This document shows, piece by piece, positions 1 through 52,898 of a stretch of 52,898 nucleotides of DNA. The translations under genes and the position numbers were made by a program. Each line of letters begins with the position of its first letter. The stretch's first letter is position 1. The DNA lies in NCBI GenBank assembly GCA_017524385.1, contig JAFWSS010000224.1, positions 1-52,898 of the forward strand, read 5' to 3'. The DNA is from Prevotella sp. GTDB taxonomy: Bacteria; Bacteroidota; Bacteroidia; Bacteroidales; Bacteroidaceae. Under the pieces are notes generated by a model. The model saw nothing but the letters and a program-made list of their open reading frames with translations, had not been told where the DNA came from and searched no databases.

Positions 1-21
1 TCTTCAATTTTAGCTTCGCTG

Positions 22-83
22 ATTTTTGTCGCGACTCGGCAGAGTTCAAGCAAGCTTGACTCTGCTCTCGCTGCTCCAAAAAT
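22..83. repeat. 61-62 bp structured hairpin repeat, copy A (3' flank of susD)
   Basis: The outer arms ATTTTTG (22-28) and CAAAAAT (77-83) pair. An inner stem pairs GCAGAGTTCAAG (39-50) with CTTGACTCTGC (55-65) around CAAG, with one bulged T. A second copy with different arm sequences but the same layout lies at 44453-44513, behind the GH2 gene. In both cases the element follows the stop codon of a polysaccharide-utilisation gene in the same relative orientation, with a short TTCAATTTTC-type tract between. Confidence 0.6.
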
Positions 84-127
84 TCAATTTTCAATCTTCA
101 ATCTTCAATTTTCAATCTTCAATCTCC
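84..127. repeat. TTCAATCTTCAATTTTC low-complexity tract
   Basis: Roughly 8-9 bp units of TTCAATTT or TTCAATCT run up to the susD stop codon. The same tract type recurs at 23157-23300 before tatA, and a short piece forms the last codons of the GH2 gene at about 44427-44443. Confidence 0.7.
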
Positions 128-1753
128 TCAGTATCCTGGGTTCTGCTTGAGCCTCTTGTTGAGACTGAGCGCACCTCCGGGGATGGGGAACACGATGGTG
201 TGGCGGTCTGCTTCGTCGGGGCGTTGCGGCCTAATGTCATAACTGCGGTGGAAAAGGTCGAAGCGGATGAGGTCTTGGCGGCGCCAACCTTCCCACATCA
301 GTTCCATCAAACGCTCGTCGAGCAAGTTGGAGAGAGTGGCTTTCCTGTAGGGCATACCCACGCGTGCACGTACCATGTTCATTTCCTTGTCACCATTGTC
401 CCCATTGCGAACCTTGGCTTCTGATTTCATCAGCAGCACGTCGGCGTAGCGGAAGAGCACGATGTCGTTGTCTTGTAGTTGCCCGTCGGAATAGGCGGTG
501 CGGTCCACCTCGTATTTCTTCATTCGTGCTCCGGCGGTTTTCTCATAGGGCTCGCCGGTGAGGTCGAGGGCCATGGTGAGTGGCTGATAGACTAATGGCT
601 CTCCGGTGTCGAGGGTGACCATCACATCGTTGACATACACGGTGTCGGCGTAGAAGTTGTACTTGAAACGGCTGTCTTCATTTTTGGTGTTGTATCCGAA
701 GGTCCTCACGGTGCTCAGGGTGGCCGACGTGCCGTTCTCGGAGGCCATACCGTAGGCACCGCCGTGGTTGTAGTGACGGGAGCGGAAGAGGTTGATGAAG
801 ATGTTGGAGAAAAGGATCTTGTCCATGGGGATGGTGAAGATGTTCTCCTTGGAATTCTCGTTGTTGACTGAGAAATTGGCTGGGTAATAGCTCTCCAACT
901 GATAGCCGGCGGCGGTGAGCTTGTCGCACCAGTACATGCAAGCCTCCCAGGCGTTGAGGGGCTCCTCCTCGCACACGAGGGTGATGTCTTTTCCGTCTGG
1001 ACGCACGTCGTCGGTCCAGTTGTCATCTGTCCATACTTCGGCGTTGATGGCCATCTTCGCCAGGATGAACCATGCCACGTGCTGGGTCATTCGTCCGTAG
1101 TAGTTGCCTTCGTAGTTGCTGTGCTCGTCGGCGAGATAGGGCAGGGCGTTGCTTAGTTCTTCCCAGATGTTGTTGAAGAGTGTGCTACGGCTCACTTGTT
1201 CTGCCGCGCTGAGTTCCGTGGTGGCGGTGCGGACGTAAGGCACGCTGCCGTAGAGGTCGAGCAGGTAATAGTAGTACATCGCGCGGAGGGCTCTCACTTC
1301 TGCTTCCCATGACCTGAGGGTCTTTTCTTCAAAGTGGCCGGTGTAGGCGTCGAGGCGGTTGATGGCTTTGTTGCATTTCACGATGACCTTGTAAAGGTAG
1401 TTCCAGGTATCTTCCACCGGACCTACGTTGAAGTAATGGACGTAGAGGCCTTGCCACAGGCCGCCGTCATACCAGTCGCCGCCACGGGTGGGGATGATGG
1501 CTTCGTCGGTAGTGAAGGTGCTCAGGTCATACACTCCCTTTGACGTGCCTTGAAGGCCTTGGCTGTTGGCGTTTCCACCAATGTAACTGTAAAGGTTGGC
1601 TACGGTGTTGAGGTACATGTTGGCGGGGGTGTCGAAGGCTTCTTCTTCGTCAATCCTGTCTCTTGGGTCTTCGTCGAGGCAGGAGGTGAAGGTGAGGGTT
1701 GCCAAGGCGAGGAGCCCCGCGAGGATGCTTATATGTTTGGTATGTTGGTTCAT
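128..1753 (-). CDS. SusD/RagB-family outer-membrane glycan-binding lipoprotein
   Basis: This is a surface lipoprotein that captures oligosaccharides and hands them to its SusC partner, encoded just upstream. I take the start at MNQHTKHIS (541 residues), which gives a short signal peptide ending in the lipobox LTFTSC. An ATG four codons earlier is possible. The N-terminal half is helix-rich (TPR-like in this family), with the characteristic LRAMYYYYLLDLYGSVPY segment. The C-terminus ends in KQNPGY, the usual SusD ending. The gene starts about 37 bp after the susC stop on the same strand, so the two are probably co-transcribed. Family assignment is firm. The substrate is not visible; arabinan or pectin is inferred from the enzymes further along. 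Confidence 0.95.
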   Translation of the reverse strand: MNQHTKHISILAGLLALATLTFTSCLDEDPRDRIDEEEAFDTPANMYLNTVANLYSYIGGNANSQGLQGTSKGVYDLSTFTTDEAIIPTRGGDWYDGGLWQGLYVHYFNVGPVEDTWNYLYKVIVKCNKAINRLDAYTGHFEEKTLRSWEAEVRALRAMYYYYLLDLYGSVPYVRTATTELSAAEQVSRSTLFNNIWEELSNALPYLADEHSNYEGNYYGRMTQHVAWFILAKMAINAEVWTDDNWTDDVRPDGKDITLVCEEEPLNAWEACMYWCDKLTAAGYQLESYYPANFSVNNENSKENIFTIPMDKILFSNIFINLFRSRHYNHGGAYGMASENGTSATLSTVRTFGYNTKNEDSRFKYNFYADTVYVNDVMVTLDTGEPLVYQPLTMALDLTGEPYEKTAGARMKKYEVDRTAYSDGQLQDNDIVLFRYADVLLMKSEAKVRNGDNGDKEMNMVRARVGMPYRKATLSNLLDERLMELMWEGWRRQDLIRFDLFHRSYDIRPQRPDEADRHTIVFPIPGGALSLNKRLKQNPGY

Positions 1754-1790
1754 GATGGTTGGCATGTTGGTGTGTGACGGTGAAGGAGGG

Positions 1791-4544
1791 TTAGAGCGAG
1801 ATGCTCACACCGAAGGTGAAGGAGCGGTAGGGGGGGTAGGAGCGTTTGTCATCGATGCCGAGGGTGTTGCTCACTACATAACTGTTGATCATCGGTGTCA
1901 GGCCGCTGTAGGAGGTGATGGTGCCGATGTTGTTGATGCTGAAGGAGAGGCGAAGCGTGTTGACATAGGGCGTGTATCGGCGGATGGGGATGTTCCATCC
2001 GAAGGTGAGGTAGTCGAAATTGAGGTAGTCGCCGCTTTCAAGATAGTAGTCGGTGGCCACTTGGTCGTAAATCATACGCTTCGGGGCGTCGCTCATAACG
2101 TTGTAGTCGGGGAAGGAACCCATGTTCATGAAAGTGAGTGTCGTGCCGTTGTATATCTTGTGGCCGAAGGCTCCGTTCATCTGAAGGGAGACGTCGAAGT
2201 TCTTGTACCTGAAACTGATGTTCGAACCTAATGTCCATTTCGGGGTGGCTTGCCCGGCGATGTACCTGTCGGTGGCGGGGTCTGTCTTGCCGTCGTTGTC
2301 AAGGTCGGCGATTTCATAATAGTAGGTGCCGTCGCCAAAGTCCTCCACGCCTGTGCAGTGGGGAAGGAAGAACACCCCGATGGGCTGGCCCACAATCTGA
2401 TAGACGATGTCGTTGTTGCCGCCATGGAATCCTGCTCCGTTGAGCGAACCGATGGCGGTGATGTCTTTGGCGGTCATGTATTCGCCATTGTAGTTCCCGG
2501 AGAGGGAGATGAGTTTGTTTTTCTGGTAGGAGAGGTTCATATTCACGATGAGTTGCATGTCTCGTGTCTCCAGGGGTGTGCCGCCAAAGCCCAACTCAAA
2601 ACCTTGGTTGCTCATGGAACCGAGGTTGGCCAGCAACTTGTCGTAAGGGTAGGGGGGCACGCTCACGTCATACATGTAGAGCATGTCGTGGGTCTTTGAG
2701 TAGTAGTATTCTGCGGTCATCACAAAACGGTTGCGCCACAGACCGAGGTCAAGGCCGACGTTGACGGAGCCGCGGGTCTCCCATTTCAGGTCGGGGTTGG
2801 CATTGCTGGCGTGGCCGAGGGTGACGCTTGGAGTGCCGTAGGTAGGGACGATGGCGATGGGTTGGTACATCTCCAGGGAGTTGTAGGAATCGATACCGCC
2901 TAAGTTGCCTGAGATACCAGAGCTGACACGCAATTTGAGCAGACTGATGTCTGTGATGTTCTTGACGAACTCTTCCTTGAGGAGGTCCCATTCAAAGGAG
3001 ATGGAGGGGAAGTAACCCCAACGGTTGTTCTTGCCCACCTTGCTGCTGCCGTCGGCGCGCATGGTGAATCCCAAGGTGTACCGGTGAAGGAAGAGGTATT
3101 TGGCGTTGAACATAAAGGAGGTGAGGATGGGGCGCTGGTAACTAGAACCTGTACCTCCATAGGGGCGTAGCGAACCGGCCTTGAGGTTATGGTAGCCAAA
3201 CTCGTTGGTAGTGAACCCTTTCACGGTGGTGTAGAAACCCGTGAGCACGTCGCGCTGGTATTCCATCAGACCGGTCGCCTCAAGGCGGTTTTCTGAGTTG
3301 AAGTCCCACCAGTAATCTACAGCGATGTTGCCGAGCCAGTTCTCGCTCTTCCGCTCACCGCGGTAAGCTTGACCTTGAGCCCACACCCATGTGGGAAGGT
3401 ATTGTGCGTCTTCGGTGCTTGTGTAGGAATAGGAACCGAAGGCGCTCACGCTGAGGTTGGGCCAGATCTGGTAGGTCAGTTTCACATGGGTGTTGAAGTT
3501 GAGGTTCTTCTCATGATCTTGCTCTTGCAGGAGGGCCATGGGGTTGTTGATTTGCGAGGCGGTGGAGTTCTTGTCCCAACCTCCGTTGCCATTACGGTAT
3601 TGGGAGATGGTGGGGTTCATAGCGGCGGCGGAGTAGAAGAGACCTTGCTCGTCGAAGATGTCATGGGCATTCTGAGAGGAACCATAAACACCTAGTTCGA
3701 CGCTGAGACGGTCGTCAAAGGCTTTTTGGAAGATGTCGAGTTTCGCCACGAAATTGCTATAGTCGTTGGTGCGAATTACTGTCCTGTGGTCCATGATGCC
3801 TATGGAGGCACGGTAGTTGTTGCTCTCGGTGCCGCCGCCGAATGCCACATGATGGTTTTGTACGGAGCCGGTGCGAGTGATGGCATCCTGATAGTCAACG
3901 TCGCTTCCTTGGGCCACATAGTGCAGGCCAAGTCTGTCGGCTGTGTTGATGTAATCCTCTTTTGAGAGCATGTTGAGCTTCTTGTAAGTGGACTCGAAAC
4001 CGAGATTGCCGTCATAGGAGATGTGGAATTTGCCTCCCTTTCCTTTCTTCGTGGTTACCTCGATGACGCCGGAAGCACCTCTTGAACCATATTTGGCCGT
4101 CTCTGCTGCATTCTTGAGGATGGTGAAACTCTCGATGTCGGCGGGATAAATGGAGGAGAGTGTGGCAATGTCGGAGGCTACGCCATCTATGATGACGAGG
4201 GGGTCGTTGCCGCCGGTGAGCGACGTGGTGCCGCGCACGCGAACGCTGCTGAGCATGGCCATGTGGTTGTCGCCGCTTGACACCTGAACGCCGGCGGCCT
4301 GGCCGCTAAGAGCGCTGAGTGAGTTGGTGACCAAGCCTTTGTTCATACGCTCCTCGGTGACCTTGTCAGTGGAACCGCCGCTGAAACGGGTGGCATTGGG
4401 CACGGTGTCGGAGACTGACACGGGAGTGTCGGTGGCTCGACTCTTATGGCGGTCGATGATTAGAGGGGTGTTGCGCTGGGCGTGTGTGACGAGTGGAACA
4501 AGCGACAGGCCCGTCAAGGCTAATAGGATGATGCTTCTTTTCAT
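1791..4544 (-). CDS. SusC/RagA-family TonB-dependent outer-membrane transporter
   Basis: This beta-barrel porin imports oligosaccharides using TonB energy and works as a pair with the SusD-like protein downstream. The 917 residues begin with a Sec signal peptide (MKRSIILLALTGLSLVPLVTHA). A plug domain follows at about residues 60-175, with the family segments SVRVRGTTSLTGGNDPLVIIDG-like and YGSRGASGVIEVTTKKGK. The remainder is barrel, ending FTFGVSISL. It is shorter than usual SusC proteins because the N-terminal carboxypeptidase-regulatory-like domain is absent; only about 35 residues separate the signal peptide from the plug. A -7 promoter element and a leader of about 100 nt precede it. 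Confidence 0.95.
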   Translation of the reverse strand: MKRSIILLALTGLSLVPLVTHAQRNTPLIIDRHKSRATDTPVSVSDTVPNATRFSGGSTDKVTEERMNKGLVTNSLSALSGQAAGVQVSSGDNHMAMLSSVRVRGTTSLTGGNDPLVIIDGVASDIATLSSIYPADIESFTILKNAAETAKYGSRGASGVIEVTTKKGKGGKFHISYDGNLGFESTYKKLNMLSKEDYINTADRLGLHYVAQGSDVDYQDAITRTGSVQNHHVAFGGGTESNNYRASIGIMDHRTVIRTNDYSNFVAKLDIFQKAFDDRLSVELGVYGSSQNAHDIFDEQGLFYSAAAMNPTISQYRNGNGGWDKNSTASQINNPMALLQEQDHEKNLNFNTHVKLTYQIWPNLSVSAFGSYSYTSTEDAQYLPTWVWAQGQAYRGERKSENWLGNIAVDYWWDFNSENRLEATGLMEYQRDVLTGFYTTVKGFTTNEFGYHNLKAGSLRPYGGTGSSYQRPILTSFMFNAKYLFLHRYTLGFTMRADGSSKVGKNNRWGYFPSISFEWDLLKEEFVKNITDISLLKLRVSSGISGNLGGIDSYNSLEMYQPIAIVPTYGTPSVTLGHASNANPDLKWETRGSVNVGLDLGLWRNRFVMTAEYYYSKTHDMLYMYDVSVPPYPYDKLLANLGSMSNQGFELGFGGTPLETRDMQLIVNMNLSYQKNKLISLSGNYNGEYMTAKDITAIGSLNGAGFHGGNNDIVYQIVGQPIGVFFLPHCTGVEDFGDGTYYYEIADLDNDGKTDPATDRYIAGQATPKWTLGSNISFRYKNFDVSLQMNGAFGHKIYNGTTLTFMNMGSFPDYNVMSDAPKRMIYDQVATDYYLESGDYLNFDYLTFGWNIPIRRYTPYVNTLRLSFSINNIGTITSYSGLTPMINSYVVSNTLGIDDKRSYPPYRSFTFGVSISL

Positions 4545-4653
4545 ATAATAATAGGTGGTAGGTGTTGTTCTTCTTTTGTTTTTATTGTTCTAGACTCTCT
4601 ACTGAGTCTGGTGCTTCTGGTGCCTCTAATGTCTCCTAGGGCTTATTATGCTG

Positions 4654-4661
4654 CAAATTTA
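4654..4661 (-). promoter_or_regulatory. Probable -7 element for the susC-susD operon
   Basis: On the minus strand the sequence reads TAAATTTG, matching the Bacteroidetes -7 consensus TAnnTTTG. No clear -33 TTTG was found. The predicted leader of about 100 nt contains a small hairpin (GACTC ... GAGTC, about 4593-4608) and a repeated GCACCAGA. Confidence 0.4.
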
Positions 4662-4788
4662 GAAAAAAATCTGATATTTTAAGCCAGTTGGGATAAAAAA
4701 AGGAATAAATCCCTCCGAAGAAGGATTCCACAAGTCTTTTATCGCACTTTTCGAAAATCAAGGCGTATGCTTCTCCCTTCTCCCTTAC

Positions 4789-5014
4789 TCCCGAAAGTGA
4801 TCATATGTCCCTTTAACTCCTCTTTAACTCCCTTTTAACTCCCGAAAGTGATCATATGTCCCTTTAACTCCCCTTTAACTCCTTTTTAACTCCCCTTTAA
4901 CTCCTCTTTAACTCCCCTTTAACTCCCCTTTAACTCCCCTTTAACTCCTTTTTAACTCCCCTTTAACTCCCTTTTAACTCCTCTTTAACTCCCCAAAAAT
5001 CATATGTCCCTTTA
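4789..5014 (+). repeat. CATATG/YYTTTAACTCC array, locus 1 (15 units)
   Basis: The word CATATGTCCC occurs three times (4802, 4852, 5001), the first two preceded by CCGAAAGTGAT. Between them lie 3 and then 12 head-to-tail 11-bp units, YYTTTAACTCC, where only the first two pyrimidines vary (CC, TC, CT or TT). There are no spacers. It lies between susC and a small peptide gene. Related loci are at 7538, 11092, 35813 (reverse) and 52529. Confidence 0.9.
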
Positions 5015-5028
5015 CCCAGGATATAATA

Positions 5029-5064
5029 CAAGTCTCCCCCGAACCAAGGTTCGGGGGAGACTTG
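5029..5064. terminator. Perfect 17-bp inverted repeat, probable bidirectional terminator
   Basis: The arm at 5029-5045 (CAAGTCTCCCCCGAACC) pairs exactly with 5048-5064, leaving only AA between. A second inverted repeat, ATTGGTTT ... AAACCAAT, follows and overlaps the end of the 59-residue gene. There is no strong T tract on either side. It could end the small minus-strand gene or insulate it from the repeat array. Confidence 0.55.
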
Positions 5065-5077
5065 TGATTGGTTTCAT

Positions 5078-5257
5078 TTAAAAACCAATGCTCAGATGGT
5101 CGTTGCCTTTTGGGCTGGTCAGGGGACTGTCATCCTCATCGAAATCGTAGGAGTTGCTCAACTGGCCATCGCCAACTTCGTCGATCAGGCTCAACATCAA
5201 TGGCAGTTGAAGGGTGCCTTCAACACACTCCGTAACGGGTTTGATGTACTTCTTCAT
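5078..5257 (-). CDS. Small acidic-tailed peptide, 59 residues (MKKYIKPVTE type)
   Basis: An open frame runs from ATG at 5257 to TAA at 5078. The product starts MKKYIKPVTECVEGTL, continues LMLSLIDEVGDG, and has an acidic stretch DFDEDD before ending HLSIGF. I recognise the general style of short Bacteroidales proteins that begin MKK-Y-x-x-P and have an Asp/Glu-rich tail, but know of no assigned function. There is no classical signal peptide; a short hydrophobic stretch lies at residues 17-25. Support comes from a well-placed promoter (TTTG, 20 bp, TAATTTTA), a leader of about 70 nt and a strong hairpin just beyond the stop. Confidence 0.65.
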   Translation of the reverse strand: MKKYIKPVTECVEGTLQLPLMLSLIDEVGDGQLSNSYDFDEDDSPLTSPKGNDHLSIGF

Positions 5258-5337
5258 GGCTCTTATCTTTTTGTTTTAATTATTGAATGCTAGTTCCTAT
5301 GGCATAGGTTTGAGTGGGGAATGCCATTTAACGGGTG

Positions 5338-5369
5338 TAAAATTATGCTATTTTTTCCAATTGTGCAAA
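5338..5369 (-). promoter_or_regulatory. Bacteroidetes-type promoter for the 59-residue peptide gene
   Basis: On the minus strand TTTG (5366-5369), a 20-bp spacer and TAATTTTA (5338-5345) match the -33/-7 pattern with one mismatch. The transcript would carry a leader containing a TGGCAT ... ATGCCA stem. Confidence 0.5.
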
Positions 5370-5461
5370 AAAAAATGTCCAAAATCAACAATTTGCCATA
5401 CAAAAAAAGCATTTTGATATTTTTTTTTGACGAATTGTCGCCCTTTTAAGATATGGATGCA

Positions 5462-5908
5462 TCACCAACCCTGAGGTTCGTACTTGATGACAAAGCCATA
5501 TACATAATGGGGGTCGTCGTTCACGGGAGACGTGTAGAGGGCATAGGGCTCTTTTATGAACTTGCGGTTCGGTCCCAAACCGCCGACAGGGGTGTAGCCA
5601 CACATACGGGCTGAGCCTTCCACTTCGCGGGGAGACGGAGCCGTGGTGAAGAGGAATTTCATATAGTCCACATGGTCACCCACAATGTAAAGCATTGCAT
5701 CGGTTTGCGTCTTCTTGTTGGTGAAATAGACAAGGTCGCCGCGGCGGGTGACTTTCTTGAAACCTTCCTTCTTCATCGCTTTTTTGGCTACTTTGAAATC
5801 CATGCGCATGGAGTAGTCGGCAATGTGAAGGCAGGAGTTCATTTCCTGGGCTTGTGATGCCAGGCAGAACAGCAAGGCTGTTAGCAGGGTGAAGAATGCT
5901 TTTTTCAT
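5462..5908 (-). CDS. Small secreted protein of unknown function, 148 residues
   Basis: The start is placed at MKKAFFTLLTALLFCLASQAQ, a clear Sec signal peptide likely cleaved after SQA. A good -7 element lies 30 nt upstream, so longer open frames reaching past 6000 are not needed. The mature part of about 125 residues is basic in its first half (KVAKKAMKKEGFKKVTRRGD) and mixed alpha/beta in appearance. It ends YVYGFVIKYEPQGW. I do not recognise the family. It is a single-gene unit between two small-gene clusters. Confidence 0.8.
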   Translation of the reverse strand: MKKAFFTLLTALLFCLASQAQEMNSCLHIADYSMRMDFKVAKKAMKKEGFKKVTRRGDLVYFTNKKTQTDAMLYIVGDHVDYMKFLFTTAPSPREVEGSARMCGYTPVGGLGPNRKFIKEPYALYTSPVNDDPHYVYGFVIKYEPQGW

Positions 5909-5937
5909 TAGAGGATAGGTTTTTGGTTTGTAATGTG

Positions 5938-5945
5938 CAAATATA
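5938..5945 (-). promoter_or_regulatory. -7 promoter element for the 148-residue secreted protein
   Basis: The minus strand reads TATATTTG, an exact TAnnTTTG match, 30 nt before the start codon. The -33 position has only a T-rich partial match. Confidence 0.45.
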
Positions 5946-6035
5946 CGCAATTTTTTGAAAAATGTTTCATTTTTCACTTTTTTCTTTTTCAAAAACCTTT
6001 CTTTTTGCATATGTTTGTGAAAAAACACTGCATTA

Positions 6036-6067
6036 TTTGGAAAATACTCAAGATATGTGTATCTTAG
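6036..6067 (+). promoter_or_regulatory. Promoter for the tandem Cys-motif genes
   Basis: TTTG (6036-6039), a 20-bp spacer and TATCTTAG (6060-6067, one mismatch to TAnnTTTG) lie about 80 bp before the first of the two paralogous genes. Confidence 0.45.
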
Positions 6068-6146
6068 CAACCTGAATCCATGCATGGGAAAACTCTTTTG
6101 AAATGATAGGTGGAGAATGAAGTAGAACAATAAACATTCGACGGCA

Positions 6147-6500
6147 ATGGAATATGGAAAAAAGATTTGCGAGAAATTGAAAGGAATCCGTATGGAGGTT
6201 GCTCGCGCCAATGGCATCACATATCAACCAGCTGAGTGCAGCCACGAGGGTGATTGCGCTGGCACTTGCCCGCAGTGTGAAGCGGAAGTGAGATATCTCG
6301 AGCATAAACTCGGCTTGAAACGGGTGGTGGGGAAGGCTGCTTTCATCGGTATGGCGGTGGGGGTTGCCGTGGCTGTTGAGTCGTGTGGATTTAGAGTCTC
6401 CGGAATGTTGGTCAACCAAAAGGATGAAGCAGACACCACCGCCGTGGCTGACGATGCCAATGCCGCAAAAACCATAGATATGCCCGTGGACGGGAAATAA
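6147..6500 (+). CDS. Cys-motif single-pass membrane protein, paralog 1
   Basis: This 117-residue protein has three parts. An N-terminal helical head (MEYGKKICEKLKGIRMEVARA) leads to a cysteine cluster at residues 31-46, C-x5-C-x3-C-x2-C, reading CSHEGDCAGTCPQCEAE. This could bind a metal or iron-sulfur cluster. A hydrophobic segment at about 59-80 (GKAAFIGMAVGVAVAVES) precedes a polar tail ending KTIDMPVDGK. The head-to-tail order suggests a cytoplasmic Cys domain anchored in the inner membrane with a short periplasmic tail. Similar Cys heads occur in Bacteroidales on some TonB-like proteins, from memory. It is followed 29 bp later by a close paralog. Confidence 0.8.
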   Translation: MEYGKKICEKLKGIRMEVARANGITYQPAECSHEGDCAGTCPQCEAEVRYLEHKLGLKRVVGKAAFIGMAVGVAVAVESCGFRVSGMLVNQKDEADTTAVADDANAAKTIDMPVDGK

Positions 6501-6529
6501 CACCGTTTGAAGAACAAAAAGCAACGACT

Positions 6530-6892
6530 ATGAAATATGGGAAAAAGGTTTGCGAGAAGCTGAAGGAAATCCGTGTGGAGGTTGCTCGCGTCAATGATAT
6601 ACCCTACGAGCCTGCCGAGTGCTACCATGAGGGCGACTGCTCAGGTTCATGCCCCCAATGTGAGGCTGAGGTGAGATACCTGGAGCGCCAACTTGACTTG
6701 AAGCGAGTCGTGGGGAAGGCTGCTTTCATCGGAATGGCAGTGGGCGTCGCTATGGCTGTCGAGTCATGCGGAATGAGGACAGCCGGGGAGGCTGATATTA
6801 CCGGGATGCTGGAAGAGGTGGACACACCAAAGGTGGATTCTGCTCAAAAATGTCCCGCCAACACCATTGACATGCCCGTAGACGGGAAATGA
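6530..6892 (+). CDS. Cys-motif single-pass membrane protein, paralog 2
   Basis: This 120-residue tandem copy of the preceding gene keeps the head (MKYGKKVCEKLKEIRVEVAR), the cluster CYHEGDCSGSCPQCEAE, the membrane segment (GKAAFIGMAVGVAMAVESCG) and the last residues TIDMPVDGK. The linker between membrane segment and tail has diverged and carries a second acidic stretch. Conservation at both ends, with a free linker, suggests that the Cys head and the terminal tail are the working parts. The function is unknown. The two genes are probably one operon ending at the hairpin 6924-6959. Confidence 0.8.
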   Translation: MKYGKKVCEKLKEIRVEVARVNDIPYEPAECYHEGDCSGSCPQCEAEVRYLERQLDLKRVVGKAAFIGMAVGVAMAVESCGMRTAGEADITGMLEEVDTPKVDSAQKCPANTIDMPVDGK

Positions 6893-6923
6893 AAGGCTAT
6901 ATTTTTAGAAATGGAAATCGAAA

Positions 6924-6959
6924 AATCGGAATAGTCAGATTCCTCTGATTATTCCGATT
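6924..6959. terminator. Hairpin between convergent genes
   Basis: AATCGGAATAGTCAGA (6924-6939) pairs with TCTGATTATTCCGATT (6944-6959) around TTCC, 16 bp with one G-T pair. It lies between the Cys-motif operon and a convergent gene. The following TCCGATT/CAGATT-rich stretch up to 7010 repeats parts of the stem. Confidence 0.6.
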
Positions 6960-7010
6960 GTTCGTATTGCTCCGATTGCTCAGAACACTCTGATTTCTCA
7001 GATTCTGCGA

Positions 7011-7427
7011 TTAATATTCCATCATTGGCTCAAGCTCTTTGGCTTGGGCAATCATTTTCTCCACTTCCTTCAGGCTGGGAACGCGGTTGACCAAATTCTT
7101 TGCCTCGTTGATCTCTACCAGTTTGGCGGTAGTGTTTTCTGCGTTGCGGTTGCGGAATTCCTTCACTGTGTCGATGCCGGCGGCTTCCAGAAGTTCGGAG
7201 AACTGTGGTCCAACGCCGTTGATGCGCATTAGGTCGCAGTGGTTGGCCCAGGTGAGGATGAGTTTGGCTGGGATGCCTGTTGCCTCTGCCAGTTCTTTGC
7301 GGCCGGCGGGCTTGCAACATTTTTTCAGCAATTCTTCATCGGTGTTGATGCCTGCGGCAATCAGTTTCTCTGCGTAAACGGGACCGATACCCTCGATGTC
7401 GATAATTTTGTACGTCATATTTGTCAA
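7011..7427 (-). CDS. DUF4332-like helix-hairpin-helix protein
   Basis: This 138-residue protein has two helix-hairpin-helix units. The first reads IEGIGPVYAEKLIAAGINTDEELL and the second INGVGPQFSELLEAAGIDTVKEF, each with the G-h-G-P hairpin and a following aGI-D/T motif typical of DUF4332 and DNA-repair HhH folds. A helical tail follows (SLKEVEKMIAQAKELEPMMEY). Such domains usually contact DNA backbone or act as scaffolds; the specific role here is unknown. The start may be at the first Met (7427) or at MTYKIID (7418). It is monocistronic and convergent with the Cys-motif pair. Confidence 0.85.
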   Translation of the reverse strand: MTNMTYKIIDIEGIGPVYAEKLIAAGINTDEELLKKCCKPAGRKELAEATGIPAKLILTWANHCDLMRINGVGPQFSELLEAAGIDTVKEFRNRNAENTTAKLVEINEAKNLVNRVPSLKEVEKMIAQAKELEPMMEY

Positions 7428-7537
7428 TGTTTAGGTGAATGTAATTCGTTTTTCAGCATCAGCAAATGTAGGCCTTTTTTTTCAAACACACCACATTTTT
7501 TGTCGTTTTATAGGAAATTTTAACAGTCAAGGTGCCG

Positions 7538-7600
7538 CATATGTCCCTTTAACTCCCCTTTGAATCCTTATAGTTGATCGGATGCAAAACTTGTCAAAAT
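7538..7600 (+). repeat. CATATG/YYTTTAACTCC element, locus 2 (2 units plus tail)
   Basis: CATATGTCCC at 7538 is followed by CCTTTAACTCC and the degenerate CCTTTGAATCC. A tail AGTTGATCGGATGCAAAACT follows, matching the tail of loci 4 and 5, and then AT-rich TTAATTATTAATT sequence. The AT-rich end runs into the last codons of the DUF1680 gene (7624). Confidence 0.8.
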
Positions 7601-7623
7601 TATTAATTATAAATTGTTAATTA

Positions 7624-10600
7624 TTAATTATTAATGATTTTCCTCTTCCCTTTTGTTAGCACGATGCGGTCGTGCCCGTTGGTGGGTCTTCCTCCTATGT
7701 CGTATGTGGCTTTTGCTTGGTTTGTGACATTAGCCCTTGGTGAAGTGACTCCTACGGTGTTGGCCACATAGGCATCGACATCGCTGACGAAGTTGATGTC
7801 GTAGATGTCACTTTGCCCGGTGGTGGAAGTGAGGCCGAAGATGGTTTGTCCCACGCAGATGCTGGGATGTATGCCGGTGAAGTTCTCGTAAAGCCCGCTT
7901 GTCGTCATGTCCCATGCCACGACGTTCTGGCTGACACCGTCTGCTGTCAAGGCGCTAATCTTGGTGGGAGCCACTTGTGTGCCATGGTTGGAGCCGTTGA
8001 GCCACCACAGGTAGGAGGCGCCTGTGGCGGTGCTCAGGTTGGTGCCCCTCACCACCATGAATATCTGGTCGCTGTTGATGGCATACTCCTTGTCTTGGTA
8101 TTTGAGCATCAGCGCCACGTTGTTGTTGCCGGAAGCCTTGACGTGGATGATGTTTTTCTCATTGTCGTAGGTGATGTTCGAGGCCGAAACGCGGTTGGGG
8201 TCGCCCGTGGTCCATTCGTTGGCTATGAAATGATAGGCTTGGTAGGTCTCCTCTTCATAGTCCTTGAGCAGCCTGATGTAATAGATGCCCGGACAGAGCG
8301 TGGTGGAAGAGGCGGTAAGCCTTACGACAAACTGTCTCTTCACGTTCCCGGAACCATCCTTGACAAGGTTTTCGGCGATGGGGTATTCGATGTTGTAGAA
8401 GCCGTTGGCATCGCTCCCTTTGGCGGAAGAGGGGATGGTGATGTCGGCCACTTTCGTCCCGTCGATGGTGAGTGTGGCTTTCCTGCCGTGGTCGGCGAGG
8501 TTGAAACGGAACATGACGCTGAGCCGCTCGCCCACCTGTTGTTCGTTGTAGAGTGTGTATTGGATGTAGCCGTTCTGCCTTGCGTCGCGGTAGTGCTCGG
8601 TGTTGTAGTCGCCAGTGCTGGAGTCTGAGGAGTATTTGGCTTCGTGGCCAGCCTCGCTCTGCTGCTCTCCAGGAGCCACGAAGTCGAGTGTGCGCTGTGC
8701 CAAGGCTTCGTTGGCTGCCTCGTTCAGTGCCATGTCGCTCTTCTCGTAGTTCTCTTCGGTCTGTTGGTACCAGTAGCACATGTAGCGCGCGTGGTGGATT
8801 TGGTAGAAGGGGCGCAGTTCGAGTTGGTTCCAGGCATAGGACTCCACACCTTCACGGCTGGCATCGATGGTGAACCTTAGGTCGGTGCCTTCCTTCATCT
8901 TGATGCGGTCGAGCACGTTGGAGCGCTCTCCAATGAGCAGTGGCGAGGAGACGAGGCTCTTGGCCGACGCCCTGTTGCCGGGTGCGTGGTCCATGCGCCC
9001 GGCACCGGCATATTCGTTCTGCAGTTTCTCGTAACGCAGTCCTGTTTCTGAAGACTCCTGTTGAGAGGAGGTGGTGGTGGGTGCTCCGAGGAGGATGGGG
9101 CCGAACTTGAATGCGATGTAGTCGGTGTAGTTGGGGCATTCCTCGTAACTCAGTTCCATGGGCAGCAATACGACGATGCGGTCGCCTTCTGCCCAGGTGC
9201 GGTTGATGGTGACATAACTGGCGGTGCCCTGGGTCACGGCGGCGTTTACCGCGGCTCCGTTGACCGCCACCTGGTATTCTTTACCCGCCCATGCCGGGTG
9301 TCGCACGGCGATGGTGTAAGTGCCGCCTTTGGTCACGGTGAGGGTGGTGGTGGCGGTGTAGGGCGTGGGGATGTTGGAGGCCGCCGGGTTGATGCATGGG
9401 AAGAGGGTCTCCTGCCTGATGCCGAATGTCTCGTCTTCAAGGACGCTGGGTGTGAAGAGGTTGACGTAAAGGGTCTCCTGCCCGTCGTGGGTGTAGATGA
9501 AGTGCCCGTATTTGCAGTGGTTCTCCATGCCGGTGCCCACACAGCACCACATCCCTTGGTTCACCTGTGAGTAGATGCGGTAGCCTTGGGGCCTCAGCGT
9601 GGTGAAATAGACATATCCTCCGGTTTCCGGGTCTTGGGTCGACAGGATGTGGTTCCACATCGTCTGCTCGTAAAAGTCGGCATAACTGGCGTCGCCGGTG
9701 CGGTCGCTCATCATCTCCGTGAGCTTCAGCATGTTGTTGGAGTTGCACGACTCCGGTCCGTCGAGTATGTCGATGTAGCGGTTGGAGTTGGCTTTGGCGA
9801 GGAAATGCTCGCTGACGCTGTTTCCCCCGATGCACACGGTGCGGTTGTGTGCAACATCGGCCCAGAAGTTGGTCGCGGCCTTTTGATAGGTGGTGGCTGT
9901 GGCGTCTTCCTCGCAGATGCGCTCCATGCCGATGTATTTCGGCACCTGGGTGTTGGCGTGTCTGCCGTCGAGGAAGGTGGTGTTGAGTGTCTGCATGCCG
10001 TTGAGCATCGTCTTGTGCGTGTATTTCTTCGCTGCGGTGAGGTATTTGGCGTCGCCGGTGAGCTGGTAGGCGTCGAGCATGCTCTCGTTCATGCCCCCAT
10101 GCTCGATGTTGAGCATGTTCTCCATGTCGCCGGAACTGACCTTGGCCACCACGTTGACACTCCAGTCGGCGAGTTTGAGGAACATTTGCCGTGCCGTCTC
10201 GCTATTCCCATAGAGGAAGGCGTCGCGCAGTCCGGCAAGTATCTTGTGCTGGCAATAGAAGGGCACCCACCCGCCACGGTTGCGTATGCCGCTGATGTCG
10301 CCCCTGAAAAGGGTCTTCCATTCGTTGTTGATGGGCTGGCCTCCTATGAATCCGTAAAGGCCGTCGGCGCTGTTGTCATATTGGTCCTGGCAGTCTTTCA
10401 TCACATTCACCATGTAGTCCATGCGCTCTTTCAACCGTGACTTCATCTCGGTGTCGTGGCTGCAGGCATAGCCTAAAGCCAGGGCGGAGAGGTAGTGACC
10501 TCCCACGTGCCCGTCAAGATTGAAACTGGAGTCTCCCCAGTTGGGGAAGGAGGGATGCTTGCTTTCCCATTTGTAGTAGGGGCTGGAGGTGTCGGTGGTG

Positions 10601-10815
10601 GAGCCCAAGCCCGACTGCCTGACATACGGTGTGAGGAGACGGTCCACGTCGTATTGCAGCAGCGTCTTGATGTTGAGCTCCATCGCTGTCTTCATGGGGC
10701 CGTCGAGCAAGGTCACTTGCTCCAAGTCGAAATGCTTGGGGTACAGTTCGCTTTGTGCGGATGCGGTGAGCGCTAATGTGGCGATGACCGCTGCGAGGAA
10801 ATGTCTTCTTTTCAT
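7624..10815 (-). CDS. DUF1680 family beta-L-arabinofuranosidase (GH127/GH146-like), multi-domain
   Basis: This exported glycosidase is predicted to remove beta-L-arabinofuranose from pectic or arabinogalactan side chains. The start MKRRHFLAAVIATLALTASAQ gives a signal peptide and a 1063-residue protein; longer upstream reading is unlikely. The (alpha/alpha)6 catalytic domain spans about 25-640. It contains E355-S-C357 and C424-C425 (WCCVGTGMENH), which correspond to the Zn-thiolate residues E338, C340, C417 and C418 of the characterised GH127 HypBA1. WCC-x-G-T-GMENH is the style of the more distant, GH146-like branch. The C-terminal 400 residues look like beta-rich accessory domains (DUF4986-type, by impression). 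The end is a degenerate Prevotella tail (YDIGGRPTNG...IVLTKGKRKIINN). Confidence 0.9.
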   Translation of the reverse strand: MKRRHFLAAVIATLALTASAQSELYPKHFDLEQVTLLDGPMKTAMELNIKTLLQYDVDRLLTPYVRQSGLGSTTDTSSPYYKWESKHPSFPNWGDSSFNLDGHVGGHYLSALALGYACSHDTEMKSRLKERMDYMVNVMKDCQDQYDNSADGLYGFIGGQPINNEWKTLFRGDISGIRNRGGWVPFYCQHKILAGLRDAFLYGNSETARQMFLKLADWSVNVVAKVSSGDMENMLNIEHGGMNESMLDAYQLTGDAKYLTAAKKYTHKTMLNGMQTLNTTFLDGRHANTQVPKYIGMERICEEDATATTYQKAATNFWADVAHNRTVCIGGNSVSEHFLAKANSNRYIDILDGPESCNSNNMLKLTEMMSDRTGDASYADFYEQTMWNHILSTQDPETGGYVYFTTLRPQGYRIYSQVNQGMWCCVGTGMENHCKYGHFIYTHDGQETLYVNLFTPSVLEDETFGIRQETLFPCINPAASNIPTPYTATTTLTVTKGGTYTIAVRHPAWAGKEYQVAVNGAAVNAAVTQGTASYVTINRTWAEGDRIVVLLPMELSYEECPNYTDYIAFKFGPILLGAPTTTSSQQESSETGLRYEKLQNEYAGAGRMDHAPGNRASAKSLVSSPLLIGERSNVLDRIKMKEGTDLRFTIDASREGVESYAWNQLELRPFYQIHHARYMCYWYQQTEENYEKSDMALNEAANEALAQRTLDFVAPGEQQSEAGHEAKYSSDSSTGDYNTEHYRDARQNGYIQYTLYNEQQVGERLSVMFRFNLADHGRKATLTIDGTKVADITIPSSAKGSDANGFYNIEYPIAENLVKDGSGNVKRQFVVRLTASSTTLCPGIYYIRLLKDYEEETYQAYHFIANEWTTGDPNRVSASNITYDNEKNIIHVKASGNNNVALMLKYQDKEYAINSDQIFMVVRGTNLSTATGASYLWWLNGSNHGTQVAPTKISALTADGVSQNVVAWDMTTSGLYENFTGIHPSICVGQTIFGLTSTTGQSDIYDINFVSDVDAYVANTVGVTSPRANVTNQAKATYDIGGRPTNGHDRIVLTKGKRKIINN

Positions 10816-10885
10816 AATAGGTAAGGATGGGTGGTTCTTGGAGGCTTGAGGGCCTTGGTTTTGTTGTAGTTTGGCAATCTCGAAG

Positions 10886-10893
10886 CAAATATA
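10886..10893 (-). promoter_or_regulatory. -7 element for the DUF1680 gene
   Basis: The minus strand reads TATATTTG, an exact consensus match, about 70 nt upstream of the start codon. No convincing -33 was found. Confidence 0.4.
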
Positions 10894-11022
10894 CACATTT
10901 ATATCGAGAGAAACAAGAAATATGGCGTTTTTTCCCGAAAATGTGTTGCCATTCACGAAATTTTGTGTATCTTCGTGCCCTGAAAGCATATTATATTATT
11001 ACTCAACTTACAATCAGGAATG

Positions 11023-11121
11023 ATGAGGCGTGAAGCAAGGATTTAAAGGTGTGTGGGTGCATCATTGGCTTCCCATATGACATCACGTGGGCATATGTCC
11101 CTTCAACTCCCCTTCAACTCC
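11023..11121 (+). repeat. CATATG/YYTTTAACTCC element, locus 3 (2 units) with ATGAGGCGTGAAG head
   Basis: ATGAGGCGTGAAG (11023-11035) lies 69 nt before CATATGTCCC (11092). Two CCTTCAACTCC units follow (11100-11121). Locus 5 has the same head 70 nt before its CATATG. The element forms the upstream region of the pantothenate kinase gene, and its tail may overlap the kinase start region. Confidence 0.75.
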
Positions 11122-11151
11122 TGAATTATTTTGACGCAAATGAGCAAGCGA

Positions 11152-11985
11152 ATGAGCATTGTAATAGGAATAGACGTGGGCATCAGCACCACGAAAATAG
11201 TAGGTGTGCGCGATATGCAGGTCGTGGCTCCCATGCGCACCACTGCCGCCGACCCGGTGGCATCGCTATACGGAGCGTTTGGAAAATATTTGTATGAAAA
11301 CCATATCGAACTGGCCGACGTCGAGCAGGTGGTGCTGACAGGCGTAGGGGCGGCATACATCGAGCGCCCTGTCTATGGACTGCCCACTTGCAAGAGCGAC
11401 GAGTTCGTGGCCGACGGGCTGGGAGCGAGATTCGAGTCGGGACTCGACCGCATCATCGTGGTTAGCATGGGAACAGGAACGTCGCTCGTAAGATGCGACG
11501 GCGACGACATCTCACACATCGGAGGAATCAGCATCGGGGGGGGGACGCTTGCAGGACTCTCACGCATCATGCTGAAGACTTCCGACATCAAGCAGGTCTC
11601 GGCCATGGCCATGCAGGGCGACATCTCAAACGTCAACCTCACCATAGGCGACATCAGTGCCCATCCCCTCCCCGGCCTGCCACTTAACGTCACGGCTTCG
11701 CTCTTCGGAAACGCCAAGACCGACGCGGCAAAGGAGGACATTGCTGTGGGGCTGATTCACACCGTCTTGCAGACCATTGGAAGTGCTGCTGTCCTCGCAT
11801 CTCTGAATAGCGACATCAAGGAGTTTGTCATGATAGGCAACCTCTCGTTGCTGCCGCAATGCAGAGATGTCTTCCCCATCATGGAGCAACTATACAAGGT
11901 GAAATACATCATACCGAAGTATTCGCAGTTCTGCACGGCCATCGGAGCCGCTCTGGACTATATATATAAAAAAGGAGCGAAGTGA
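11152..11985 (+). CDS. coaW: Type II pantothenate kinase
   Basis: This cytoplasmic enzyme phosphorylates pantothenate, the first step of coenzyme A synthesis. The actin/hexokinase fold is clear. The phosphate-1 motif GIDVGISTTK comes right after the start, followed by TGVGAAYIE, the phosphate-2 segment VVSMGTGTSLV, the GGISIGGGTLAGLS loop and a C-terminal GAALDYIY helix. I chose MSIVIGIDVG as the start (277 residues) because the conserved fold begins there; an ATG at 11140 is possible. The upstream sequence is occupied by a repeat element. Type II kinases are known in staphylococci and eukaryotes and are often insensitive to CoA feedback. It heads an apparent three-gene run. Confidence 0.88.
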   Translation: MSIVIGIDVGISTTKIVGVRDMQVVAPMRTTAADPVASLYGAFGKYLYENHIELADVEQVVLTGVGAAYIERPVYGLPTCKSDEFVADGLGARFESGLDRIIVVSMGTGTSLVRCDGDDISHIGGISIGGGTLAGLSRIMLKTSDIKQVSAMAMQGDISNVNLTIGDISAHPLPGLPLNVTASLFGNAKTDAAKEDIAVGLIHTVLQTIGSAAVLASLNSDIKEFVMIGNLSLLPQCRDVFPIMEQLYKVKYIIPKYSQFCTAIGAALDYIYKKGAK

Positions 11986-12024
11986 CGTCTTCGCATGAAT
12001 TTCATACTACATCATTTCTATATT

Positions 12025-12600
12025 ATGGGAAGCTTTTTTGAAGAAATCATCAAAGGCGGACTGGGATCCGTCTTTGGGGGAGGAGGGACGTCGTCGTCTG
12101 GAAAGGACAATGGCGGCCTGGGCGACATCGTGAAGGATATCCAGAAAAAAATGGGTGGCGGCAATTCGTCGAACTCCAACAATTCGTCAAAACGTTATTC
12201 GACCGATGACGACGACCTGGCAGAGGAAATCAGACGCCAAGCGGGAAAGGCGGGAAAGTCGACCAACTCGTCTTCTTCCACTTCCTCACGCAACACGTCG
12301 ACCAAAACGAATTCTTCCAAACGCGAAACGTCGTCGAGAACGTCTTCCAACAAGGAAAGCGGCGGGCTCAACGACATCCTCAACGACATGAAACGCCGTG
12401 CTGGATTCGACGTGGAGGAGGAAGAGCCTGTGGAGACCACCACTCGCACCACACGCCGCTCCACCAGGAAGGAGGTTGAGAAACGGCAACAGGAAGCTAA
12501 TGACTCTGGCAGCATCTTGGGAGGTATCAACATGGGCAACATCGGCGACATCGTCGGTGGCATCTTGAAAACAATCTTATTGGGAGGTAAATCGTTATGA
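12025..12600 (+). CDS. Gly/Ser/Asn-rich low-complexity protein with YidB-like ends
   Basis: This is a 191-residue protein starting MGSFFEEIIKGGLGSVFGG. The ends are glycine-rich and repetitive (GGLGDIVKDIQKKMGGG near residue 40; GSILGGINMGNIGDIVGGILKTILLGG at the end), reminiscent of DUF937/YidB-like proteins. The middle is polar low complexity (SSNSNNSSKR, TNSSSSTSSRNTSTKTNSS) with short charged helices between. There is no signal peptide, and the function is unknown. It lies 39 bp after the pantothenate kinase and overlaps the next gene by 4 bp (ATGA), so the pair is translationally coupled. Confidence 0.8.
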   Translation: MGSFFEEIIKGGLGSVFGGGGTSSSGKDNGGLGDIVKDIQKKMGGGNSSNSNNSSKRYSTDDDDLAEEIRRQAGKAGKSTNSSSSTSSRNTSTKTNSSKRETSSRTSSNKESGGLNDILNDMKRRAGFDVEEEEPVETTTRTTRRSTRKEVEKRQQEANDSGSILGGINMGNIGDIVGGILKTILLGGKSL

Positions 12601-12968
12601 TGAATGAAAAGTTGAGTGACAGCATCATGCTGACAGCAAAGGCAGGGCTTTTCTTTGCCTCGTGCGACGGAGAGTTCAGCCAAAAGGAGAGAGAGTTCAT
12701 CGAGGGATTCATCTCAAGCATTGAGGAGGTGGGGGAAATACCCGAGGAGTTGAAGGAGGCTGTGGCCGACACCATCAACCACACCTACACCTTGGAGGAA
12801 ATCGTTGATGACACCTTGAAACTCGTGGAGGGGGTCAACGACGATGAGCGAAAGGCCATCCTCTTCACCCTCAGACAGTTTATACTAAAGGCCATCGCTT
12901 CCGACTCACGGGTGAAGGAGAAGGAGGTGGCGGCCTACGACCAATGGCTCGCCGCTGTCGGGTTGTAG
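12597..12968 (+). CDS. TerB-like (tellurite-resistance family) helical protein
   Basis: This 123-residue all-helical protein has the TerB fold signature: an acidic pair in the first helix turn (ASCDGEFSQKEREFIEGF) and a second in the fourth (AIASDSRVKEKEVAAYDQWL). These are the two D-x-x-(h)-x-x-x-E sites that bind metal in TerB proteins. TerB domains are commonly linked to membrane-stress or secreted-protein systems. Here it is coupled to the Gly/Ser-rich gene by an ATGA overlap, suggesting the two products work together. Either of two adjacent ATGs (12597 or 12600) could be used. Confidence 0.8.
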   Translation: MMNEKLSDSIMLTAKAGLFFASCDGEFSQKEREFIEGFISSIEEVGEIPEELKEAVADTINHTYTLEEIVDDTLKLVEGVNDDERKAILFTLRQFILKAIASDSRVKEKEVAAYDQWLAAVGL

Positions 12969-13377
12969 GAATGACCTTATTGACTTTAAAGTCCCTATAG
13001 GTCCTTAAAGACCCTAAAGACCCTAAAGGTCCTAAGTCCCTCAATCAAAGCCGACCCGCGTACATTCTTACTCCCCACACATCCCCTCTGAGCCAGAGGG
13101 GGTGAGGGGGAAGATTAGTTGGCGTTGACCTGTGGGGTTCAGAGTGTCTATAACTTATTGATTTCAAATTTGTTCCACTTCTTCTGCGACCCCTGCGACT
13201 TCTGATGATGACAAATACCCTCCAAAAAAACTTTATGAACTTTTGCCGTTAACGACTTCAATAGCCAAAGAGCCAATAAAAAACTTTTCTGCCTTTTGGT
13301 GCATAATATAGTTTTTTTGATTATTTTTGCTACATATTTCTATCTAAAACAAATAACTAACCAAAAACCATGTTAAA
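12969..13377. other. Intergenic region with a CCCTAAAGAC repeat and hairpin
   Basis: From about 12984 to 13037 a 9-10 bp unit repeats imperfectly (TTAAAGTCCC, TATAGGTCC, TTAAAGACCC, TAAAGACCC, TAAAGGTCC). At 13083-13101 CCCCTCT/AGAGGGG form a 7-bp stem without a T tract. The remainder up to the promoter near 13322 holds no gene that I can see. Confidence 0.6.
13322..13329 (+). promoter_or_regulatory. -7 element for the large surface protein gene
   Basis: TATTTTTG matches the -7 consensus 48 nt before the start codon. A TTTG at 13295-13298 is the candidate -33, though the spacer (23 bp) is longer than usual. Confidence 0.4.
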
Positions 13378-16284
13378 ATGAAAAAAATTCTTACTTTTTT
13401 AATACTTTTGGCGTGTGCCGCAGGGCAGATGAAAGCAGAAACTGTGCTTTTTTCCGCTGATGTGACAGCCAATGACGCAGTGGAGTTTGCTGCTTCGAGC
13501 ACAACGGAAATCTCCAATGCAGATGCCACTATCACAGGTGGAACAATGTATGCCATCAACCAACAAGAGCAGGTAAAGAACCTCATAGCCAAACAAGGCG
13601 GTAGCTTTGCATTCAGCATCACCAATAATAATACATTTTTTAAGGTGGTACTTAATCAAGAATTAAAGGTTGGAGATGTTATAAATGCAAGAACTTATAC
13701 AAGAACTGACACTGAACTTGGCATTTGGTTATCCACATCTGATACCCGTCCCGGTTCATGCAATGCAGCACTAACATGTGAAGAAGCAACTACTGCGTCT
13801 TGGGCAGACTTAAGCTCTTACGTAATTCCTGAGGGGAGCGAGCTTGTAGGAGCAAAAACTTTCTATATTTATCGCAGCGTGGGCAAGACTGTGTATTTCG
13901 ATGAATTCACCATCACAAGGGCTGGTACAGCTGTTACCTTGTCGTTCCCTGCCGACAATTATCTCGCCGATATCTCAGGAGGAGAGAATTCGTTTGCTGC
14001 ACCAACATTGACTGTTGACCCAGCAGCTGCTGCAAGCGAAGTGACCTATTCCAGCAGCAACACCAATGTGGCTACCGTGGATGCCTCTACAGGTGAGATT
14101 ACTCTTGTCGCTGCTGGTAAAACCACCATCACTGCCGCCATCTCCAATTCCACTACTTATAGTGATGCTTCCGCTTCCTACTTGTTGACAGTCACCGACC
14201 CCGCCGGCATTGAAGCATCCGGCACCATCAGTTGGGAGCTCTCCTCACCCGACAACACCACCGGCGTGGCGAGTGAACAACTTGCCGATTTTGTGAAAAA
14301 CATCAACCTCTCCTTGGGTAGCGCACTGTCGTTCAATGGTACGAAAACCCTAAATGGTGGCAAGCAAGACTTGAAATCCACCATGATAAAAATGAGTGGA
14401 GCCGGCAGTGAAACAGCTGACACCCACAAAATCAAGTTTACTTTCAAACCCAATGCCGGCCTCACCTTCCATCCCACTAATGTAACCTTCACCGCCACTC
14501 GTTGTGGAACAGATGGTGGAAAGATGGAAATCGACTGGATTGGCGCTGATGATGGTGACATCCACTTGAAATCCACAGCGGCAAGCAAAACCTCTGACGA
14601 CCCTGCTCGTGACAACAATGCTACGCAAAACTACACCGTTTACAGCCTTGACATCGACCGTGAAGCCGGTGCCGCCACTGGAGAGTGTGGCCTCCAAATC
14701 GTCCTTTACAATGCAGACACGAAGAGTTACGCCTTCCGCGACATCATCATCACCGGCACCATCGACGGTGTGGAGCAGACAGTGACCTCTTACGTCATCA
14801 CTGCGACGAGTGCCGATGAGACCATGGGTACCGTTTCTCCGGAGAGCGTGGAGGTGGACGAGGGAGAGAGTGTTTCCCTCACCGCAACACCGAAGACTGG
14901 CTATGCCTTTGTATCGTGGACACGTGAAAGCGACGATGCTACCTTCACCGACAATCCCCTCACTGTGGAAAACGTGACGGCCGCCGATGCTTACACTGCT
15001 TCCTTCAAGAAACTCTTCAAGGTGGAGTATTCCGCAGGAGAGGGTGACAAGGGCACCGTGACCACCATACTCAACCCTGAGTATGTGGAAAGCACCTACA
15101 CCTTGCCTGCAGCCAACTACTACATCAGCAAGGCAGGCTTTACCGCCATCGGATGGACCAATGACGAAGGTTTCACTATTTATGACTTCGGTGAGACCAT
15201 CACCCTCACCGAGGACATCACCCTCACCCCCTTCTTCGAGGAAAGCATTATATCCCTTGATGAAATCAGCAGTGAACTCACTGTGACTTGGGACTTCACC
15301 GGCACGCCGGCACTCAACATCGAGGGAGCCACCGGCTACTTCGTTGCACAGGCTGAGGTGGGCTCCATCACCTTCGACGTACCGATGTTCATTGACAACA
15401 CCACCGGCTCGGCCATCGAAGGTGTCAAGGGAAAGACCTACAACATCGGGCGGACAAACGCTCAAATCAACAAAGGCTCCAAGTTCACCATCCCGGCAGA
15501 GAAAGGCATGACAGTGGTCATCACCTCCGCTTCCAGTGACATCACCGAGACCACCGTGGCGGGGCAAACGCCCTCCTCTGGCAGTGGAAGCAAGGTGGCC
15601 ACATACGTCTATGACGGCAACGAAGCAACCGTTGACATTGTCTTCTCCGACGACGGCAAATACTATAATTCCATCAAGGTGACCTACCCGGCACAACCGC
15701 AAGCCTACTCCTTCTATATGAGCGAATGTGGCTATGCCACCTATTACAACGACCAGACCGCATCCATCATCCCTGATGGCCTCACGGCATCCGTGGTGGA
15801 GAGCGTCAGTGGGAACGTGATCAACCTCTTGCCAATCACTTCCGTCATCCCAGCTGGATGTGGAGTGGTGCTGGAAGGAACTCCTAATGAGTTATACGTC
15901 TTCTCACCTACCAAAGAGCCTGGTATTGTCGGTGAAAACCTGTTGCGTGGTTCCTACGATTACGCCTACACAGCGGGAGATGACCCCGAGGCCACATACA
16001 AGTTCTACGCTCTTTCAGTCAAGGACGGAAAGGTGGGCTTCTACTGGATGAGTGAAAACGGGGGTAGATTCATGAATGAACCCAGCAAGGCGTACCTTCC
16101 CGTTAAGCAAACCGATTCGACATTGCCAGCAAACGCATTATTCTTCGACATCACCGACGGGCTGAGAAACGTTGTGACAGTAGGAGAGAACAATGCGCAA
16201 CCCTCATACAACCTCGCAGGACAAAGGGTGAACGACAGTTACAAGGGCGTGGTCATCACCAATGGAAAGAAGGTCGTCAGATAG
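13378..16284 (+). CDS. Large secreted surface protein with Ig-like and InlB-type repeats
   Basis: This 968-residue exported protein starts MKKILTFLILLACAAGQMKAE (signal peptide). Beta-sandwich segments follow. A Big_2 bacterial Ig-like domain at about 185-275 (YSSSNTNVATVDASTGEITLVAAGKTTITA style) is followed by a stretch shared in style with the CE12-CE8 enzyme (F-x-P-t-V-t-F-x-A-x-R-x-G-T-D-G-G). Two divergent InlB-type repeats occupy about 475-625 (MGTVSPESVEVDEGESVSLTATP-like; KGTVTTI). The C-terminus has the Prevotella tail YNLAGQRVNDSYKGVVITNGKKVVR. No catalytic site is recognisable. It may be an adhesin or carbohydrate-binding surface protein. It is monocistronic, ended by the hairpin at 16337. 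Confidence 0.85.
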   Translation: MKKILTFLILLACAAGQMKAETVLFSADVTANDAVEFAASSTTEISNADATITGGTMYAINQQEQVKNLIAKQGGSFAFSITNNNTFFKVVLNQELKVGDVINARTYTRTDTELGIWLSTSDTRPGSCNAALTCEEATTASWADLSSYVIPEGSELVGAKTFYIYRSVGKTVYFDEFTITRAGTAVTLSFPADNYLADISGGENSFAAPTLTVDPAAAASEVTYSSSNTNVATVDASTGEITLVAAGKTTITAAISNSTTYSDASASYLLTVTDPAGIEASGTISWELSSPDNTTGVASEQLADFVKNINLSLGSALSFNGTKTLNGGKQDLKSTMIKMSGAGSETADTHKIKFTFKPNAGLTFHPTNVTFTATRCGTDGGKMEIDWIGADDGDIHLKSTAASKTSDDPARDNNATQNYTVYSLDIDREAGAATGECGLQIVLYNADTKSYAFRDIIITGTIDGVEQTVTSYVITATSADETMGTVSPESVEVDEGESVSLTATPKTGYAFVSWTRESDDATFTDNPLTVENVTAADAYTASFKKLFKVEYSAGEGDKGTVTTILNPEYVESTYTLPAANYYISKAGFTAIGWTNDEGFTIYDFGETITLTEDITLTPFFEESIISLDEISSELTVTWDFTGTPALNIEGATGYFVAQAEVGSITFDVPMFIDNTTGSAIEGVKGKTYNIGRTNAQINKGSKFTIPAEKGMTVVITSASSDITETTVAGQTPSSGSGSKVATYVYDGNEATVDIVFSDDGKYYNSIKVTYPAQPQAYSFYMSECGYATYYNDQTASIIPDGLTASVVESVSGNVINLLPITSVIPAGCGVVLEGTPNELYVFSPTKEPGIVGENLLRGSYDYAYTAGDDPEATYKFYALSVKDGKVGFYWMSENGGRFMNEPSKAYLPVKQTDSTLPANALFFDITDGLRNVVTVGENNAQPSYNLAGQRVNDSYKGVVITNGKKVVR

Positions 16285-16336
16285 TATGCAGACATTCAAC
16301 AGTTCAAACCAAATCGGTCTTTTGGAACTTCAAAAT

Positions 16337-16370
16337 CAAGGGGGTGTGTCAGAAATGACACACCCCCTTG
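16337..16370. terminator. Strong hairpin terminator between convergent genes
   Basis: CAAGGGGGTGTGTCA (16337-16351) pairs perfectly with TGACACACCCCCTTG (16356-16370) around a GAAA tetraloop. It lies between the surface protein gene and the convergent peptide transporter. Confidence 0.75.
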
Positions 16371-16428
16371 GGCATGGGTGGGGATAGGCATGGAGCCTTT
16401 GCTCCTTGTTATGCCATCCTTGCTGTTG

Positions 16429-17967
16429 TCAGCTGACTTTTTCCAGGCGCTTCATCATGGCAAACATGAATATGGCGGCGGCAAGGCATACGGCGATGAA
16501 AACACCCCATACCAACCACAATGGAAGGTCGCCCCAAAGATAACCGCCAACGCTCACAAGCTTGTTGCCAATGGCTGTGGCGCCAAACCATCCGCCCATC
16601 ATCAATCCCTTGTACTTGGGAGGAGCAACCTTAGAGACAAAGGAAATGCCCATCGGAGACAACAGCAATTCGCCAAAGGTAAGAATAAGATAGGTGGAGA
16701 TAAGCCAATATGGCGACACCAAAGGACCTAATTCCCCCGACTCGGCTAATGCAGCTTGCGCGTTGGGTGTGTTAAGTCCTTGTGAAGCAAACATCATCAC
16801 CAGGAACGCGGCACCTGCTACCAACATGCCATAGGCTATCTTGCGGGGGGCTGAAGGCTCTTTCCCCTTGTTGGCCAGATAGGCGAATATGGCCATGGAA
16901 ACAGGGGTGAGCGCTACAACATAGAACGGGTTGAACTGCTGGAAAATGGGAGCGGAAATGTCTATGGTGCCTGTAGCTTTGGTGTATTTGTAGTAGAGCA
17001 CGGCGAGTGCTGCAACCACCACCAATGCAGAGATGCCCTTGCCCTTCGGGCTCTTGCTCTGGAAGAACGAGAAACCACCATAGACAATGAATATCAGCAT
17101 TACCAGATTGATCACGTCAAACGGCATGGTATGGACGCCTGATGCCGATTTCTGAGTGAATTCATCTGCGAAATAAGTCAGAGAGAGACCGTTCTGATGG
17201 AAGGCCATCCAGAAGAAGATGACAACGGCGAAAACAAGGCAGAGGGCAACGATGCGCTGCTTGGTCTCTTCCTTGGTGAGTTCGGGCTCGGTTGATACGG
17301 CGTTTGCTTTCTCTGAGCCTTGTGCCTTCTTTCCACCCTCGGTGTGACGGAATGTCCCGCGGAAGGCATAATAGATGGCGATGGAGAGGATGAGCGACGC
17401 ACAGGCTACGGCAAAGGCAAAGTGGTAGGCTTCACCGGGCGCGGTATAACCCAAGTGTTTCTGAGCATACTCCGTGATTTCAATGGCTGCTGTCGGAGCA
17501 AACAAGGCGCCGATGTTGATGGCCATGTAGAATAGAGAAAAACCCGCATCCCGCTTGTCGGCATACTGGGGGTCGTCATAGAGATTTCCCACCATTACCT
17601 GCAAGTTGCCTTTGAATAGGCCCGTCCCAAAACTGATGAGCAACAACGCTGCAAGCATGGCTGCGATACCAAGGAACTTGCCGCCCAATGGGATGGAGAG
17701 AAGCAGGTAGCCAAGGAACATGATGACAATACCGATGGTGACCATGCGGCCGAAACCGTATTTGTCTGCCATGATACCACCCAGAATTGGGAGGAAATAG
17801 ACGAGCATTAGGAAGTCGCCGTAAATCTCACCCGCCCATCCGGCATCAAAGCCGAAATTGGATCTCAAGAAGAGGGCGAATACTGCTATCATCGTGTAAT
17901 AGCCGAATCGCTCTCCCGTGTTGGCCAATGCCAACGCATAAAGTCCTTTAGGTTGTCCTTCAAACAT
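16429..17967 (-). CDS. POT/PTR-family proton-coupled oligopeptide transporter
   Basis: This 512-residue inner-membrane symporter imports di- and tripeptides with protons. The diagnostic first-helix motif is present as E19-R-F-G-Y-Y, and the next loop reads GGIMADKYGFGR, the MFS A-type motif. The chain is hydrophobic throughout, with roughly 12-14 membrane segments. A charged cytoplasmic loop lies at about 205-245 (TEGGKKAQGSEKANAV...TKEETKQR), the usual site between the two halves. Ends and length match bacterial DtpT-like proteins. It is monocistronic and divergent from ppdK. Confidence 0.92.
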   Translation of the reverse strand: MFEGQPKGLYALALANTGERFGYYTMIAVFALFLRSNFGFDAGWAGEIYGDFLMLVYFLPILGGIMADKYGFGRMVTIGIVIMFLGYLLLSIPLGGKFLGIAAMLAALLLISFGTGLFKGNLQVMVGNLYDDPQYADKRDAGFSLFYMAINIGALFAPTAAIEITEYAQKHLGYTAPGEAYHFAFAVACASLILSIAIYYAFRGTFRHTEGGKKAQGSEKANAVSTEPELTKEETKQRIVALCLVFAVVIFFWMAFHQNGLSLTYFADEFTQKSASGVHTMPFDVINLVMLIFIVYGGFSFFQSKSPKGKGISALVVVAALAVLYYKYTKATGTIDISAPIFQQFNPFYVVALTPVSMAIFAYLANKGKEPSAPRKIAYGMLVAGAAFLVMMFASQGLNTPNAQAALAESGELGPLVSPYWLISTYLILTFGELLLSPMGISFVSKVAPPKYKGLMMGGWFGATAIGNKLVSVGGYLWGDLPLWLVWGVFIAVCLAAAIFMFAMMKRLEKVS

Positions 17968-18156
17968 AAATTATTGTATTAAGTGATTGATGTTTCTTAA
18001 AAAGGCATGCAAATATAATGCAAAAATCCGATTTACCGAGCAAAATGATAAATTTTTTCTTTCCTGAGGCTGCTTGAGTCCTCCAACGGGGCAACACCTC
18101 AGACCGACCTCCAAAAACAACAACACCCTTTTTTTTGCAAAAAATGACTTAAAAGT

Positions 18157-18187
18157 TTTGTCATTACACGAATTTGCAGTATTTTTG
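18157..18187 (+). promoter_or_regulatory. Promoter of ppdK
   Basis: TTTG (18157-18160), a 19-bp spacer and TATTTTTG (18180-18187) match the Bacteroidetes consensus exactly. The leader is about 38 nt. Confidence 0.65.
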
Positions 18188-18231
18188 CAATTCCAAAGGA
18201 TATTTTTTTATTGAAAACCATATAACCTATT

Positions 18232-20958
18232 ATGAGCGAACAAAAAAGAGTTTACACTTTCGGCAACGGAAAAGCCGAAGGTAATGCCAAAATGCGTGAG
18301 CAACTCGGTGGAAAAGGTGCTAACCTCGCCGAGATGAACCTGATCGGAGTGCCCGTGCCACCGGGATTCACCATCACCACTGACTGTTGTAATGAATATT
18401 ATCAAGTGGGACAGGAGAAAATCATGGAGCTCCTCAATGAGGACGTGACTGCTGCTGTCAAGCACATCGAGGACTTGATGAACTCAAAGTTCGGAGATTC
18501 CGAGAACCCACTGCTCGTCAGCGTGCGCTCAGGTGCAAGGGCTTCCATGCCTGGCATGATGGACACCATCCTCAACCTCGGTCTCAACGACGAGGTCGCC
18601 GAGGGTATGGTGCGCAAGACCAACAACCCACATTTCGTCTATGACTCATACCGCCGCTTCGTGCAGATGTACGGCGACGTGGTGCTCGAGATGAAACCCG
18701 TCAACAAAGAGGATATTGACCCGTTCGAGGAAATCATCGAAAAGGTGAAGAAAGAGCGCGGCGTCGTCCTCGACAAAGATCTCTCTGTCGATGAACTCAA
18801 GAAACTCGTGAAACTCTTCAAGGAGGCCATCAAGGAGCGTACAGGAAAGAGCTTCCCCAACGACCCCATCGAGCAACTCTGGGGCGCCATCTGCGCCGTC
18901 TTCCGCAGCTGGATGAACGAGCGCGCCATCCTCTATCGCAAGATGGAAGGCATTCCCGACGAGTGGGGTACGGCTGTGTCGGTCATGGCAATGGTGTTCG
19001 GCAACATGGGCGACACCTCTGCTACTGGCGTATGCTTCAGCCGTGACGCCGCAAATGGCGAGAATGTGTTCAATGGTGAGTATCTCGTCAATGCACAAGG
19101 CGAGGACGTGGTGGCTGGTATCCGCACTCCACAGCAAATCACCAAACTTGGCTCACAGCGCTGGGCTGAGCGTGCAGGCATCAGCGAGGAAGAGCGTGTG
19201 GCAAAATATCCTTCCATGGAAGAGGCCATGCCCGAAATCTACAAGGAACTCGACGGCATCCAGAACAAGTTGGAGAACCACTACCACGACATGCAGGACA
19301 TGGAGTTCACCGTGCAGGAAGGCAAACTCTGGTTCCTTCAGACACGTAACGGAAAGCGCACAGGTGCCGCTATGGTCAAGATCGCCATCGACCTGCTCCA
19401 TGAGGGCATGATCGACGAGAAGACTGCAATCATGCGCTGCGAACCGCAGAAACTCGACGAACTGCTCCACCCGGTATTCGACAAAGTCGCTCTTGCCAAG
19501 GCAAAGGTGATTGCACAGGGTCTTCCCGCTTCACCGGGTGCAGCCTGTGGACAAATCGTCTTCCACGCCGACGAGGCTCAGGAGTGGCATGAGGAAGGAC
19601 ACAAGGTGGTGCTCGTACGTATCGAGACTTCGCCCGAAGACCTCGCCGGCATGTCGGCTGCTGAGGGAATCCTCACCGCTCGTGGTGGCATGACTTCTCA
19701 CGCTGCTGTGGTGGCTCGTGGCATGGGTAAATGCTGCGTCTCCGGCGTTGGCTCGCTCAATGTCGACTACAAGTCGAAGACCGTTGAAATTGACGGCGTC
19801 GTATATAAAGAGGGCGACTATCTCTCACTCAACGGTACCACTGGCCAGGTGTATGCTGGCGAGGTGCCAACCAAGGCTGCTGAGCTTTCTGGCGATTTCA
19901 AGGAGTTGATGGACCTTTGCGACAAATACACCAAACTGCAGGTGCGCACCAATGCAGACACTCCCCATGACGCACAGGTGGCACGCGCTTTTGGCGCAAA
20001 GGGTATCGGACTCACACGTACTGAGCACATGTTCTTCGAGGACCAGAAAATCATCGCCATGCGTGAGATGATTCTCGCTAAGGATGCTGAGGGACGTGAG
20101 AAGGCTTTGGCTAAACTGCTGCCTTACCAGAAGGCTGACTTCAAGGGAATACTCGAGGCAATGGACGGACTGCCAGTCAACATTCGCCTGCTCGACCCGC
20201 CTCTCCATGAGTTCGTGCCACACGATACGGCTGGTCAGGAAGTCATGGCCAAGGAGATGGGTGTCAGCGTCGAGGATATCAAGCGCCGTGTTGACTCTCT
20301 CGCTGAGAACAACCCGATGCTCGGTCACCGTGGATGCCGTCTGGGTATCACATTCCCCGAAATCACCGCCATGCAGACTCGCGCCATCCTCAGTGCTGCT
20401 TGCGAACTGAAGAAGGAGGGCAAGAACCCGATGCCGGAGATCATGGTGCCGCTCATCGGCATCCTCTATGAGCTGAAACAGCAGAAAGCCATCATCCAGC
20501 GTGTCGCAAAAGAGGTGTTCGCACAATATGGCGTCGAGGTGAAATTTGAGATTGGTACGATGATTGAGATCCCGCGTGCAGCTTTGACCGCCGACCGCAT
20601 CGCTACTGAGGCAGAGTACTTCTCATTCGGTACCAACGACCTCACACAGATGACTTTCGGATACAGCCGTGACGACATCGCATCCTTCCTGCCAGTTTAT
20701 CTCGACAAGAAGATTCTCAAGGTTGACCCATTCCAGGTGCTCGACCAGAATGGTGTCGGCAAACTCATCAAGTATGCCGTGAAGAATGGACGCGAAGTTC
20801 GTCCGGACCTTCGCTGCGGCATCTGTGGCGAGCATGGTGGTGAGCCCAACTCTGTCAAGTTCTGTGCCAAGATAGGCATGAACTACGCTAGCTGCTCACC
20901 ATTCCGTGTGCCTATCGCTCGTCTGGCAGCGGCTCAGGCAGCGGTTGAAGAAAATTAA
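18232..20958 (+). CDS. ppdK: Pyruvate, phosphate dikinase
   Basis: This enzyme interconverts pyruvate + ATP + Pi and PEP + AMP + PPi, giving anaerobes reversible PEP metabolism. The 908 residues show the expected order. An N-terminal ATP-grasp nucleotide domain begins YTFGNGKAEG...LGGKGANLAEM. The swivelling phospho-His domain has the catalytic histidine at about residue 490 in GGMTSHAAVVARGMG. The C-terminal TIM barrel for pyruvate/PEP has GHRGCRLG, EIMVPLIG, the FSFGTNDLTQMTFGYSRDD segment and the catalytic Cys loop CGICGEHGGEP. It is somewhat longer than the 874-residue clostridial enzyme. It has its own promoter and a terminator-like hairpin 17 bp beyond the stop. Confidence 0.98.
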   Translation: MSEQKRVYTFGNGKAEGNAKMREQLGGKGANLAEMNLIGVPVPPGFTITTDCCNEYYQVGQEKIMELLNEDVTAAVKHIEDLMNSKFGDSENPLLVSVRSGARASMPGMMDTILNLGLNDEVAEGMVRKTNNPHFVYDSYRRFVQMYGDVVLEMKPVNKEDIDPFEEIIEKVKKERGVVLDKDLSVDELKKLVKLFKEAIKERTGKSFPNDPIEQLWGAICAVFRSWMNERAILYRKMEGIPDEWGTAVSVMAMVFGNMGDTSATGVCFSRDAANGENVFNGEYLVNAQGEDVVAGIRTPQQITKLGSQRWAERAGISEEERVAKYPSMEEAMPEIYKELDGIQNKLENHYHDMQDMEFTVQEGKLWFLQTRNGKRTGAAMVKIAIDLLHEGMIDEKTAIMRCEPQKLDELLHPVFDKVALAKAKVIAQGLPASPGAACGQIVFHADEAQEWHEEGHKVVLVRIETSPEDLAGMSAAEGILTARGGMTSHAAVVARGMGKCCVSGVGSLNVDYKSKTVEIDGVVYKEGDYLSLNGTTGQVYAGEVPTKAAELSGDFKELMDLCDKYTKLQVRTNADTPHDAQVARAFGAKGIGLTRTEHMFFEDQKIIAMREMILAKDAEGREKALAKLLPYQKADFKGILEAMDGLPVNIRLLDPPLHEFVPHDTAGQEVMAKEMGVSVEDIKRRVDSLAENNPMLGHRGCRLGITFPEITAMQTRAILSAACELKKEGKNPMPEIMVPLIGILYELKQQKAIIQRVAKEVFAQYGVEVKFEIGTMIEIPRAALTADRIATEAEYFSFGTNDLTQMTFGYSRDDIASFLPVYLDKKILKVDPFQVLDQNGVGKLIKYAVKNGREVRPDLRCGICGEHGGEPNSVKFCAKIGMNYASCSPFRVPIARLAAAQAAVEEN

Positions 20959-20974
20959 TATTATTAACACTCAT

Positions 20975-21008
20975 GTTTGGCAGGCCGCAGGAGAGCGGCT
21001 TGCCAAAC
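20975..21008 (+). terminator. Terminator-like hairpin after ppdK
   Basis: GTTTGGCAGGCCGC pairs with GCGGCTTGCCAAAC (14 bp with one G-T) around AGGAGA, followed by TTTC. It could end ppdK transcription or attenuate read-through into the next gene. Confidence 0.6.
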
Positions 21009-21028
21009 TTTCAAAAATGAATTAAAAG

Positions 21029-21325
21029 ATGGACGCTTTTGAAAAACTTGGCACAATTTGCTTGGTGCTTTCCATTGTTGTGATGTTGCCGTTATACTGG
21101 CTCTATAAATCCGACTTCCTTATGATGGCACTGCTGTCGATTGCTTTCATTCCCATCATGTGGATTGCAGGGCTTAACACATTGGATTTTCTCACCAAAC
21201 CTTTCAGTGAGAAGGGAATGAAGGGGGTATTCACTTGGGTCATATCACTAGTGCTCGCATTGGTGGTCTACACCTGCTTCTTCTTTATCTTGTTGTTCAT
21301 CTTTAGAGACTTGCTGCATTCATAA
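21029..21325 (+). CDS. Small inner-membrane protein, 98 residues
   Basis: Three hydrophobic segments are visible: residues 8-26 (ICLVLSIVVMLPLYWLY), 30-50 (FLMMALLSIAFIPIMWIAGL) and 68-93 (FTWVISLVLALVVYTCFFFILLFIF). A short polar loop lies between the last two. The first segment could be a signal anchor. No family was recognised. It stops 16 bp before the PP2C-like gene on the same strand, so the two are probably co-transcribed and may form a membrane assembly. Confidence 0.75.
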   Translation: MDAFEKLGTICLVLSIVVMLPLYWLYKSDFLMMALLSIAFIPIMWIAGLNTLDFLTKPFSEKGMKGVFTWVISLVLALVVYTCFFFILLFIFRDLLHS

Positions 21326-21341
21326 CACAACTCCTGTCGTT

Positions 21342-22727
21342 ATGAAATTCGACATTTTAAAACCCGAAACTGTTGCTGGCGTCGGAAAGAATGGGAATGG
21401 CGTATGCGCTTTTCCTGGTGTCGATGCGGCTACTATCCACGACAAACTGTTTGTCGTGGCTGAGGGGGATGATGGCAATGGGACAAAAGCGGCGGAGGTC
21501 TTCGCACAGACTTTCTCCGACCATATGTTCCAAAACACATGTGCTGACGAACCTCTTGCAGAGAACGTCTTCAAGGAGGCGCTATTTGCCGCCAAGGACA
21601 AAATTGACGAGGAATGCCCCGACTCCAACGGCACACAGTATGCCTTGCTCTATTTGCACAGGCATGGGGTGCTCGCGGCTCATGTAGGTGCGGTGCGCAT
21701 CTACCATGTAAGACCGAAGGGTAGAAGGCTGCTTTACAAGTCGAAGGACAACGAACGAGTGCTGGTTCCTGGCATGCAACCCATGAGTGAACCGGTGAAA
21801 GCCTTCATTACTAATGTAAAGTATGGCGACTATTTTGTCATCATGTCAAAAGGAGCATGCCAGATGGTTTCCGATAGGGAAATCATGGATGTGATGTGCG
21901 AACCCGTCAATGATAAAACAAAGTCGGAGAGGCTGAAAAAACTTGCCGATGCTGGAGGTTCTGGCTTCGTTGTCAGCGTCATACACATCAGCGGGGTCAT
22001 GAACGAGGCCATGGACGAGAGGCTCTTCGAGAACGAAGGCAAGTTGATGGCTGCCATGATGGCTGACTTTGAAAAAGAAGGGAAAAAGGACGTTGATGCA
22101 AAGTCACAAGTAAAGGTGAAACAAGTTCCTACAACTAGCGAACAACCGAAACAAACAGAAACTGAAGAGGAGGACTATCCTGATAGGGAGGAACCCAGAA
22201 AGCGTGAGTTCCCCATTGTCACGGTTACTGCTCTGGCATTGGTGCTTCTGGCCGTAGGTATCTGGTTCTGGGCTCAACAGAAACATAATGATAAGAATGG
22301 CCAGGGGGAGGAAGTGGTGAATACGAATTCGTCCAAGGAAAAAGACACCATCAACATCCTCAAGAACACAAGACCAAAACCGGTGGAGGTGGATGACACC
22401 AAAATAAAGGAGGAGGAGAAAAAGAAGGAAGAGGAGAAGAAGAAAAAAGAGGAGGCTGCCAAGAATCAAGCGAAAACTAATGAAACTGACACGGTGGCAC
22501 CTGGCGTTCCTTCTAACGCTAACGGAACTCCTGAGGCGAAGCCGGTGAATCAGCCGACGGCTGCTCCCACTCCTGCTACGACAACGCCCACTCCTGCTAC
22601 GACCACACCGCAGCCTGCTACGACCACGCCGCAGCCTGCAACAACCACGCCGCAGCCTGCTACAACGGCCACACCTGCACAAGGTGGCGCTGTGAAACCA
22701 AGGCCGGTCATTCCCGAAGGAGAGTGA
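21342..22727 (+). CDS. PP2C-like probable pseudophosphatase with membrane anchor and PATTTPQ tail
   Basis: This 461-residue protein has an N-terminal domain (about 1-230) that follows the PP2C Ser/Thr phosphatase layout: an FVVAEGDDGNG block where active enzymes have VxDGMGG, an AAHVGAVRIYHVR block matching the usual hGDSR region, a D-R-E-I-M-D helix, and a final strand GGSGFVVSVIHI where active enzymes have DN(V/I)TV. The metal-binding aspartates are largely replaced, so catalysis is doubtful. A single membrane segment at about 289-308 follows an acidic linker. After it come a K/E-rich coiled stretch (about 348-370) and five PATTTPQ-type repeats. The N-domain would be cytoplasmic and the tail periplasmic. 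The role may be a sensor or scaffold. Confidence 0.75.
   Translation: MKFDILKPETVAGVGKNGNGVCAFPGVDAATIHDKLFVVAEGDDGNGTKAAEVFAQTFSDHMFQNTCADEPLAENVFKEALFAAKDKIDEECPDSNGTQYALLYLHRHGVLAAHVGAVRIYHVRPKGRRLLYKSKDNERVLVPGMQPMSEPVKAFITNVKYGDYFVIMSKGACQMVSDREIMDVMCEPVNDKTKSERLKKLADAGGSGFVVSVIHISGVMNEAMDERLFENEGKLMAAMMADFEKEGKKDVDAKSQVKVKQVPTTSEQPKQTETEEEDYPDREEPRKREFPIVTVTALALVLLAVGIWFWAQQKHNDKNGQGEEVVNTNSSKEKDTINILKNTRPKPVEVDDTKIKEEEKKKEEEKKKKEEAAKNQAKTNETDTVAPGVPSNANGTPEAKPVNQPTAAPTPATTTPTPATTTPQPATTTPQPATTTPQPATTATPAQGGAVKPRPVIPEGE
22572..22676 (+). repeat. 21-bp in-frame tandem repeat (5 units)
   Basis: Five consecutive 21-bp units, each beginning CCTGC, encode PATTTPT, three PATTTPQ and PATTATP. 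DNA identity between neighbouring units is high, so the copy number is likely to vary between strains. Confidence 0.85.
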
Positions 22728-23156
22728 GCCTGTAGGGGTTTCCCCCTTAACAATAGGTTTTTCCTACCATCGAAATAGGGGTTTTCCCTTTTGAAACCGT
22801 CTTGCAATTGCGATATTTGCAGCAGAAATCTGAAGCAATAGCGATTGTAAGACGGTTTCATATTGTTGATAGATGTCATTACTATTTTTACAACAGTTCT
22901 TTGAATAATCCCTTGACTATTTTTTCGGGTAGGACGGATGGGAATCCCTCCTACCTCCTTTGGTTTTGTCCACATTGTTTGGTGGCAAAATACTACGGAA
23001 TTCCTGATAAATCCATTTGCCGCACCGCCATTCTTGGGGTTTTGAACGTTCATTTCTGTAGGGACTTGCTTCATGCATGTCCGAACGCCTTTTGACCCTT
23101 TTGTTCCCAATCCAATCGTACCGAAAATTATCGTGTGTAAAAGGCCCTGCGTGCAT

Positions 23157-23300
23157 TAAATTTTCAATCTTCAATCTTCAATTTTAATCAATTTTCAATT
23201 TTCAATTTTCAATCTTCAATTTTAATCAATTTTCAATTTTCAATCTTCAATCTTCAATTTTATACAATTTTCAATCTTCAATTTTCAATTTTATACATTT
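23157..23300. repeat. TTCAATTTTCAATCTTC low-complexity tract upstream of tatA
   Basis: About 140 bp of imperfect 7-9 bp units (TTCAATTT, TTCAATC, TTTTAATCAA, TTTTATACA). The same type lies at 84-127. Confidence 0.8.
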
Positions 23301-23307
23301 TATTTAT

Positions 23308-23315
23308 TATTTTTG
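23308..23315 (+). promoter_or_regulatory. -7 element for tatA-tatC
   Basis: TATTTTTG followed by CA, the same word as the ppdK -7 element, lies 22 nt before the tatA start. The -33 position falls in the TTCAAT repeats and has no TTTG. Confidence 0.4.
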
Positions 23316-23336
23316 CAGCGATTAAACGATATCGAT

Positions 23337-23525
23337 ATGTTTGGATTAGGTACGCAAGAAATATTGATCATAGCCCTGGTGGTGCTCCTGCTGTTTGGTG
23401 GGAAGAAAATCCCCGAACTGATGAAGGGTTTGGGAAAGGGCGTGAAGAGTTTCAAGGAGGGGATGAAGGAAATTGAAGACCCCGCCGACGAAAAGAAAAC
23501 GGACGACGAGACGAAGAAGGAATGA
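23337..23525 (+). CDS. tatA: Twin-arginine translocase subunit TatA/TatE
   Basis: The 62-residue protein has the standard TatA plan: an N-terminal membrane helix ([15 protein letters not shown]), the hinge [16 protein letters not shown], an amphipathic helix ([10 protein letters not shown]) and a short acidic tail. It forms the variable-size pore for export of folded proteins. I start at MFGLGTQE because the conserved region begins there. Its last bases overlap tatC by 4 bp (ATGA), showing coupling. Only one small Tat subunit is present, as is common in Bacteroidetes. Confidence 0.95.
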
Positions 23526-24307
23526 GCACCTCGAAAAACGAGGGGACCTTCTGGGACCATCTCGATGAGTTGCGAAGCTGCATCATTCGCATCCTGCTGG
23601 TGACGGCGGTGCTGGCCATACTCGCCTTCTGCTTCAAGGAGGTGCTCTTCAATGTTGTGCTGGCGCCGAGCCACGATGATTTTATCTCCTATCGGCTGTT
23701 GGGCGTGGAGCCTTTCGCCATCCATCTCATGAACACAGGCCTCACGGAGCAGTTCATGATACATATGAAGGTGGCGTTTTATTGCGGACTATTGTTGGCG
23801 TCGCCCTATGTGTTGTACGAACTCTTTGCTTTCGTCTCTCCGGCGCTTTACGACAAAGAGCGCAAGCCGGCCGTGAAGGTGGTGGGATGCGCCTACGCGA
23901 TGTTCCTTTTGGGCACTGCGGTCAACTATTTCATCGTCTTTCCCCTTACCGTCAGGTTTCTTGGCACATATCAGGTGAGTCCCGACGTCACCAACATGCT
24001 CACCATACAGTCGTATGCCGACACGCTCATTTCCATGAGTCTGGTGCTAGGCGTCGTCTTCGAACTACCCGTGGTGAGTTGGCTGCTCGCATTGCTTGGC
24101 ATCCTGCGATGGGAGCATATGGCGCGTTTCAGAAAGCATGCCGTGGTGGTCATACTCGTCGTGTCGGCCATCATCACCCCCACAACCGATGCTTTCACCC
24201 TTTTTGTCGTCGCATTGCCCATCTGGCTGCTCTACGAGGCAAGCATCCTCATCGTAAGGGCCACAAGGCGGAAAAAGAAACAAGAGAGTGTCAGCAACGA
24301 GGCATGA
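23522..24307 (+). CDS. tatC: Twin-arginine translocase subunit TatC
   Basis: This 261-residue inner-membrane receptor for twin-arginine signal peptides starts with [14 protein letters not shown], the conserved cytoplasmic H-L-x-E-L-R motif. Six hydrophobic segments follow, with [16 protein letters not shown] in the first cytoplasmic loop and [15 protein letters not shown] in the third. It forms a two-gene unit with tatA. Its 3' end overlaps the convergent ATPase gene by 17 bp. Confidence 0.97.
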
Positions 24308-25076
24308 CGGTGACAGAGAGACGTTCTTTATCAAAGACGATGCCTTTCTGCTCGATGAAGGTGCTGAGCACGCCGGAGTCGGCAAGTTCTCGGGGGCTCC
24401 CGATGCTGATGTCCTTGCCCTCCGACATCAGCCATACGGTGTCGGCAATCTGAAGGGCCAGTTCCAAGTCGTGCGTGGAGAGGAAGATGGTCTTGTCGGC
24501 AGTGCGGCTGAGGTGGTGCAGCGTCTGCATCATCTCCACCTTGCTCGGATAGTCGAGGAAGGCTGTGGGCTCGTCGAGGAAGATGACGGGAGTCTGCTGG
24601 GCAAGGGCTTTGGCAATCATCACTTTCTGACGTTCACCGTCGCTGAGCGACTGGATCATGCGTTGTGAAAGGGCTTCTATGCCCACCATGGCGATGGCAT
24701 CGTCGACAATGGCGTGGTCTGCGCTGCCTAGCGTGCCCCAAAAACCGGTGTATGGGCTGCGACCCATCGCCACCATCTCCTCGACGGTCATATTGCGAAC
24801 GTCGGGACGCACGGTGAGCACCACGCCAATCAAACGGGCGAGTTGCTTCTCGTTGAGTGACGACAAGTCGCTGTCATGGATGAACACTTTGCCGCCCAAG
24901 GGTGGTTGGAAGGCGGAGAGGGTGCGGAGGAGCGTCGACTTGCCCACGCCGTTGGGACCGATGAGGCAGGTCATGCAAGCGCTGTGCAGGGAGGCGTTGA
25001 TGCCGGTGGCCACCACCTTGCGGTTCTTCCGTGAGGCATAGCCTATGGAGAGGTCTTCCAGTCTTACTGTTTCCAT
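24291..25076 (-). CDS. FecE/BtuD-type ABC transporter ATP-binding protein (orphan)
   Basis: The 261-residue ATPase starts METVRLEDLSIGYA. It carries Walker A GPNGVGKST, a Q-loop-like region, signature LSDGERQ, Walker B VIFLDEPTAFLD and the H-loop STHDL. The sequence style (QLARLIGVVLT, NMTVEEMVAMGRSPYTG) is that of siderophore/vitamin B12 importers of the FecCDE/BtuCD class. The permease and binding protein normally encoded beside it are absent here. Upstream is divergent trmO and downstream convergent tatC, so it must pair with subunits encoded elsewhere or be a remnant of such a system. All catalytic motifs are intact. Confidence 0.92.
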   Translation of the reverse strand: METVRLEDLSIGYASRKNRKVVATGINASLHSACMTCLIGPNGVGKSTLLRTLSAFQPPLGGKVFIHDSDLSSLNEKQLARLIGVVLTVRPDVRNMTVEEMVAMGRSPYTGFWGTLGSADHAIVDDAIAMVGIEALSQRMIQSLSDGERQKVMIAKALAQQTPVIFLDEPTAFLDYPSKVEMMQTLHHLSRTADKTIFLSTHDLELALQIADTVWLMSEGKDISIGSPRELADSGVLSTFIEQKGIVFDKERLSVTVMPRC

Positions 25077-25147
25077 CTTGATGCTGATATGTTCTGCGAA
25101 GGTAGCAATAAAATTTCGCCCATGGCGACAATTAACACGAATTAACG

Positions 25148-25825
25148 ATGATGAAACCCATTGCCACGTTCCATTCGCCCTTGACGTCGAAGTTTGGCAT
25201 ACCGCGTCAGAGCGGGATTGTCGAAGGGCTTGAAGGAGAGGTCGTCTTCCAACAGGAATACCGTAACCCCGACTATGTGAGGGGTTTGGAGGGCTTCGAC
25301 TACATCTGGCTCCTATGGGGGTTCTCCGCCAACAGCCATGTGGCGCATTCTGCCACGGTGAGACCGCCCTTGCTTGGAGGCAACCAGGCGATGGGGGTGT
25401 TTGCGACACGCTCGCCATACCGTCCCAATCCCATCGGCCTTTCTTCGGTGCGCATCGTGCGTATCGACCTCGACGACTCTCGCGGACCCGTCATACATGT
25501 CTCGGGGGCCGACTTGATGGATGGCACACCCATCTTTGACATCAAACCCTATGTCGAGTATGCCGACAGCCATGTGGGGGTGAGGAGCGGTTTCGTGGAT
25601 GAGCAGGAATGGAAATGCCTTGACGTGGTCTTCGATGAAGGGGTGGGGGAGTGTCTCAACGACGATGACCGCGAAGTGGTGACAAGGCTGCTTTCCCTTG
25701 ACCCGCGCCCGCATTTCCACGACGACCCACAGAGGGTGTATGGCATGCCTTTCAGAAATTTCGACATCCGATTCCGTGTGGAAAACAGAAAACTCCTCGT
25801 CGTGGAAATCGCTAAGCTTAACTAA
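25148..25825 (+). CDS. trmO: tRNA (N6-threonylcarbamoyladenosine37-N6)-methyltransferase
   Basis: This 225-residue SAM-dependent enzyme methylates t6A37 in tRNA-Thr-type anticodon loops. The TrmO/YaeB/VirR family is recognised from MKPIATFHSPLTSKFGIPRQSG at the start, FDYIWLLWGFSAN, and the binding motif GVFATRSPYRPNPIGLS. The downstream segment is SGADLMDGTPIFDIKPYVEYAD. The C-terminal extension with DPQRVYGMPF is also family-typical. The first or second Met may be used. It is monocistronic. Confidence 0.95.
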   Translation: MMKPIATFHSPLTSKFGIPRQSGIVEGLEGEVVFQQEYRNPDYVRGLEGFDYIWLLWGFSANSHVAHSATVRPPLLGGNQAMGVFATRSPYRPNPIGLSSVRIVRIDLDDSRGPVIHVSGADLMDGTPIFDIKPYVEYADSHVGVRSGFVDEQEWKCLDVVFDEGVGECLNDDDREVVTRLLSLDPRPHFHDDPQRVYGMPFRNFDIRFRVENRKLLVVEIAKLN

Positions 25826-25903
25826 AACCCTTCTTAAATCTCCTATTCCCTCCTTTGAACTCCAATTCTTTCCATTGGCTTCTATTTCCTTATATATCCT
25901 CCT

Positions 25904-25938
25904 AAAAAAAGACCGCCCCCTCTTCTCAGAGGAGACGG
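25904..25938 (-). terminator. Intrinsic terminator, minus strand
   Basis: On the minus strand CCGTCTCCTCT pairs with AGAGGGGGCGG (G-T pairs included) around GAGA and is followed by TC and seven Ts. It would stop transcripts coming from the 26.4-27.3 kb lipoprotein gene after passing the broken gene at 26.0-26.3 kb. It may also act on trmO read-through. Confidence 0.65.
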
Positions 25939-26038
25939 CATTATCTTAAGGTATTAGCGTTTTTTTAAGGTAAAAAGATTGTATTCAGGATAACAGGTGC
26001 AAAAGTACGGCTTTTTCACCTATCTGGCAAATATTTTT

Positions 26039-26324
26039 TTATGCTCTATAACATAAAATTCGCTTCTTCAATTCAAATTTAGAAAATTCGGGTGTCCATT
26101 TTGTAATCTGATTCATGTAAGTAGGTTTCTGTTGTTCTTTTTTATCTATTCTAAATTCTTTTCCATCAATTACGATAGAACTCTCTCAATTATTAAAAGC
26201 ATCAGCTATTGCTTTAGCTTTTTCATCAAAGGTACCATCAGGATTTATAGGATACTTTTCTAGTTTCTCCAAAGAACATATAAAAAACTCCTTCAGGACT
26301 CAAATAAGAATGCATTGCTCCCAT
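26039..26324 (-). pseudogene. Broken AT-rich gene of unknown family
   Basis: On the minus strand a frame starts MGAMHSYLSPEGVFYM. It continues after a single frameshift (near 26277) as CSLEKLEKYPINPDGTFDE, meets an in-frame TGA after AIADAFNN, and resumes ESSIVIDGKEFRIDKKEQQK through to a natural TAA after KKRILCYRA. Together this describes a protein of about 94 residues with normal soluble-protein composition. Codon use is strongly AT-rich (AAA, GAA, ATA, TTT) unlike all neighbours, suggesting recent acquisition and decay. Sequencing error could explain one lesion but not easily both. Confidence 0.55.
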
Positions 26325-26409
26325 GATTATTTAGTTGCAAAATTTGACGGAATTGGTATTTTTAATTTTCCGTCCATTCCATGCTTTTTCCAGGTTTGAT
26401 GTTGAACGA

Positions 26410-26422
26410 ACCCCGAAGGGGT
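26410..26422 (-). terminator. Short hairpin after the 26.4 kb lipoprotein gene
   Basis: ACCCC and GGGGT pair around GAA (TTC on the minus strand), 24 bp past the stop codon. The stem is only 5 bp and no T tract follows, so it is weak evidence. Confidence 0.3.
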
Positions 26423-26445
26423 GGCAGAATGGGCTTCGCCTCGGT

Positions 26446-27252
26446 TTATTGCTTGGCTACCACAGTGATTTCATGAAGGGTAAGCAATCCGTTTTCATCA
26501 ATGGTGATGGGAACCGACAAGTCAGGCATGTCGTCATATGTCAACACAAGTCCTGTGGTGTATTTCACGCCAGGAGTGAATATGACTTTGGGTTCACCAC
26601 TGCTAACATCATAGTGCATCTGTTCACCTATCCATAAAGGCTGTTCGTTGTCGAAGCCACCCATGTCCTTGACGGTATTAGTGACAGTTGTCAACAACTT
26701 GTCTCCATCATAGAGCGAGATGGTTTCACCCTCGATGGTGTAACCCAAGCGCTGTAGCAATTCTTGCTGTACACCGTAGGGGTTGACCTCTGTCTTCACA
26801 TATGCCAATTCGTTATCGCCAAAGCGAATCTGATGGAGCCAATCTACTCGAACGCCCGTGCCCTCCATCGCCGTACTGGTGAGCCAGAGGTCGCCAGTCT
26901 TGGCATTGTACGTCGCCTGTGGTTCACGAGTATTGCGGATATTTGTGAAGGTGGTTGTTGTTGCCCCTTTCGTCACATTGATGCCATAGCCCTCCGTAGA
27001 TGCCTGGTCAGCCTCGTCAATGCTCGATACGTTTATGTTGTTTAAACTGTCGTTCAACAGGTCATGGCAATGGTATTTGATCGACTTTGCCAATGCCTGT
27101 TGGACATTGCCAGGCATCGTGTCGGATGGCATAGGCTCTTCCATTGTGCCTGCCAACTGCTTCTTGTTAACACCGGCAGTCTTGCATCCTGCCATCATCA
27201 TGCCAATGGCAAGGACTACCATGGCTAAATTGATAAAAGACTTTCTTTTCAT
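26446..27252 (-). CDS. Lipoprotein of unknown function, 268 residues
   Basis: The signal peptide MKRKSFINLAMVVLAIGMMMAGC ends in a lipobox (MAGC, Cys23). The mature protein has a proline/acidic linker and then a beta-rich body: NVTKGATTTTFTNIRNTREP, LWLTSTAMEGTGVRVDWLHQIRF, and SLYDGDKLLTTVTNTVKDMGGFD. It ends with LTLHEITVVAKQ. I do not recognise the family. A -7 promoter element (TACCTTTG) lies about 105 nt upstream, and it is divergent from the small gene at 27604. Confidence 0.8.
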   Translation of the reverse strand: MKRKSFINLAMVVLAIGMMMAGCKTAGVNKKQLAGTMEEPMPSDTMPGNVQQALAKSIKYHCHDLLNDSLNNINVSSIDEADQASTEGYGINVTKGATTTTFTNIRNTREPQATYNAKTGDLWLTSTAMEGTGVRVDWLHQIRFGDNELAYVKTEVNPYGVQQELLQRLGYTIEGETISLYDGDKLLTTVTNTVKDMGGFDNEQPLWIGEQMHYDVSSGEPKVIFTPGVKYTTGLVLTYDDMPDLSVPITIDENGLLTLHEITVVAKQ

Positions 27253-27603
27253 ATTACAGGTATGTTCTATTAATTCTGATTTTTATGAGGGGCATTTCCA
27301 CGAATTACATTTCGGTCTCCCATTATTTGTCATCTTTATCTTTCAAAATTCTATGCAAAGGTAATGCTTTTTTCGATAAACCCTCTCGGAGGGGCACATC
27401 TTTGTTTCTGGCAAATCATCTTTCTTGTTCTTCCACTGCAAAATCCGCACGAGCGTTAGTGAATGATGCAGGATTGAAAATAAATATCTACTTGTCTCAC
27501 GATTTGAGCCAAGTAATGCTTACCTTTGCACATGAAATCACAAGGATCATGAATGGGGCTGATAACATGGCAACCCATATCCTTGAACAGTAAGGAAAAG
27601 ACG
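27253..27603. promoter_or_regulatory. Divergent intergenic region with two -7 elements
   Basis: TACCTTTG occurs once on the minus strand (27356-27363, for the lipoprotein gene) and once on the plus strand (27521-27528, for the gene at 27604). Neither has a well-spaced TTTG at -33. An open plus-strand frame ending SHDLSQVMLTFAHEITRIMN... at about 27590 has no start or family support. I see no gene here. Confidence 0.35.
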
Positions 27604-27843
27604 ATGATGGACTTCGATGCAATTTGGAGGTTTCAGGACGAAGTGAGGACGGTGGTGAATGCCTGCCTCGGTGACTGTATTTGGAACCTGAACTACAATC
27701 CTGCCCGGCAGTGTATGGAAATGGAACTGGAACGGCATCTTGATGACGAGGAACAGGAAATGTTGTCAAGCCAGCTCACCCTCCCAGCCGATTACGACGG
27801 AGAAGGAGCCAAAGGGTCCATGTTCGTGATTTATCCTTGGTGA
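27604..27843 (+). CDS. Small acidic hypothetical protein, 79 residues
   Basis: The product starts MMDFDAIWRFQDEVRTVVNAC and contains the tryptophan/cysteine-bearing CLGDCIWNLNYNPARQCMEMELE. It ends GSMFVIYPW. It has no signal peptide or membrane segment; the first part looks helical and the second mixed. No family was recognised. The lipoprotein gene at 27866 follows 22 bp later on the same strand, so the two probably share a transcript. Confidence 0.6.
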   Translation: MMDFDAIWRFQDEVRTVVNACLGDCIWNLNYNPARQCMEMELERHLDDEEQEMLSSQLTLPADYDGEGAKGSMFVIYPW

Positions 27844-27865
27844 AATCAACAAAAAACGCCAATCC

Positions 27866-28216
27866 ATGGGAACAAAATTTGCAATCTTCTGTGTTGTCCT
27901 TTTACTGGTTTCTTGTGGCCAAGAGCCGAAAATGACTGACGACCAACCCGCCATTGTGGAGGAATATGCTGTAATGCCTGCGGAAGTCCAACCTACAGAC
28001 AGTATGAAGGGCGATACCTTATCCCAAAACAAAGAGGTCAAGAACGTTTCAACCGGTCAACCCATCTCCGACACTTACGATGAGGGCTATCTTGACGGAG
28101 AAGCCATGGCAGAGGAAGACAGGTTGGCAGGTAAGCCCGGCATGCAGGTGGGAATGGATGATGACGAGGATGATGATGACTATGAAGATGGCTATGATGA
28201 TGGAGCCTCTATGTGA
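27866..28216 (+). CDS. Small acidic lipoprotein, 116 residues
   Basis: A short signal peptide MGTKFAIFCVVLLLVSC gives a lipobox with Cys17. The mature part is disordered-looking and very acidic, with a repeated D-x-G-Y-x-D-G motif (DEGYLDGEAM and EDGYDDGA) and a run of Asp/Glu (GMDDDEDDDDYED). The G-Y-x-D-G spacing recalls calcium-binding acidic repeats, but no defined family is recognised. It is the last gene of the two-gene plus-strand unit. Confidence 0.7.
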   Translation: MGTKFAIFCVVLLLVSCGQEPKMTDDQPAIVEEYAVMPAEVQPTDSMKGDTLSQNKEVKNVSTGQPISDTYDEGYLDGEAMAEEDRLAGKPGMQVGMDDDEDDDDYEDGYDDGASM

Positions 28217-28348
28217 TGTTCATGGTGGCTGAGTCGTTTCTTGTGCATCGCAGTGTGTCCCTCGGCCTGCTTTTCGGCAATGATAGTCGGTTACCTTTGC
28301 GATTTCCACAGGTCATGCCATCTGTCCACCCACTCTCCTTGGGCAAAT

Positions 28349-28582
28349 TCATTCCAGCAAATGGCGACTCTTGAACAATGAAACTTCAAATCCAAACAAA
28401 GTGAAGGGGGGCAGGAAAGGCCAATAACCCAACTCACATTCGTCGATACGGTCTGTTAGGTCGGTGGCATTTCCTGTCTTCAGGCCAATGCAACCGATGG
28501 GGATGCCCGTCTCACGCAAGATGATGGCGTATGTCTCAGGAACAGAGAACACGGTTCGGATGACTTCAAGACTCTCTCCCAC
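28349..28582 (-). pseudogene. GNAT acetyltransferase remnant
   Basis: The minus-strand frame contains IRTVFSVPETYAIILRETGIPIGCIGLKTG...IDECELGYW, the central beta strands of a GNAT N-acetyltransferase (RimJ/RimL style). The sequence after ELGYW loses homology exactly where the acetyl-CoA loop (W-x-G-x-G-x-A/G) should begin, running into PFLPPFTLF and a stop at 28349. The expected N-terminus is also missing beyond RFIDNQSVGESLEV. It is therefore truncated at both ends and non-functional. Confidence 0.6.
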
Positions 28583-28718
28583 GCTTTGGTTATCAATGAA
28601 ACGACATTTCTTGATGCAAAGTTAACAAAAAAATGAGAAGATGGAAAAAGATTATGCCTGAAGGAACTGGCTCCGCTGCTGTTCAAATAGAATAAAGAAA
28701 TAAGGTGTCCAACAGTCG

Positions 28719-28800
28719 GTGCGCATATCCCCTCCCCTGTAGGGTCAGGTCTTGTGCCTGACCGCAAAGGGGCTGGGGTGGGGTCTTTGATTAAAAGTTG
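28719..28800. repeat. GC-rich dispersed repeat (CAGGTCTTGTGCCTGACC type), copy 1
   Basis: GTGCGCATATCCCC then CCCTGTAGGGTCAGG-TCTTGTG-CCTGACCGCAAAGGGG and GGGGTGGGGTCTTTG. The core forms the stem GGTCAGG/CCTGACC (about 28743-28763). It matches 48240-48300 closely, and its left end matches the reverse complement of 48408-48428. Confidence 0.7.
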
Positions 28801-28824
28801 GTACAACAAATTGGACATCCTAAT

Positions 28825-28867
28825 AAAGAAATCCCCCGAAGGCCTGTGGGTCTCGGGGGATTTCTTT
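28825..28867. terminator. Strong bidirectional terminator
   Basis: AAAGAAATCCCCCGA (28825-28839) pairs with TCGGGGGATTTCTTT (28853-28867), 15 bp, followed by a T on the plus strand and preceded by A-rich sequence. It lies downstream of the CE12-CE8 gene (minus) and probably terminates it. Confidence 0.7.
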
Positions 28868-28881
28868 TGGCTAAGTAAAAG

Positions 28882-29085
28882 CTAAAAAATAACTTGGTAC
28901 TGTTTTTAACATATAATTGTCATATAATTAGTCATAAATTCTTGCTTTAGCAAGCGTCTCCTTCGTCGCCGAGCGGCTGTGCGTCAGAATTTTTGATTAA
29001 TTTATGATAATTCTTGGACGAACCAAGCGGCAGAGCCGAGCGCGTGTTCTTTATTATTCATCCCAATTATTTTTTAATCGTCACT
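28882..29085. repeat. Dispersed AT-rich repeat copy Y, with two hairpin insertions
   Basis: This stretch aligns with 45903-46029 over its whole length (AAAAAATAA-TTGGTA ... AACATATAATT ... TCATAAATT ... GTCAGAATTTTTG ... TGATAATTC ... GTGTTCTTTATT ... TTTAATCG-CACT). It differs by two insertions: about 35 nt at 28941-28977 (CTTGCTTTAGCAAG plus GCCGAGCGGC) and about 30 nt at 29013-29042 (TTGGACGAACCAA plus CGGCAGAGCCG). Both insertions are self-complementary. It abuts the CE12-CE8 stop codon. Confidence 0.7.
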
Positions 29086-29090
29086 TACTG

Positions 29091-32000
29091 TCAATGTCTG
29101 ACAACCTTGCGTCCATTCACGATGTAGATTCCTTTTTTGGCATGTGGGTTTACACGACGGCCTTGCAAATCATAGACGGCGTTGGAAATGTGTGATTCTT
29201 CATCTGCCATTTCCGAAATGCCAGAGATAATCTCTTCGCTGATGAAAATGCCCTTCGACTCCTTGCTCAATCCCCCAGCCTCGTTGGCGGCACGCACGGT
29301 GTAGGTGCCACTCTCGGTGACGGTATAGGTGGGTTCGGTGGTGAAGGCTACGACATTGCCGTCCTTGCAGACAGCCCACAACAGGGCGTAATCACTGTCG
29401 GCCCATGTCAGCATGGCATCGCTGGCAGTAAAGTCTGATGGTATGGGAGCCTGTTCGGTCATCAGCGTTGGCTGCCATTCGCCGAAGGTGTTGGTCATGT
29501 CGCCTATCACAGCAGCCTCTTCGGCAGAGAGAATGGGACTGTTGGGAGTGCCGTTGATGCTGGTGGCGCGGTTGCTCAGGTCGATGGCGACCCCGTTGAC
29601 ATCCACTGAGTTGTATTCTGCAAACCGTGTGGGTCCGTTGTTCCAGTCGTGCCATCCCACCTTGGCGGGCTTTGCCTTCATGATGGTGTTGATGAAGTAT
29701 GCTTCGGCGGCTGCAGACCAGGCACGCCCCAGGTAGTAGGTGCCGTCAACGCCGCTCGCGCCGCCGCTGATGGTGCAGTCCTTGAACACATAGCCATACT
29801 TGCTGTTACCCTGCGGAGCCACGATGTATCCGCCTTTCTCACACATGATGATGTCCACCTTGTTGAAGAACACGTCGCCACTGCCGCAGATGAAGTCGGT
29901 GCGGCCACGGATGACACCGCCCTCGAAATAATAGGCGCCGTCCTGCTTGTTCGACACGTAGGTGTCTTGGTATGCCCATATGCAGGCATCCTTGAATATG
30001 GTGTGTGTGGAATAGTCGTGGAGCACGATGTCGCGCCCGTGGGCATCGCCCATCGATGATTTCATTGTCAGGTTCTGGAAGTAGCTGTTGGAGGCCGAGC
30101 CCTCTATGATGAGCACGTCGCCCTTGCCGATGCCTTCCAGCGGACATGCCGCACCGTAGCCGTTGTCCCAGGTGGCAGCGGGAGTTTGGTTGGTGATTGT
30201 CACGCCTTCCATGGATTCTCCGATGAAACTGGTGTTGGGGGCCCTGAGGTGTGAGCGTGGGTCGGGGTAGGGCTTGCCGTCGCCGCCGGTGGTGGTGCCG
30301 TTGGTGTCGAAAACATGGTTGCCGTTCTTGATGAACACACGATAGCGCACGTTCTTTTCGGCACGGTTGTTGGCGGCATTGAGTGCCTCGGTGATGGTGC
30401 CGTCGTCGGGTACGATGAAATCATACATTCCCTTGGCTACGGTGGGGCGCTGCATGGTGGTGAAACTGATTTGGACGGGAGCGCCGAGTTTGTTGCCGGA
30501 ACGGTCTTGCACGAAGTTGGCTGGCATGATGAAGGTGTATGGGGTGCCGTAGTCGAGCATGGCGTAGTCGAAACTGACGCTGCGGCTGCTCCACACCGGC
30601 AGCAGTTCCTTGCCGTCAAGGGTTGCCTTGCCGGCAGCCTCTGCTGCCTCTATGCGCTCGTTGAAAGAGATGGTGATTTTGCCAGTGGCGCTGACACCTA
30701 CAGCATTGTCGGCAGGAATGGTGGCGGTCACCACGGGTGCCTCTTCGTCGGTCTCTACGACCGCTTCGCCAAGGACAAACACGTTGCCCACGCCGCTCTC
30801 GGAATGGTCGCAGTAGTCCAGTCCGTCAAACTGCTTGTCGAAGGGATAGTTGGTGTTGAACACCTCGTCGCCAACACCCGTGATGCGGATGACGACGCTT
30901 TCCTGACCTATGGCATTGTCGGGCAATGCCAGTTCGATGGGGTTGACTGCGTTCGCCGTCACGTCCCAGGCTGCCTTGAGTTCGGTGAAGTCGGCGCCAT
31001 TGACGGAGATGAGCGCTTTGAATTTCTTGGTGGCGGCATTCTTGGCGCACATGTCGGCGGTGAACGTAGCGGATGTGAAGCCCTTGGTGGAGAACTGGTA
31101 TTGGAAAGCGATGTCGCTGGTGCGGTAGCCATTCTGGTAGAGACCATTGATGGCGCTGATGACCACGCCCTCCCGGTTGCGCACCACAGGAGTTCCACCG
31201 TCCTTGGTATAGCACAACGAACCGTCGCTGACTTTTACCACGCTACTTTTGGCATTGCGCTCGGCATCCCATGTCTCGTCGGCGGCAAAGGGATAGCCTG
31301 TCGTGGTGGGGTAGGCGTAGCTCTGGTTGCTGCTGGCATCGAAGACGGCGATGAAGTCCTGCACCTCGAAGTTGGCCACCAACTCCATGTCGTTGTTGAC
31401 TGTCAGTTCACGCTCCTTCTGGCTGTTGGCATTCTCATTGCCATCGGTCCAGGAGAGGAACTTCAGGATTTTCGATTCGTTGGCGGTTGCTACTATCCTG
31501 GTGCCAGCCTCGTACAGACCGTCGTGCTCGTTGGGCGACAAGGTGACGCTGCCCATCGTGCGCTCGGCATCGTTGGTGACCTTGGTCGATACCTTGTAGA
31601 CGGGGACGGGTTCGAATACGGCTTTCATGGTCTTTGCGCCGTCCATGGTGACCGTGGCGATGGCATCGTTGCCGACGACAGCGCCCGTCTCATCCTGCCA
31701 CTCCTTGAAGCGATAGCCGAAGTTCTTGATGGCTTTCAGGGTGACGGTGGTGCCTTCCTTGTATTGGTCGAAGTCGGGGTCGCGGCTGATGCTTCCTGCC
31801 TCGGCAGAAGGCAACACAAGGGTGGTGAGCACATATTTCGTCACCTGTGTGGCGGCACCCACGAGCTGTCCCTCGACGACCACGTCGGAAATTCCCATCG
31901 ACTTGGTCTTTCCCAGATTGAGAAAATAGAAACTCAGTTCCATGGGGTTGTCGGCCGTGGCGGTGATGCCATCGACCGGCTCGCTGAACGAGGCGATATC

Positions 32001-34139
32001 AAGGTTCTTTCCTCCTCGGTTGACAGGGGCGTTCTCCACCAGCACCACCTCGTCGGCACCGGCTGCGACGGCAGCACCGATGTTGCCGCCATCGGTGCCG
32101 TAGCGTGCGGCCTTGAAACTCACTTTCGAAGGAACAAAGGTGAAGCCGTCCTCCGGGGTCAGTGTCAGTGTGAGCGCATTGTCTGCTACGCGGCTGGAAC
32201 TGAAACTGCCGTCAGTGCCGTTGTAAATCTTTGTCTGGATGGTCTTTTCGTCGTTCTGTCCCACATACTGTATGGTGCCGTCGACGGTCAGCGATGCCCC
32301 TGCCGACCATTTCTTGCCTGCAAAGCCGGCGCTGAGCGTCTCGGGGTCGAATACCACATCGTCGCCTTGGTTCAGACCACCCTTGTCGAGCTTGTAGTAA
32401 ATCGTTCCCGTGATGTTCACGCCGGCGGCATCCTTCACCTGGCCGCCTACGACCACGTCGGAGATGCATATCCATCGACCGTTGTCCACCCTCTGCGACC
32501 AGGGATAGACACGGATGAGCAGCTTTTCGCCCTCCTCCACCTTGATGACATCGTCGGAGGTGATGTCGTTCCACGTGCCGTTGAGTACGCCGGAGGAGAA
32601 CATGGTCTTGCGCGTCACGAAACCATCGGTGGAATAATACACATGGCACTGCAATGCACCGCCGCCTTGTGCCTTGATTCTCATGGAGAGGTTGCTGATG
32701 TCGAGTTTCTTGCCTTCCGGGGCTGTCACGGAGAACTGCACATATTGGTTGGGCGAGTCGTCGATGCCGGCAGAAGGCCAGGCTCCCGTATTCCCCGTGG
32801 GGGCTATCAGTGCCCCGTAGCCGTTCACATTGCCGTATTTCTCAAGGCCTTCCAATTGGGCGGCGGCAGCAATTACGTCGCCCGTGACGGAAGCCTCGTC
32901 GTTGGGTACCATGGGCCAGGTGACGGTGAAGGGTTCTCCGCCTCCCAATTCCACGACATTGATGGTGACGGGCACCTCGATGTTGTTGTTGCCTTGTGTG
33001 GCCGTAATGGTTCCATTGAACCTGCCAACGGCTGTCAGCGACACGCGGGCGTGGAAGGTCTTGATGATGGAACCGTTCTGGTAACTCAGCTCAAGCGCAT
33101 TTTGCCAGTTCTGCTTGTCTGTCGATAGCATGATGCCATCAGAGGCTGTGACAGTGATTGTGCCTGCAGCGGGTTCAAGACCCAATCCGCTGAGTGTCAG
33201 TTCTTTCATAGCTGTCTTTCCCAAGTAGCCTTCGCCAAGGTCGACCGTCGTGGGAGTGATGGAGAGTTCGGTGGGGATGAAGATGTCGTCGGCGAGGATT
33301 CCCTTCTCCTTCATGAGTTGCGCACACAGGCGGGCGGCCGTCAGGGCGCCTGTCAGGTTGTAGTGCGTGTTATCCTTCTCGCCTCCCTTGTCAAACATGG
33401 CGGCATAGCACTTGTCGTAGTTGCCATAGCTCTCGTAGAGTTCCTTCGTGGCGGTGGTCATGTCGATGAATGCCACGTCCAACTCTGCGGCCAACTGTTG
33501 CATCTGGTAGCTGTAGTCCATCGTGTGGTTGTCGGCTGCAATCTTCAGTCCTGTCTTCAGTTCGCCGTTGACGATGGCGTCATACCTGTCGCCCAGGTCG
33601 TGGCGGCCTGCACGGGTAATCCTGTTGTCGCTGCCAAAGTAGCAACGGCATACGGCGGAAACGAGTACAGGTGTGGCCCCTTTCTCCTTCACTGCATCTA
33701 CGATCTGCTTCAGACACTGCTTGTAAGTGGTGGAGGGCGTCGTGCCTCGTCCGTCGCTCTTCACGGCGGCGGCATTGGTGGCATCGCCCTTCGATGTGTA
33801 GTAGGCCTGCAGTTCCAGGTTGTCTATGCCATTGTATTTCTCGTCGTTGTGGGCGAACTGTATGAGTACGTAGTCGCCTGCCTGGACGTTGTTCTTGGCA
33901 TTGTTCCACAACTCGTTGTAGCCGCCACGCGAGTCGCGGCCACCCCTGGCATAGTTCACGCTGGTCCATCCGTTGGTGAGGAAGTTTCCGAAATACATGC
34001 CCCAACCGCGTGTGTTGGTGGCGTTCTCGTCATAGGTTGCCATAGTGGAGTCACCCAATGTGTGCACCTTCTTGGCGCTGCCTGCCATCGTGCACAGCAT
34101 GAGTAGCAGGGCAATCAAAATGTAGGTTTTTGGTTTCAT
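29091..34139 (-). CDS. Bifunctional pectin esterase: CE12 rhamnogalacturonan acetylesterase + CE8 pectin methylesterase
   Basis: This 1682-residue secreted enzyme is predicted to remove both acetyl and methyl esters from pectin. After a signal peptide (MKPKTYILIALLLMLCTMAGSA) comes an SGNH/GDSL hydrolase domain (about 24-290) with nucleophile S31 in LGDSTMATY, N98 in HND and the D256-N-T-H259 dyad. The middle (about 300-1310) has beta-sandwich regions, two divergent InlB repeats (about 845-990) and a Big_5 Ig-like domain (about 1205-1300). The C-terminal right-handed beta-helix (about 1310-1600) is a pectinesterase with Q1391-D1392-T, D1415 in GRTDFICGSGD and R1472 in LGRAW, all catalytic positions intact. 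It ends with VYDLQGRRV...GIYIVNGRKVVRH. It is monocistronic. Confidence 0.93.
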   Translation of the reverse strand: MKPKTYILIALLLMLCTMAGSAKKVHTLGDSTMATYDENATNTRGWGMYFGNFLTNGWTSVNYARGGRDSRGGYNELWNNAKNNVQAGDYVLIQFAHNDEKYNGIDNLELQAYYTSKGDATNAAAVKSDGRGTTPSTTYKQCLKQIVDAVKEKGATPVLVSAVCRCYFGSDNRITRAGRHDLGDRYDAIVNGELKTGLKIAADNHTMDYSYQMQQLAAELDVAFIDMTTATKELYESYGNYDKCYAAMFDKGGEKDNTHYNLTGALTAARLCAQLMKEKGILADDIFIPTELSITPTTVDLGEGYLGKTAMKELTLSGLGLEPAAGTITVTASDGIMLSTDKQNWQNALELSYQNGSIIKTFHARVSLTAVGRFNGTITATQGNNNIEVPVTINVVELGGGEPFTVTWPMVPNDEASVTGDVIAAAAQLEGLEKYGNVNGYGALIAPTGNTGAWPSAGIDDSPNQYVQFSVTAPEGKKLDISNLSMRIKAQGGGALQCHVYYSTDGFVTRKTMFSSGVLNGTWNDITSDDVIKVEEGEKLLIRVYPWSQRVDNGRWICISDVVVGGQVKDAAGVNITGTIYYKLDKGGLNQGDDVVFDPETLSAGFAGKKWSAGASLTVDGTIQYVGQNDEKTIQTKIYNGTDGSFSSSRVADNALTLTLTPEDGFTFVPSKVSFKAARYGTDGGNIGAAVAAGADEVVLVENAPVNRGGKNLDIASFSEPVDGITATADNPMELSFYFLNLGKTKSMGISDVVVEGQLVGAATQVTKYVLTTLVLPSAEAGSISRDPDFDQYKEGTTVTLKAIKNFGYRFKEWQDETGAVVGNDAIATVTMDGAKTMKAVFEPVPVYKVSTKVTNDAERTMGSVTLSPNEHDGLYEAGTRIVATANESKILKFLSWTDGNENANSQKERELTVNNDMELVANFEVQDFIAVFDASSNQSYAYPTTTGYPFAADETWDAERNAKSSVVKVSDGSLCYTKDGGTPVVRNREGVVISAINGLYQNGYRTSDIAFQYQFSTKGFTSATFTADMCAKNAATKKFKALISVNGADFTELKAAWDVTANAVNPIELALPDNAIGQESVVIRITGVGDEVFNTNYPFDKQFDGLDYCDHSESGVGNVFVLGEAVVETDEEAPVVTATIPADNAVGVSATGKITISFNERIEAAEAAGKATLDGKELLPVWSSRSVSFDYAMLDYGTPYTFIMPANFVQDRSGNKLGAPVQISFTTMQRPTVAKGMYDFIVPDDGTITEALNAANNRAEKNVRYRVFIKNGNHVFDTNGTTTGGDGKPYPDPRSHLRAPNTSFIGESMEGVTITNQTPAATWDNGYGAACPLEGIGKGDVLIIEGSASNSYFQNLTMKSSMGDAHGRDIVLHDYSTHTIFKDACIWAYQDTYVSNKQDGAYYFEGGVIRGRTDFICGSGDVFFNKVDIIMCEKGGYIVAPQGNSKYGYVFKDCTISGGASGVDGTYYLGRAWSAAAEAYFINTIMKAKPAKVGWHDWNNGPTRFAEYNSVDVNGVAIDLSNRATSINGTPNSPILSAEEAAVIGDMTNTFGEWQPTLMTEQAPIPSDFTASDAMLTWADSDYALLWAVCKDGNVVAFTTEPTYTVTESGTYTVRAANEAGGLSKESKGIFISEEIISGISEMADEESHISNAVYDLQGRRVNPHAKKGIYIVNGRKVVRH

Positions 34140-34289
34140 TTTTTTAGTAGTTTGCTTATCGGGTGTAAAGGTATGAAAAAAGTGTGAGATATCTTGTAAA
34201 TATCTTTGAAAAATGCTTTCATGGCCGTCTTGATTCTCTTTGCGTGTCTTGTCAGTCCTCTCTCTTCCTCTTTCTTCCTCTCGGTCTCC

Positions 34290-35606
34290 TCAGTTCCTCA
34301 GCACGGCGTCCTCTTCATCTGCCATTTGATTGACTTTCTCCACATATTCATTCCATATCTTGTCGAGGCGTATGGCAGTGGTGTCGTCCAGGATTACTCC
34401 AGAATGACCTTCTTCCCAGTTGAACTCAGGTATTGCCTTGCTCAATGCATCTGTAGTCAACAAGAGCGGCGACTTGTCAGGGTGAATCATGTGGCTCAGC
34501 CTCATCCTGATGTAATACACCTTCCTGCCCTTTCCGCTCCAATCCTCATCGGAGTATGGCGTGCCGATGATGGTGCCCCGCATCACGACGCCATGCTTTC
34601 CTTCTCCTGTGCGAATCATGAAGAACTTGTCGCCTATATATGCCTTCTGGTAATCCCAGATGCTCCAGTCATAATAAAAGCCATCGTCCTGGAAATCATC
34701 CATGGCTTCCTCAAACTCACACAACTTGTAGTTGCTGATGTCTGTGTTCCACCTCATGATGAACGTCTTGCGGAAATTCTCCTTGACTATGCCCTCGGCC
34801 TTGTCAAAAAGTTCGTTCCATCGTTCCTCATCCATCTTGAACAGAAGAACTTGTGCGACATCCAGTCTAACGAACTCGTATTCCCTGTCCATCAAACGAC
34901 AGAAATCCTCGAATTTCACCATCTTGCAAGTATTCTTCTTCATCATACCCACATACTGACAGGTTCCGATGAATACATCATCCGAATTATCCACCACCCT
35001 GATGGAACTGAGTTCCTCGTCGGCGGCGACATGGCGTTTTTCTTCTATCACACCCTTCGCATCCAGGCCTATCCGTTGCAATTCGCTGAAATCTTCAAAA
35101 GCCGAAGAGGCGCCATCCGTGTTCTCTTCATCTGCTAGGTATTGTGAGGGTTCCAAATGAAAATCCCGATTCACACCAGCCAAAACAATTCTTTCACCTT
35201 TGTTGAGTGTCTCTTTCATATTATTGCGACGCAGGTTCCATTGTTCCTCTGCATCACAATCCGTCAAATTCACCGTCTTTTCGTCCTCGTCTGTGATTCT
35301 TGCCGTGCGATGCACCTGCTTGACGGCATTCAAGAAGGCATAGCAAAGACGAACATCCAACTCGGAAGCAAACCAAGGGAGTTCAACAATGATGTTTCCT
35401 CCTATACGTTGCTTGACGTTGACACCTTGTGTTGAAGCGTTGTCCGTCATCAAAGTGAAATAATCCGTCTCGGTATCCTTAGGGCTGTCATACCGTCTCA
35501 TCACGCACAAATCGTCGGCATGGCCTTTGAACAGCAGCATTGTACGTTCAATGACTTTTTGCTCATAGAATTGGCGGATTCCTTTTATAGTGAACTTGGA
35601 AATCAT
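34290..35606 (-). CDS. Hypothetical cytoplasmic protein, 438 residues, PUA/EVE-like C-terminus
   Basis: There is no signal peptide or membrane segment. The N-terminal part (MISKFTIKGIRQFYEQKVIERTMLLFKGHADDLCVMRRYDS) is followed by an acidic, helix-rich middle (QYVGMMKKNTCKMVKFEDFCRLMDREYEFVRLDVAQVLLF). From about residue 320 the sequence YIGDKFFMIRTGEGKHGVVMRGTIIGTPY...VYYIRMRLSHMIHP resembles the start of PUA/EVE-like beta-barrels. This is an impression, not a confirmed domain. I do not recognise the whole protein and assign no function. It is monocistronic; upstream lies a repeat region. Confidence 0.75.
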   Translation of the reverse strand: MISKFTIKGIRQFYEQKVIERTMLLFKGHADDLCVMRRYDSPKDTETDYFTLMTDNASTQGVNVKQRIGGNIIVELPWFASELDVRLCYAFLNAVKQVHRTARITDEDEKTVNLTDCDAEEQWNLRRNNMKETLNKGERIVLAGVNRDFHLEPSQYLADEENTDGASSAFEDFSELQRIGLDAKGVIEEKRHVAADEELSSIRVVDNSDDVFIGTCQYVGMMKKNTCKMVKFEDFCRLMDREYEFVRLDVAQVLLFKMDEERWNELFDKAEGIVKENFRKTFIMRWNTDISNYKLCEFEEAMDDFQDDGFYYDWSIWDYQKAYIGDKFFMIRTGEGKHGVVMRGTIIGTPYSDEDWSGKGRKVYYIRMRLSHMIHPDKSPLLLTTDALSKAIPEFNWEEGHSGVILDDTTAIRLDKIWNEYVEKVNQMADEEDAVLRN

Positions 35607-35782
35607 ATTATTCTCCTTTAGTTGTGCTCATGCTCCCTGCAATGATGGCGATGGTGTGGCATCACCATAGGAGTGGGGGCGAATCTTGGTATGCTCGTTT
35701 TATGATGCAAAATTAGAATGAGGCTGTCTCAAATCACGGGACAACCTCAAAGAATTTTCTTGTATGTGACGATGAAATAATT

Positions 35783-35875
35783 AACTCAAGTTTCGCATTC
35801 GCTCAACTTTCTGGAGTTAAAGAGGAGATAAAGGGGAGTTAAAGGGGAGTTAAAGGGGAGTTAAAGGGACATATG
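35783..35875 (-). repeat. CATATG/YYTTTAACTCC element, locus 4 (5 units plus tail), reverse
   Basis: On the minus strand GCATATGTCCC is followed by five 11-bp units (35813-35867; one is variant, TTTATCTCC). The tail AGAAAGTTGAGCGAATGCGAAACTTG follows (given here as two words: AGAAAGTTGAGCGAA and TGCGAAACTTG), then AGTTAATTATTT. The tail matches loci 2 and 5. Confidence 0.85.
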
Positions 35876-35886
35876 CCCACTTATGC

Positions 35887-35930
35887 CGCTATTTTTCGAC
35901 GCGGTTGGATTATTAATGCCAGACGGCCTG
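35887..35930. repeat. TTTTTCGAC...GGATTATTAATGCC...GACGGCCTG repeat, copy 1
   Basis: TTTTTCGACGCGGTTGGATTATTAATGCCAGACGGCCTG (as words: TTTTTCGACGCGGTTGG, ATTATTAATGCCAGACGG, CCTG) matches 47872-47910 with few differences. It lies directly beyond locus 4, so two repeat families abut here. Confidence 0.75.
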
Positions 35931-35950
35931 CCATTTCCATACCATGGTTT

Positions 35951-36631
35951 CTACACTTTCAAGAACTCCAGCACCTCTTTGTTGAATGCCTGTGGGCACT
36001 CGTTGGCGATGAAATGGCTTCCCTTGATGAAGACAAGCCGGGCGTCGGGAATGCTTTGAGCTATCAACCGTGTATGTTCTTCCTTGATTATGTCGTCGGT
36101 ACCGGCCATCACAAGGGTCTTTGCCTGTATTCCTTTGAGTTCTTCCGGCGACACATTGGGGTCATTGACCATCAACCCAAGCATCTCAGCATGCAATTTT
36201 GCAGATTTGCTCATTCTTGCAAACAAACGGGCAAACCTGTAACCTATTTCAATGGGTGTCTGCACGGAGCATTTTACACCTTTTGCATTCAGGTTGGCGC
36301 CATTGAGAATCAGGCGGTTCACACGGTCGGGGTGCTTCAAGGCAAAGATCATGGCGATATTGCCACCATCAGAGAACCCCAGCACATGGGCTTTCTTTAT
36401 TTGGTGTACATCCATGAAGCCAAGAAGGTCGTCGGCAAACTGCCTGATGGTGAAGGGAGCATTGCCCCTGGGAGTTTTCCCATGGCCCCTGGTGTCTATC
36501 GCATAGACATGGTAATGACGGGCAAACTCATCTATCTGACCTTGGAAATAGTCACTATTCTCGCCATTCCCATGTAGGAGAATCAATGCCTCTCCCTGGC
36601 CCTTTTCCATGAAAAAATGCTCTATGTCCAT
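35951..36631 (-). CDS. Alpha/beta-hydrolase fold protein
   Basis: This is a 226-residue single-domain hydrolase without a signal peptide. The oxyanion strand (ALILLHGNGENSDYF), the nucleophile elbow GFSDGG, the acid in VMAGTDDIIKEEH and the histidine in KGSHFIANE are all present. The substrate is not visible; esterases, lactonases and C-C hydrolases share this pattern. It starts 36 bp after the GH115 stop codon on the same strand, so it is probably co-transcribed. A cytoplasmic esterase acting on imported decorated oligosaccharides is a plausible role, but this is inference. Confidence 0.88.
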   Translation of the reverse strand: MDIEHFFMEKGQGEALILLHGNGENSDYFQGQIDEFARHYHVYAIDTRGHGKTPRGNAPFTIRQFADDLLGFMDVHQIKKAHVLGFSDGGNIAMIFALKHPDRVNRLILNGANLNAKGVKCSVQTPIEIGYRFARLFARMSKSAKLHAEMLGLMVNDPNVSPEELKGIQAKTLVMAGTDDIIKEEHTRLIAQSIPDARLVFIKGSHFIANECPQAFNKEVLEFLKV

Positions 36632-36667
36632 AATTGTCGGGGTTGATGATGACCGACGGCCTGAAAG

Positions 36668-39172
36668 TCACTTGTCACTTCCCAAAGATTTATGGCCTAT
36701 GACGATGTCGCGTTTGGGGGCGCCATACGTGATTTTTTGGATGATTTGTCCCGGTTCTGCCATGATGATCGTCAGTGTGTGGTGCTTTTGGTTCGTCTTG
36801 TTCGTAAAGGAGATGGTGAAGTCGCGGCGGTTCTCCAGCACTTGGAGTTTCCAGGGGTGGCTCCATTCCTCGCAGGAGTGCACGCAGACGATGGGGTCGC
36901 TACCGTCGAAACTCACGGCATAGCGACAAACCGTGTTGCCGCTGCGTGGCCAGAAGGGGATGCTGGAGATGTTGACCTCGATGACGGGGAGGGCGTTCTT
37001 GATGGGGATGTCTATGCGTGGCAAGGCTGGGTTGCCGGGGTCGAAGTCCGTGGCGGTGGTGGGAAAACTGCCGTCCGTGGCTCCAAGGGCAGCGTCAGAT
37101 GGCTCGCCGAGTTGCAAGCCGACCCAGTCGGTGCCTATCCCTTCGAGAAGACGGAAGGGTGGGGTGGGGGCAAGGTTCCTGAAATCCACTTTGTTCTCGA
37201 GGTCGAAGTGCCGTTGGTCGTCGCGCAGGCGGTAGATGTCGGTTGGCTTGTCGCCGACCTGGGGCATCTGCTGATATTTGGCGCAGAAACCGGGGGGAAT
37301 CTCGCTGACCATCTCGGCCCACTTGCCATCGAGTTGCTCGTCATACCGCTTTCGTAACTGTTCTATCTTGTCATTGGCGTTAAGCGCCATCTCGGCGTAA
37401 ATGGCACTGCCGGTCTCGTGATTGCGCTGGGCGTAGAGGAACTTGCGGTTCATCTGGCAGGCGGAGTGCACCGCATAGCCCAGCATCTGGAAGAGGGCGG
37501 GGCGTTGCTCTGGCTCGATGTCGCGTTCTATCATGTCATAGGCTTCACAGATGTTCTCATAGTCAAGAAGCCGTTCTTGTGCGCTTCCGTCGTCAAAGGA
37601 GAAGTCGGTGTCGTGCAGGGCGTCGAGAGCATCGCCGCTCCACTCGAACTCATAGCCCATGAATTCGGGCTTGCGGTCCCAGGCAAGGCGGTAGTAGTTG
37701 TCAAGGATGAATTGGAACTGGGCAGCAAGTGCTGGAAGCCGCGAGCCCATGTCGTCGCGATTCGTCAGGAACGTACGAGCGAGCCACATGGCCTGGTATT
37801 GGTTGACGTTGTCGTAGGAGAAAGCGTTGAAATCGTAGGCCATGTCCATGAACATCTGGGTCTCCAACTCGCCGGGCTTGATGTCGCCGACGTTGAGCAG
37901 CCTATAACGGTCGGCGCCGGCCTCGTATGCCTTCTTCAACTCGTAGTACATCAGCATCGGGGCGGTGCTGGGGAGCCAGAGGTAGTCGTGGGGGGTGCCT
38001 AGGTAGCTGATATGGTAATAGACGCCGCTGCCGCCCTTGCGCTGGCGCTCGGCAGCGTTTGAGACTCTCTTCATATAGCCATAGTTGTCGTCGGGCCAGA
38101 CGATGGTGACATCATCGGGCACACGCAAGCCTGCGTCGTAGATGTCGAGCGTCTCCTTGTAGGGCACGAAAATCTGGGGCAATTGCTCGGCCTTCGTCTT
38201 CTTGTATTTCGTGAGGATGGCGCGCTGCTCGGCGAATACTTTCTCCAATGTCCGTGCACGGTCTTTGGGGGCCGACGGGCCGTGCATGGCCTCGTCGTGC
38301 AGGCCGCGCATGCCCATCGTGTAGATGTTGTCATACCGGGCCGTCTCACGGATGCGGTCGTCGAGTTTCTTGAGGATGGTGGCGCCGTTGGTCTCGTAGT
38401 TCCACTCTCCGTCGCGAGCCTTGTCCCACTCCGAGGGTGCGGCGTTGTTGAAGAGCAGTGGCTCGCAGTGGCTGGTGGTGATCATGATCCCCCATTTGTC
38501 GGCTATCTTCTGACTCTCAGGGTGACTATAGAACGCTCCCGTGCATGTGTGCATGGCGGGAGCCAGTATGTTGCCTTTCAGACGGAGAATCAGTTCGCAG
38601 ACACGGTCGTAGGTCTTGGGACCGATGTCTCCAAGGTCTTTTTCGTAATTCAGTGCCGCCCATGTCTTCAATCCCCAGTCTTCGTCGTTGATGAATACGC
38701 CACGATACTTGACTGTCGGTGACTGGCTGACAAGGTTCTCCGAATAGTCGAAGACTCGTTTGTTGGCTTTGTCGATGCCCACGTCGGCAAACCAATACCA
38801 CGGACTGACGCCTATCGCCTCGCTCACATGCAGCACGCCATAGGCAAGGCCTCGGGCATCGGAGCCTGTGATATAAAGGTTCTCGTTCTTGGTGTCGATG
38901 GCATACCGCTCCCACGAGCCGCGGAGTTCGCGATGAAGGCCGGAGCATTCGACGGTGCTAAGGATGATGCTGGGGCCGTTGCCCTTTTTCGTATCGATGG
39001 AGGGTCTTACGCCTGATACTCGTTCGATATCATCCGACAGCACCTGCGCCATTTGTCTTGCCAATGGCTTGTCCTTCTTGTCATAAACAATCGTTGCCTG
39101 TGTGAGATTCACAGCCTGGATTGCTTGGAAGCAAATGGTCAGGATGATGGTTGATATTGCCCTGTTCATCAT
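36668..39172 (-). CDS. GH115 alpha-glucuronidase
   Basis: This 834-residue exported glycosidase of family GH115 removes glucuronic or 4-O-methylglucuronic acid from xylan, including internal residues. The signal peptide is MMNRAISTIILTICFQAIQA. Family features include the N-terminal SGVRPSID...IDTKNENLYITGSDARGLAYGVLHVSEAIGVSPWYWFADV region, and the TIM-barrel segments YRGVFINDEDWGL, LKGNILAPAMH, YTMGMRGLHDEAMHG and VWPDDNYGYMKR. The final beta domain carries SSIPFWPRSGNTVCRYAVSFD. Length is family-typical, perhaps lacking the longest accessory C-terminus. It is first in a pair with the alpha/beta hydrolase. Either of two adjacent Mets may start it. Confidence 0.93.
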   Translation of the reverse strand: MMNRAISTIILTICFQAIQAVNLTQATIVYDKKDKPLARQMAQVLSDDIERVSGVRPSIDTKKGNGPSIILSTVECSGLHRELRGSWERYAIDTKNENLYITGSDARGLAYGVLHVSEAIGVSPWYWFADVGIDKANKRVFDYSENLVSQSPTVKYRGVFINDEDWGLKTWAALNYEKDLGDIGPKTYDRVCELILRLKGNILAPAMHTCTGAFYSHPESQKIADKWGIMITTSHCEPLLFNNAAPSEWDKARDGEWNYETNGATILKKLDDRIRETARYDNIYTMGMRGLHDEAMHGPSAPKDRARTLEKVFAEQRAILTKYKKTKAEQLPQIFVPYKETLDIYDAGLRVPDDVTIVWPDDNYGYMKRVSNAAERQRKGGSGVYYHISYLGTPHDYLWLPSTAPMLMYYELKKAYEAGADRYRLLNVGDIKPGELETQMFMDMAYDFNAFSYDNVNQYQAMWLARTFLTNRDDMGSRLPALAAQFQFILDNYYRLAWDRKPEFMGYEFEWSGDALDALHDTDFSFDDGSAQERLLDYENICEAYDMIERDIEPEQRPALFQMLGYAVHSACQMNRKFLYAQRNHETGSAIYAEMALNANDKIEQLRKRYDEQLDGKWAEMVSEIPPGFCAKYQQMPQVGDKPTDIYRLRDDQRHFDLENKVDFRNLAPTPPFRLLEGIGTDWVGLQLGEPSDAALGATDGSFPTTATDFDPGNPALPRIDIPIKNALPVIEVNISSIPFWPRSGNTVCRYAVSFDGSDPIVCVHSCEEWSHPWKLQVLENRRDFTISFTNKTNQKHHTLTIIMAEPGQIIQKITYGAPKRDIVIGHKSLGSDK

Positions 39173-39302
39173 GGTTGTCTTCTACTATGATTGGTGAGTT
39201 GCCGTTTACCTCATGAAGATGCACGTCTTCTTTCCTCTTTTCATATCTGTCGGGGGCGTTTTGCTTCTGCATCAAAAACCTCTTCGAGACCTTGTGGATG
39301 CA

Positions 39303-40343
39303 TCAGTCTTTGTGTTGTCCGGAAAATCTGAACATCTTCCCGTCGAAGGTGTAGGTCACATATGCATCGTTGAGCCAATAGTGGTTTTCTCTGTCGGTCA
39401 CTCGCAGATAGATGGTCTTGGTCTTCTCGTCATATTTAGCCACCCAGTCTTTCTCGGGGCCATCCGTATTGTATAACACATAGGGAGCTTTGTGCTCTTC
39501 CGTGTCGAAAACAACGGGATGGATGATTTTTTCTCCTTCTATCGCCTCGGCATTGTAGGTGGTATAAAGACGGCCCTCACTATGAGTCTTTTTCAGCAGA
39601 TAGACGGTTTTCCCTTTCACCTTGAGGGTGTGGACTTCCTCCACTAATCCCCAGGAATCGTCATTCTCAACCATCGACACTACTGTCTGTCCGCTGTCTG
39701 TGAGATATTGCCGGATGCAGGTGACGCTGACTATCATCCTCCACTCTCCTGAAAGATAGCTATAGTATCTGATACGCCCGTCGGCAGAAGTGGCCACCGT
39801 GACACCTGGATCAAGAGCTTCTTCGAACATATAGGGAGGACACTCCATGAAATCGGGATGTTCTTGCAGAAGCTTCAATAGTTTCTCATCCCATTTTTTC
39901 TGAAAATAAATATCCTTTTCGTGATAGACGAATTCCTCAGGGGTGCCTTCCTCCACTTCTATTTCTACATCATACTTATGCTCTTCGTCCTTCTGCATGT
40001 CTCTCTGATAGGCAAGCAGCAGGTTTCTCAATTCCACTACTGGGGCATAATGCGGGTTGCTTGTCAGCGATGTCTCGAAGTCTGTCTTTAACTTTTCCAA
40101 CTTAAGGTTATATTCTTCGTCGAAGATTTCCGTATGATGATTCAGGTCATCGACAGCTTTCTCGTAGTCTTGATACAACTTTGCCAAGGCTATGGAATCT
40201 TTCCTCGGCAGCAACGCGCTTGCCCTCTCGGGCATCCCGGTCTCTTCTTTGCCCTTGTCTTTGGCATCCTTGCCAGACGATGTGCATGCGGCTGTAGCCA
40301 GAAAGACTGAAGCTATGACAAGCAAGTGTTTGATGAGTTTCAT
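39303..40343 (-). CDS. Lipoprotein of unknown function, 346 residues
   Basis: The signal MKLIKHLLVIASVFLATAAC gives a lipobox Cys20 (TAAC). A Lys-rich linker leads into a coiled-coil-like helix (IALAKLYQDYEKAVDDLNHHTEIFDEEYNLKLEKLKTDFE; about 50-90). A beta-rich domain then has YYSYLSGEWRMIVSVTCIRQYL and repeated hydrophobic/aromatic strands to the end (YVTYTFDGKMFRFSGQHKD). No family was recognised. The secreted protein gene at 40902 lies upstream on the same strand with a 76-bp gap, so the two may form one unit. Confidence 0.78.
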   Translation of the reverse strand: MKLIKHLLVIASVFLATAACTSSGKDAKDKGKEETGMPERASALLPRKDSIALAKLYQDYEKAVDDLNHHTEIFDEEYNLKLEKLKTDFETSLTSNPHYAPVVELRNLLLAYQRDMQKDEEHKYDVEIEVEEGTPEEFVYHEKDIYFQKKWDEKLLKLLQEHPDFMECPPYMFEEALDPGVTVATSADGRIRYYSYLSGEWRMIVSVTCIRQYLTDSGQTVVSMVENDDSWGLVEEVHTLKVKGKTVYLLKKTHSEGRLYTTYNAEAIEGEKIIHPVVFDTEEHKAPYVLYNTDGPEKDWVAKYDEKTKTIYLRVTDRENHYWLNDAYVTYTFDGKMFRFSGQHKD

Positions 40344-40419
40344 AATGCTTGATTCTTGTTTGTCGATACGGTTTTTCCTTTCATTACTGTATCGTAATAA
40401 GGATATCCCTTTGACTCAT

Positions 40420-40902
40420 CTACCAGTCTTTTACTAAGTTTGTCAATTTGGAAACCTTGTTCTTTTCAGACTGTGGGTGGATCAATACCAGGACTTTGCT
40501 GTGTCTTACCTCCCCGCCGGTGATTTTCTGCTTCAAATAAAATATGTTGCCCTTCTGTGTGTAACCTGATGCTATCCCTTTCGAAGATGCTCTATAAGTC
40601 ACATTCCTCACTTTCTCGGTAGGGCTGAGCCATACTCCTTCTTCTGGAAATTCGCCAATGGTGGACCAAGTGCCAAGCAACGACCAGTAGCATAACTGGA
40701 TGTTGCCTTTGGAAAAGACCTCGACGGTTGCTGGCACGTCTTCTACAAAGGTCTCCGTGCGAGTGTAGGTGCTCGGATACTTGAATTTTCCCTCTGTATG
40801 CCACCGCCATCCCTTTGAGAGTTTTTTAGGAGGTAAAGGTTTTTCGGCTACTACCCATCCCATACAGATGATAGACAACAAAATGATCATGTACTTCTTC
40901 AT
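40420..40902 (-). CDS. Secreted protein of unknown function, 160 residues
   Basis: The signal peptide is MKKYMIILLSIICMGWVVAE. The mature region begins KPLPPKKLSKGWRWHTEGKFKY and is beta-rich: VEDVPATVEVFSKGNIQLCYWSLLGTWSTIG and GNIFYLKQKI, with many aromatic residues. A resemblance in layout to the second half of the neighbouring 346-residue lipoprotein (a Y-x-Y/W-S-L-x-G-x-W strand: YSYLSGEWRMI versus YWSLLGTWSTI) suggests the two are related. No function can be assigned. Confidence 0.75.
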   Translation of the reverse strand: MKKYMIILLSIICMGWVVAEKPLPPKKLSKGWRWHTEGKFKYPSTYTRTETFVEDVPATVEVFSKGNIQLCYWSLLGTWSTIGEFPEEGVWLSPTEKVRNVTYRASSKGIASGYTQKGNIFYLKQKITGGEVRHSKVLVLIHPQSEKNKVSKLTNLVKDW

Positions 40903-41096
40903 ATCCTATAAGGTTTTTGTCTTGTTTTGGTAAAAATGAAAATATATACTCGGTAGGATTGTCAATTTGTAATTCTTCTAAATCCGACCAAGCGCGTAGT
41001 TAACTCGTGCGGTTCGTTGTAATTCATTGGCATAAAGGTGTTTCCTTTGCCGTCAAGCTCTTGTGAGTCAGAATAGATGAATGTATGCCTGCTCAA

Positions 41097-41489
41097 CTAT
41101 TTGACATACCCTTTGCCCTTGCATTTCTTACAGGTTTCCAGTTCAATGTCTATTTCACCCACATTGACGTCTTTATAACCATAGCATTCCGGGCAAAGGG
41201 TGACTGGAAGGAGATATTGTGCGGAGACCCATCCGTCCCTTTCGTCTCCTCCCCATTCCAACGGGCCTTGAATCAAACAGAATCCATTCTTTTTCTTCCC
41301 ACAGTCGGTGACGACATCTCCTTTTGACAGTTGTCGCTTATGGCTGGTATTGTTATCATAAACCGGATAGTTCTTGCCAGGACCGGTACGGACATTGACG
41401 TAATTGCCTGTACATACATAACCTTTCTGTTGTGCACTGACAACCAACGCTGTAAACAACAGCATCAATACGATTGAAATTCTTTTCAT
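41097..41489 (-). CDS. Secreted bacterial SH3 domain protein with a CxxC zinc-like tail
   Basis: This 130-residue exported protein has the signal MKRISIVLMLLFTALVVSAQ. An SH3b domain (about 22-92) is shown by VNVRTGPGKNYPVYDNN, LSKGDVV and DGWVSAQYL, typical of peptidoglycan-binding or modulating domains. The tail has two CxxC knuckles (LCPECYGYKDVNVG and CKKCKGKGYVK), resembling half of a DnaJ Cys-rich zinc finger. An SH3b joined to a zinc-finger-like tail in a periplasmic protein is unusual. A -7 element (TACTTTTG on the minus strand, 41557-41564) lies upstream. Confidence 0.85.
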   Translation of the reverse strand: MKRISIVLMLLFTALVVSAQQKGYVCTGNYVNVRTGPGKNYPVYDNNTSHKRQLSKGDVVTDCGKKKNGFCLIQGPLEWGGDERDGWVSAQYLLPVTLCPECYGYKDVNVGEIDIELETCKKCKGKGYVK

Positions 41490-41556
41490 AGCTTTTCGTT
41501 TGTTTGTTTATTCAGATTTTCTTCGGTGCCTATGATATGACACGTTATCAGTTTTG

Positions 41557-41564
41557 CAAAAGTA
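41557..41564 (-). promoter_or_regulatory. -7 element for the SH3-domain gene
   Basis: The minus strand reads TACTTTTG, an exact TAnnTTTG match, about 68 nt upstream of the start codon. No TTTG at the expected -33. Confidence 0.35.
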
Positions 41565-41742
41565 ATCATTTTTTTGCAAGTTATGATTGAAAAATCATAA
41601 AAATGCAATGAAAAGATTATTCTGTATGCAAATCTGTATGCGAAAAGGTGAAAGATGGTGCCGACGACACTGGTCCTGCGCTCATCCTGTGAGTCCAAAA
41701 GACTATCAATTTTTTTCCTAGTGCTAAACTGTCTGCAAAAAA

Positions 41743-41774
41743 TTTGGTCGTTAGCTCGTTTATTCGTATCTTTG
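41743..41774 (+). promoter_or_regulatory. Promoter of the GH2 gene
   Basis: TTTG (41743-41746), a 20-bp spacer and TATCTTTG (41767-41774) match the consensus exactly. The predicted leader is about 130 nt long, enough for post-transcriptional control. Confidence 0.65.
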
Positions 41775-41913
41775 GGCGTTGAAACCTAACATCATTATAG
41801 AAATTATAGTAATAAATGTAAATATGAGTTTACTTGGGAAGGGCGTTCACCGCTTTTTGTAAACCTGCCACTTGTTCAAGTGGACTCAAAAAACAATATC
41901 CAGGAATACCATC

Positions 41914-44442
41914 ATGAAAAATCCATTCCTTCTCCATCCAAGACTTAAGAGACAGTGCTTGCTGATGCTGTTGACGGTCATTGCCACTCTTTGCCACACG
42001 GCAATGGCCGACGCTCAGGTGTCGTTTGGCCACGCCACGCCGTTCGACGGCGATTGGCGATTTGCTCTTGTCGGAACCGACATCCGACCCACCGAGGGAA
42101 CCCCCATCGCAGCAGAAAAACCCAACTATGACGACACCCGCTGGCGCCGTCTGCAACTGCCGCACGACTGGTCGGTGGAGCACCCGATGTCGCCACAACT
42201 ATTTTCATGCACGGGGTATCTTCCCGGCGGGGTGGGGTGGTATCGTAAGCATTTTTCACTCAAGGAGGGCAAACATCTTGACGACACACAGTGGTTTGTC
42301 TATTTCGAGGGCATATACAACCGTGCGGAGGTCTTTCTCAACGGCCATCTCCTTGGAATGCGCCCCAACGGATATGCATCCGTGCTCTATGACATGACAC
42401 CTTGGCTCGACAAGGATGGCGACAATGTACTTGCAGTGCGTGTAGACCACTCGCGGCAGGCCGACTCGCGATGGTACACAGGCAGCGGCATATACCGGCA
42501 CGTATGGCTGGTGGAGGCCGGACCTGTGCATCTCGCGCAATGGGGAAGTGCATGGCGACTGAAGCAACTCTCCCGTGGCACCGCCACCGTGGAGGTGGAT
42601 GTGGAGACCACCACCGCTGCGGGATACCAGAAAACCGTTCCCACGCTGAAGGCACAGGTGACCATCTTTGATGCCCAGCATCGCCAAGTGGCACAGAAGA
42701 CGGCCGCCATCGGCAAACAGGAGCGACAGACCCTCCAACTGAAGATTGCCCAGCCGCAATTGTGGAATGTAGGAAACGGCTATTTATATACGGTGGAAAC
42801 CCAACTGCTTGATGCCGGCAATGGCGACATCGTTGACAGCAGCAAGATGCGCATGGGACTGAGGACCCTACGCTTCGACCCCGACAAGGGATTTTTCCTC
42901 AATGGAAACAATATGAAGGTGAAAGGCGTGTGTCTGCACCATGACGCTGGCGTTCTCGGGGCCGTGGTGCCCCGAGACGTATGGGAGCGACGACTCGTCA
43001 ACCTGCTGGATATCGGCGTGAATGCCATCCGAATGAGCCACAACCCACAAGCCCCCGTCGTGTATGAACTTTGCGACTCTCTCGGCCTGCTTGTCATGGA
43101 TGAAGCAAGCGACGAGTGGGAATTCCCCAAGCGGAAATGGCTGGAGGGATGGAACCGTGGCACACCTGGCTATGAGGGGTCCTACGACTTCTTTGAGGAA
43201 TGGATAGACCGCGACGTCGCCGACATGGTGCGTCGCGACCGCAACCACCCCTGTGTCTTCCTCTGGTCCATCGGCAACGAGGTGGACTATCCCAACGACC
43301 CTTATTCTCATCCCGTGCTCGACGGAAGCAGCATCACACAGCCCATGTATGGTGGTTACAAGCCAGAACAGCCTGACGCCCAGCGCATCGGCCGAATAGC
43401 CGAACGGCTCACCAAGGTGGTGAGGCAGATTGACAACAGCCGTCCCACGACGGGTGCTTTGGCGGGTGTGGTGATGTCGAATGAGACATCCTATCCACAG
43501 GCTGTCGACGTCGTGGGCTACAACTACACTGAGAGCCGGTATGACGAGGACCACCACACCTATCCCAAACGTGTAATCTACGGTTCCGAGAACCGCCATG
43601 ACCTGGAGGCATGGAGAGCCGTGGAGCAACATGACTTCATCTTCGGACAGTTCCTCTGGACAGGCATCGACTACCTCGGGGAGAGTGGTGCATGGCCTGC
43701 ACGTGGCTCGTCGGCGGGCCTGCTCGACCTGAAGGGCGAGCGGAAACCACAGGGTTGGTGGAGGGCGTCGCTATGGAGCGAAAAGCCGGTGTGCTACATC
43801 GGAACCTACCCTGCCATGGGCAACCGCCGCGGTCGTCAGTCGCAGCGCCGCGACCCTGGGGTGTCTATCTATGCCCAGGACACTTGGAACTATAAGGAGG
43901 GACAGACCATACGCGTGGTGTGCATGACCAATCAGGAGCACGCACGGCTGCTGCTCAACGGCGAGGAGGTGGCTCAGTCTAAGGAGAAAGACCAGGCTAC
44001 AGGGGCGATATGGTGGGACATCCCTTTCCTACCCGGGGTGCTCAGGGCGGAGGCGCTCGACGGCCAGGGGAATGTCGTAGCCTCGTATGAGATACCGACC
44101 ACAGGGAGACCGGCTGCCTTGCGTGTGACTACAGACAAGACCGTGTTGACAGGGCGCGGACGCATCGCTCATGTCATCATCGAGGTCACCGACTCGGAAG
44201 GAAGGACGGTGCCACTATCCGACAACGAAATTTCTGTCCGCGTGACTGGCGCTGGCCGTCTTTTGGGACTTGAGGGTGGCGATATGGGCGACACCAGCAA
44301 CCTGCGCGACTGGCGACAGCGCGTTGTCAGGGGCAGGCTCCTTGCTTATGTCGAGGCGACACAAGACGACGGCACCATCACCGTGAGGGCGGAGTCGCCC
44401 TTGCTCGATGAAACGGAGACGGAGATAAAAATTGAAAATTGA
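41914..44442 (+). CDS. GH2 family glycoside hydrolase (beta-galactosidase/beta-glucuronidase type)
   Basis: The exported retaining glycosidase has 842 residues from the start MKNPFLLHPRLKRQ. The signal helix LLMLLTVIATLCHTAMADA follows a basic stretch. Domain order: sugar-binding jelly roll (about 35-215; DDTRWRRLQLPHDWSVEHP and YFEGIYNRAEVFLNG), Ig-like domain (about 216-325), TIM barrel (about 330-620; GVCLHHDAGVLG, IRMSHNP), then C-terminal beta domains (DUF4982-type, by impression). The acid/base E456 lies in WSIGNEVDYP and the probable nucleophile is E559 in YGSENRHD. The substrate within GH2 is unclear. The last codons (KIEN) are made by a repeat-like AATTGAAAATTGA. Confidence 0.92.
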   Translation: MKNPFLLHPRLKRQCLLMLLTVIATLCHTAMADAQVSFGHATPFDGDWRFALVGTDIRPTEGTPIAAEKPNYDDTRWRRLQLPHDWSVEHPMSPQLFSCTGYLPGGVGWYRKHFSLKEGKHLDDTQWFVYFEGIYNRAEVFLNGHLLGMRPNGYASVLYDMTPWLDKDGDNVLAVRVDHSRQADSRWYTGSGIYRHVWLVEAGPVHLAQWGSAWRLKQLSRGTATVEVDVETTTAAGYQKTVPTLKAQVTIFDAQHRQVAQKTAAIGKQERQTLQLKIAQPQLWNVGNGYLYTVETQLLDAGNGDIVDSSKMRMGLRTLRFDPDKGFFLNGNNMKVKGVCLHHDAGVLGAVVPRDVWERRLVNLLDIGVNAIRMSHNPQAPVVYELCDSLGLLVMDEASDEWEFPKRKWLEGWNRGTPGYEGSYDFFEEWIDRDVADMVRRDRNHPCVFLWSIGNEVDYPNDPYSHPVLDGSSITQPMYGGYKPEQPDAQRIGRIAERLTKVVRQIDNSRPTTGALAGVVMSNETSYPQAVDVVGYNYTESRYDEDHHTYPKRVIYGSENRHDLEAWRAVEQHDFIFGQFLWTGIDYLGESGAWPARGSSAGLLDLKGERKPQGWWRASLWSEKPVCYIGTYPAMGNRRGRQSQRRDPGVSIYAQDTWNYKEGQTIRVVCMTNQEHARLLLNGEEVAQSKEKDQATGAIWWDIPFLPGVLRAEALDGQGNVVASYEIPTTGRPAALRVTTDKTVLTGRGRIAHVIIEVTDSEGRTVPLSDNEISVRVTGAGRLLGLEGGDMGDTSNLRDWRQRVVRGRLLAYVEATQDDGTITVRAESPLLDETETEIKIEN

Positions 44443-44452
44443 CCTTCGGTCG

Positions 44453-44513
44453 AAGTTGCTCACGCTCGGCAGACTCCAAGCAAGCTTGGTCTGCTCTCGC
44501 TCAATCGCAACTT
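44453..44513. repeat. 61-bp structured hairpin repeat, copy B (3' flank of GH2)
   Basis: The outer arms AAGTTGC (44453-44459) and GCAACTT (44507-44513) pair. The inner stem pairs GCAGACTCCAAG (44469-44480) with CTTGGTCTGC (44485-44494) around CAAG. The core CAAGCAAGCTTG and flanking CTCGGCAGA and CTGCTCTCGCT match copy A at 22-83, while the outer arms are entirely different yet still paired. Confidence 0.6.
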
Positions 44514-44569
44514 TGAAGATTCCCTCTTGAAGCATCCTGTATAAAATTATCAACTCTATTATCTTTAAG

Positions 44570-45457
44570 ATGAACGATAAAGATTTAAACAATTTCCCGT
44601 CTGGGGACGGTCCCGTGCCCCTTGAAGAAGGACATGGCCAAGTGTCTGGTATGGATACGCAACCCTCATCCTCCCACAATGATGATGACAATAAACCTAA
44701 GGAGGGGCTAACTTTCAAATGGTTCAACCTTGTTTTGGGAGTGGCTCTCTTTTTGGCTTTGTCTGAGGGAGGTGGCTTCTTTACCGACGATTGGTCCTTT
44801 TATATCTATCTTTCCATTGTTGTTTGCATTCACGAGTTGGGCCATGTGTCTTTTGGCAGGTTGTTTGGTTGCCATATCAAGGAGATGCAGGTGTTTTTCC
44901 TGCCGTTTGTAAGTTACAAACCTCAACAAACCCCTGGAGGCAGTTCATGGAGAGACATCACATGGAGTTTGGGGACGCTTCCCCTTGGAGGTTTCACTGT
45001 GTTCAAATCAAGGGAAACAAAAGAAGAAGGCGATGTGGATGGCATGGATGCCACTCACCCTGCAATGGATTTGGAATATGCCCACTCTCCATACATCGAA
45101 GACAAGCCTGCGTGGCAACGTCTGTTGATTTCTGCTGCGGGCGTGTTGTTTAATTTTGCCACCTTCCTCATCTTTTATTATGTTTTTCAAGACATATATT
45201 TTGAGTATTATGATACTTTCCGGATGTTGGCGATATTGTCTCTTTTATTGGCATTGTTGAACATCCTTCCCGTATATCCTCTTGACGGTGGTGCGATTGT
45301 CTTTGCGTTGTATGAGATAGTGACAGGCGAGAAGCCGTCGACGGCCTTCACCAATGTCTGTGCTTGGATAGGCTTCATCTTTATCATCCTCTACTTCTTG
45401 GTTTTCCCAGATTGGTTGGGTGGCATCATACACTACGTGTTGGATTTGTTCTATTGA
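44570..45457 (+). CDS. M50-family (site-2 protease-like) membrane metalloprotease
   Basis: This is a 295-residue intramembrane zinc protease. An acidic, disordered N-terminal tail (about 1-45) precedes the membrane core. The zinc motif is H88-E-L-G-H92 in VVCIHELGHVSFGRLFG, and the third ligand region is LLNILPVYPLDGGAIVF (the N-x-x-P-x-x-x-L-D-G motif). About six hydrophobic segments are visible, with a soluble insert of about 70 residues between the two motifs (KSRETKEEGDVDGMDATHPAMD...). There is no PDZ domain, unlike RseP. The partner substrate is unknown. It ends at a good terminator (45500). Confidence 0.9.
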   Translation: MNDKDLNNFPSGDGPVPLEEGHGQVSGMDTQPSSSHNDDDNKPKEGLTFKWFNLVLGVALFLALSEGGGFFTDDWSFYIYLSIVVCIHELGHVSFGRLFGCHIKEMQVFFLPFVSYKPQQTPGGSSWRDITWSLGTLPLGGFTVFKSRETKEEGDVDGMDATHPAMDLEYAHSPYIEDKPAWQRLLISAAGVLFNFATFLIFYYVFQDIYFEYYDTFRMLAILSLLLALLNILPVYPLDGGAIVFALYEIVTGEKPSTAFTNVCAWIGFIFIILYFLVFPDWLGGIIHYVLDLFY

Positions 45458-45499
45458 GTCCTCCCCGCCAAAAGGCACTGAGCAAACCCCGCCGTCATC

Positions 45500-45532
45500 A
45501 TCCCGTCGCTACTTTGTAGAGACGGGATTTTT
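45500..45532 (+). terminator. Intrinsic terminator of the M50 protease gene
   Basis: ATCCCGTC-G-CTAC pairs with GTAG-A-GACGGGAT around TTT, followed by TTTT, 43 bp past the stop codon. Confidence 0.75.
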
Positions 45533-46034
45533 CACGTCTCCCCGCCAAGAGGTCTTCGTTTGGTGAAACGCTTCCATGGGGAGGCAAACTCAGTGATGAA
45601 GAAGTGTGTTTTTTATACGTATAGAAAAACCCTCCATTTCATTTTTTTACTCTACCTTCGCACTCGGAAATCAAAACATAGGAACACAAACAATATTAAC
45701 TCAACATTTGCAAATAGGAAAAATGAAGCGTGAAGAAGGTCTTGAAAGAACAGGATTGCAGCAATGTCGCCAAAAAGTCAGAAAAAGTGGACATGGCTTG
45801 ATTAACTAAAGATGCTATGTAGGTGTTAAGAACCATTTACACTGTATGATTGGAAATTCGAGTGAATCATGTAGGTTTAATTAAAACTCCCTTATAACTA
45901 ATAGAAAAAATAATTTGGTATTATATTAACATATAATTTCCATACAATTAATCATAAATTACAGTGTGTCAGAATTTTTGGTTAATTCGTGATAATTCGT
46001 GTTCTTTATTAATTAATTTAATCGCCACTAAAAT
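45533..46034. other. Intergenic region with repeat copy X and an ATGAAGCGTGAAG motif
   Basis: ATGAAGCGTGAAG (45723-45735) matches the ATGAGGCGTGAAG head of repeat loci 3 and 5 at 12 of 13 positions, and could also start a 28-codon frame (MKREEGLERTGLQQ...). No CATATG array follows it. At 45882-45896 AAAACTCCCTTATAACT faintly resembles a decayed array. From 45903 copy X of the AT-rich repeat runs to the AAA ATPase start. Confidence 0.5.
45903..46029. repeat. Dispersed AT-rich repeat copy X (uninterrupted form)
   Basis: This aligns with 28882-29085 but lacks both hairpin insertions of that copy: TCATAAATTACAGTGTGTCAG and TGATAATTCGTGTTC run straight through (written as two words). It forms the whole leader of the ATPase gene at 46035. 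Confidence 0.7.
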
Positions 46035-47762
46035 ATGAGAAAGCCAAAAAACTTCAGAAGAAACGACGCAAAGGAAAAGGAAACCATCACGATCAACCAT
46101 ATCGGTGAAATCAACATGCTCTCGGCCATCGAAATGATTTTGAACATCTCGGAGAACTCCTCACTTGATGCCGCTCTAATGAAACCCCTCGAACCTTTCT
46201 TCAAATACATTTCCGACCTCCAAGGCCTCACCAACATTCAGGCGCTTCTGCTTGCCCTCATGGTCGAGGAGAGTTCAGATGGCAACGTCGTCACCTGCTC
46301 CAGGTTGGCAAGGTTCCTCGACTGCACCAACGTCCGCATCATGCAGTTCCAAGAGGACATCGACGATATGGTGAAACGCAGGTTCTTGAGGAGAACGAAA
46401 AGAAGATATGGCCCGGAATCTATGGGCTATGTCGTCCCGGAGGACGTCATCACTGCCATCAAGGGCGACACGCGCTTCGTGCCTAAGTCGTTGGCAGCCA
46501 AGAACGGCATACATTTCTTTCAGTTGTTCTTCGACCTCACTCACCAACGAAAGGAGGAGGAAATCGATACCGAATTGCTCATTGAGGAGTTTGTGCAACT
46601 CCTTGAGGCTAATGCATCCTTGAGGTTTGTCAAGAGATTGGAGAAACTCAACCTCTCTGACAACAGCAAGTTGATAGTGACACATTTGGCTCGTCATCTG
46701 GTGCTCAGCCAACATGAACAAATTCCGATTGAAAGTATGGAGTATCTCTTCGACGACCGCCATATGGCATACAACGAACTCCATTCTTTGGAGGAAGGAA
46801 GGCATGTGCTCATCAAGAAGGGCATCGTGGAATATGCGGGAAAACAAGAGTTCCTCGACAAGGCGACCTACAAACTCTCCGATAAGGCAAAGGAGAACTT
46901 GTTGAAGGGGTTCTCTCTTCCCAAACATATGGACGCACCCGTGATGGTGGTGAAGGCCGACGGCATCGTGAAGAAAAAGCTGTTCTTCAACGACATGGTG
47001 GGGCGTCAGATTCACGACCTCTCGGAAATGCTCTCCGTTGAGAGGTTCGCCGCCATACAGGCACGATTGAAGGAGCGTGGCAGGAGGACGGGGTTCGCAT
47101 GCCTCTTCTACGGAGCACCCGGAACGGGGAAGACGGAGAGCGTGTTGCAAATCGCCCATGCCACGCGGCGTGACATCATGCAGGTCGATATGTCGGAAAT
47201 CAAGAGCAAGTGGGGGGGGGAGAGCGAGCAAAACATCAAGGCGGTCTTCGACAACTACCGTGCTCTATGCAAGGTGTGTGACAAAACGCCCATTCTGCTC
47301 TTCAACGAGGCCGACGCCATACTCGGCAAACGCATGGGGCAGGCCATGCGGGCAGTGGACAAGATGAACAATGCCATACAGAACATCGTCCTTCAGGAGA
47401 TGGAAACGCTAGATGGCATCATGATCGCCACGACCAACTTGGAGCAGAGCCTTGACGGAGCTTTCGAGCGACGTTTCCTATACAAGGTGCGTTTCGAGCG
47501 ACCCGATGTCGAGCAACGTCGGAAAATCTGGCTGTCGATGATGCCCTCACTCACCGATGACTTCGCATTCCAACTCGCCACCGACTACGACTTCAGCGGA
47601 GGACAGATAGAGAATATTGTCCGCAAATGTGATGTCGAGTCCATCCTCTACGGAGACTCCGCCATCGATGCCGACAAAATACACCGCTTCTGCCAAGAGG
47701 AGACCATCCTCCAAAACAACACCGCAAGAATAGGATTCTTCTCCTCTGCACCATCGACATAA
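46035..47762 (+). CDS. AAA+ family ATPase with winged-helix-like N-terminal region
   Basis: The 575-residue protein has an N-terminal region of about 300 residues, mostly helical, with LARFLDCTNVRIMQFQEDIDDMVKRRFLRR resembling a winged-helix DNA-binding segment. The classical AAA module starts near 315: Walker A GAPGTGKT (360-367), Walker B ILLFNEADAIL (N424-E425 where most families have D-E), sensor 1 MIATTNL and the arginine finger FERRF. The substitution D to N in Walker B is seen in some related Bacteroidetes ATPases from memory. There is no signal peptide. Its function and partners are unknown. It is monocistronic behind repeat copy X. Confidence 0.88.
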   Translation: MRKPKNFRRNDAKEKETITINHIGEINMLSAIEMILNISENSSLDAALMKPLEPFFKYISDLQGLTNIQALLLALMVEESSDGNVVTCSRLARFLDCTNVRIMQFQEDIDDMVKRRFLRRTKRRYGPESMGYVVPEDVITAIKGDTRFVPKSLAAKNGIHFFQLFFDLTHQRKEEEIDTELLIEEFVQLLEANASLRFVKRLEKLNLSDNSKLIVTHLARHLVLSQHEQIPIESMEYLFDDRHMAYNELHSLEEGRHVLIKKGIVEYAGKQEFLDKATYKLSDKAKENLLKGFSLPKHMDAPVMVVKADGIVKKKLFFNDMVGRQIHDLSEMLSVERFAAIQARLKERGRRTGFACLFYGAPGTGKTESVLQIAHATRRDIMQVDMSEIKSKWGGESEQNIKAVFDNYRALCKVCDKTPILLFNEADAILGKRMGQAMRAVDKMNNAIQNIVLQEMETLDGIMIATTNLEQSLDGAFERRFLYKVRFERPDVEQRRKIWLSMMPSLTDDFAFQLATDYDFSGGQIENIVRKCDVESILYGDSAIDADKIHRFCQEETILQNNTARIGFFSSAPST

Positions 47763-47868
47763 CCAAGTGCGGAATGTCACCCCAAAACCGCCGTGTGCAC
47801 CGCCATCCCCAACGCCCGCCGTGCTAGCACACCGGATGCCCGATGAATGGCCATGACAACTATGGTTT

Positions 47869-47982
47869 TTTTCCGACCTGCGATTGGATTATTAATGCCG
47901 GACGGCCTGTAAGGCCAACGAGATATCAGACCATGGCAACGCCCTGGCCCACCCTGCGGTGGGGTGTTGATCATACCTCTAT
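47869..47982. repeat. Three-hairpin dispersed repeat, copy 2 (longest)
   Basis: TTTTTTTCCGACCTGCG and ATTGGATTATTAATGCC then GGACGGCCTGTAAGGCC. Three successive hairpins can form: GGCCT/AGGCC, CCATGG/CCCTGG (one mismatch) around CAACG, and CCCACC/GGTGGG around CTGC. The left third matches 35887-35930; TTTTTCGACCTGCGGTT recurs at 48158 and GACCGACGGCCTG at 36650. Confidence 0.7.
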
Positions 47983-48239
47983 TCATCACAACAACGAATA
48001 AACTTTGGTTGAAAGGATTGCCATAATATTCCCCCCTCAATCAATGAGGAACATTCCTCAAAAGTCAAATCTCCAAGCAACTTCATCGTCTCGGGAAGAC
48101 AGACACTGCACAAGGAGCTGCAAAAACCGAAAGCCGCACCTTTCTTCTGCGCTGAAAATTTTTCGACCTGCGGTTAAAATTTGATGAACAACCTATGCCC
48201 AAAGACCGTGTCCACACCCCGGGAGGCTTACTCGGAGTG

Positions 48240-48300
48240 TAACATCCCCGCCCCTGTAGGGGCAGGTCTTGTGCCTGACCGCAAGGGGTAAGGGGTGGGG
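48240..48300. repeat. GC-rich dispersed repeat, copy 2
   Basis: CATCCCCGCCCCTGTAGGGG, then CAGGTCTTGTGCCTGACC and GCAAGGGGTAAGGGGTGGGG. It matches 28731-28795. A related inverted copy without the CAGGTC core lies at 48395-48438. Confidence 0.7.
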
Positions 48301-48678
48301 TCTGTAACTTCAACGCCAAGAGACCGTGTCCACACCCAGAGCGTTGAAAACGTTATATTAGAAAAACGCAAGAATAACCTTTGGGTCAAATACCCCACCC
48401 CTGCCCCTCCCCTCAAGGGGCGGGGATATGCGCACACACCTTTTGCTCACGACAAATTGACGCAACGCATTGAACATTCTTGGCGTTTGACTCATTGAGC
48501 ATTTTTGTTTTTTACAGAATGGAACTATTTTGAAAATACTTCCGATTGATGCAACCGCACAGGTAGAAAATTTTTTTCGTTTCATACGAAAAAAAATGGT
48601 GAGCGATGATAGAAAGGGTGTAACTTGTGTATCTGTATTTCGTCAAATGAATGATTTTAACAAACAATTGTTAGGAAA

Positions 48679-49389
48679 ATGTTTAAAAAAACAGTTATGG
48701 AAAAATATGAAAAAATCATTGTGGCGGCAATCGTCGCATTCGGACTATTGCTGCTGGGCCTTTGCTTGAAGGGGGGTATCGACAACTTCACCAACAAAGA
48801 CCGTCGTGTGACCGTAAAAGGATTGGCAGAGAAAGTGGTCGATGCCGACGAAGTGGTGTGGACTTTGAGGCTGGAAGAGTCTGACAATGAATTGAAACCC
48901 ATCTTTGGCAGACTTAAGAGCAAAGTTAAGGTCATTGAAGATTACCTCAAGGAAAAGGGCGTTGACCAAAAGGGCAACATTTCCGTGGGCCAATTTGATA
49001 TCACCGACAACCTCGCCGATGCATGGGGAGACAACAAACCACGCTACAATTACACTGTGGGTTGCGCAGTCTATGTCGCTTCGAATGATACCAAGTTCAT
49101 CAGTGAAATGGTAGCACAGTCGGACGAACTCATCGACCGCGACATCATCTTGGATTCCAACTTTGCCGAATACGAATACACCCAATTTCAGACACTGAAA
49201 CCGGAAATGATGGCGGAGGCCATATCCAACGCTGAGAAAACCGCGAAGCAGTTTGCCGAGAACAGCCACTCGAAAATCAACAAAATCGTGGAGGCTGGAC
49301 AAGGAGAGTTTTCCATCGAGAGTTCTGAAATCCCCTACAAAAAGAATGTCAGGGTGGTGTCCACCATCACCTATTCTCTCAGGGATTGA
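48679..49389 (+). CDS. SIMPL (DUF541) domain protein, membrane-anchored
   Basis: The 236-residue protein has one N-terminal hydrophobic anchor (KIIVAAIVAFGLLLLGLCL, about residues 12-30). A SIMPL/DUF541 domain follows: RRVTVKGLAEKVVDADEVVWTLRL at its start, the ISVGQFDITDN and YTVGCAVYVAS strands, and the C-terminal repeat of that fold ending NVRVVSTITYSLRD. SIMPL proteins are periplasmic and poorly understood (oxidative or envelope stress in other bacteria). The start may be MFKKTV (48679) or MEKYEK (48697). It is monocistronic. Confidence 0.9.
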   Translation: MFKKTVMEKYEKIIVAAIVAFGLLLLGLCLKGGIDNFTNKDRRVTVKGLAEKVVDADEVVWTLRLEESDNELKPIFGRLKSKVKVIEDYLKEKGVDQKGNISVGQFDITDNLADAWGDNKPRYNYTVGCAVYVASNDTKFISEMVAQSDELIDRDIILDSNFAEYEYTQFQTLKPEMMAEAISNAEKTAKQFAENSHSKINKIVEAGQGEFSIESSEIPYKKNVRVVSTITYSLRD

Positions 49390-49881
49390 GTCACTTGAGC
49401 ATCAGTTGGTGCTCATTCCTGATGCCATTCATCGGGAAAGGATGAATTTATAGAGGATTTGTAATTCGCCAAAATCTTTGTTGAAAATAGGTCAACATTG
49501 ATTTTGTCGGATTGCAAATCCTTTTTTTATTCTTGACGGGCATAAGATTCGCATTATATTCTTGACGGACAAAAGATTCGCACCGCTGTCAAGAATGTTC
49601 TTCGCAATGTGTTGGATATACAGAGGATTTGTTGGTAACTTCAAGCGAAGGCATAACTTCGTTAACTTCTACTAATGTCGGGATAAATGCCAAAGGACTT
49701 TGAAGAAACGTCCAAAATCTCTGTAAAATAGTCTCCATCCTGCCTTTCGCAAGTTGTTTTGGATGTTTTTTGCATTTTCTTAGACGATTGTGTCTATTCT
49801 TTACGACAAAACCATTAAATTTGCATTCAATACCAAAAACATATCATCTTTAAGAAGATTGATCATCCACAACAGCAAAAT
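49390..49881. promoter_or_regulatory. Long upstream region of GH127 with a 25-bp direct repeat
   Basis: Two 25-bp copies, 49529-49553 and 49558-49582, each starting ATTCTTGACGG and ending AAGATTCGCA, match at 23 of 25 positions with a centre-to-centre spacing of 29 bp. The inverted half-site GTCAAGAAT follows at 49588-49596. Also present: AGAGGATTTGT twice (about 49453 and 49616). This arrangement looks like a regulator binding region. No gene is seen. Confidence 0.45.
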
Positions 49882-52344
49882 ATGAACAAACTACTATTCA
49901 CCTTCATTGGAGCTTGCGCCATAAGCCTTTCGGCCTCCGCCCAGTTGCAGATTCAAGAGGTGTCGTTCGCACAAGTGCACCTGGCTGATGATTTCTGGGC
50001 ACCCCGCATAGAGACCAATCGCACAGTCAGCATCCCTTCCGCATTTCGGGAATGTGAGAAGAACGGGCGGTTTGACAATTTCGCCCTTGCAGCCCAGAAC
50101 AACGGCAGGATGACTACCACCGTGAAAGAGCATCGTGGCGATTTCTCGTTTGATGACACCGACCCCTACAAGATCATCGAAGGCGCATCCTATTCTCTTG
50201 CCGTACACTATGACAAGAAACTCGACCAGTATCTCGACTCCGTCATCCACCTCATCAGCCTGGCCCAGGAAGACGACGGCTACCTCACCACCTGCGTGAC
50301 CAACAAATGCACCCGCCTGAGTGGATGGTGGGGAACGCACCGATGGGAGCGCATCAACTCGCATGAGTTATACAATTCCGGCCACCTGATAGAGAGCGCC
50401 GTAGCACATTACCGCGCAACAGGAAAGCGCAATTTCTTGGATGTGGCCATCAAGAATGCCAACCTGGTGTGCAAGACGTTCGGGCCTGACGAAGGACAAA
50501 TCCATCGTCCCGGCGGCCATCCCATCATCGAGATGGCTCTCTGCAAACTATATAAGGTCACGGGCGACAAGAGATACCTCGAGGGCGCGAAATACTTCGT
50601 CGAGGAGACCGGTCGTTGTACCGATGGGCACAATCCCTCGGAATACTCCCAGGACCACAAACCCATCCTGCAGCAGGACGAAATCGTGGGACATGCCGTA
50701 CGCGCAGGCTATCTCTTCAGCGGCGTCGCCGACGTGGCGTCGCTCACCGGCGACCAATCCTATTTCAAAGCCCTGGAGCGCATATGGGACAACATGTCGT
50801 CGAAGAAACTGTTCATCACCGGCGGCATCGGCAGTCGTCCTCAGGGTGAGGGCTTCGGACCCAACTATGAGTTGTGGAACCACACGGCATATTGCGAGAC
50901 TTGCGCCGCCATTGCCAATGTCTACTGGAACTACCGCATGTTTCTCGCCACCGGCGACAGCAAATATGTCGATGTGTGCGAGCGTGCCCTTTACAACAAC
51001 GTGCTGAGCGGTGGCTCGCTCAGCGGCGACAAGTTCTTCTACGACAATCCGTTGGAGAGCGACGGCGAACACGAGCGCCAGAGATGGTTCGGTTGCGCCT
51101 GCTGCCCCGGCAACGTCACCCGCTTCATCGCCTCCGTCCCGGGATACATCTATGCGCAGCAAGGCAAGGACATCTACGTCAACCTCTATGCACAGGGAAA
51201 GGCTGAAATCGGACTTGTGGAGTTGGAACAGACCACGGAATACCCTTGGGACGGCCGCGTACGCATCCGCATCGCCAAGGGAGGTGGCAAATATGCCATC
51301 AAATTGCGTGTCCCCTCGTGGCTCAAGGACAGTCCTACGAACAACAATCTCTATGGCTACATAGATGCCGCCCCGTCGGTCGGTTGCTCGGTCAACGGCA
51401 CTCCTGTCTCCACCGCAACCACCTCTGGCTACATCATCCTGCAGCGCAATTGGAAGAAAGGCGATGTCATCGAACTGAACCTCCCGATGCAGGTCAGGAG
51501 GATCGTTGCCAACGACAATGCTGTGGATGACCGTCACAAGGTGGCTCTCGAGCGCGGTCCGGTGGTCTATTGCCTGGAAGGTTCCGACCAGGCCGACGGC
51601 AAGGTGTTCAATAAATACATCCTCGACAGTGCACCGCTTGAAGCCCGTTTCGAGAAAGACCTTCTTGGCGGCGTGGTGGTCGTGGAAGGCCCCGCCAAGG
51701 CACTACAACCCGATGGAGAGGTCGCCGACACCCGCTTCAAGGCCATCCCTTACTCCACATGGAACAACCGCAGGCCACAACAGATGGAGGTGTGGATTGC
51801 CAACAGTCCCGTGAAGGCTGTGCCCACCCCTCAGCCCACCATCGCCACGGCGGCACAGACGTTCTCCAACCGTGGCCCCATACAGAACGATGCACCAGAG
51901 ACGGCACCCACAGACTCATGGGCCGGTGGCGTGAACGACCAGTGGGAGCCCACCCATTCCGCCGACATCTCCAAGCCCTACCACTACTGGTGGTTGAAAC
52001 GTGGCACCACGGAGGCCATTTCCTATCAGTTTGACAAAGAATACGAGGTGTCCAATGTCCAAGTCTATTGGCTGCAACTCGACCATTACGATGGTAGTTT
52101 CCGCGTGCCTGAGTCATGGTCGCTCTACTATCTGACCGCCGACGGCCAATGGCGCGAGGTGGAGGACCACACGGCATACGGTGTGTCGACCGATTGTTAC
52201 AACAGTGTGGATTTCCGTCCTGTACGCACCAAGGGATTGAAAATCCTGGCCAAACTCAGGGAAGGGCAGTCTGGCGGCGTGCTGGAATGGAAAGTCAATT
52301 ACGGGCAGACACTCGACGATGTCGCTGCAGGAAAGCATCCTTAA
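49882..52344 (+). CDS. GH127 beta-L-arabinofuranosidase
   Basis: The 820-residue exported enzyme releases beta-L-arabinofuranose. The signal peptide is MNKLLFTFIGACAISLSASAQ. The catalytic (alpha/alpha)6 barrel with flanking beta domains spans about 25-640. Active-site residues line up with HypBA1 almost number for number: E339-T-C341 in YCETCAAIANV (E338/C340) and C407-C408 in FGCACCPGN (C417/C418), giving the Zn-bound Cys nucleophile. HEL/NSGHLIESAVAHY and GRC...PVTGDKRYL-like helices are family-typical. The C-terminal about 160 residues (WEPTHSADISKPYHYWWLKR...VNYG) look like a discoidin/CBM32-type binding domain. It differs clearly from the larger DUF1680 enzyme at 7.6-10.8 kb, so their linkages may differ. 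Confidence 0.95.
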   Translation: MNKLLFTFIGACAISLSASAQLQIQEVSFAQVHLADDFWAPRIETNRTVSIPSAFRECEKNGRFDNFALAAQNNGRMTTTVKEHRGDFSFDDTDPYKIIEGASYSLAVHYDKKLDQYLDSVIHLISLAQEDDGYLTTCVTNKCTRLSGWWGTHRWERINSHELYNSGHLIESAVAHYRATGKRNFLDVAIKNANLVCKTFGPDEGQIHRPGGHPIIEMALCKLYKVTGDKRYLEGAKYFVEETGRCTDGHNPSEYSQDHKPILQQDEIVGHAVRAGYLFSGVADVASLTGDQSYFKALERIWDNMSSKKLFITGGIGSRPQGEGFGPNYELWNHTAYCETCAAIANVYWNYRMFLATGDSKYVDVCERALYNNVLSGGSLSGDKFFYDNPLESDGEHERQRWFGCACCPGNVTRFIASVPGYIYAQQGKDIYVNLYAQGKAEIGLVELEQTTEYPWDGRVRIRIAKGGGKYAIKLRVPSWLKDSPTNNNLYGYIDAAPSVGCSVNGTPVSTATTSGYIILQRNWKKGDVIELNLPMQVRRIVANDNAVDDRHKVALERGPVVYCLEGSDQADGKVFNKYILDSAPLEARFEKDLLGGVVVVEGPAKALQPDGEVADTRFKAIPYSTWNNRRPQQMEVWIANSPVKAVPTPQPTIATAAQTFSNRGPIQNDAPETAPTDSWAGGVNDQWEPTHSADISKPYHYWWLKRGTTEAISYQFDKEYEVSNVQVYWLQLDHYDGSFRVPESWSLYYLTADGQWREVEDHTAYGVSTDCYNSVDFRPVRTKGLKILAKLREGQSGGVLEWKVNYGQTLDDVAAGKHP

Positions 52345-52418
52345 CCTTTCTTCACTCGGATTTCCAATCAAACAGCGTAAATGATTCATAAACAAATACA
52401 TAAACATATAATTAACGT

Positions 52419-52437
52419 ATAATTAATCATTAATTGA
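52419..52437. repeat. 19-bp flanking direct repeat, left copy
   Basis: ATAATTAATCATTAATTGA, identical to 52652-52670. The two copies bracket the locus 5 element. Confidence 0.85.
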
Positions 52438-52651
52438 ACTTTCGCAAGTAATGGAAAAATGAGGCGTGAAGAGGATCTAAAAAAAGTATGGAGTAATTAT
52501 TTCTCCAAATAATAGCGGAAAAAATGAGCATATGTCCCTTTAACTCCCCTTTAACTCCCTTTTAACTCCTCTTTAACTCCCTTTTAACTCCTCTTTAACT
52601 CCCTTTTAACTCCTCTTTAACTCCTGAAAGTTGAACGAATGCGAAACTAGA
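52438..52651 (+). mobile_element. CATATG/YYTTTAACTCC element, locus 5 (8 units), possibly an inserted non-autonomous element
   Basis: The 214-bp segment begins ACTTTCGCAAG and ends TGCGAAACTAGA, an imperfect inverted terminal match (TTTCGCA/TGCGAAA). Inside are the head ATGAGGCGTGAAG (52459), CATATGTCCC (52529), eight 11-bp units (52537-52624) alternating CT and TC after the first two, and the tail TGAAAGTTGAACGAATGCG. It encodes no protein beyond a possible 17-codon frame (MRREEDLKKVWSNYFSK). Flanking 19-bp direct repeats suggest duplication on insertion. It lies about 95 bp past the GH127 stop. Confidence 0.55.
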
Positions 52652-52670
52652 ATAATTAATCATTAATTGA
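52652..52670. repeat. 19-bp flanking direct repeat, right copy
   Basis: ATAATTAATCATTAATTGA, identical to 52419-52437. Confidence 0.85.
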
Positions 52671-52898
52671 TGCGCACAAACATTGATGATAATTGATGGG
52701 ATAATTACATGATAATTCGTGTAAGTGATTCTAAAGCCAAGCGGCAGAGCCGAGTGCGCGTTAAATCAGGGCTTTGCAATTGGAGATAATAATAGATGAA
52801 TAATTCAAGCTTGTAATATCGATCAATAGTTCGGTATTTTTAATCTTAAAAAATTAACAGAGGTTCTCATCTTCCTCACACCGCAATGTCATATTGCA
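52671..52898. other. Terminal intergenic region with repeat fragments
   Basis: TGATAATTCGTG (as in repeat copies X and Y) is followed by CCAAGCGGCAGAGCCGAG (52737-52754), an 18-bp exact match to the second hairpin insertion of copy Y (29023-29040). The rest to the window end is AT-rich and holds no gene that I can see. Confidence 0.55.

Follow-up and report, generated by a model that had tools for sequence, protein, structure and literature searches.

The arrays of 11-bp units dispersed through the window, by which we mean the whole 52,898-bp stretch of Prevotella DNA analysed here, are probably the internal minisatellite of a non-autonomous Prevotella MITE family. This reading is built on inverted terminal repeats, target duplications of 7-8 bp, an empty orthologous site for one complete copy, and the local tandem growth of the arrays. 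We consider it most likely that the element has no dedicated function, and that any effects on adjacent transcripts are by-products.

Occurrence of the head and the 11-bp unit

A sequence-only reading of the window had described a dispersed non-coding element with a constant head and tail and a varying number of iterons, for which slippage alone would be insufficient, and the genome bears this out. In the 5.05-Mb genome CATATGTCCCTTTAACTCC gives 233 matches at up to two mismatches (124 and 109 by strand) and a two-unit pattern gives 629, with 0 and 0 in the backward controls of both; head and tail are shared by copies genome-wide. The variation within units is, as had been noticed, mainly confined to the first two pyrimidines: amongst 311 in-phase units from this genome, a tally that left out units with more than two mismatches in the 9-mer, the commonest base is replaced by another in 45% of cases at position 1, in 21% at position 2 and in 0.3 to 7.7% at the remaining nine positions. 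Three species are alike in this respect: nine positions of the unit hardly vary, whereas two are free to be C or T. Read lengthwise, three successive units place TAA in all frames on both strands. The window also holds other short tandem tracts (7-bp, AT-rich).

The loci of the window

Within the window, CATATGTCCC occurs at 4802, 4853, 5001, 7538, 11092 and 52529 on the forward strand, and at 35875 on the reverse strand. The intergenic placement of these loci agrees with the open reading frames and their Pfam-supported neighbours, and the neighbours with a Pfam match have no common theme. Copy 5 is a complete element (52434..52651, +) with both ends recognised: its left end TTGAACTTTCGCAAGTAATGG lies at 52434-52454, its head at 52529-52538 and its array of eight units at 52539-52624, and its right end extends to 52651. 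The target duplication, 15 bp of ATAATTAATCATTAA (19 bp counting the following TTGA), stands at 52419..52433 and 52652..52666 on the forward strand; it is double in the window and single in the sister species G224, whose syntenic site is cleanly empty of the whole element.

The other loci are less complete. Locus 1 (4790..5017, +) was described as 15 uninterrupted units; the series is in fact broken, running as three units after the head at 4802, a second head at 4853 and twelve more units, beyond which the degenerate TTTACCCAG follows a third head at 5001. Its ends are not recognisable, and the corresponding sites in G224 and G086 lack the array and carry an M48 peptidase gene instead (typed by Pfam in G224 only). 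Locus 2 (7538..7595, +) has a head, the two units ascribed to it, the second of them degenerate (TTTGAATCC), and a right end at 7572-7595; its site holds two tandem elements in G224 and none of these in G086. Locus 3 (11000..11121, +) is decayed, with a left end at 11000-11018, left-arm homology at E 5.8e-07, a head at 11092-11101 and an unrecognisable right end; its count of two units stands, with TTCAACTCC occurring twice there, and its site retains a remnant in G224, the element being absent in G086. Locus 4 (35785..35900, -) comprises a left-arm remnant at 35876-35900, a head, five units as counted before, one of which reads TTTATCTCC, and an intact right end at 35785-35808. Next to its orthologous gene, G086 has a copy of different build in the opposite orientation; G224 has no array in the stretch examined, and the other flank is not syntenic. 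The tail common to loci 2, 4 and 5 was confirmed in the sequence, and 45700..45800 (+) holds the decayed left part of a further element, with no iterons.

Ends, target duplications and insertion

The head CATATGTCCC is not the end of the element: complete copies start about 95 bp upstream of CATATG with the inverted-repeat left end ACTCAA(C/G)TTTCGCA. On the right they finish in the tail described earlier, and its outermost bases mirror the left end in inverted orientation. The terminal inverted repeat WACTCAASTTTCGCA is found at 48 places with at most one mismatch (backward control 0 and 2), and the two ends and the left arm reappear at dispersed loci. Two-ended copies number 43, drawn from several genomes; they are short and non-coding, with 56-397 bp between the recognised ends. 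The identity of their flanks peaks at 7 bp (0.571 vs 0.427 permuted, z 6.4, 0/2000 permutations), with 8 bp at z 4.9 and 14 bp at z 3.0 in the same permutation. A duplication matching at least 6/7 or at least 7/8 accompanies 20 of the 43 copies, compared with 3.2% of random cross pairs; the other 23 have no such 7-8 bp duplication, and that of copy 5, at 15-19 bp, is longer.

Beyond copy 5, locus L111 has a near-empty orthologous site, and G086 and G260 hold groups of near-identical copies of the kind left by recent bursts. The same ends surround other interiors in G009, G150, G196 and G252, and in G260 they also bound an element of about 300 bp without iterons.

An autonomous element with these ends was not found among the PF01609 transposases of this genome (5 matches, four of them scanned for end patterns within the retrieved stretches), by a paired-end scan of the retrieved sequence, or among the ends listed from four genomes. 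The fifth match, what we take to be an IS1634-like element beside a copy on C33, was rejected as a partner, as its own inverted repeat is AACCGAAATTCCCG; the TTACTTAAGTTTCGG end adjoining the MITE there is part of a second repeat family. In G260, two ends that face each other across 3.2 kb were likewise set aside: they appear to enclose ordinary genes, including by eye an ammonium-transporter-like frame, and no transposase-like frame was recognised.

Hairpin forms and the proposed origin of the array

In some other Prevotella genomes the 11-bp unit forms both arms of a long hairpin; in the genome of the window, mostly one arm is left and most arrays are without recognisable ends. Nine hairpins of relatives, picked by eye, fold at z -4.1 to -8.7. 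Amongst unselected other genomes 10 of 28 reach z -3 or below, some possibly via neighbouring terminators; in this genome no more than 4 of 53 arrays do so. With just these 10 of 28, a universal hairpin was rejected. At least two purine units lie upstream of 13 of the 129 arrays of G000, G224 and G086 vs 31 of 76 in other genomes, the latter being summed rows in which a genome may figure twice, once as a named and once as an unnamed copy (one further G086 array had none). The looser and noisy criterion of at least one purine unit gives 24/71 upstream vs 16/71 downstream in G000.

We posit that a transposase acting in trans would recognise ACTCAA(C/G)TTTCGCA and bring an element of around 150-250 bp into AT-rich intergenic sites, after which the ends would decay whilst the array stays. 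The interior may derive from a hairpin with tandem-unit arms, GGAGTTAAAGG vs CCTTTAACTCC, around a ACATATGT-like centre, such that the head CATATGTCCC would be the remnant of this centre and the array the one surviving arm. Replication slippage and unequal exchange would then reshape the array, both in single 11-bp units and in entire head-plus-array modules. Old arrays stay at orthologous sites and are remade by local tandem duplication: where a locus has several heads, their spacers are more alike than chance would give (0.653 vs 0.441, 0/2000). Left-arm homology is found in 20 of 71 arrays of the genome of the window, vs 0/71 on the reversed strand.

Several observations sit less easily with this scheme. 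Locus 1 is end-less yet missing from both relatives, which fits decay poorly; slippage alone leaves unexplained why, in three species, only two C/T positions vary; the hairpin origin draws on a subset of genomes; many two-ended copies lack the duplication; and 51 of 71 arrays lack a detectable left arm.

Alternative explanations

Could the arrays instead be maintained as regulatory iterons, with a host DNA-binding protein reading TTTAACTCC every 11 bp in a domesticated MITE interior? We consider this unlikely. The near-fixation of nine positions alike in three species, the persistence of arrays at orthologous loci whose ends are unrecognisable, and an array orientation that follows the genes in 29 of 39 same-direction pairs (p 0.003) speak for it. 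However, G086 has only a degenerate array at one of the shared loci, G224 lacks the array at 3 of 9 resolved loci, and there is free variation in the number of units, their spacing and the modules; moreover, the window neighbours share no theme, and decayed arrays are hidden when only near-consensus units are counted. The earlier argument that an 11-bp period places every unit on the same DNA face is weak, since at the ~10.5 bp per turn of DNA such a period drifts by some 17 degrees per unit, and heads and A-rich spacers break the longer loci. A role in RNA, in which transcribed copies would form hairpins close to the ends of genes for processing, stabilisation or termination, is very unlikely: whilst the stable hairpins of some relatives and the situation of arrays near gene starts and ends would suit it, two copies of the window, when folded, do no better than shuffles (z -1.0 and -0.1) and lend no support to a conserved RNA fold, arrays of this genome rarely fold stably, and Rfam gave no match over the window and, over the window plus four loci, a single tRNA in L086.

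We find it highly improbable that the head-plus-array module is mobile by itself, independently of the MITE ends, for example through a single-strand transposase or through a reverse transcriptase that generates repeats. For most heads, upstream conservation does stop at about AAGTGAA, most arrays have no left arm, and locus 1 is absent from two relatives despite being end-less; against this, the two end-less arrays of L105 are common to both relatives, as expected of old decayed insertions, and no clean empty site turned up for an insertion of the module alone. That the arrays are plain low-complexity tracts of independent slippage origins is scarcely credible, for all that the window has its 7-bp tracts: the sharing of head, left arm and right end by dispersed loci, together with the empty site and target duplications, already contradicts it. 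As for other candidates, a G-quadruplex on the purine strand is probably not conserved, since the length of its G-runs would depend on the variable pyrimidines; a phage origin was rejected with 0 matches in viral contigs, and a CRISPR array because the units abut without spacers.

Finally, the MITE and iteron ideas might be combined: a hairpin MITE with arms of an interchangeable 11-bp unit would have been reduced to a single arm, and this arm, now free, would have become an array that renews itself, present at well over a hundred intergenic sites, with a host protein that binds the 9-bp core TTTAACTCC specifically and so preserves it. Such a history is improbable in our judgement; were it true, a parasite's hairpin arm would have been converted into a genome-wide iteron set.

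Implications and comparison with known systems

With the MITE reading, Prevotella, a major genus of rumen and gut, gains a bounded, recently active and modular MITE family; no MITE of such kind in Prevotella was found in the literature searched. The passage from hairpin form to single-arm form to end-less arrays offers a natural series for following a transposable element as it becomes a minisatellite and, as insertions vary between close species, the copies could be used as markers.

The layout had been thought to be without a described counterpart, but two elements follow the same plan in the published descriptions considered here. BOX of Streptococcus pneumoniae is described as an intergenic composite of a fixed boxA, a variable tandem boxB and a fixed boxC with IS-like inverted ends, strains differing in boxB number (PMC3049150). 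The likeness, fixed parts flanking a variable tandem unit between inverted ends, is one of layout only: its host belongs to another phylum, and the present element has an 11-bp unit, ACTCAA(C/G)TTTCGCA ends and hairpins with both arms in relatives. BrickBuilt of Porphyromonas gingivalis, from the same bacterial order, is reported as an intergenic MITE with inverted ends around a leader, uninterrupted tandem repeats and a tail; it has a 23-nt unit, IS5-like ends GAGACCTTTGCA, 19 copies and target duplications of differing length (PMC4596501). The present family shares the leader, tandem and tail plan and the intergenic setting, but differs in its 11-bp unit, its ends (compared by eye with the published table), its 7-8 bp duplications and its 233 heads. 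MITEPgRS / MITE464 of P. gingivalis also encloses tandem repeats within a MITE, with different unit length (41 nt) and ends (GAGACTGTTGCA) in the same account (PMC4596501). PINSR of Prevotella intermedia/nigrescens, 188 bp long and present in 177 copies in one strain and 184 in another, is likewise a high-copy intergenic repeat of a Prevotella clade; its description reports no terminal inverted repeats (PMC4755523), and on that description we rejected it as the same repeat, the present element having inverted ends. The sequence family itself was not found in the literature searched, and it appears to be a new family, similar in layout to elements already described in other bacteria.

Arrays and the element that bounds them

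The sequence-only reading was correct on the motif and the array positions, but locus 1 (4790-5017, +), which it took as a single array, comprises two arrays with three heads, and loci 2 (7538-7595, +), 3 (11000-11121, +) and 4 (35785-35900, -), whilst real, contain degenerate units. Across the 5,054,690 bases (272 contigs) of the window's genome, the 19-base head-plus-unit has 233 matches with up to two mismatches (124 and 109 by strand), against none for the same motif written backwards. The 71 sources read (the window, 30 loci and 40 stretches) yielded 102 distinct heads: one has no unit after it, one is truncated by a contig end, and the remaining 100 are followed by four units in 36 cases, one in 18, two in 13, three in nine, five, six or eight in six each, and seven or twelve in three each.

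Aligning loci on the tail described by that reading, and then on their left side, revealed a bounded element in the order ACTCAACTTTCGCAAGTAAGG, a left arm of ~75 bp, AAAGTGA(A/G), CATATGTCCC, n units and NGAAAGTTGAGCGAATGCGAAACTTGAGT, with inverted repeats formed by the outermost 14 bases at either end; locus 5 (52434-52651, +) is a complete copy. Three other Prevotella genomes that lack any two-unit match still carry the right end (23 places in G009, 14 in G150, 5 in G028), and in G009 and G150 the ends enclose other interiors, so they are no by-product of the arrays. In a further genome, G260, these ends bracket a different, iteron-free interior in an element of ~300 bp (L350, L351, L352).

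Evidence for mobility

For 43 two-ended copies from several genomes, we fixed the ends and compared flanks over lengths of 3 to 15 bp with 2000 permutations. Identity peaks at 7 bp (0.571 versus 0.427 permuted, z 6.4, 0/2000), with a second peak at 8 bp (z 4.9) and a z of 3.0 at 14 bp; all remaining lengths give z of at most 2.2. Duplication-like flanks surround 20 of the 43 (13 matching at 6/7 or better, 7 more at 7/8 or better) versus 3.2% of cross pairs, and 23 show neither a 7- nor an 8-bp match. As raw counts without background, T directly follows the element in 34/43 copies and A stands at the seventh flanking base in 27/43.

Locus 5 adds an empty site: this copy is missing at the syntenic place in the sister species G224, where ATAATTAATCATTAA is single, and the same sequence is doubled around the window copy. 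At 15 to 19 bp this duplication is longer than the usual length; by eye, a similar long imperfect flank repeat surrounds the G260 copy L329. Sets of copies with near-identical ends in G260 and in the relative G086 look as they would after recent bursts.

Gene context and fate after insertion

A simple longest-frame gene prediction puts 72 of the 73 arrays sampled outside genes, and arrays follow gene direction in 29/39 same-direction gene pairs (p 0.003); the corresponding raw counts are 17/26 in G224 and 5/8 in G086. Of eight window neighbours compared with Pfam, five have a match: a TonB-dependent receptor, two GH127 enzymes, a Fumble/BadF-type ATPase and an alpha/beta hydrolase.

Left-arm homology can be detected at 20/71 arrays, against 0/71 on the reversed strand. 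At 11 loci judged by synteny (five in the window, four in L086 and two in L105), G224 has the array or a remnant at six, lacks it at three and gives no clear call at two; other array-locus matches between the two genomes were excluded because the G224 loci had been picked for their arrays. At two of the three sites where G224 lacks the array, an extra reading frame takes its place. One is the site of locus 1 (4545-5025), where an M48 peptidase gene (Pfam E 2e-27), missing from the window, stands instead, as it does in G086 (Pfam typing from G224); the other frame, of 409 residues, has no Pfam match. The two L105 loci, end-less composite arrays of one contig, occur at matching positions in G224 and G086, internally rebuilt, and one is degenerate in G086.

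Among 79 loci (109 heads), 21 hold at least two heads, and spacers within a locus agree (0.653 versus 0.441 permuted, 0/2000), which is what tandem duplication in place would give. Within the unit, positions 1 and 2 vary by 45 and 21%, 48 and 27%, and 43 and 29% in three species, and departures at the remaining nine positions run from 0 to 8%; this pattern could stem from founder polymorphism, from mutational bias or from constraint.

Hairpin forms

Several other Prevotella genomes carry the unit on both sides of a loop, in purine form on the left and pyrimidine form on the right, with GGACATTA and TATTGTCC close to the loop. Nine such examples, picked by eye, fold with z from -4.1 to -8.7; two window copies gave -1.0 and -0.1. 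When a single locus was taken from each genome without selection (30 genomes, less G086 and the window's own), 10/28 reached z of -3 or lower, versus 4/53 from the window's genome (from 73 arrays, dropping those above 150 bp or too close to a locus end; Mann-Whitney p 0.046). Perhaps, then, the head was once the centre of a hairpin, of which the array would be the surviving arm.

Other repeats

Window 1-125, adjoining TTCAATY heptads, and 44428-44521 are two copies of another dispersed, hairpin-capable repeat of ~85-95 bp (CGGCAGA..AAGCAAGCTTG..TCTGCTCTCGC), with many copies in G224 and G086, some in tandem; ~48154-48572, with many partial matches in G224, is a further multi-copy intergenic repeat. 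A second family with related ends (CTTAAGTTTCGGAAGT) occurs in G224 (L222, L223, L224, L233; ~460 bp in L223) and in the window's genome (L086:1-230), and adjoins the iteron element on contigs C33 and C117. Elsewhere in the window's genome, the CATATG heads of L158 and L160 are interrupted by an insert of ~90 bp (TGAGCTTCGCTCG..GCACAACAATTGTCCC) that looks like a further small repeat, and the left end of the element in L164 (contig C102) holds a nested insert with ends like GTGTCCAATTTGT / CAAATTGGACACC, similar to those in L134 and L175.

Distribution and relation to known systems

Of 299 genus genomes, 40 contain the two-unit pattern, with 1 to 629 matches each, and the head-plus-unit occurs at one mismatch in 3 of 60 relatives, the window's own genome counted in both. 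A wider scan returned at least 82 matching stretches; the titles of those listed name Prevotella, Prevotellaceae, Bacteroidaceae or Bacteroidales, and most of them come from ruminants. Viral contigs scanned for three exact units gave no match.

The element has the hallmarks of a MITE save for an autonomous partner, of which none was found among the five PF01609 transposase matches of the window's genome or in the stretches scanned for paired ends. Searches on its own letters and on Prevotella repeats or MITEs, with subscription literature mostly outside their coverage, returned no description of the family among the papers listed. PINSR reportedly lacks inverted repeats (PMC4755523), unlike the iteron element. 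The layout itself is common to BOX (PMC3049150) and BrickBuilt (PMC4596501), and we claim this likeness without assigning the element to either.
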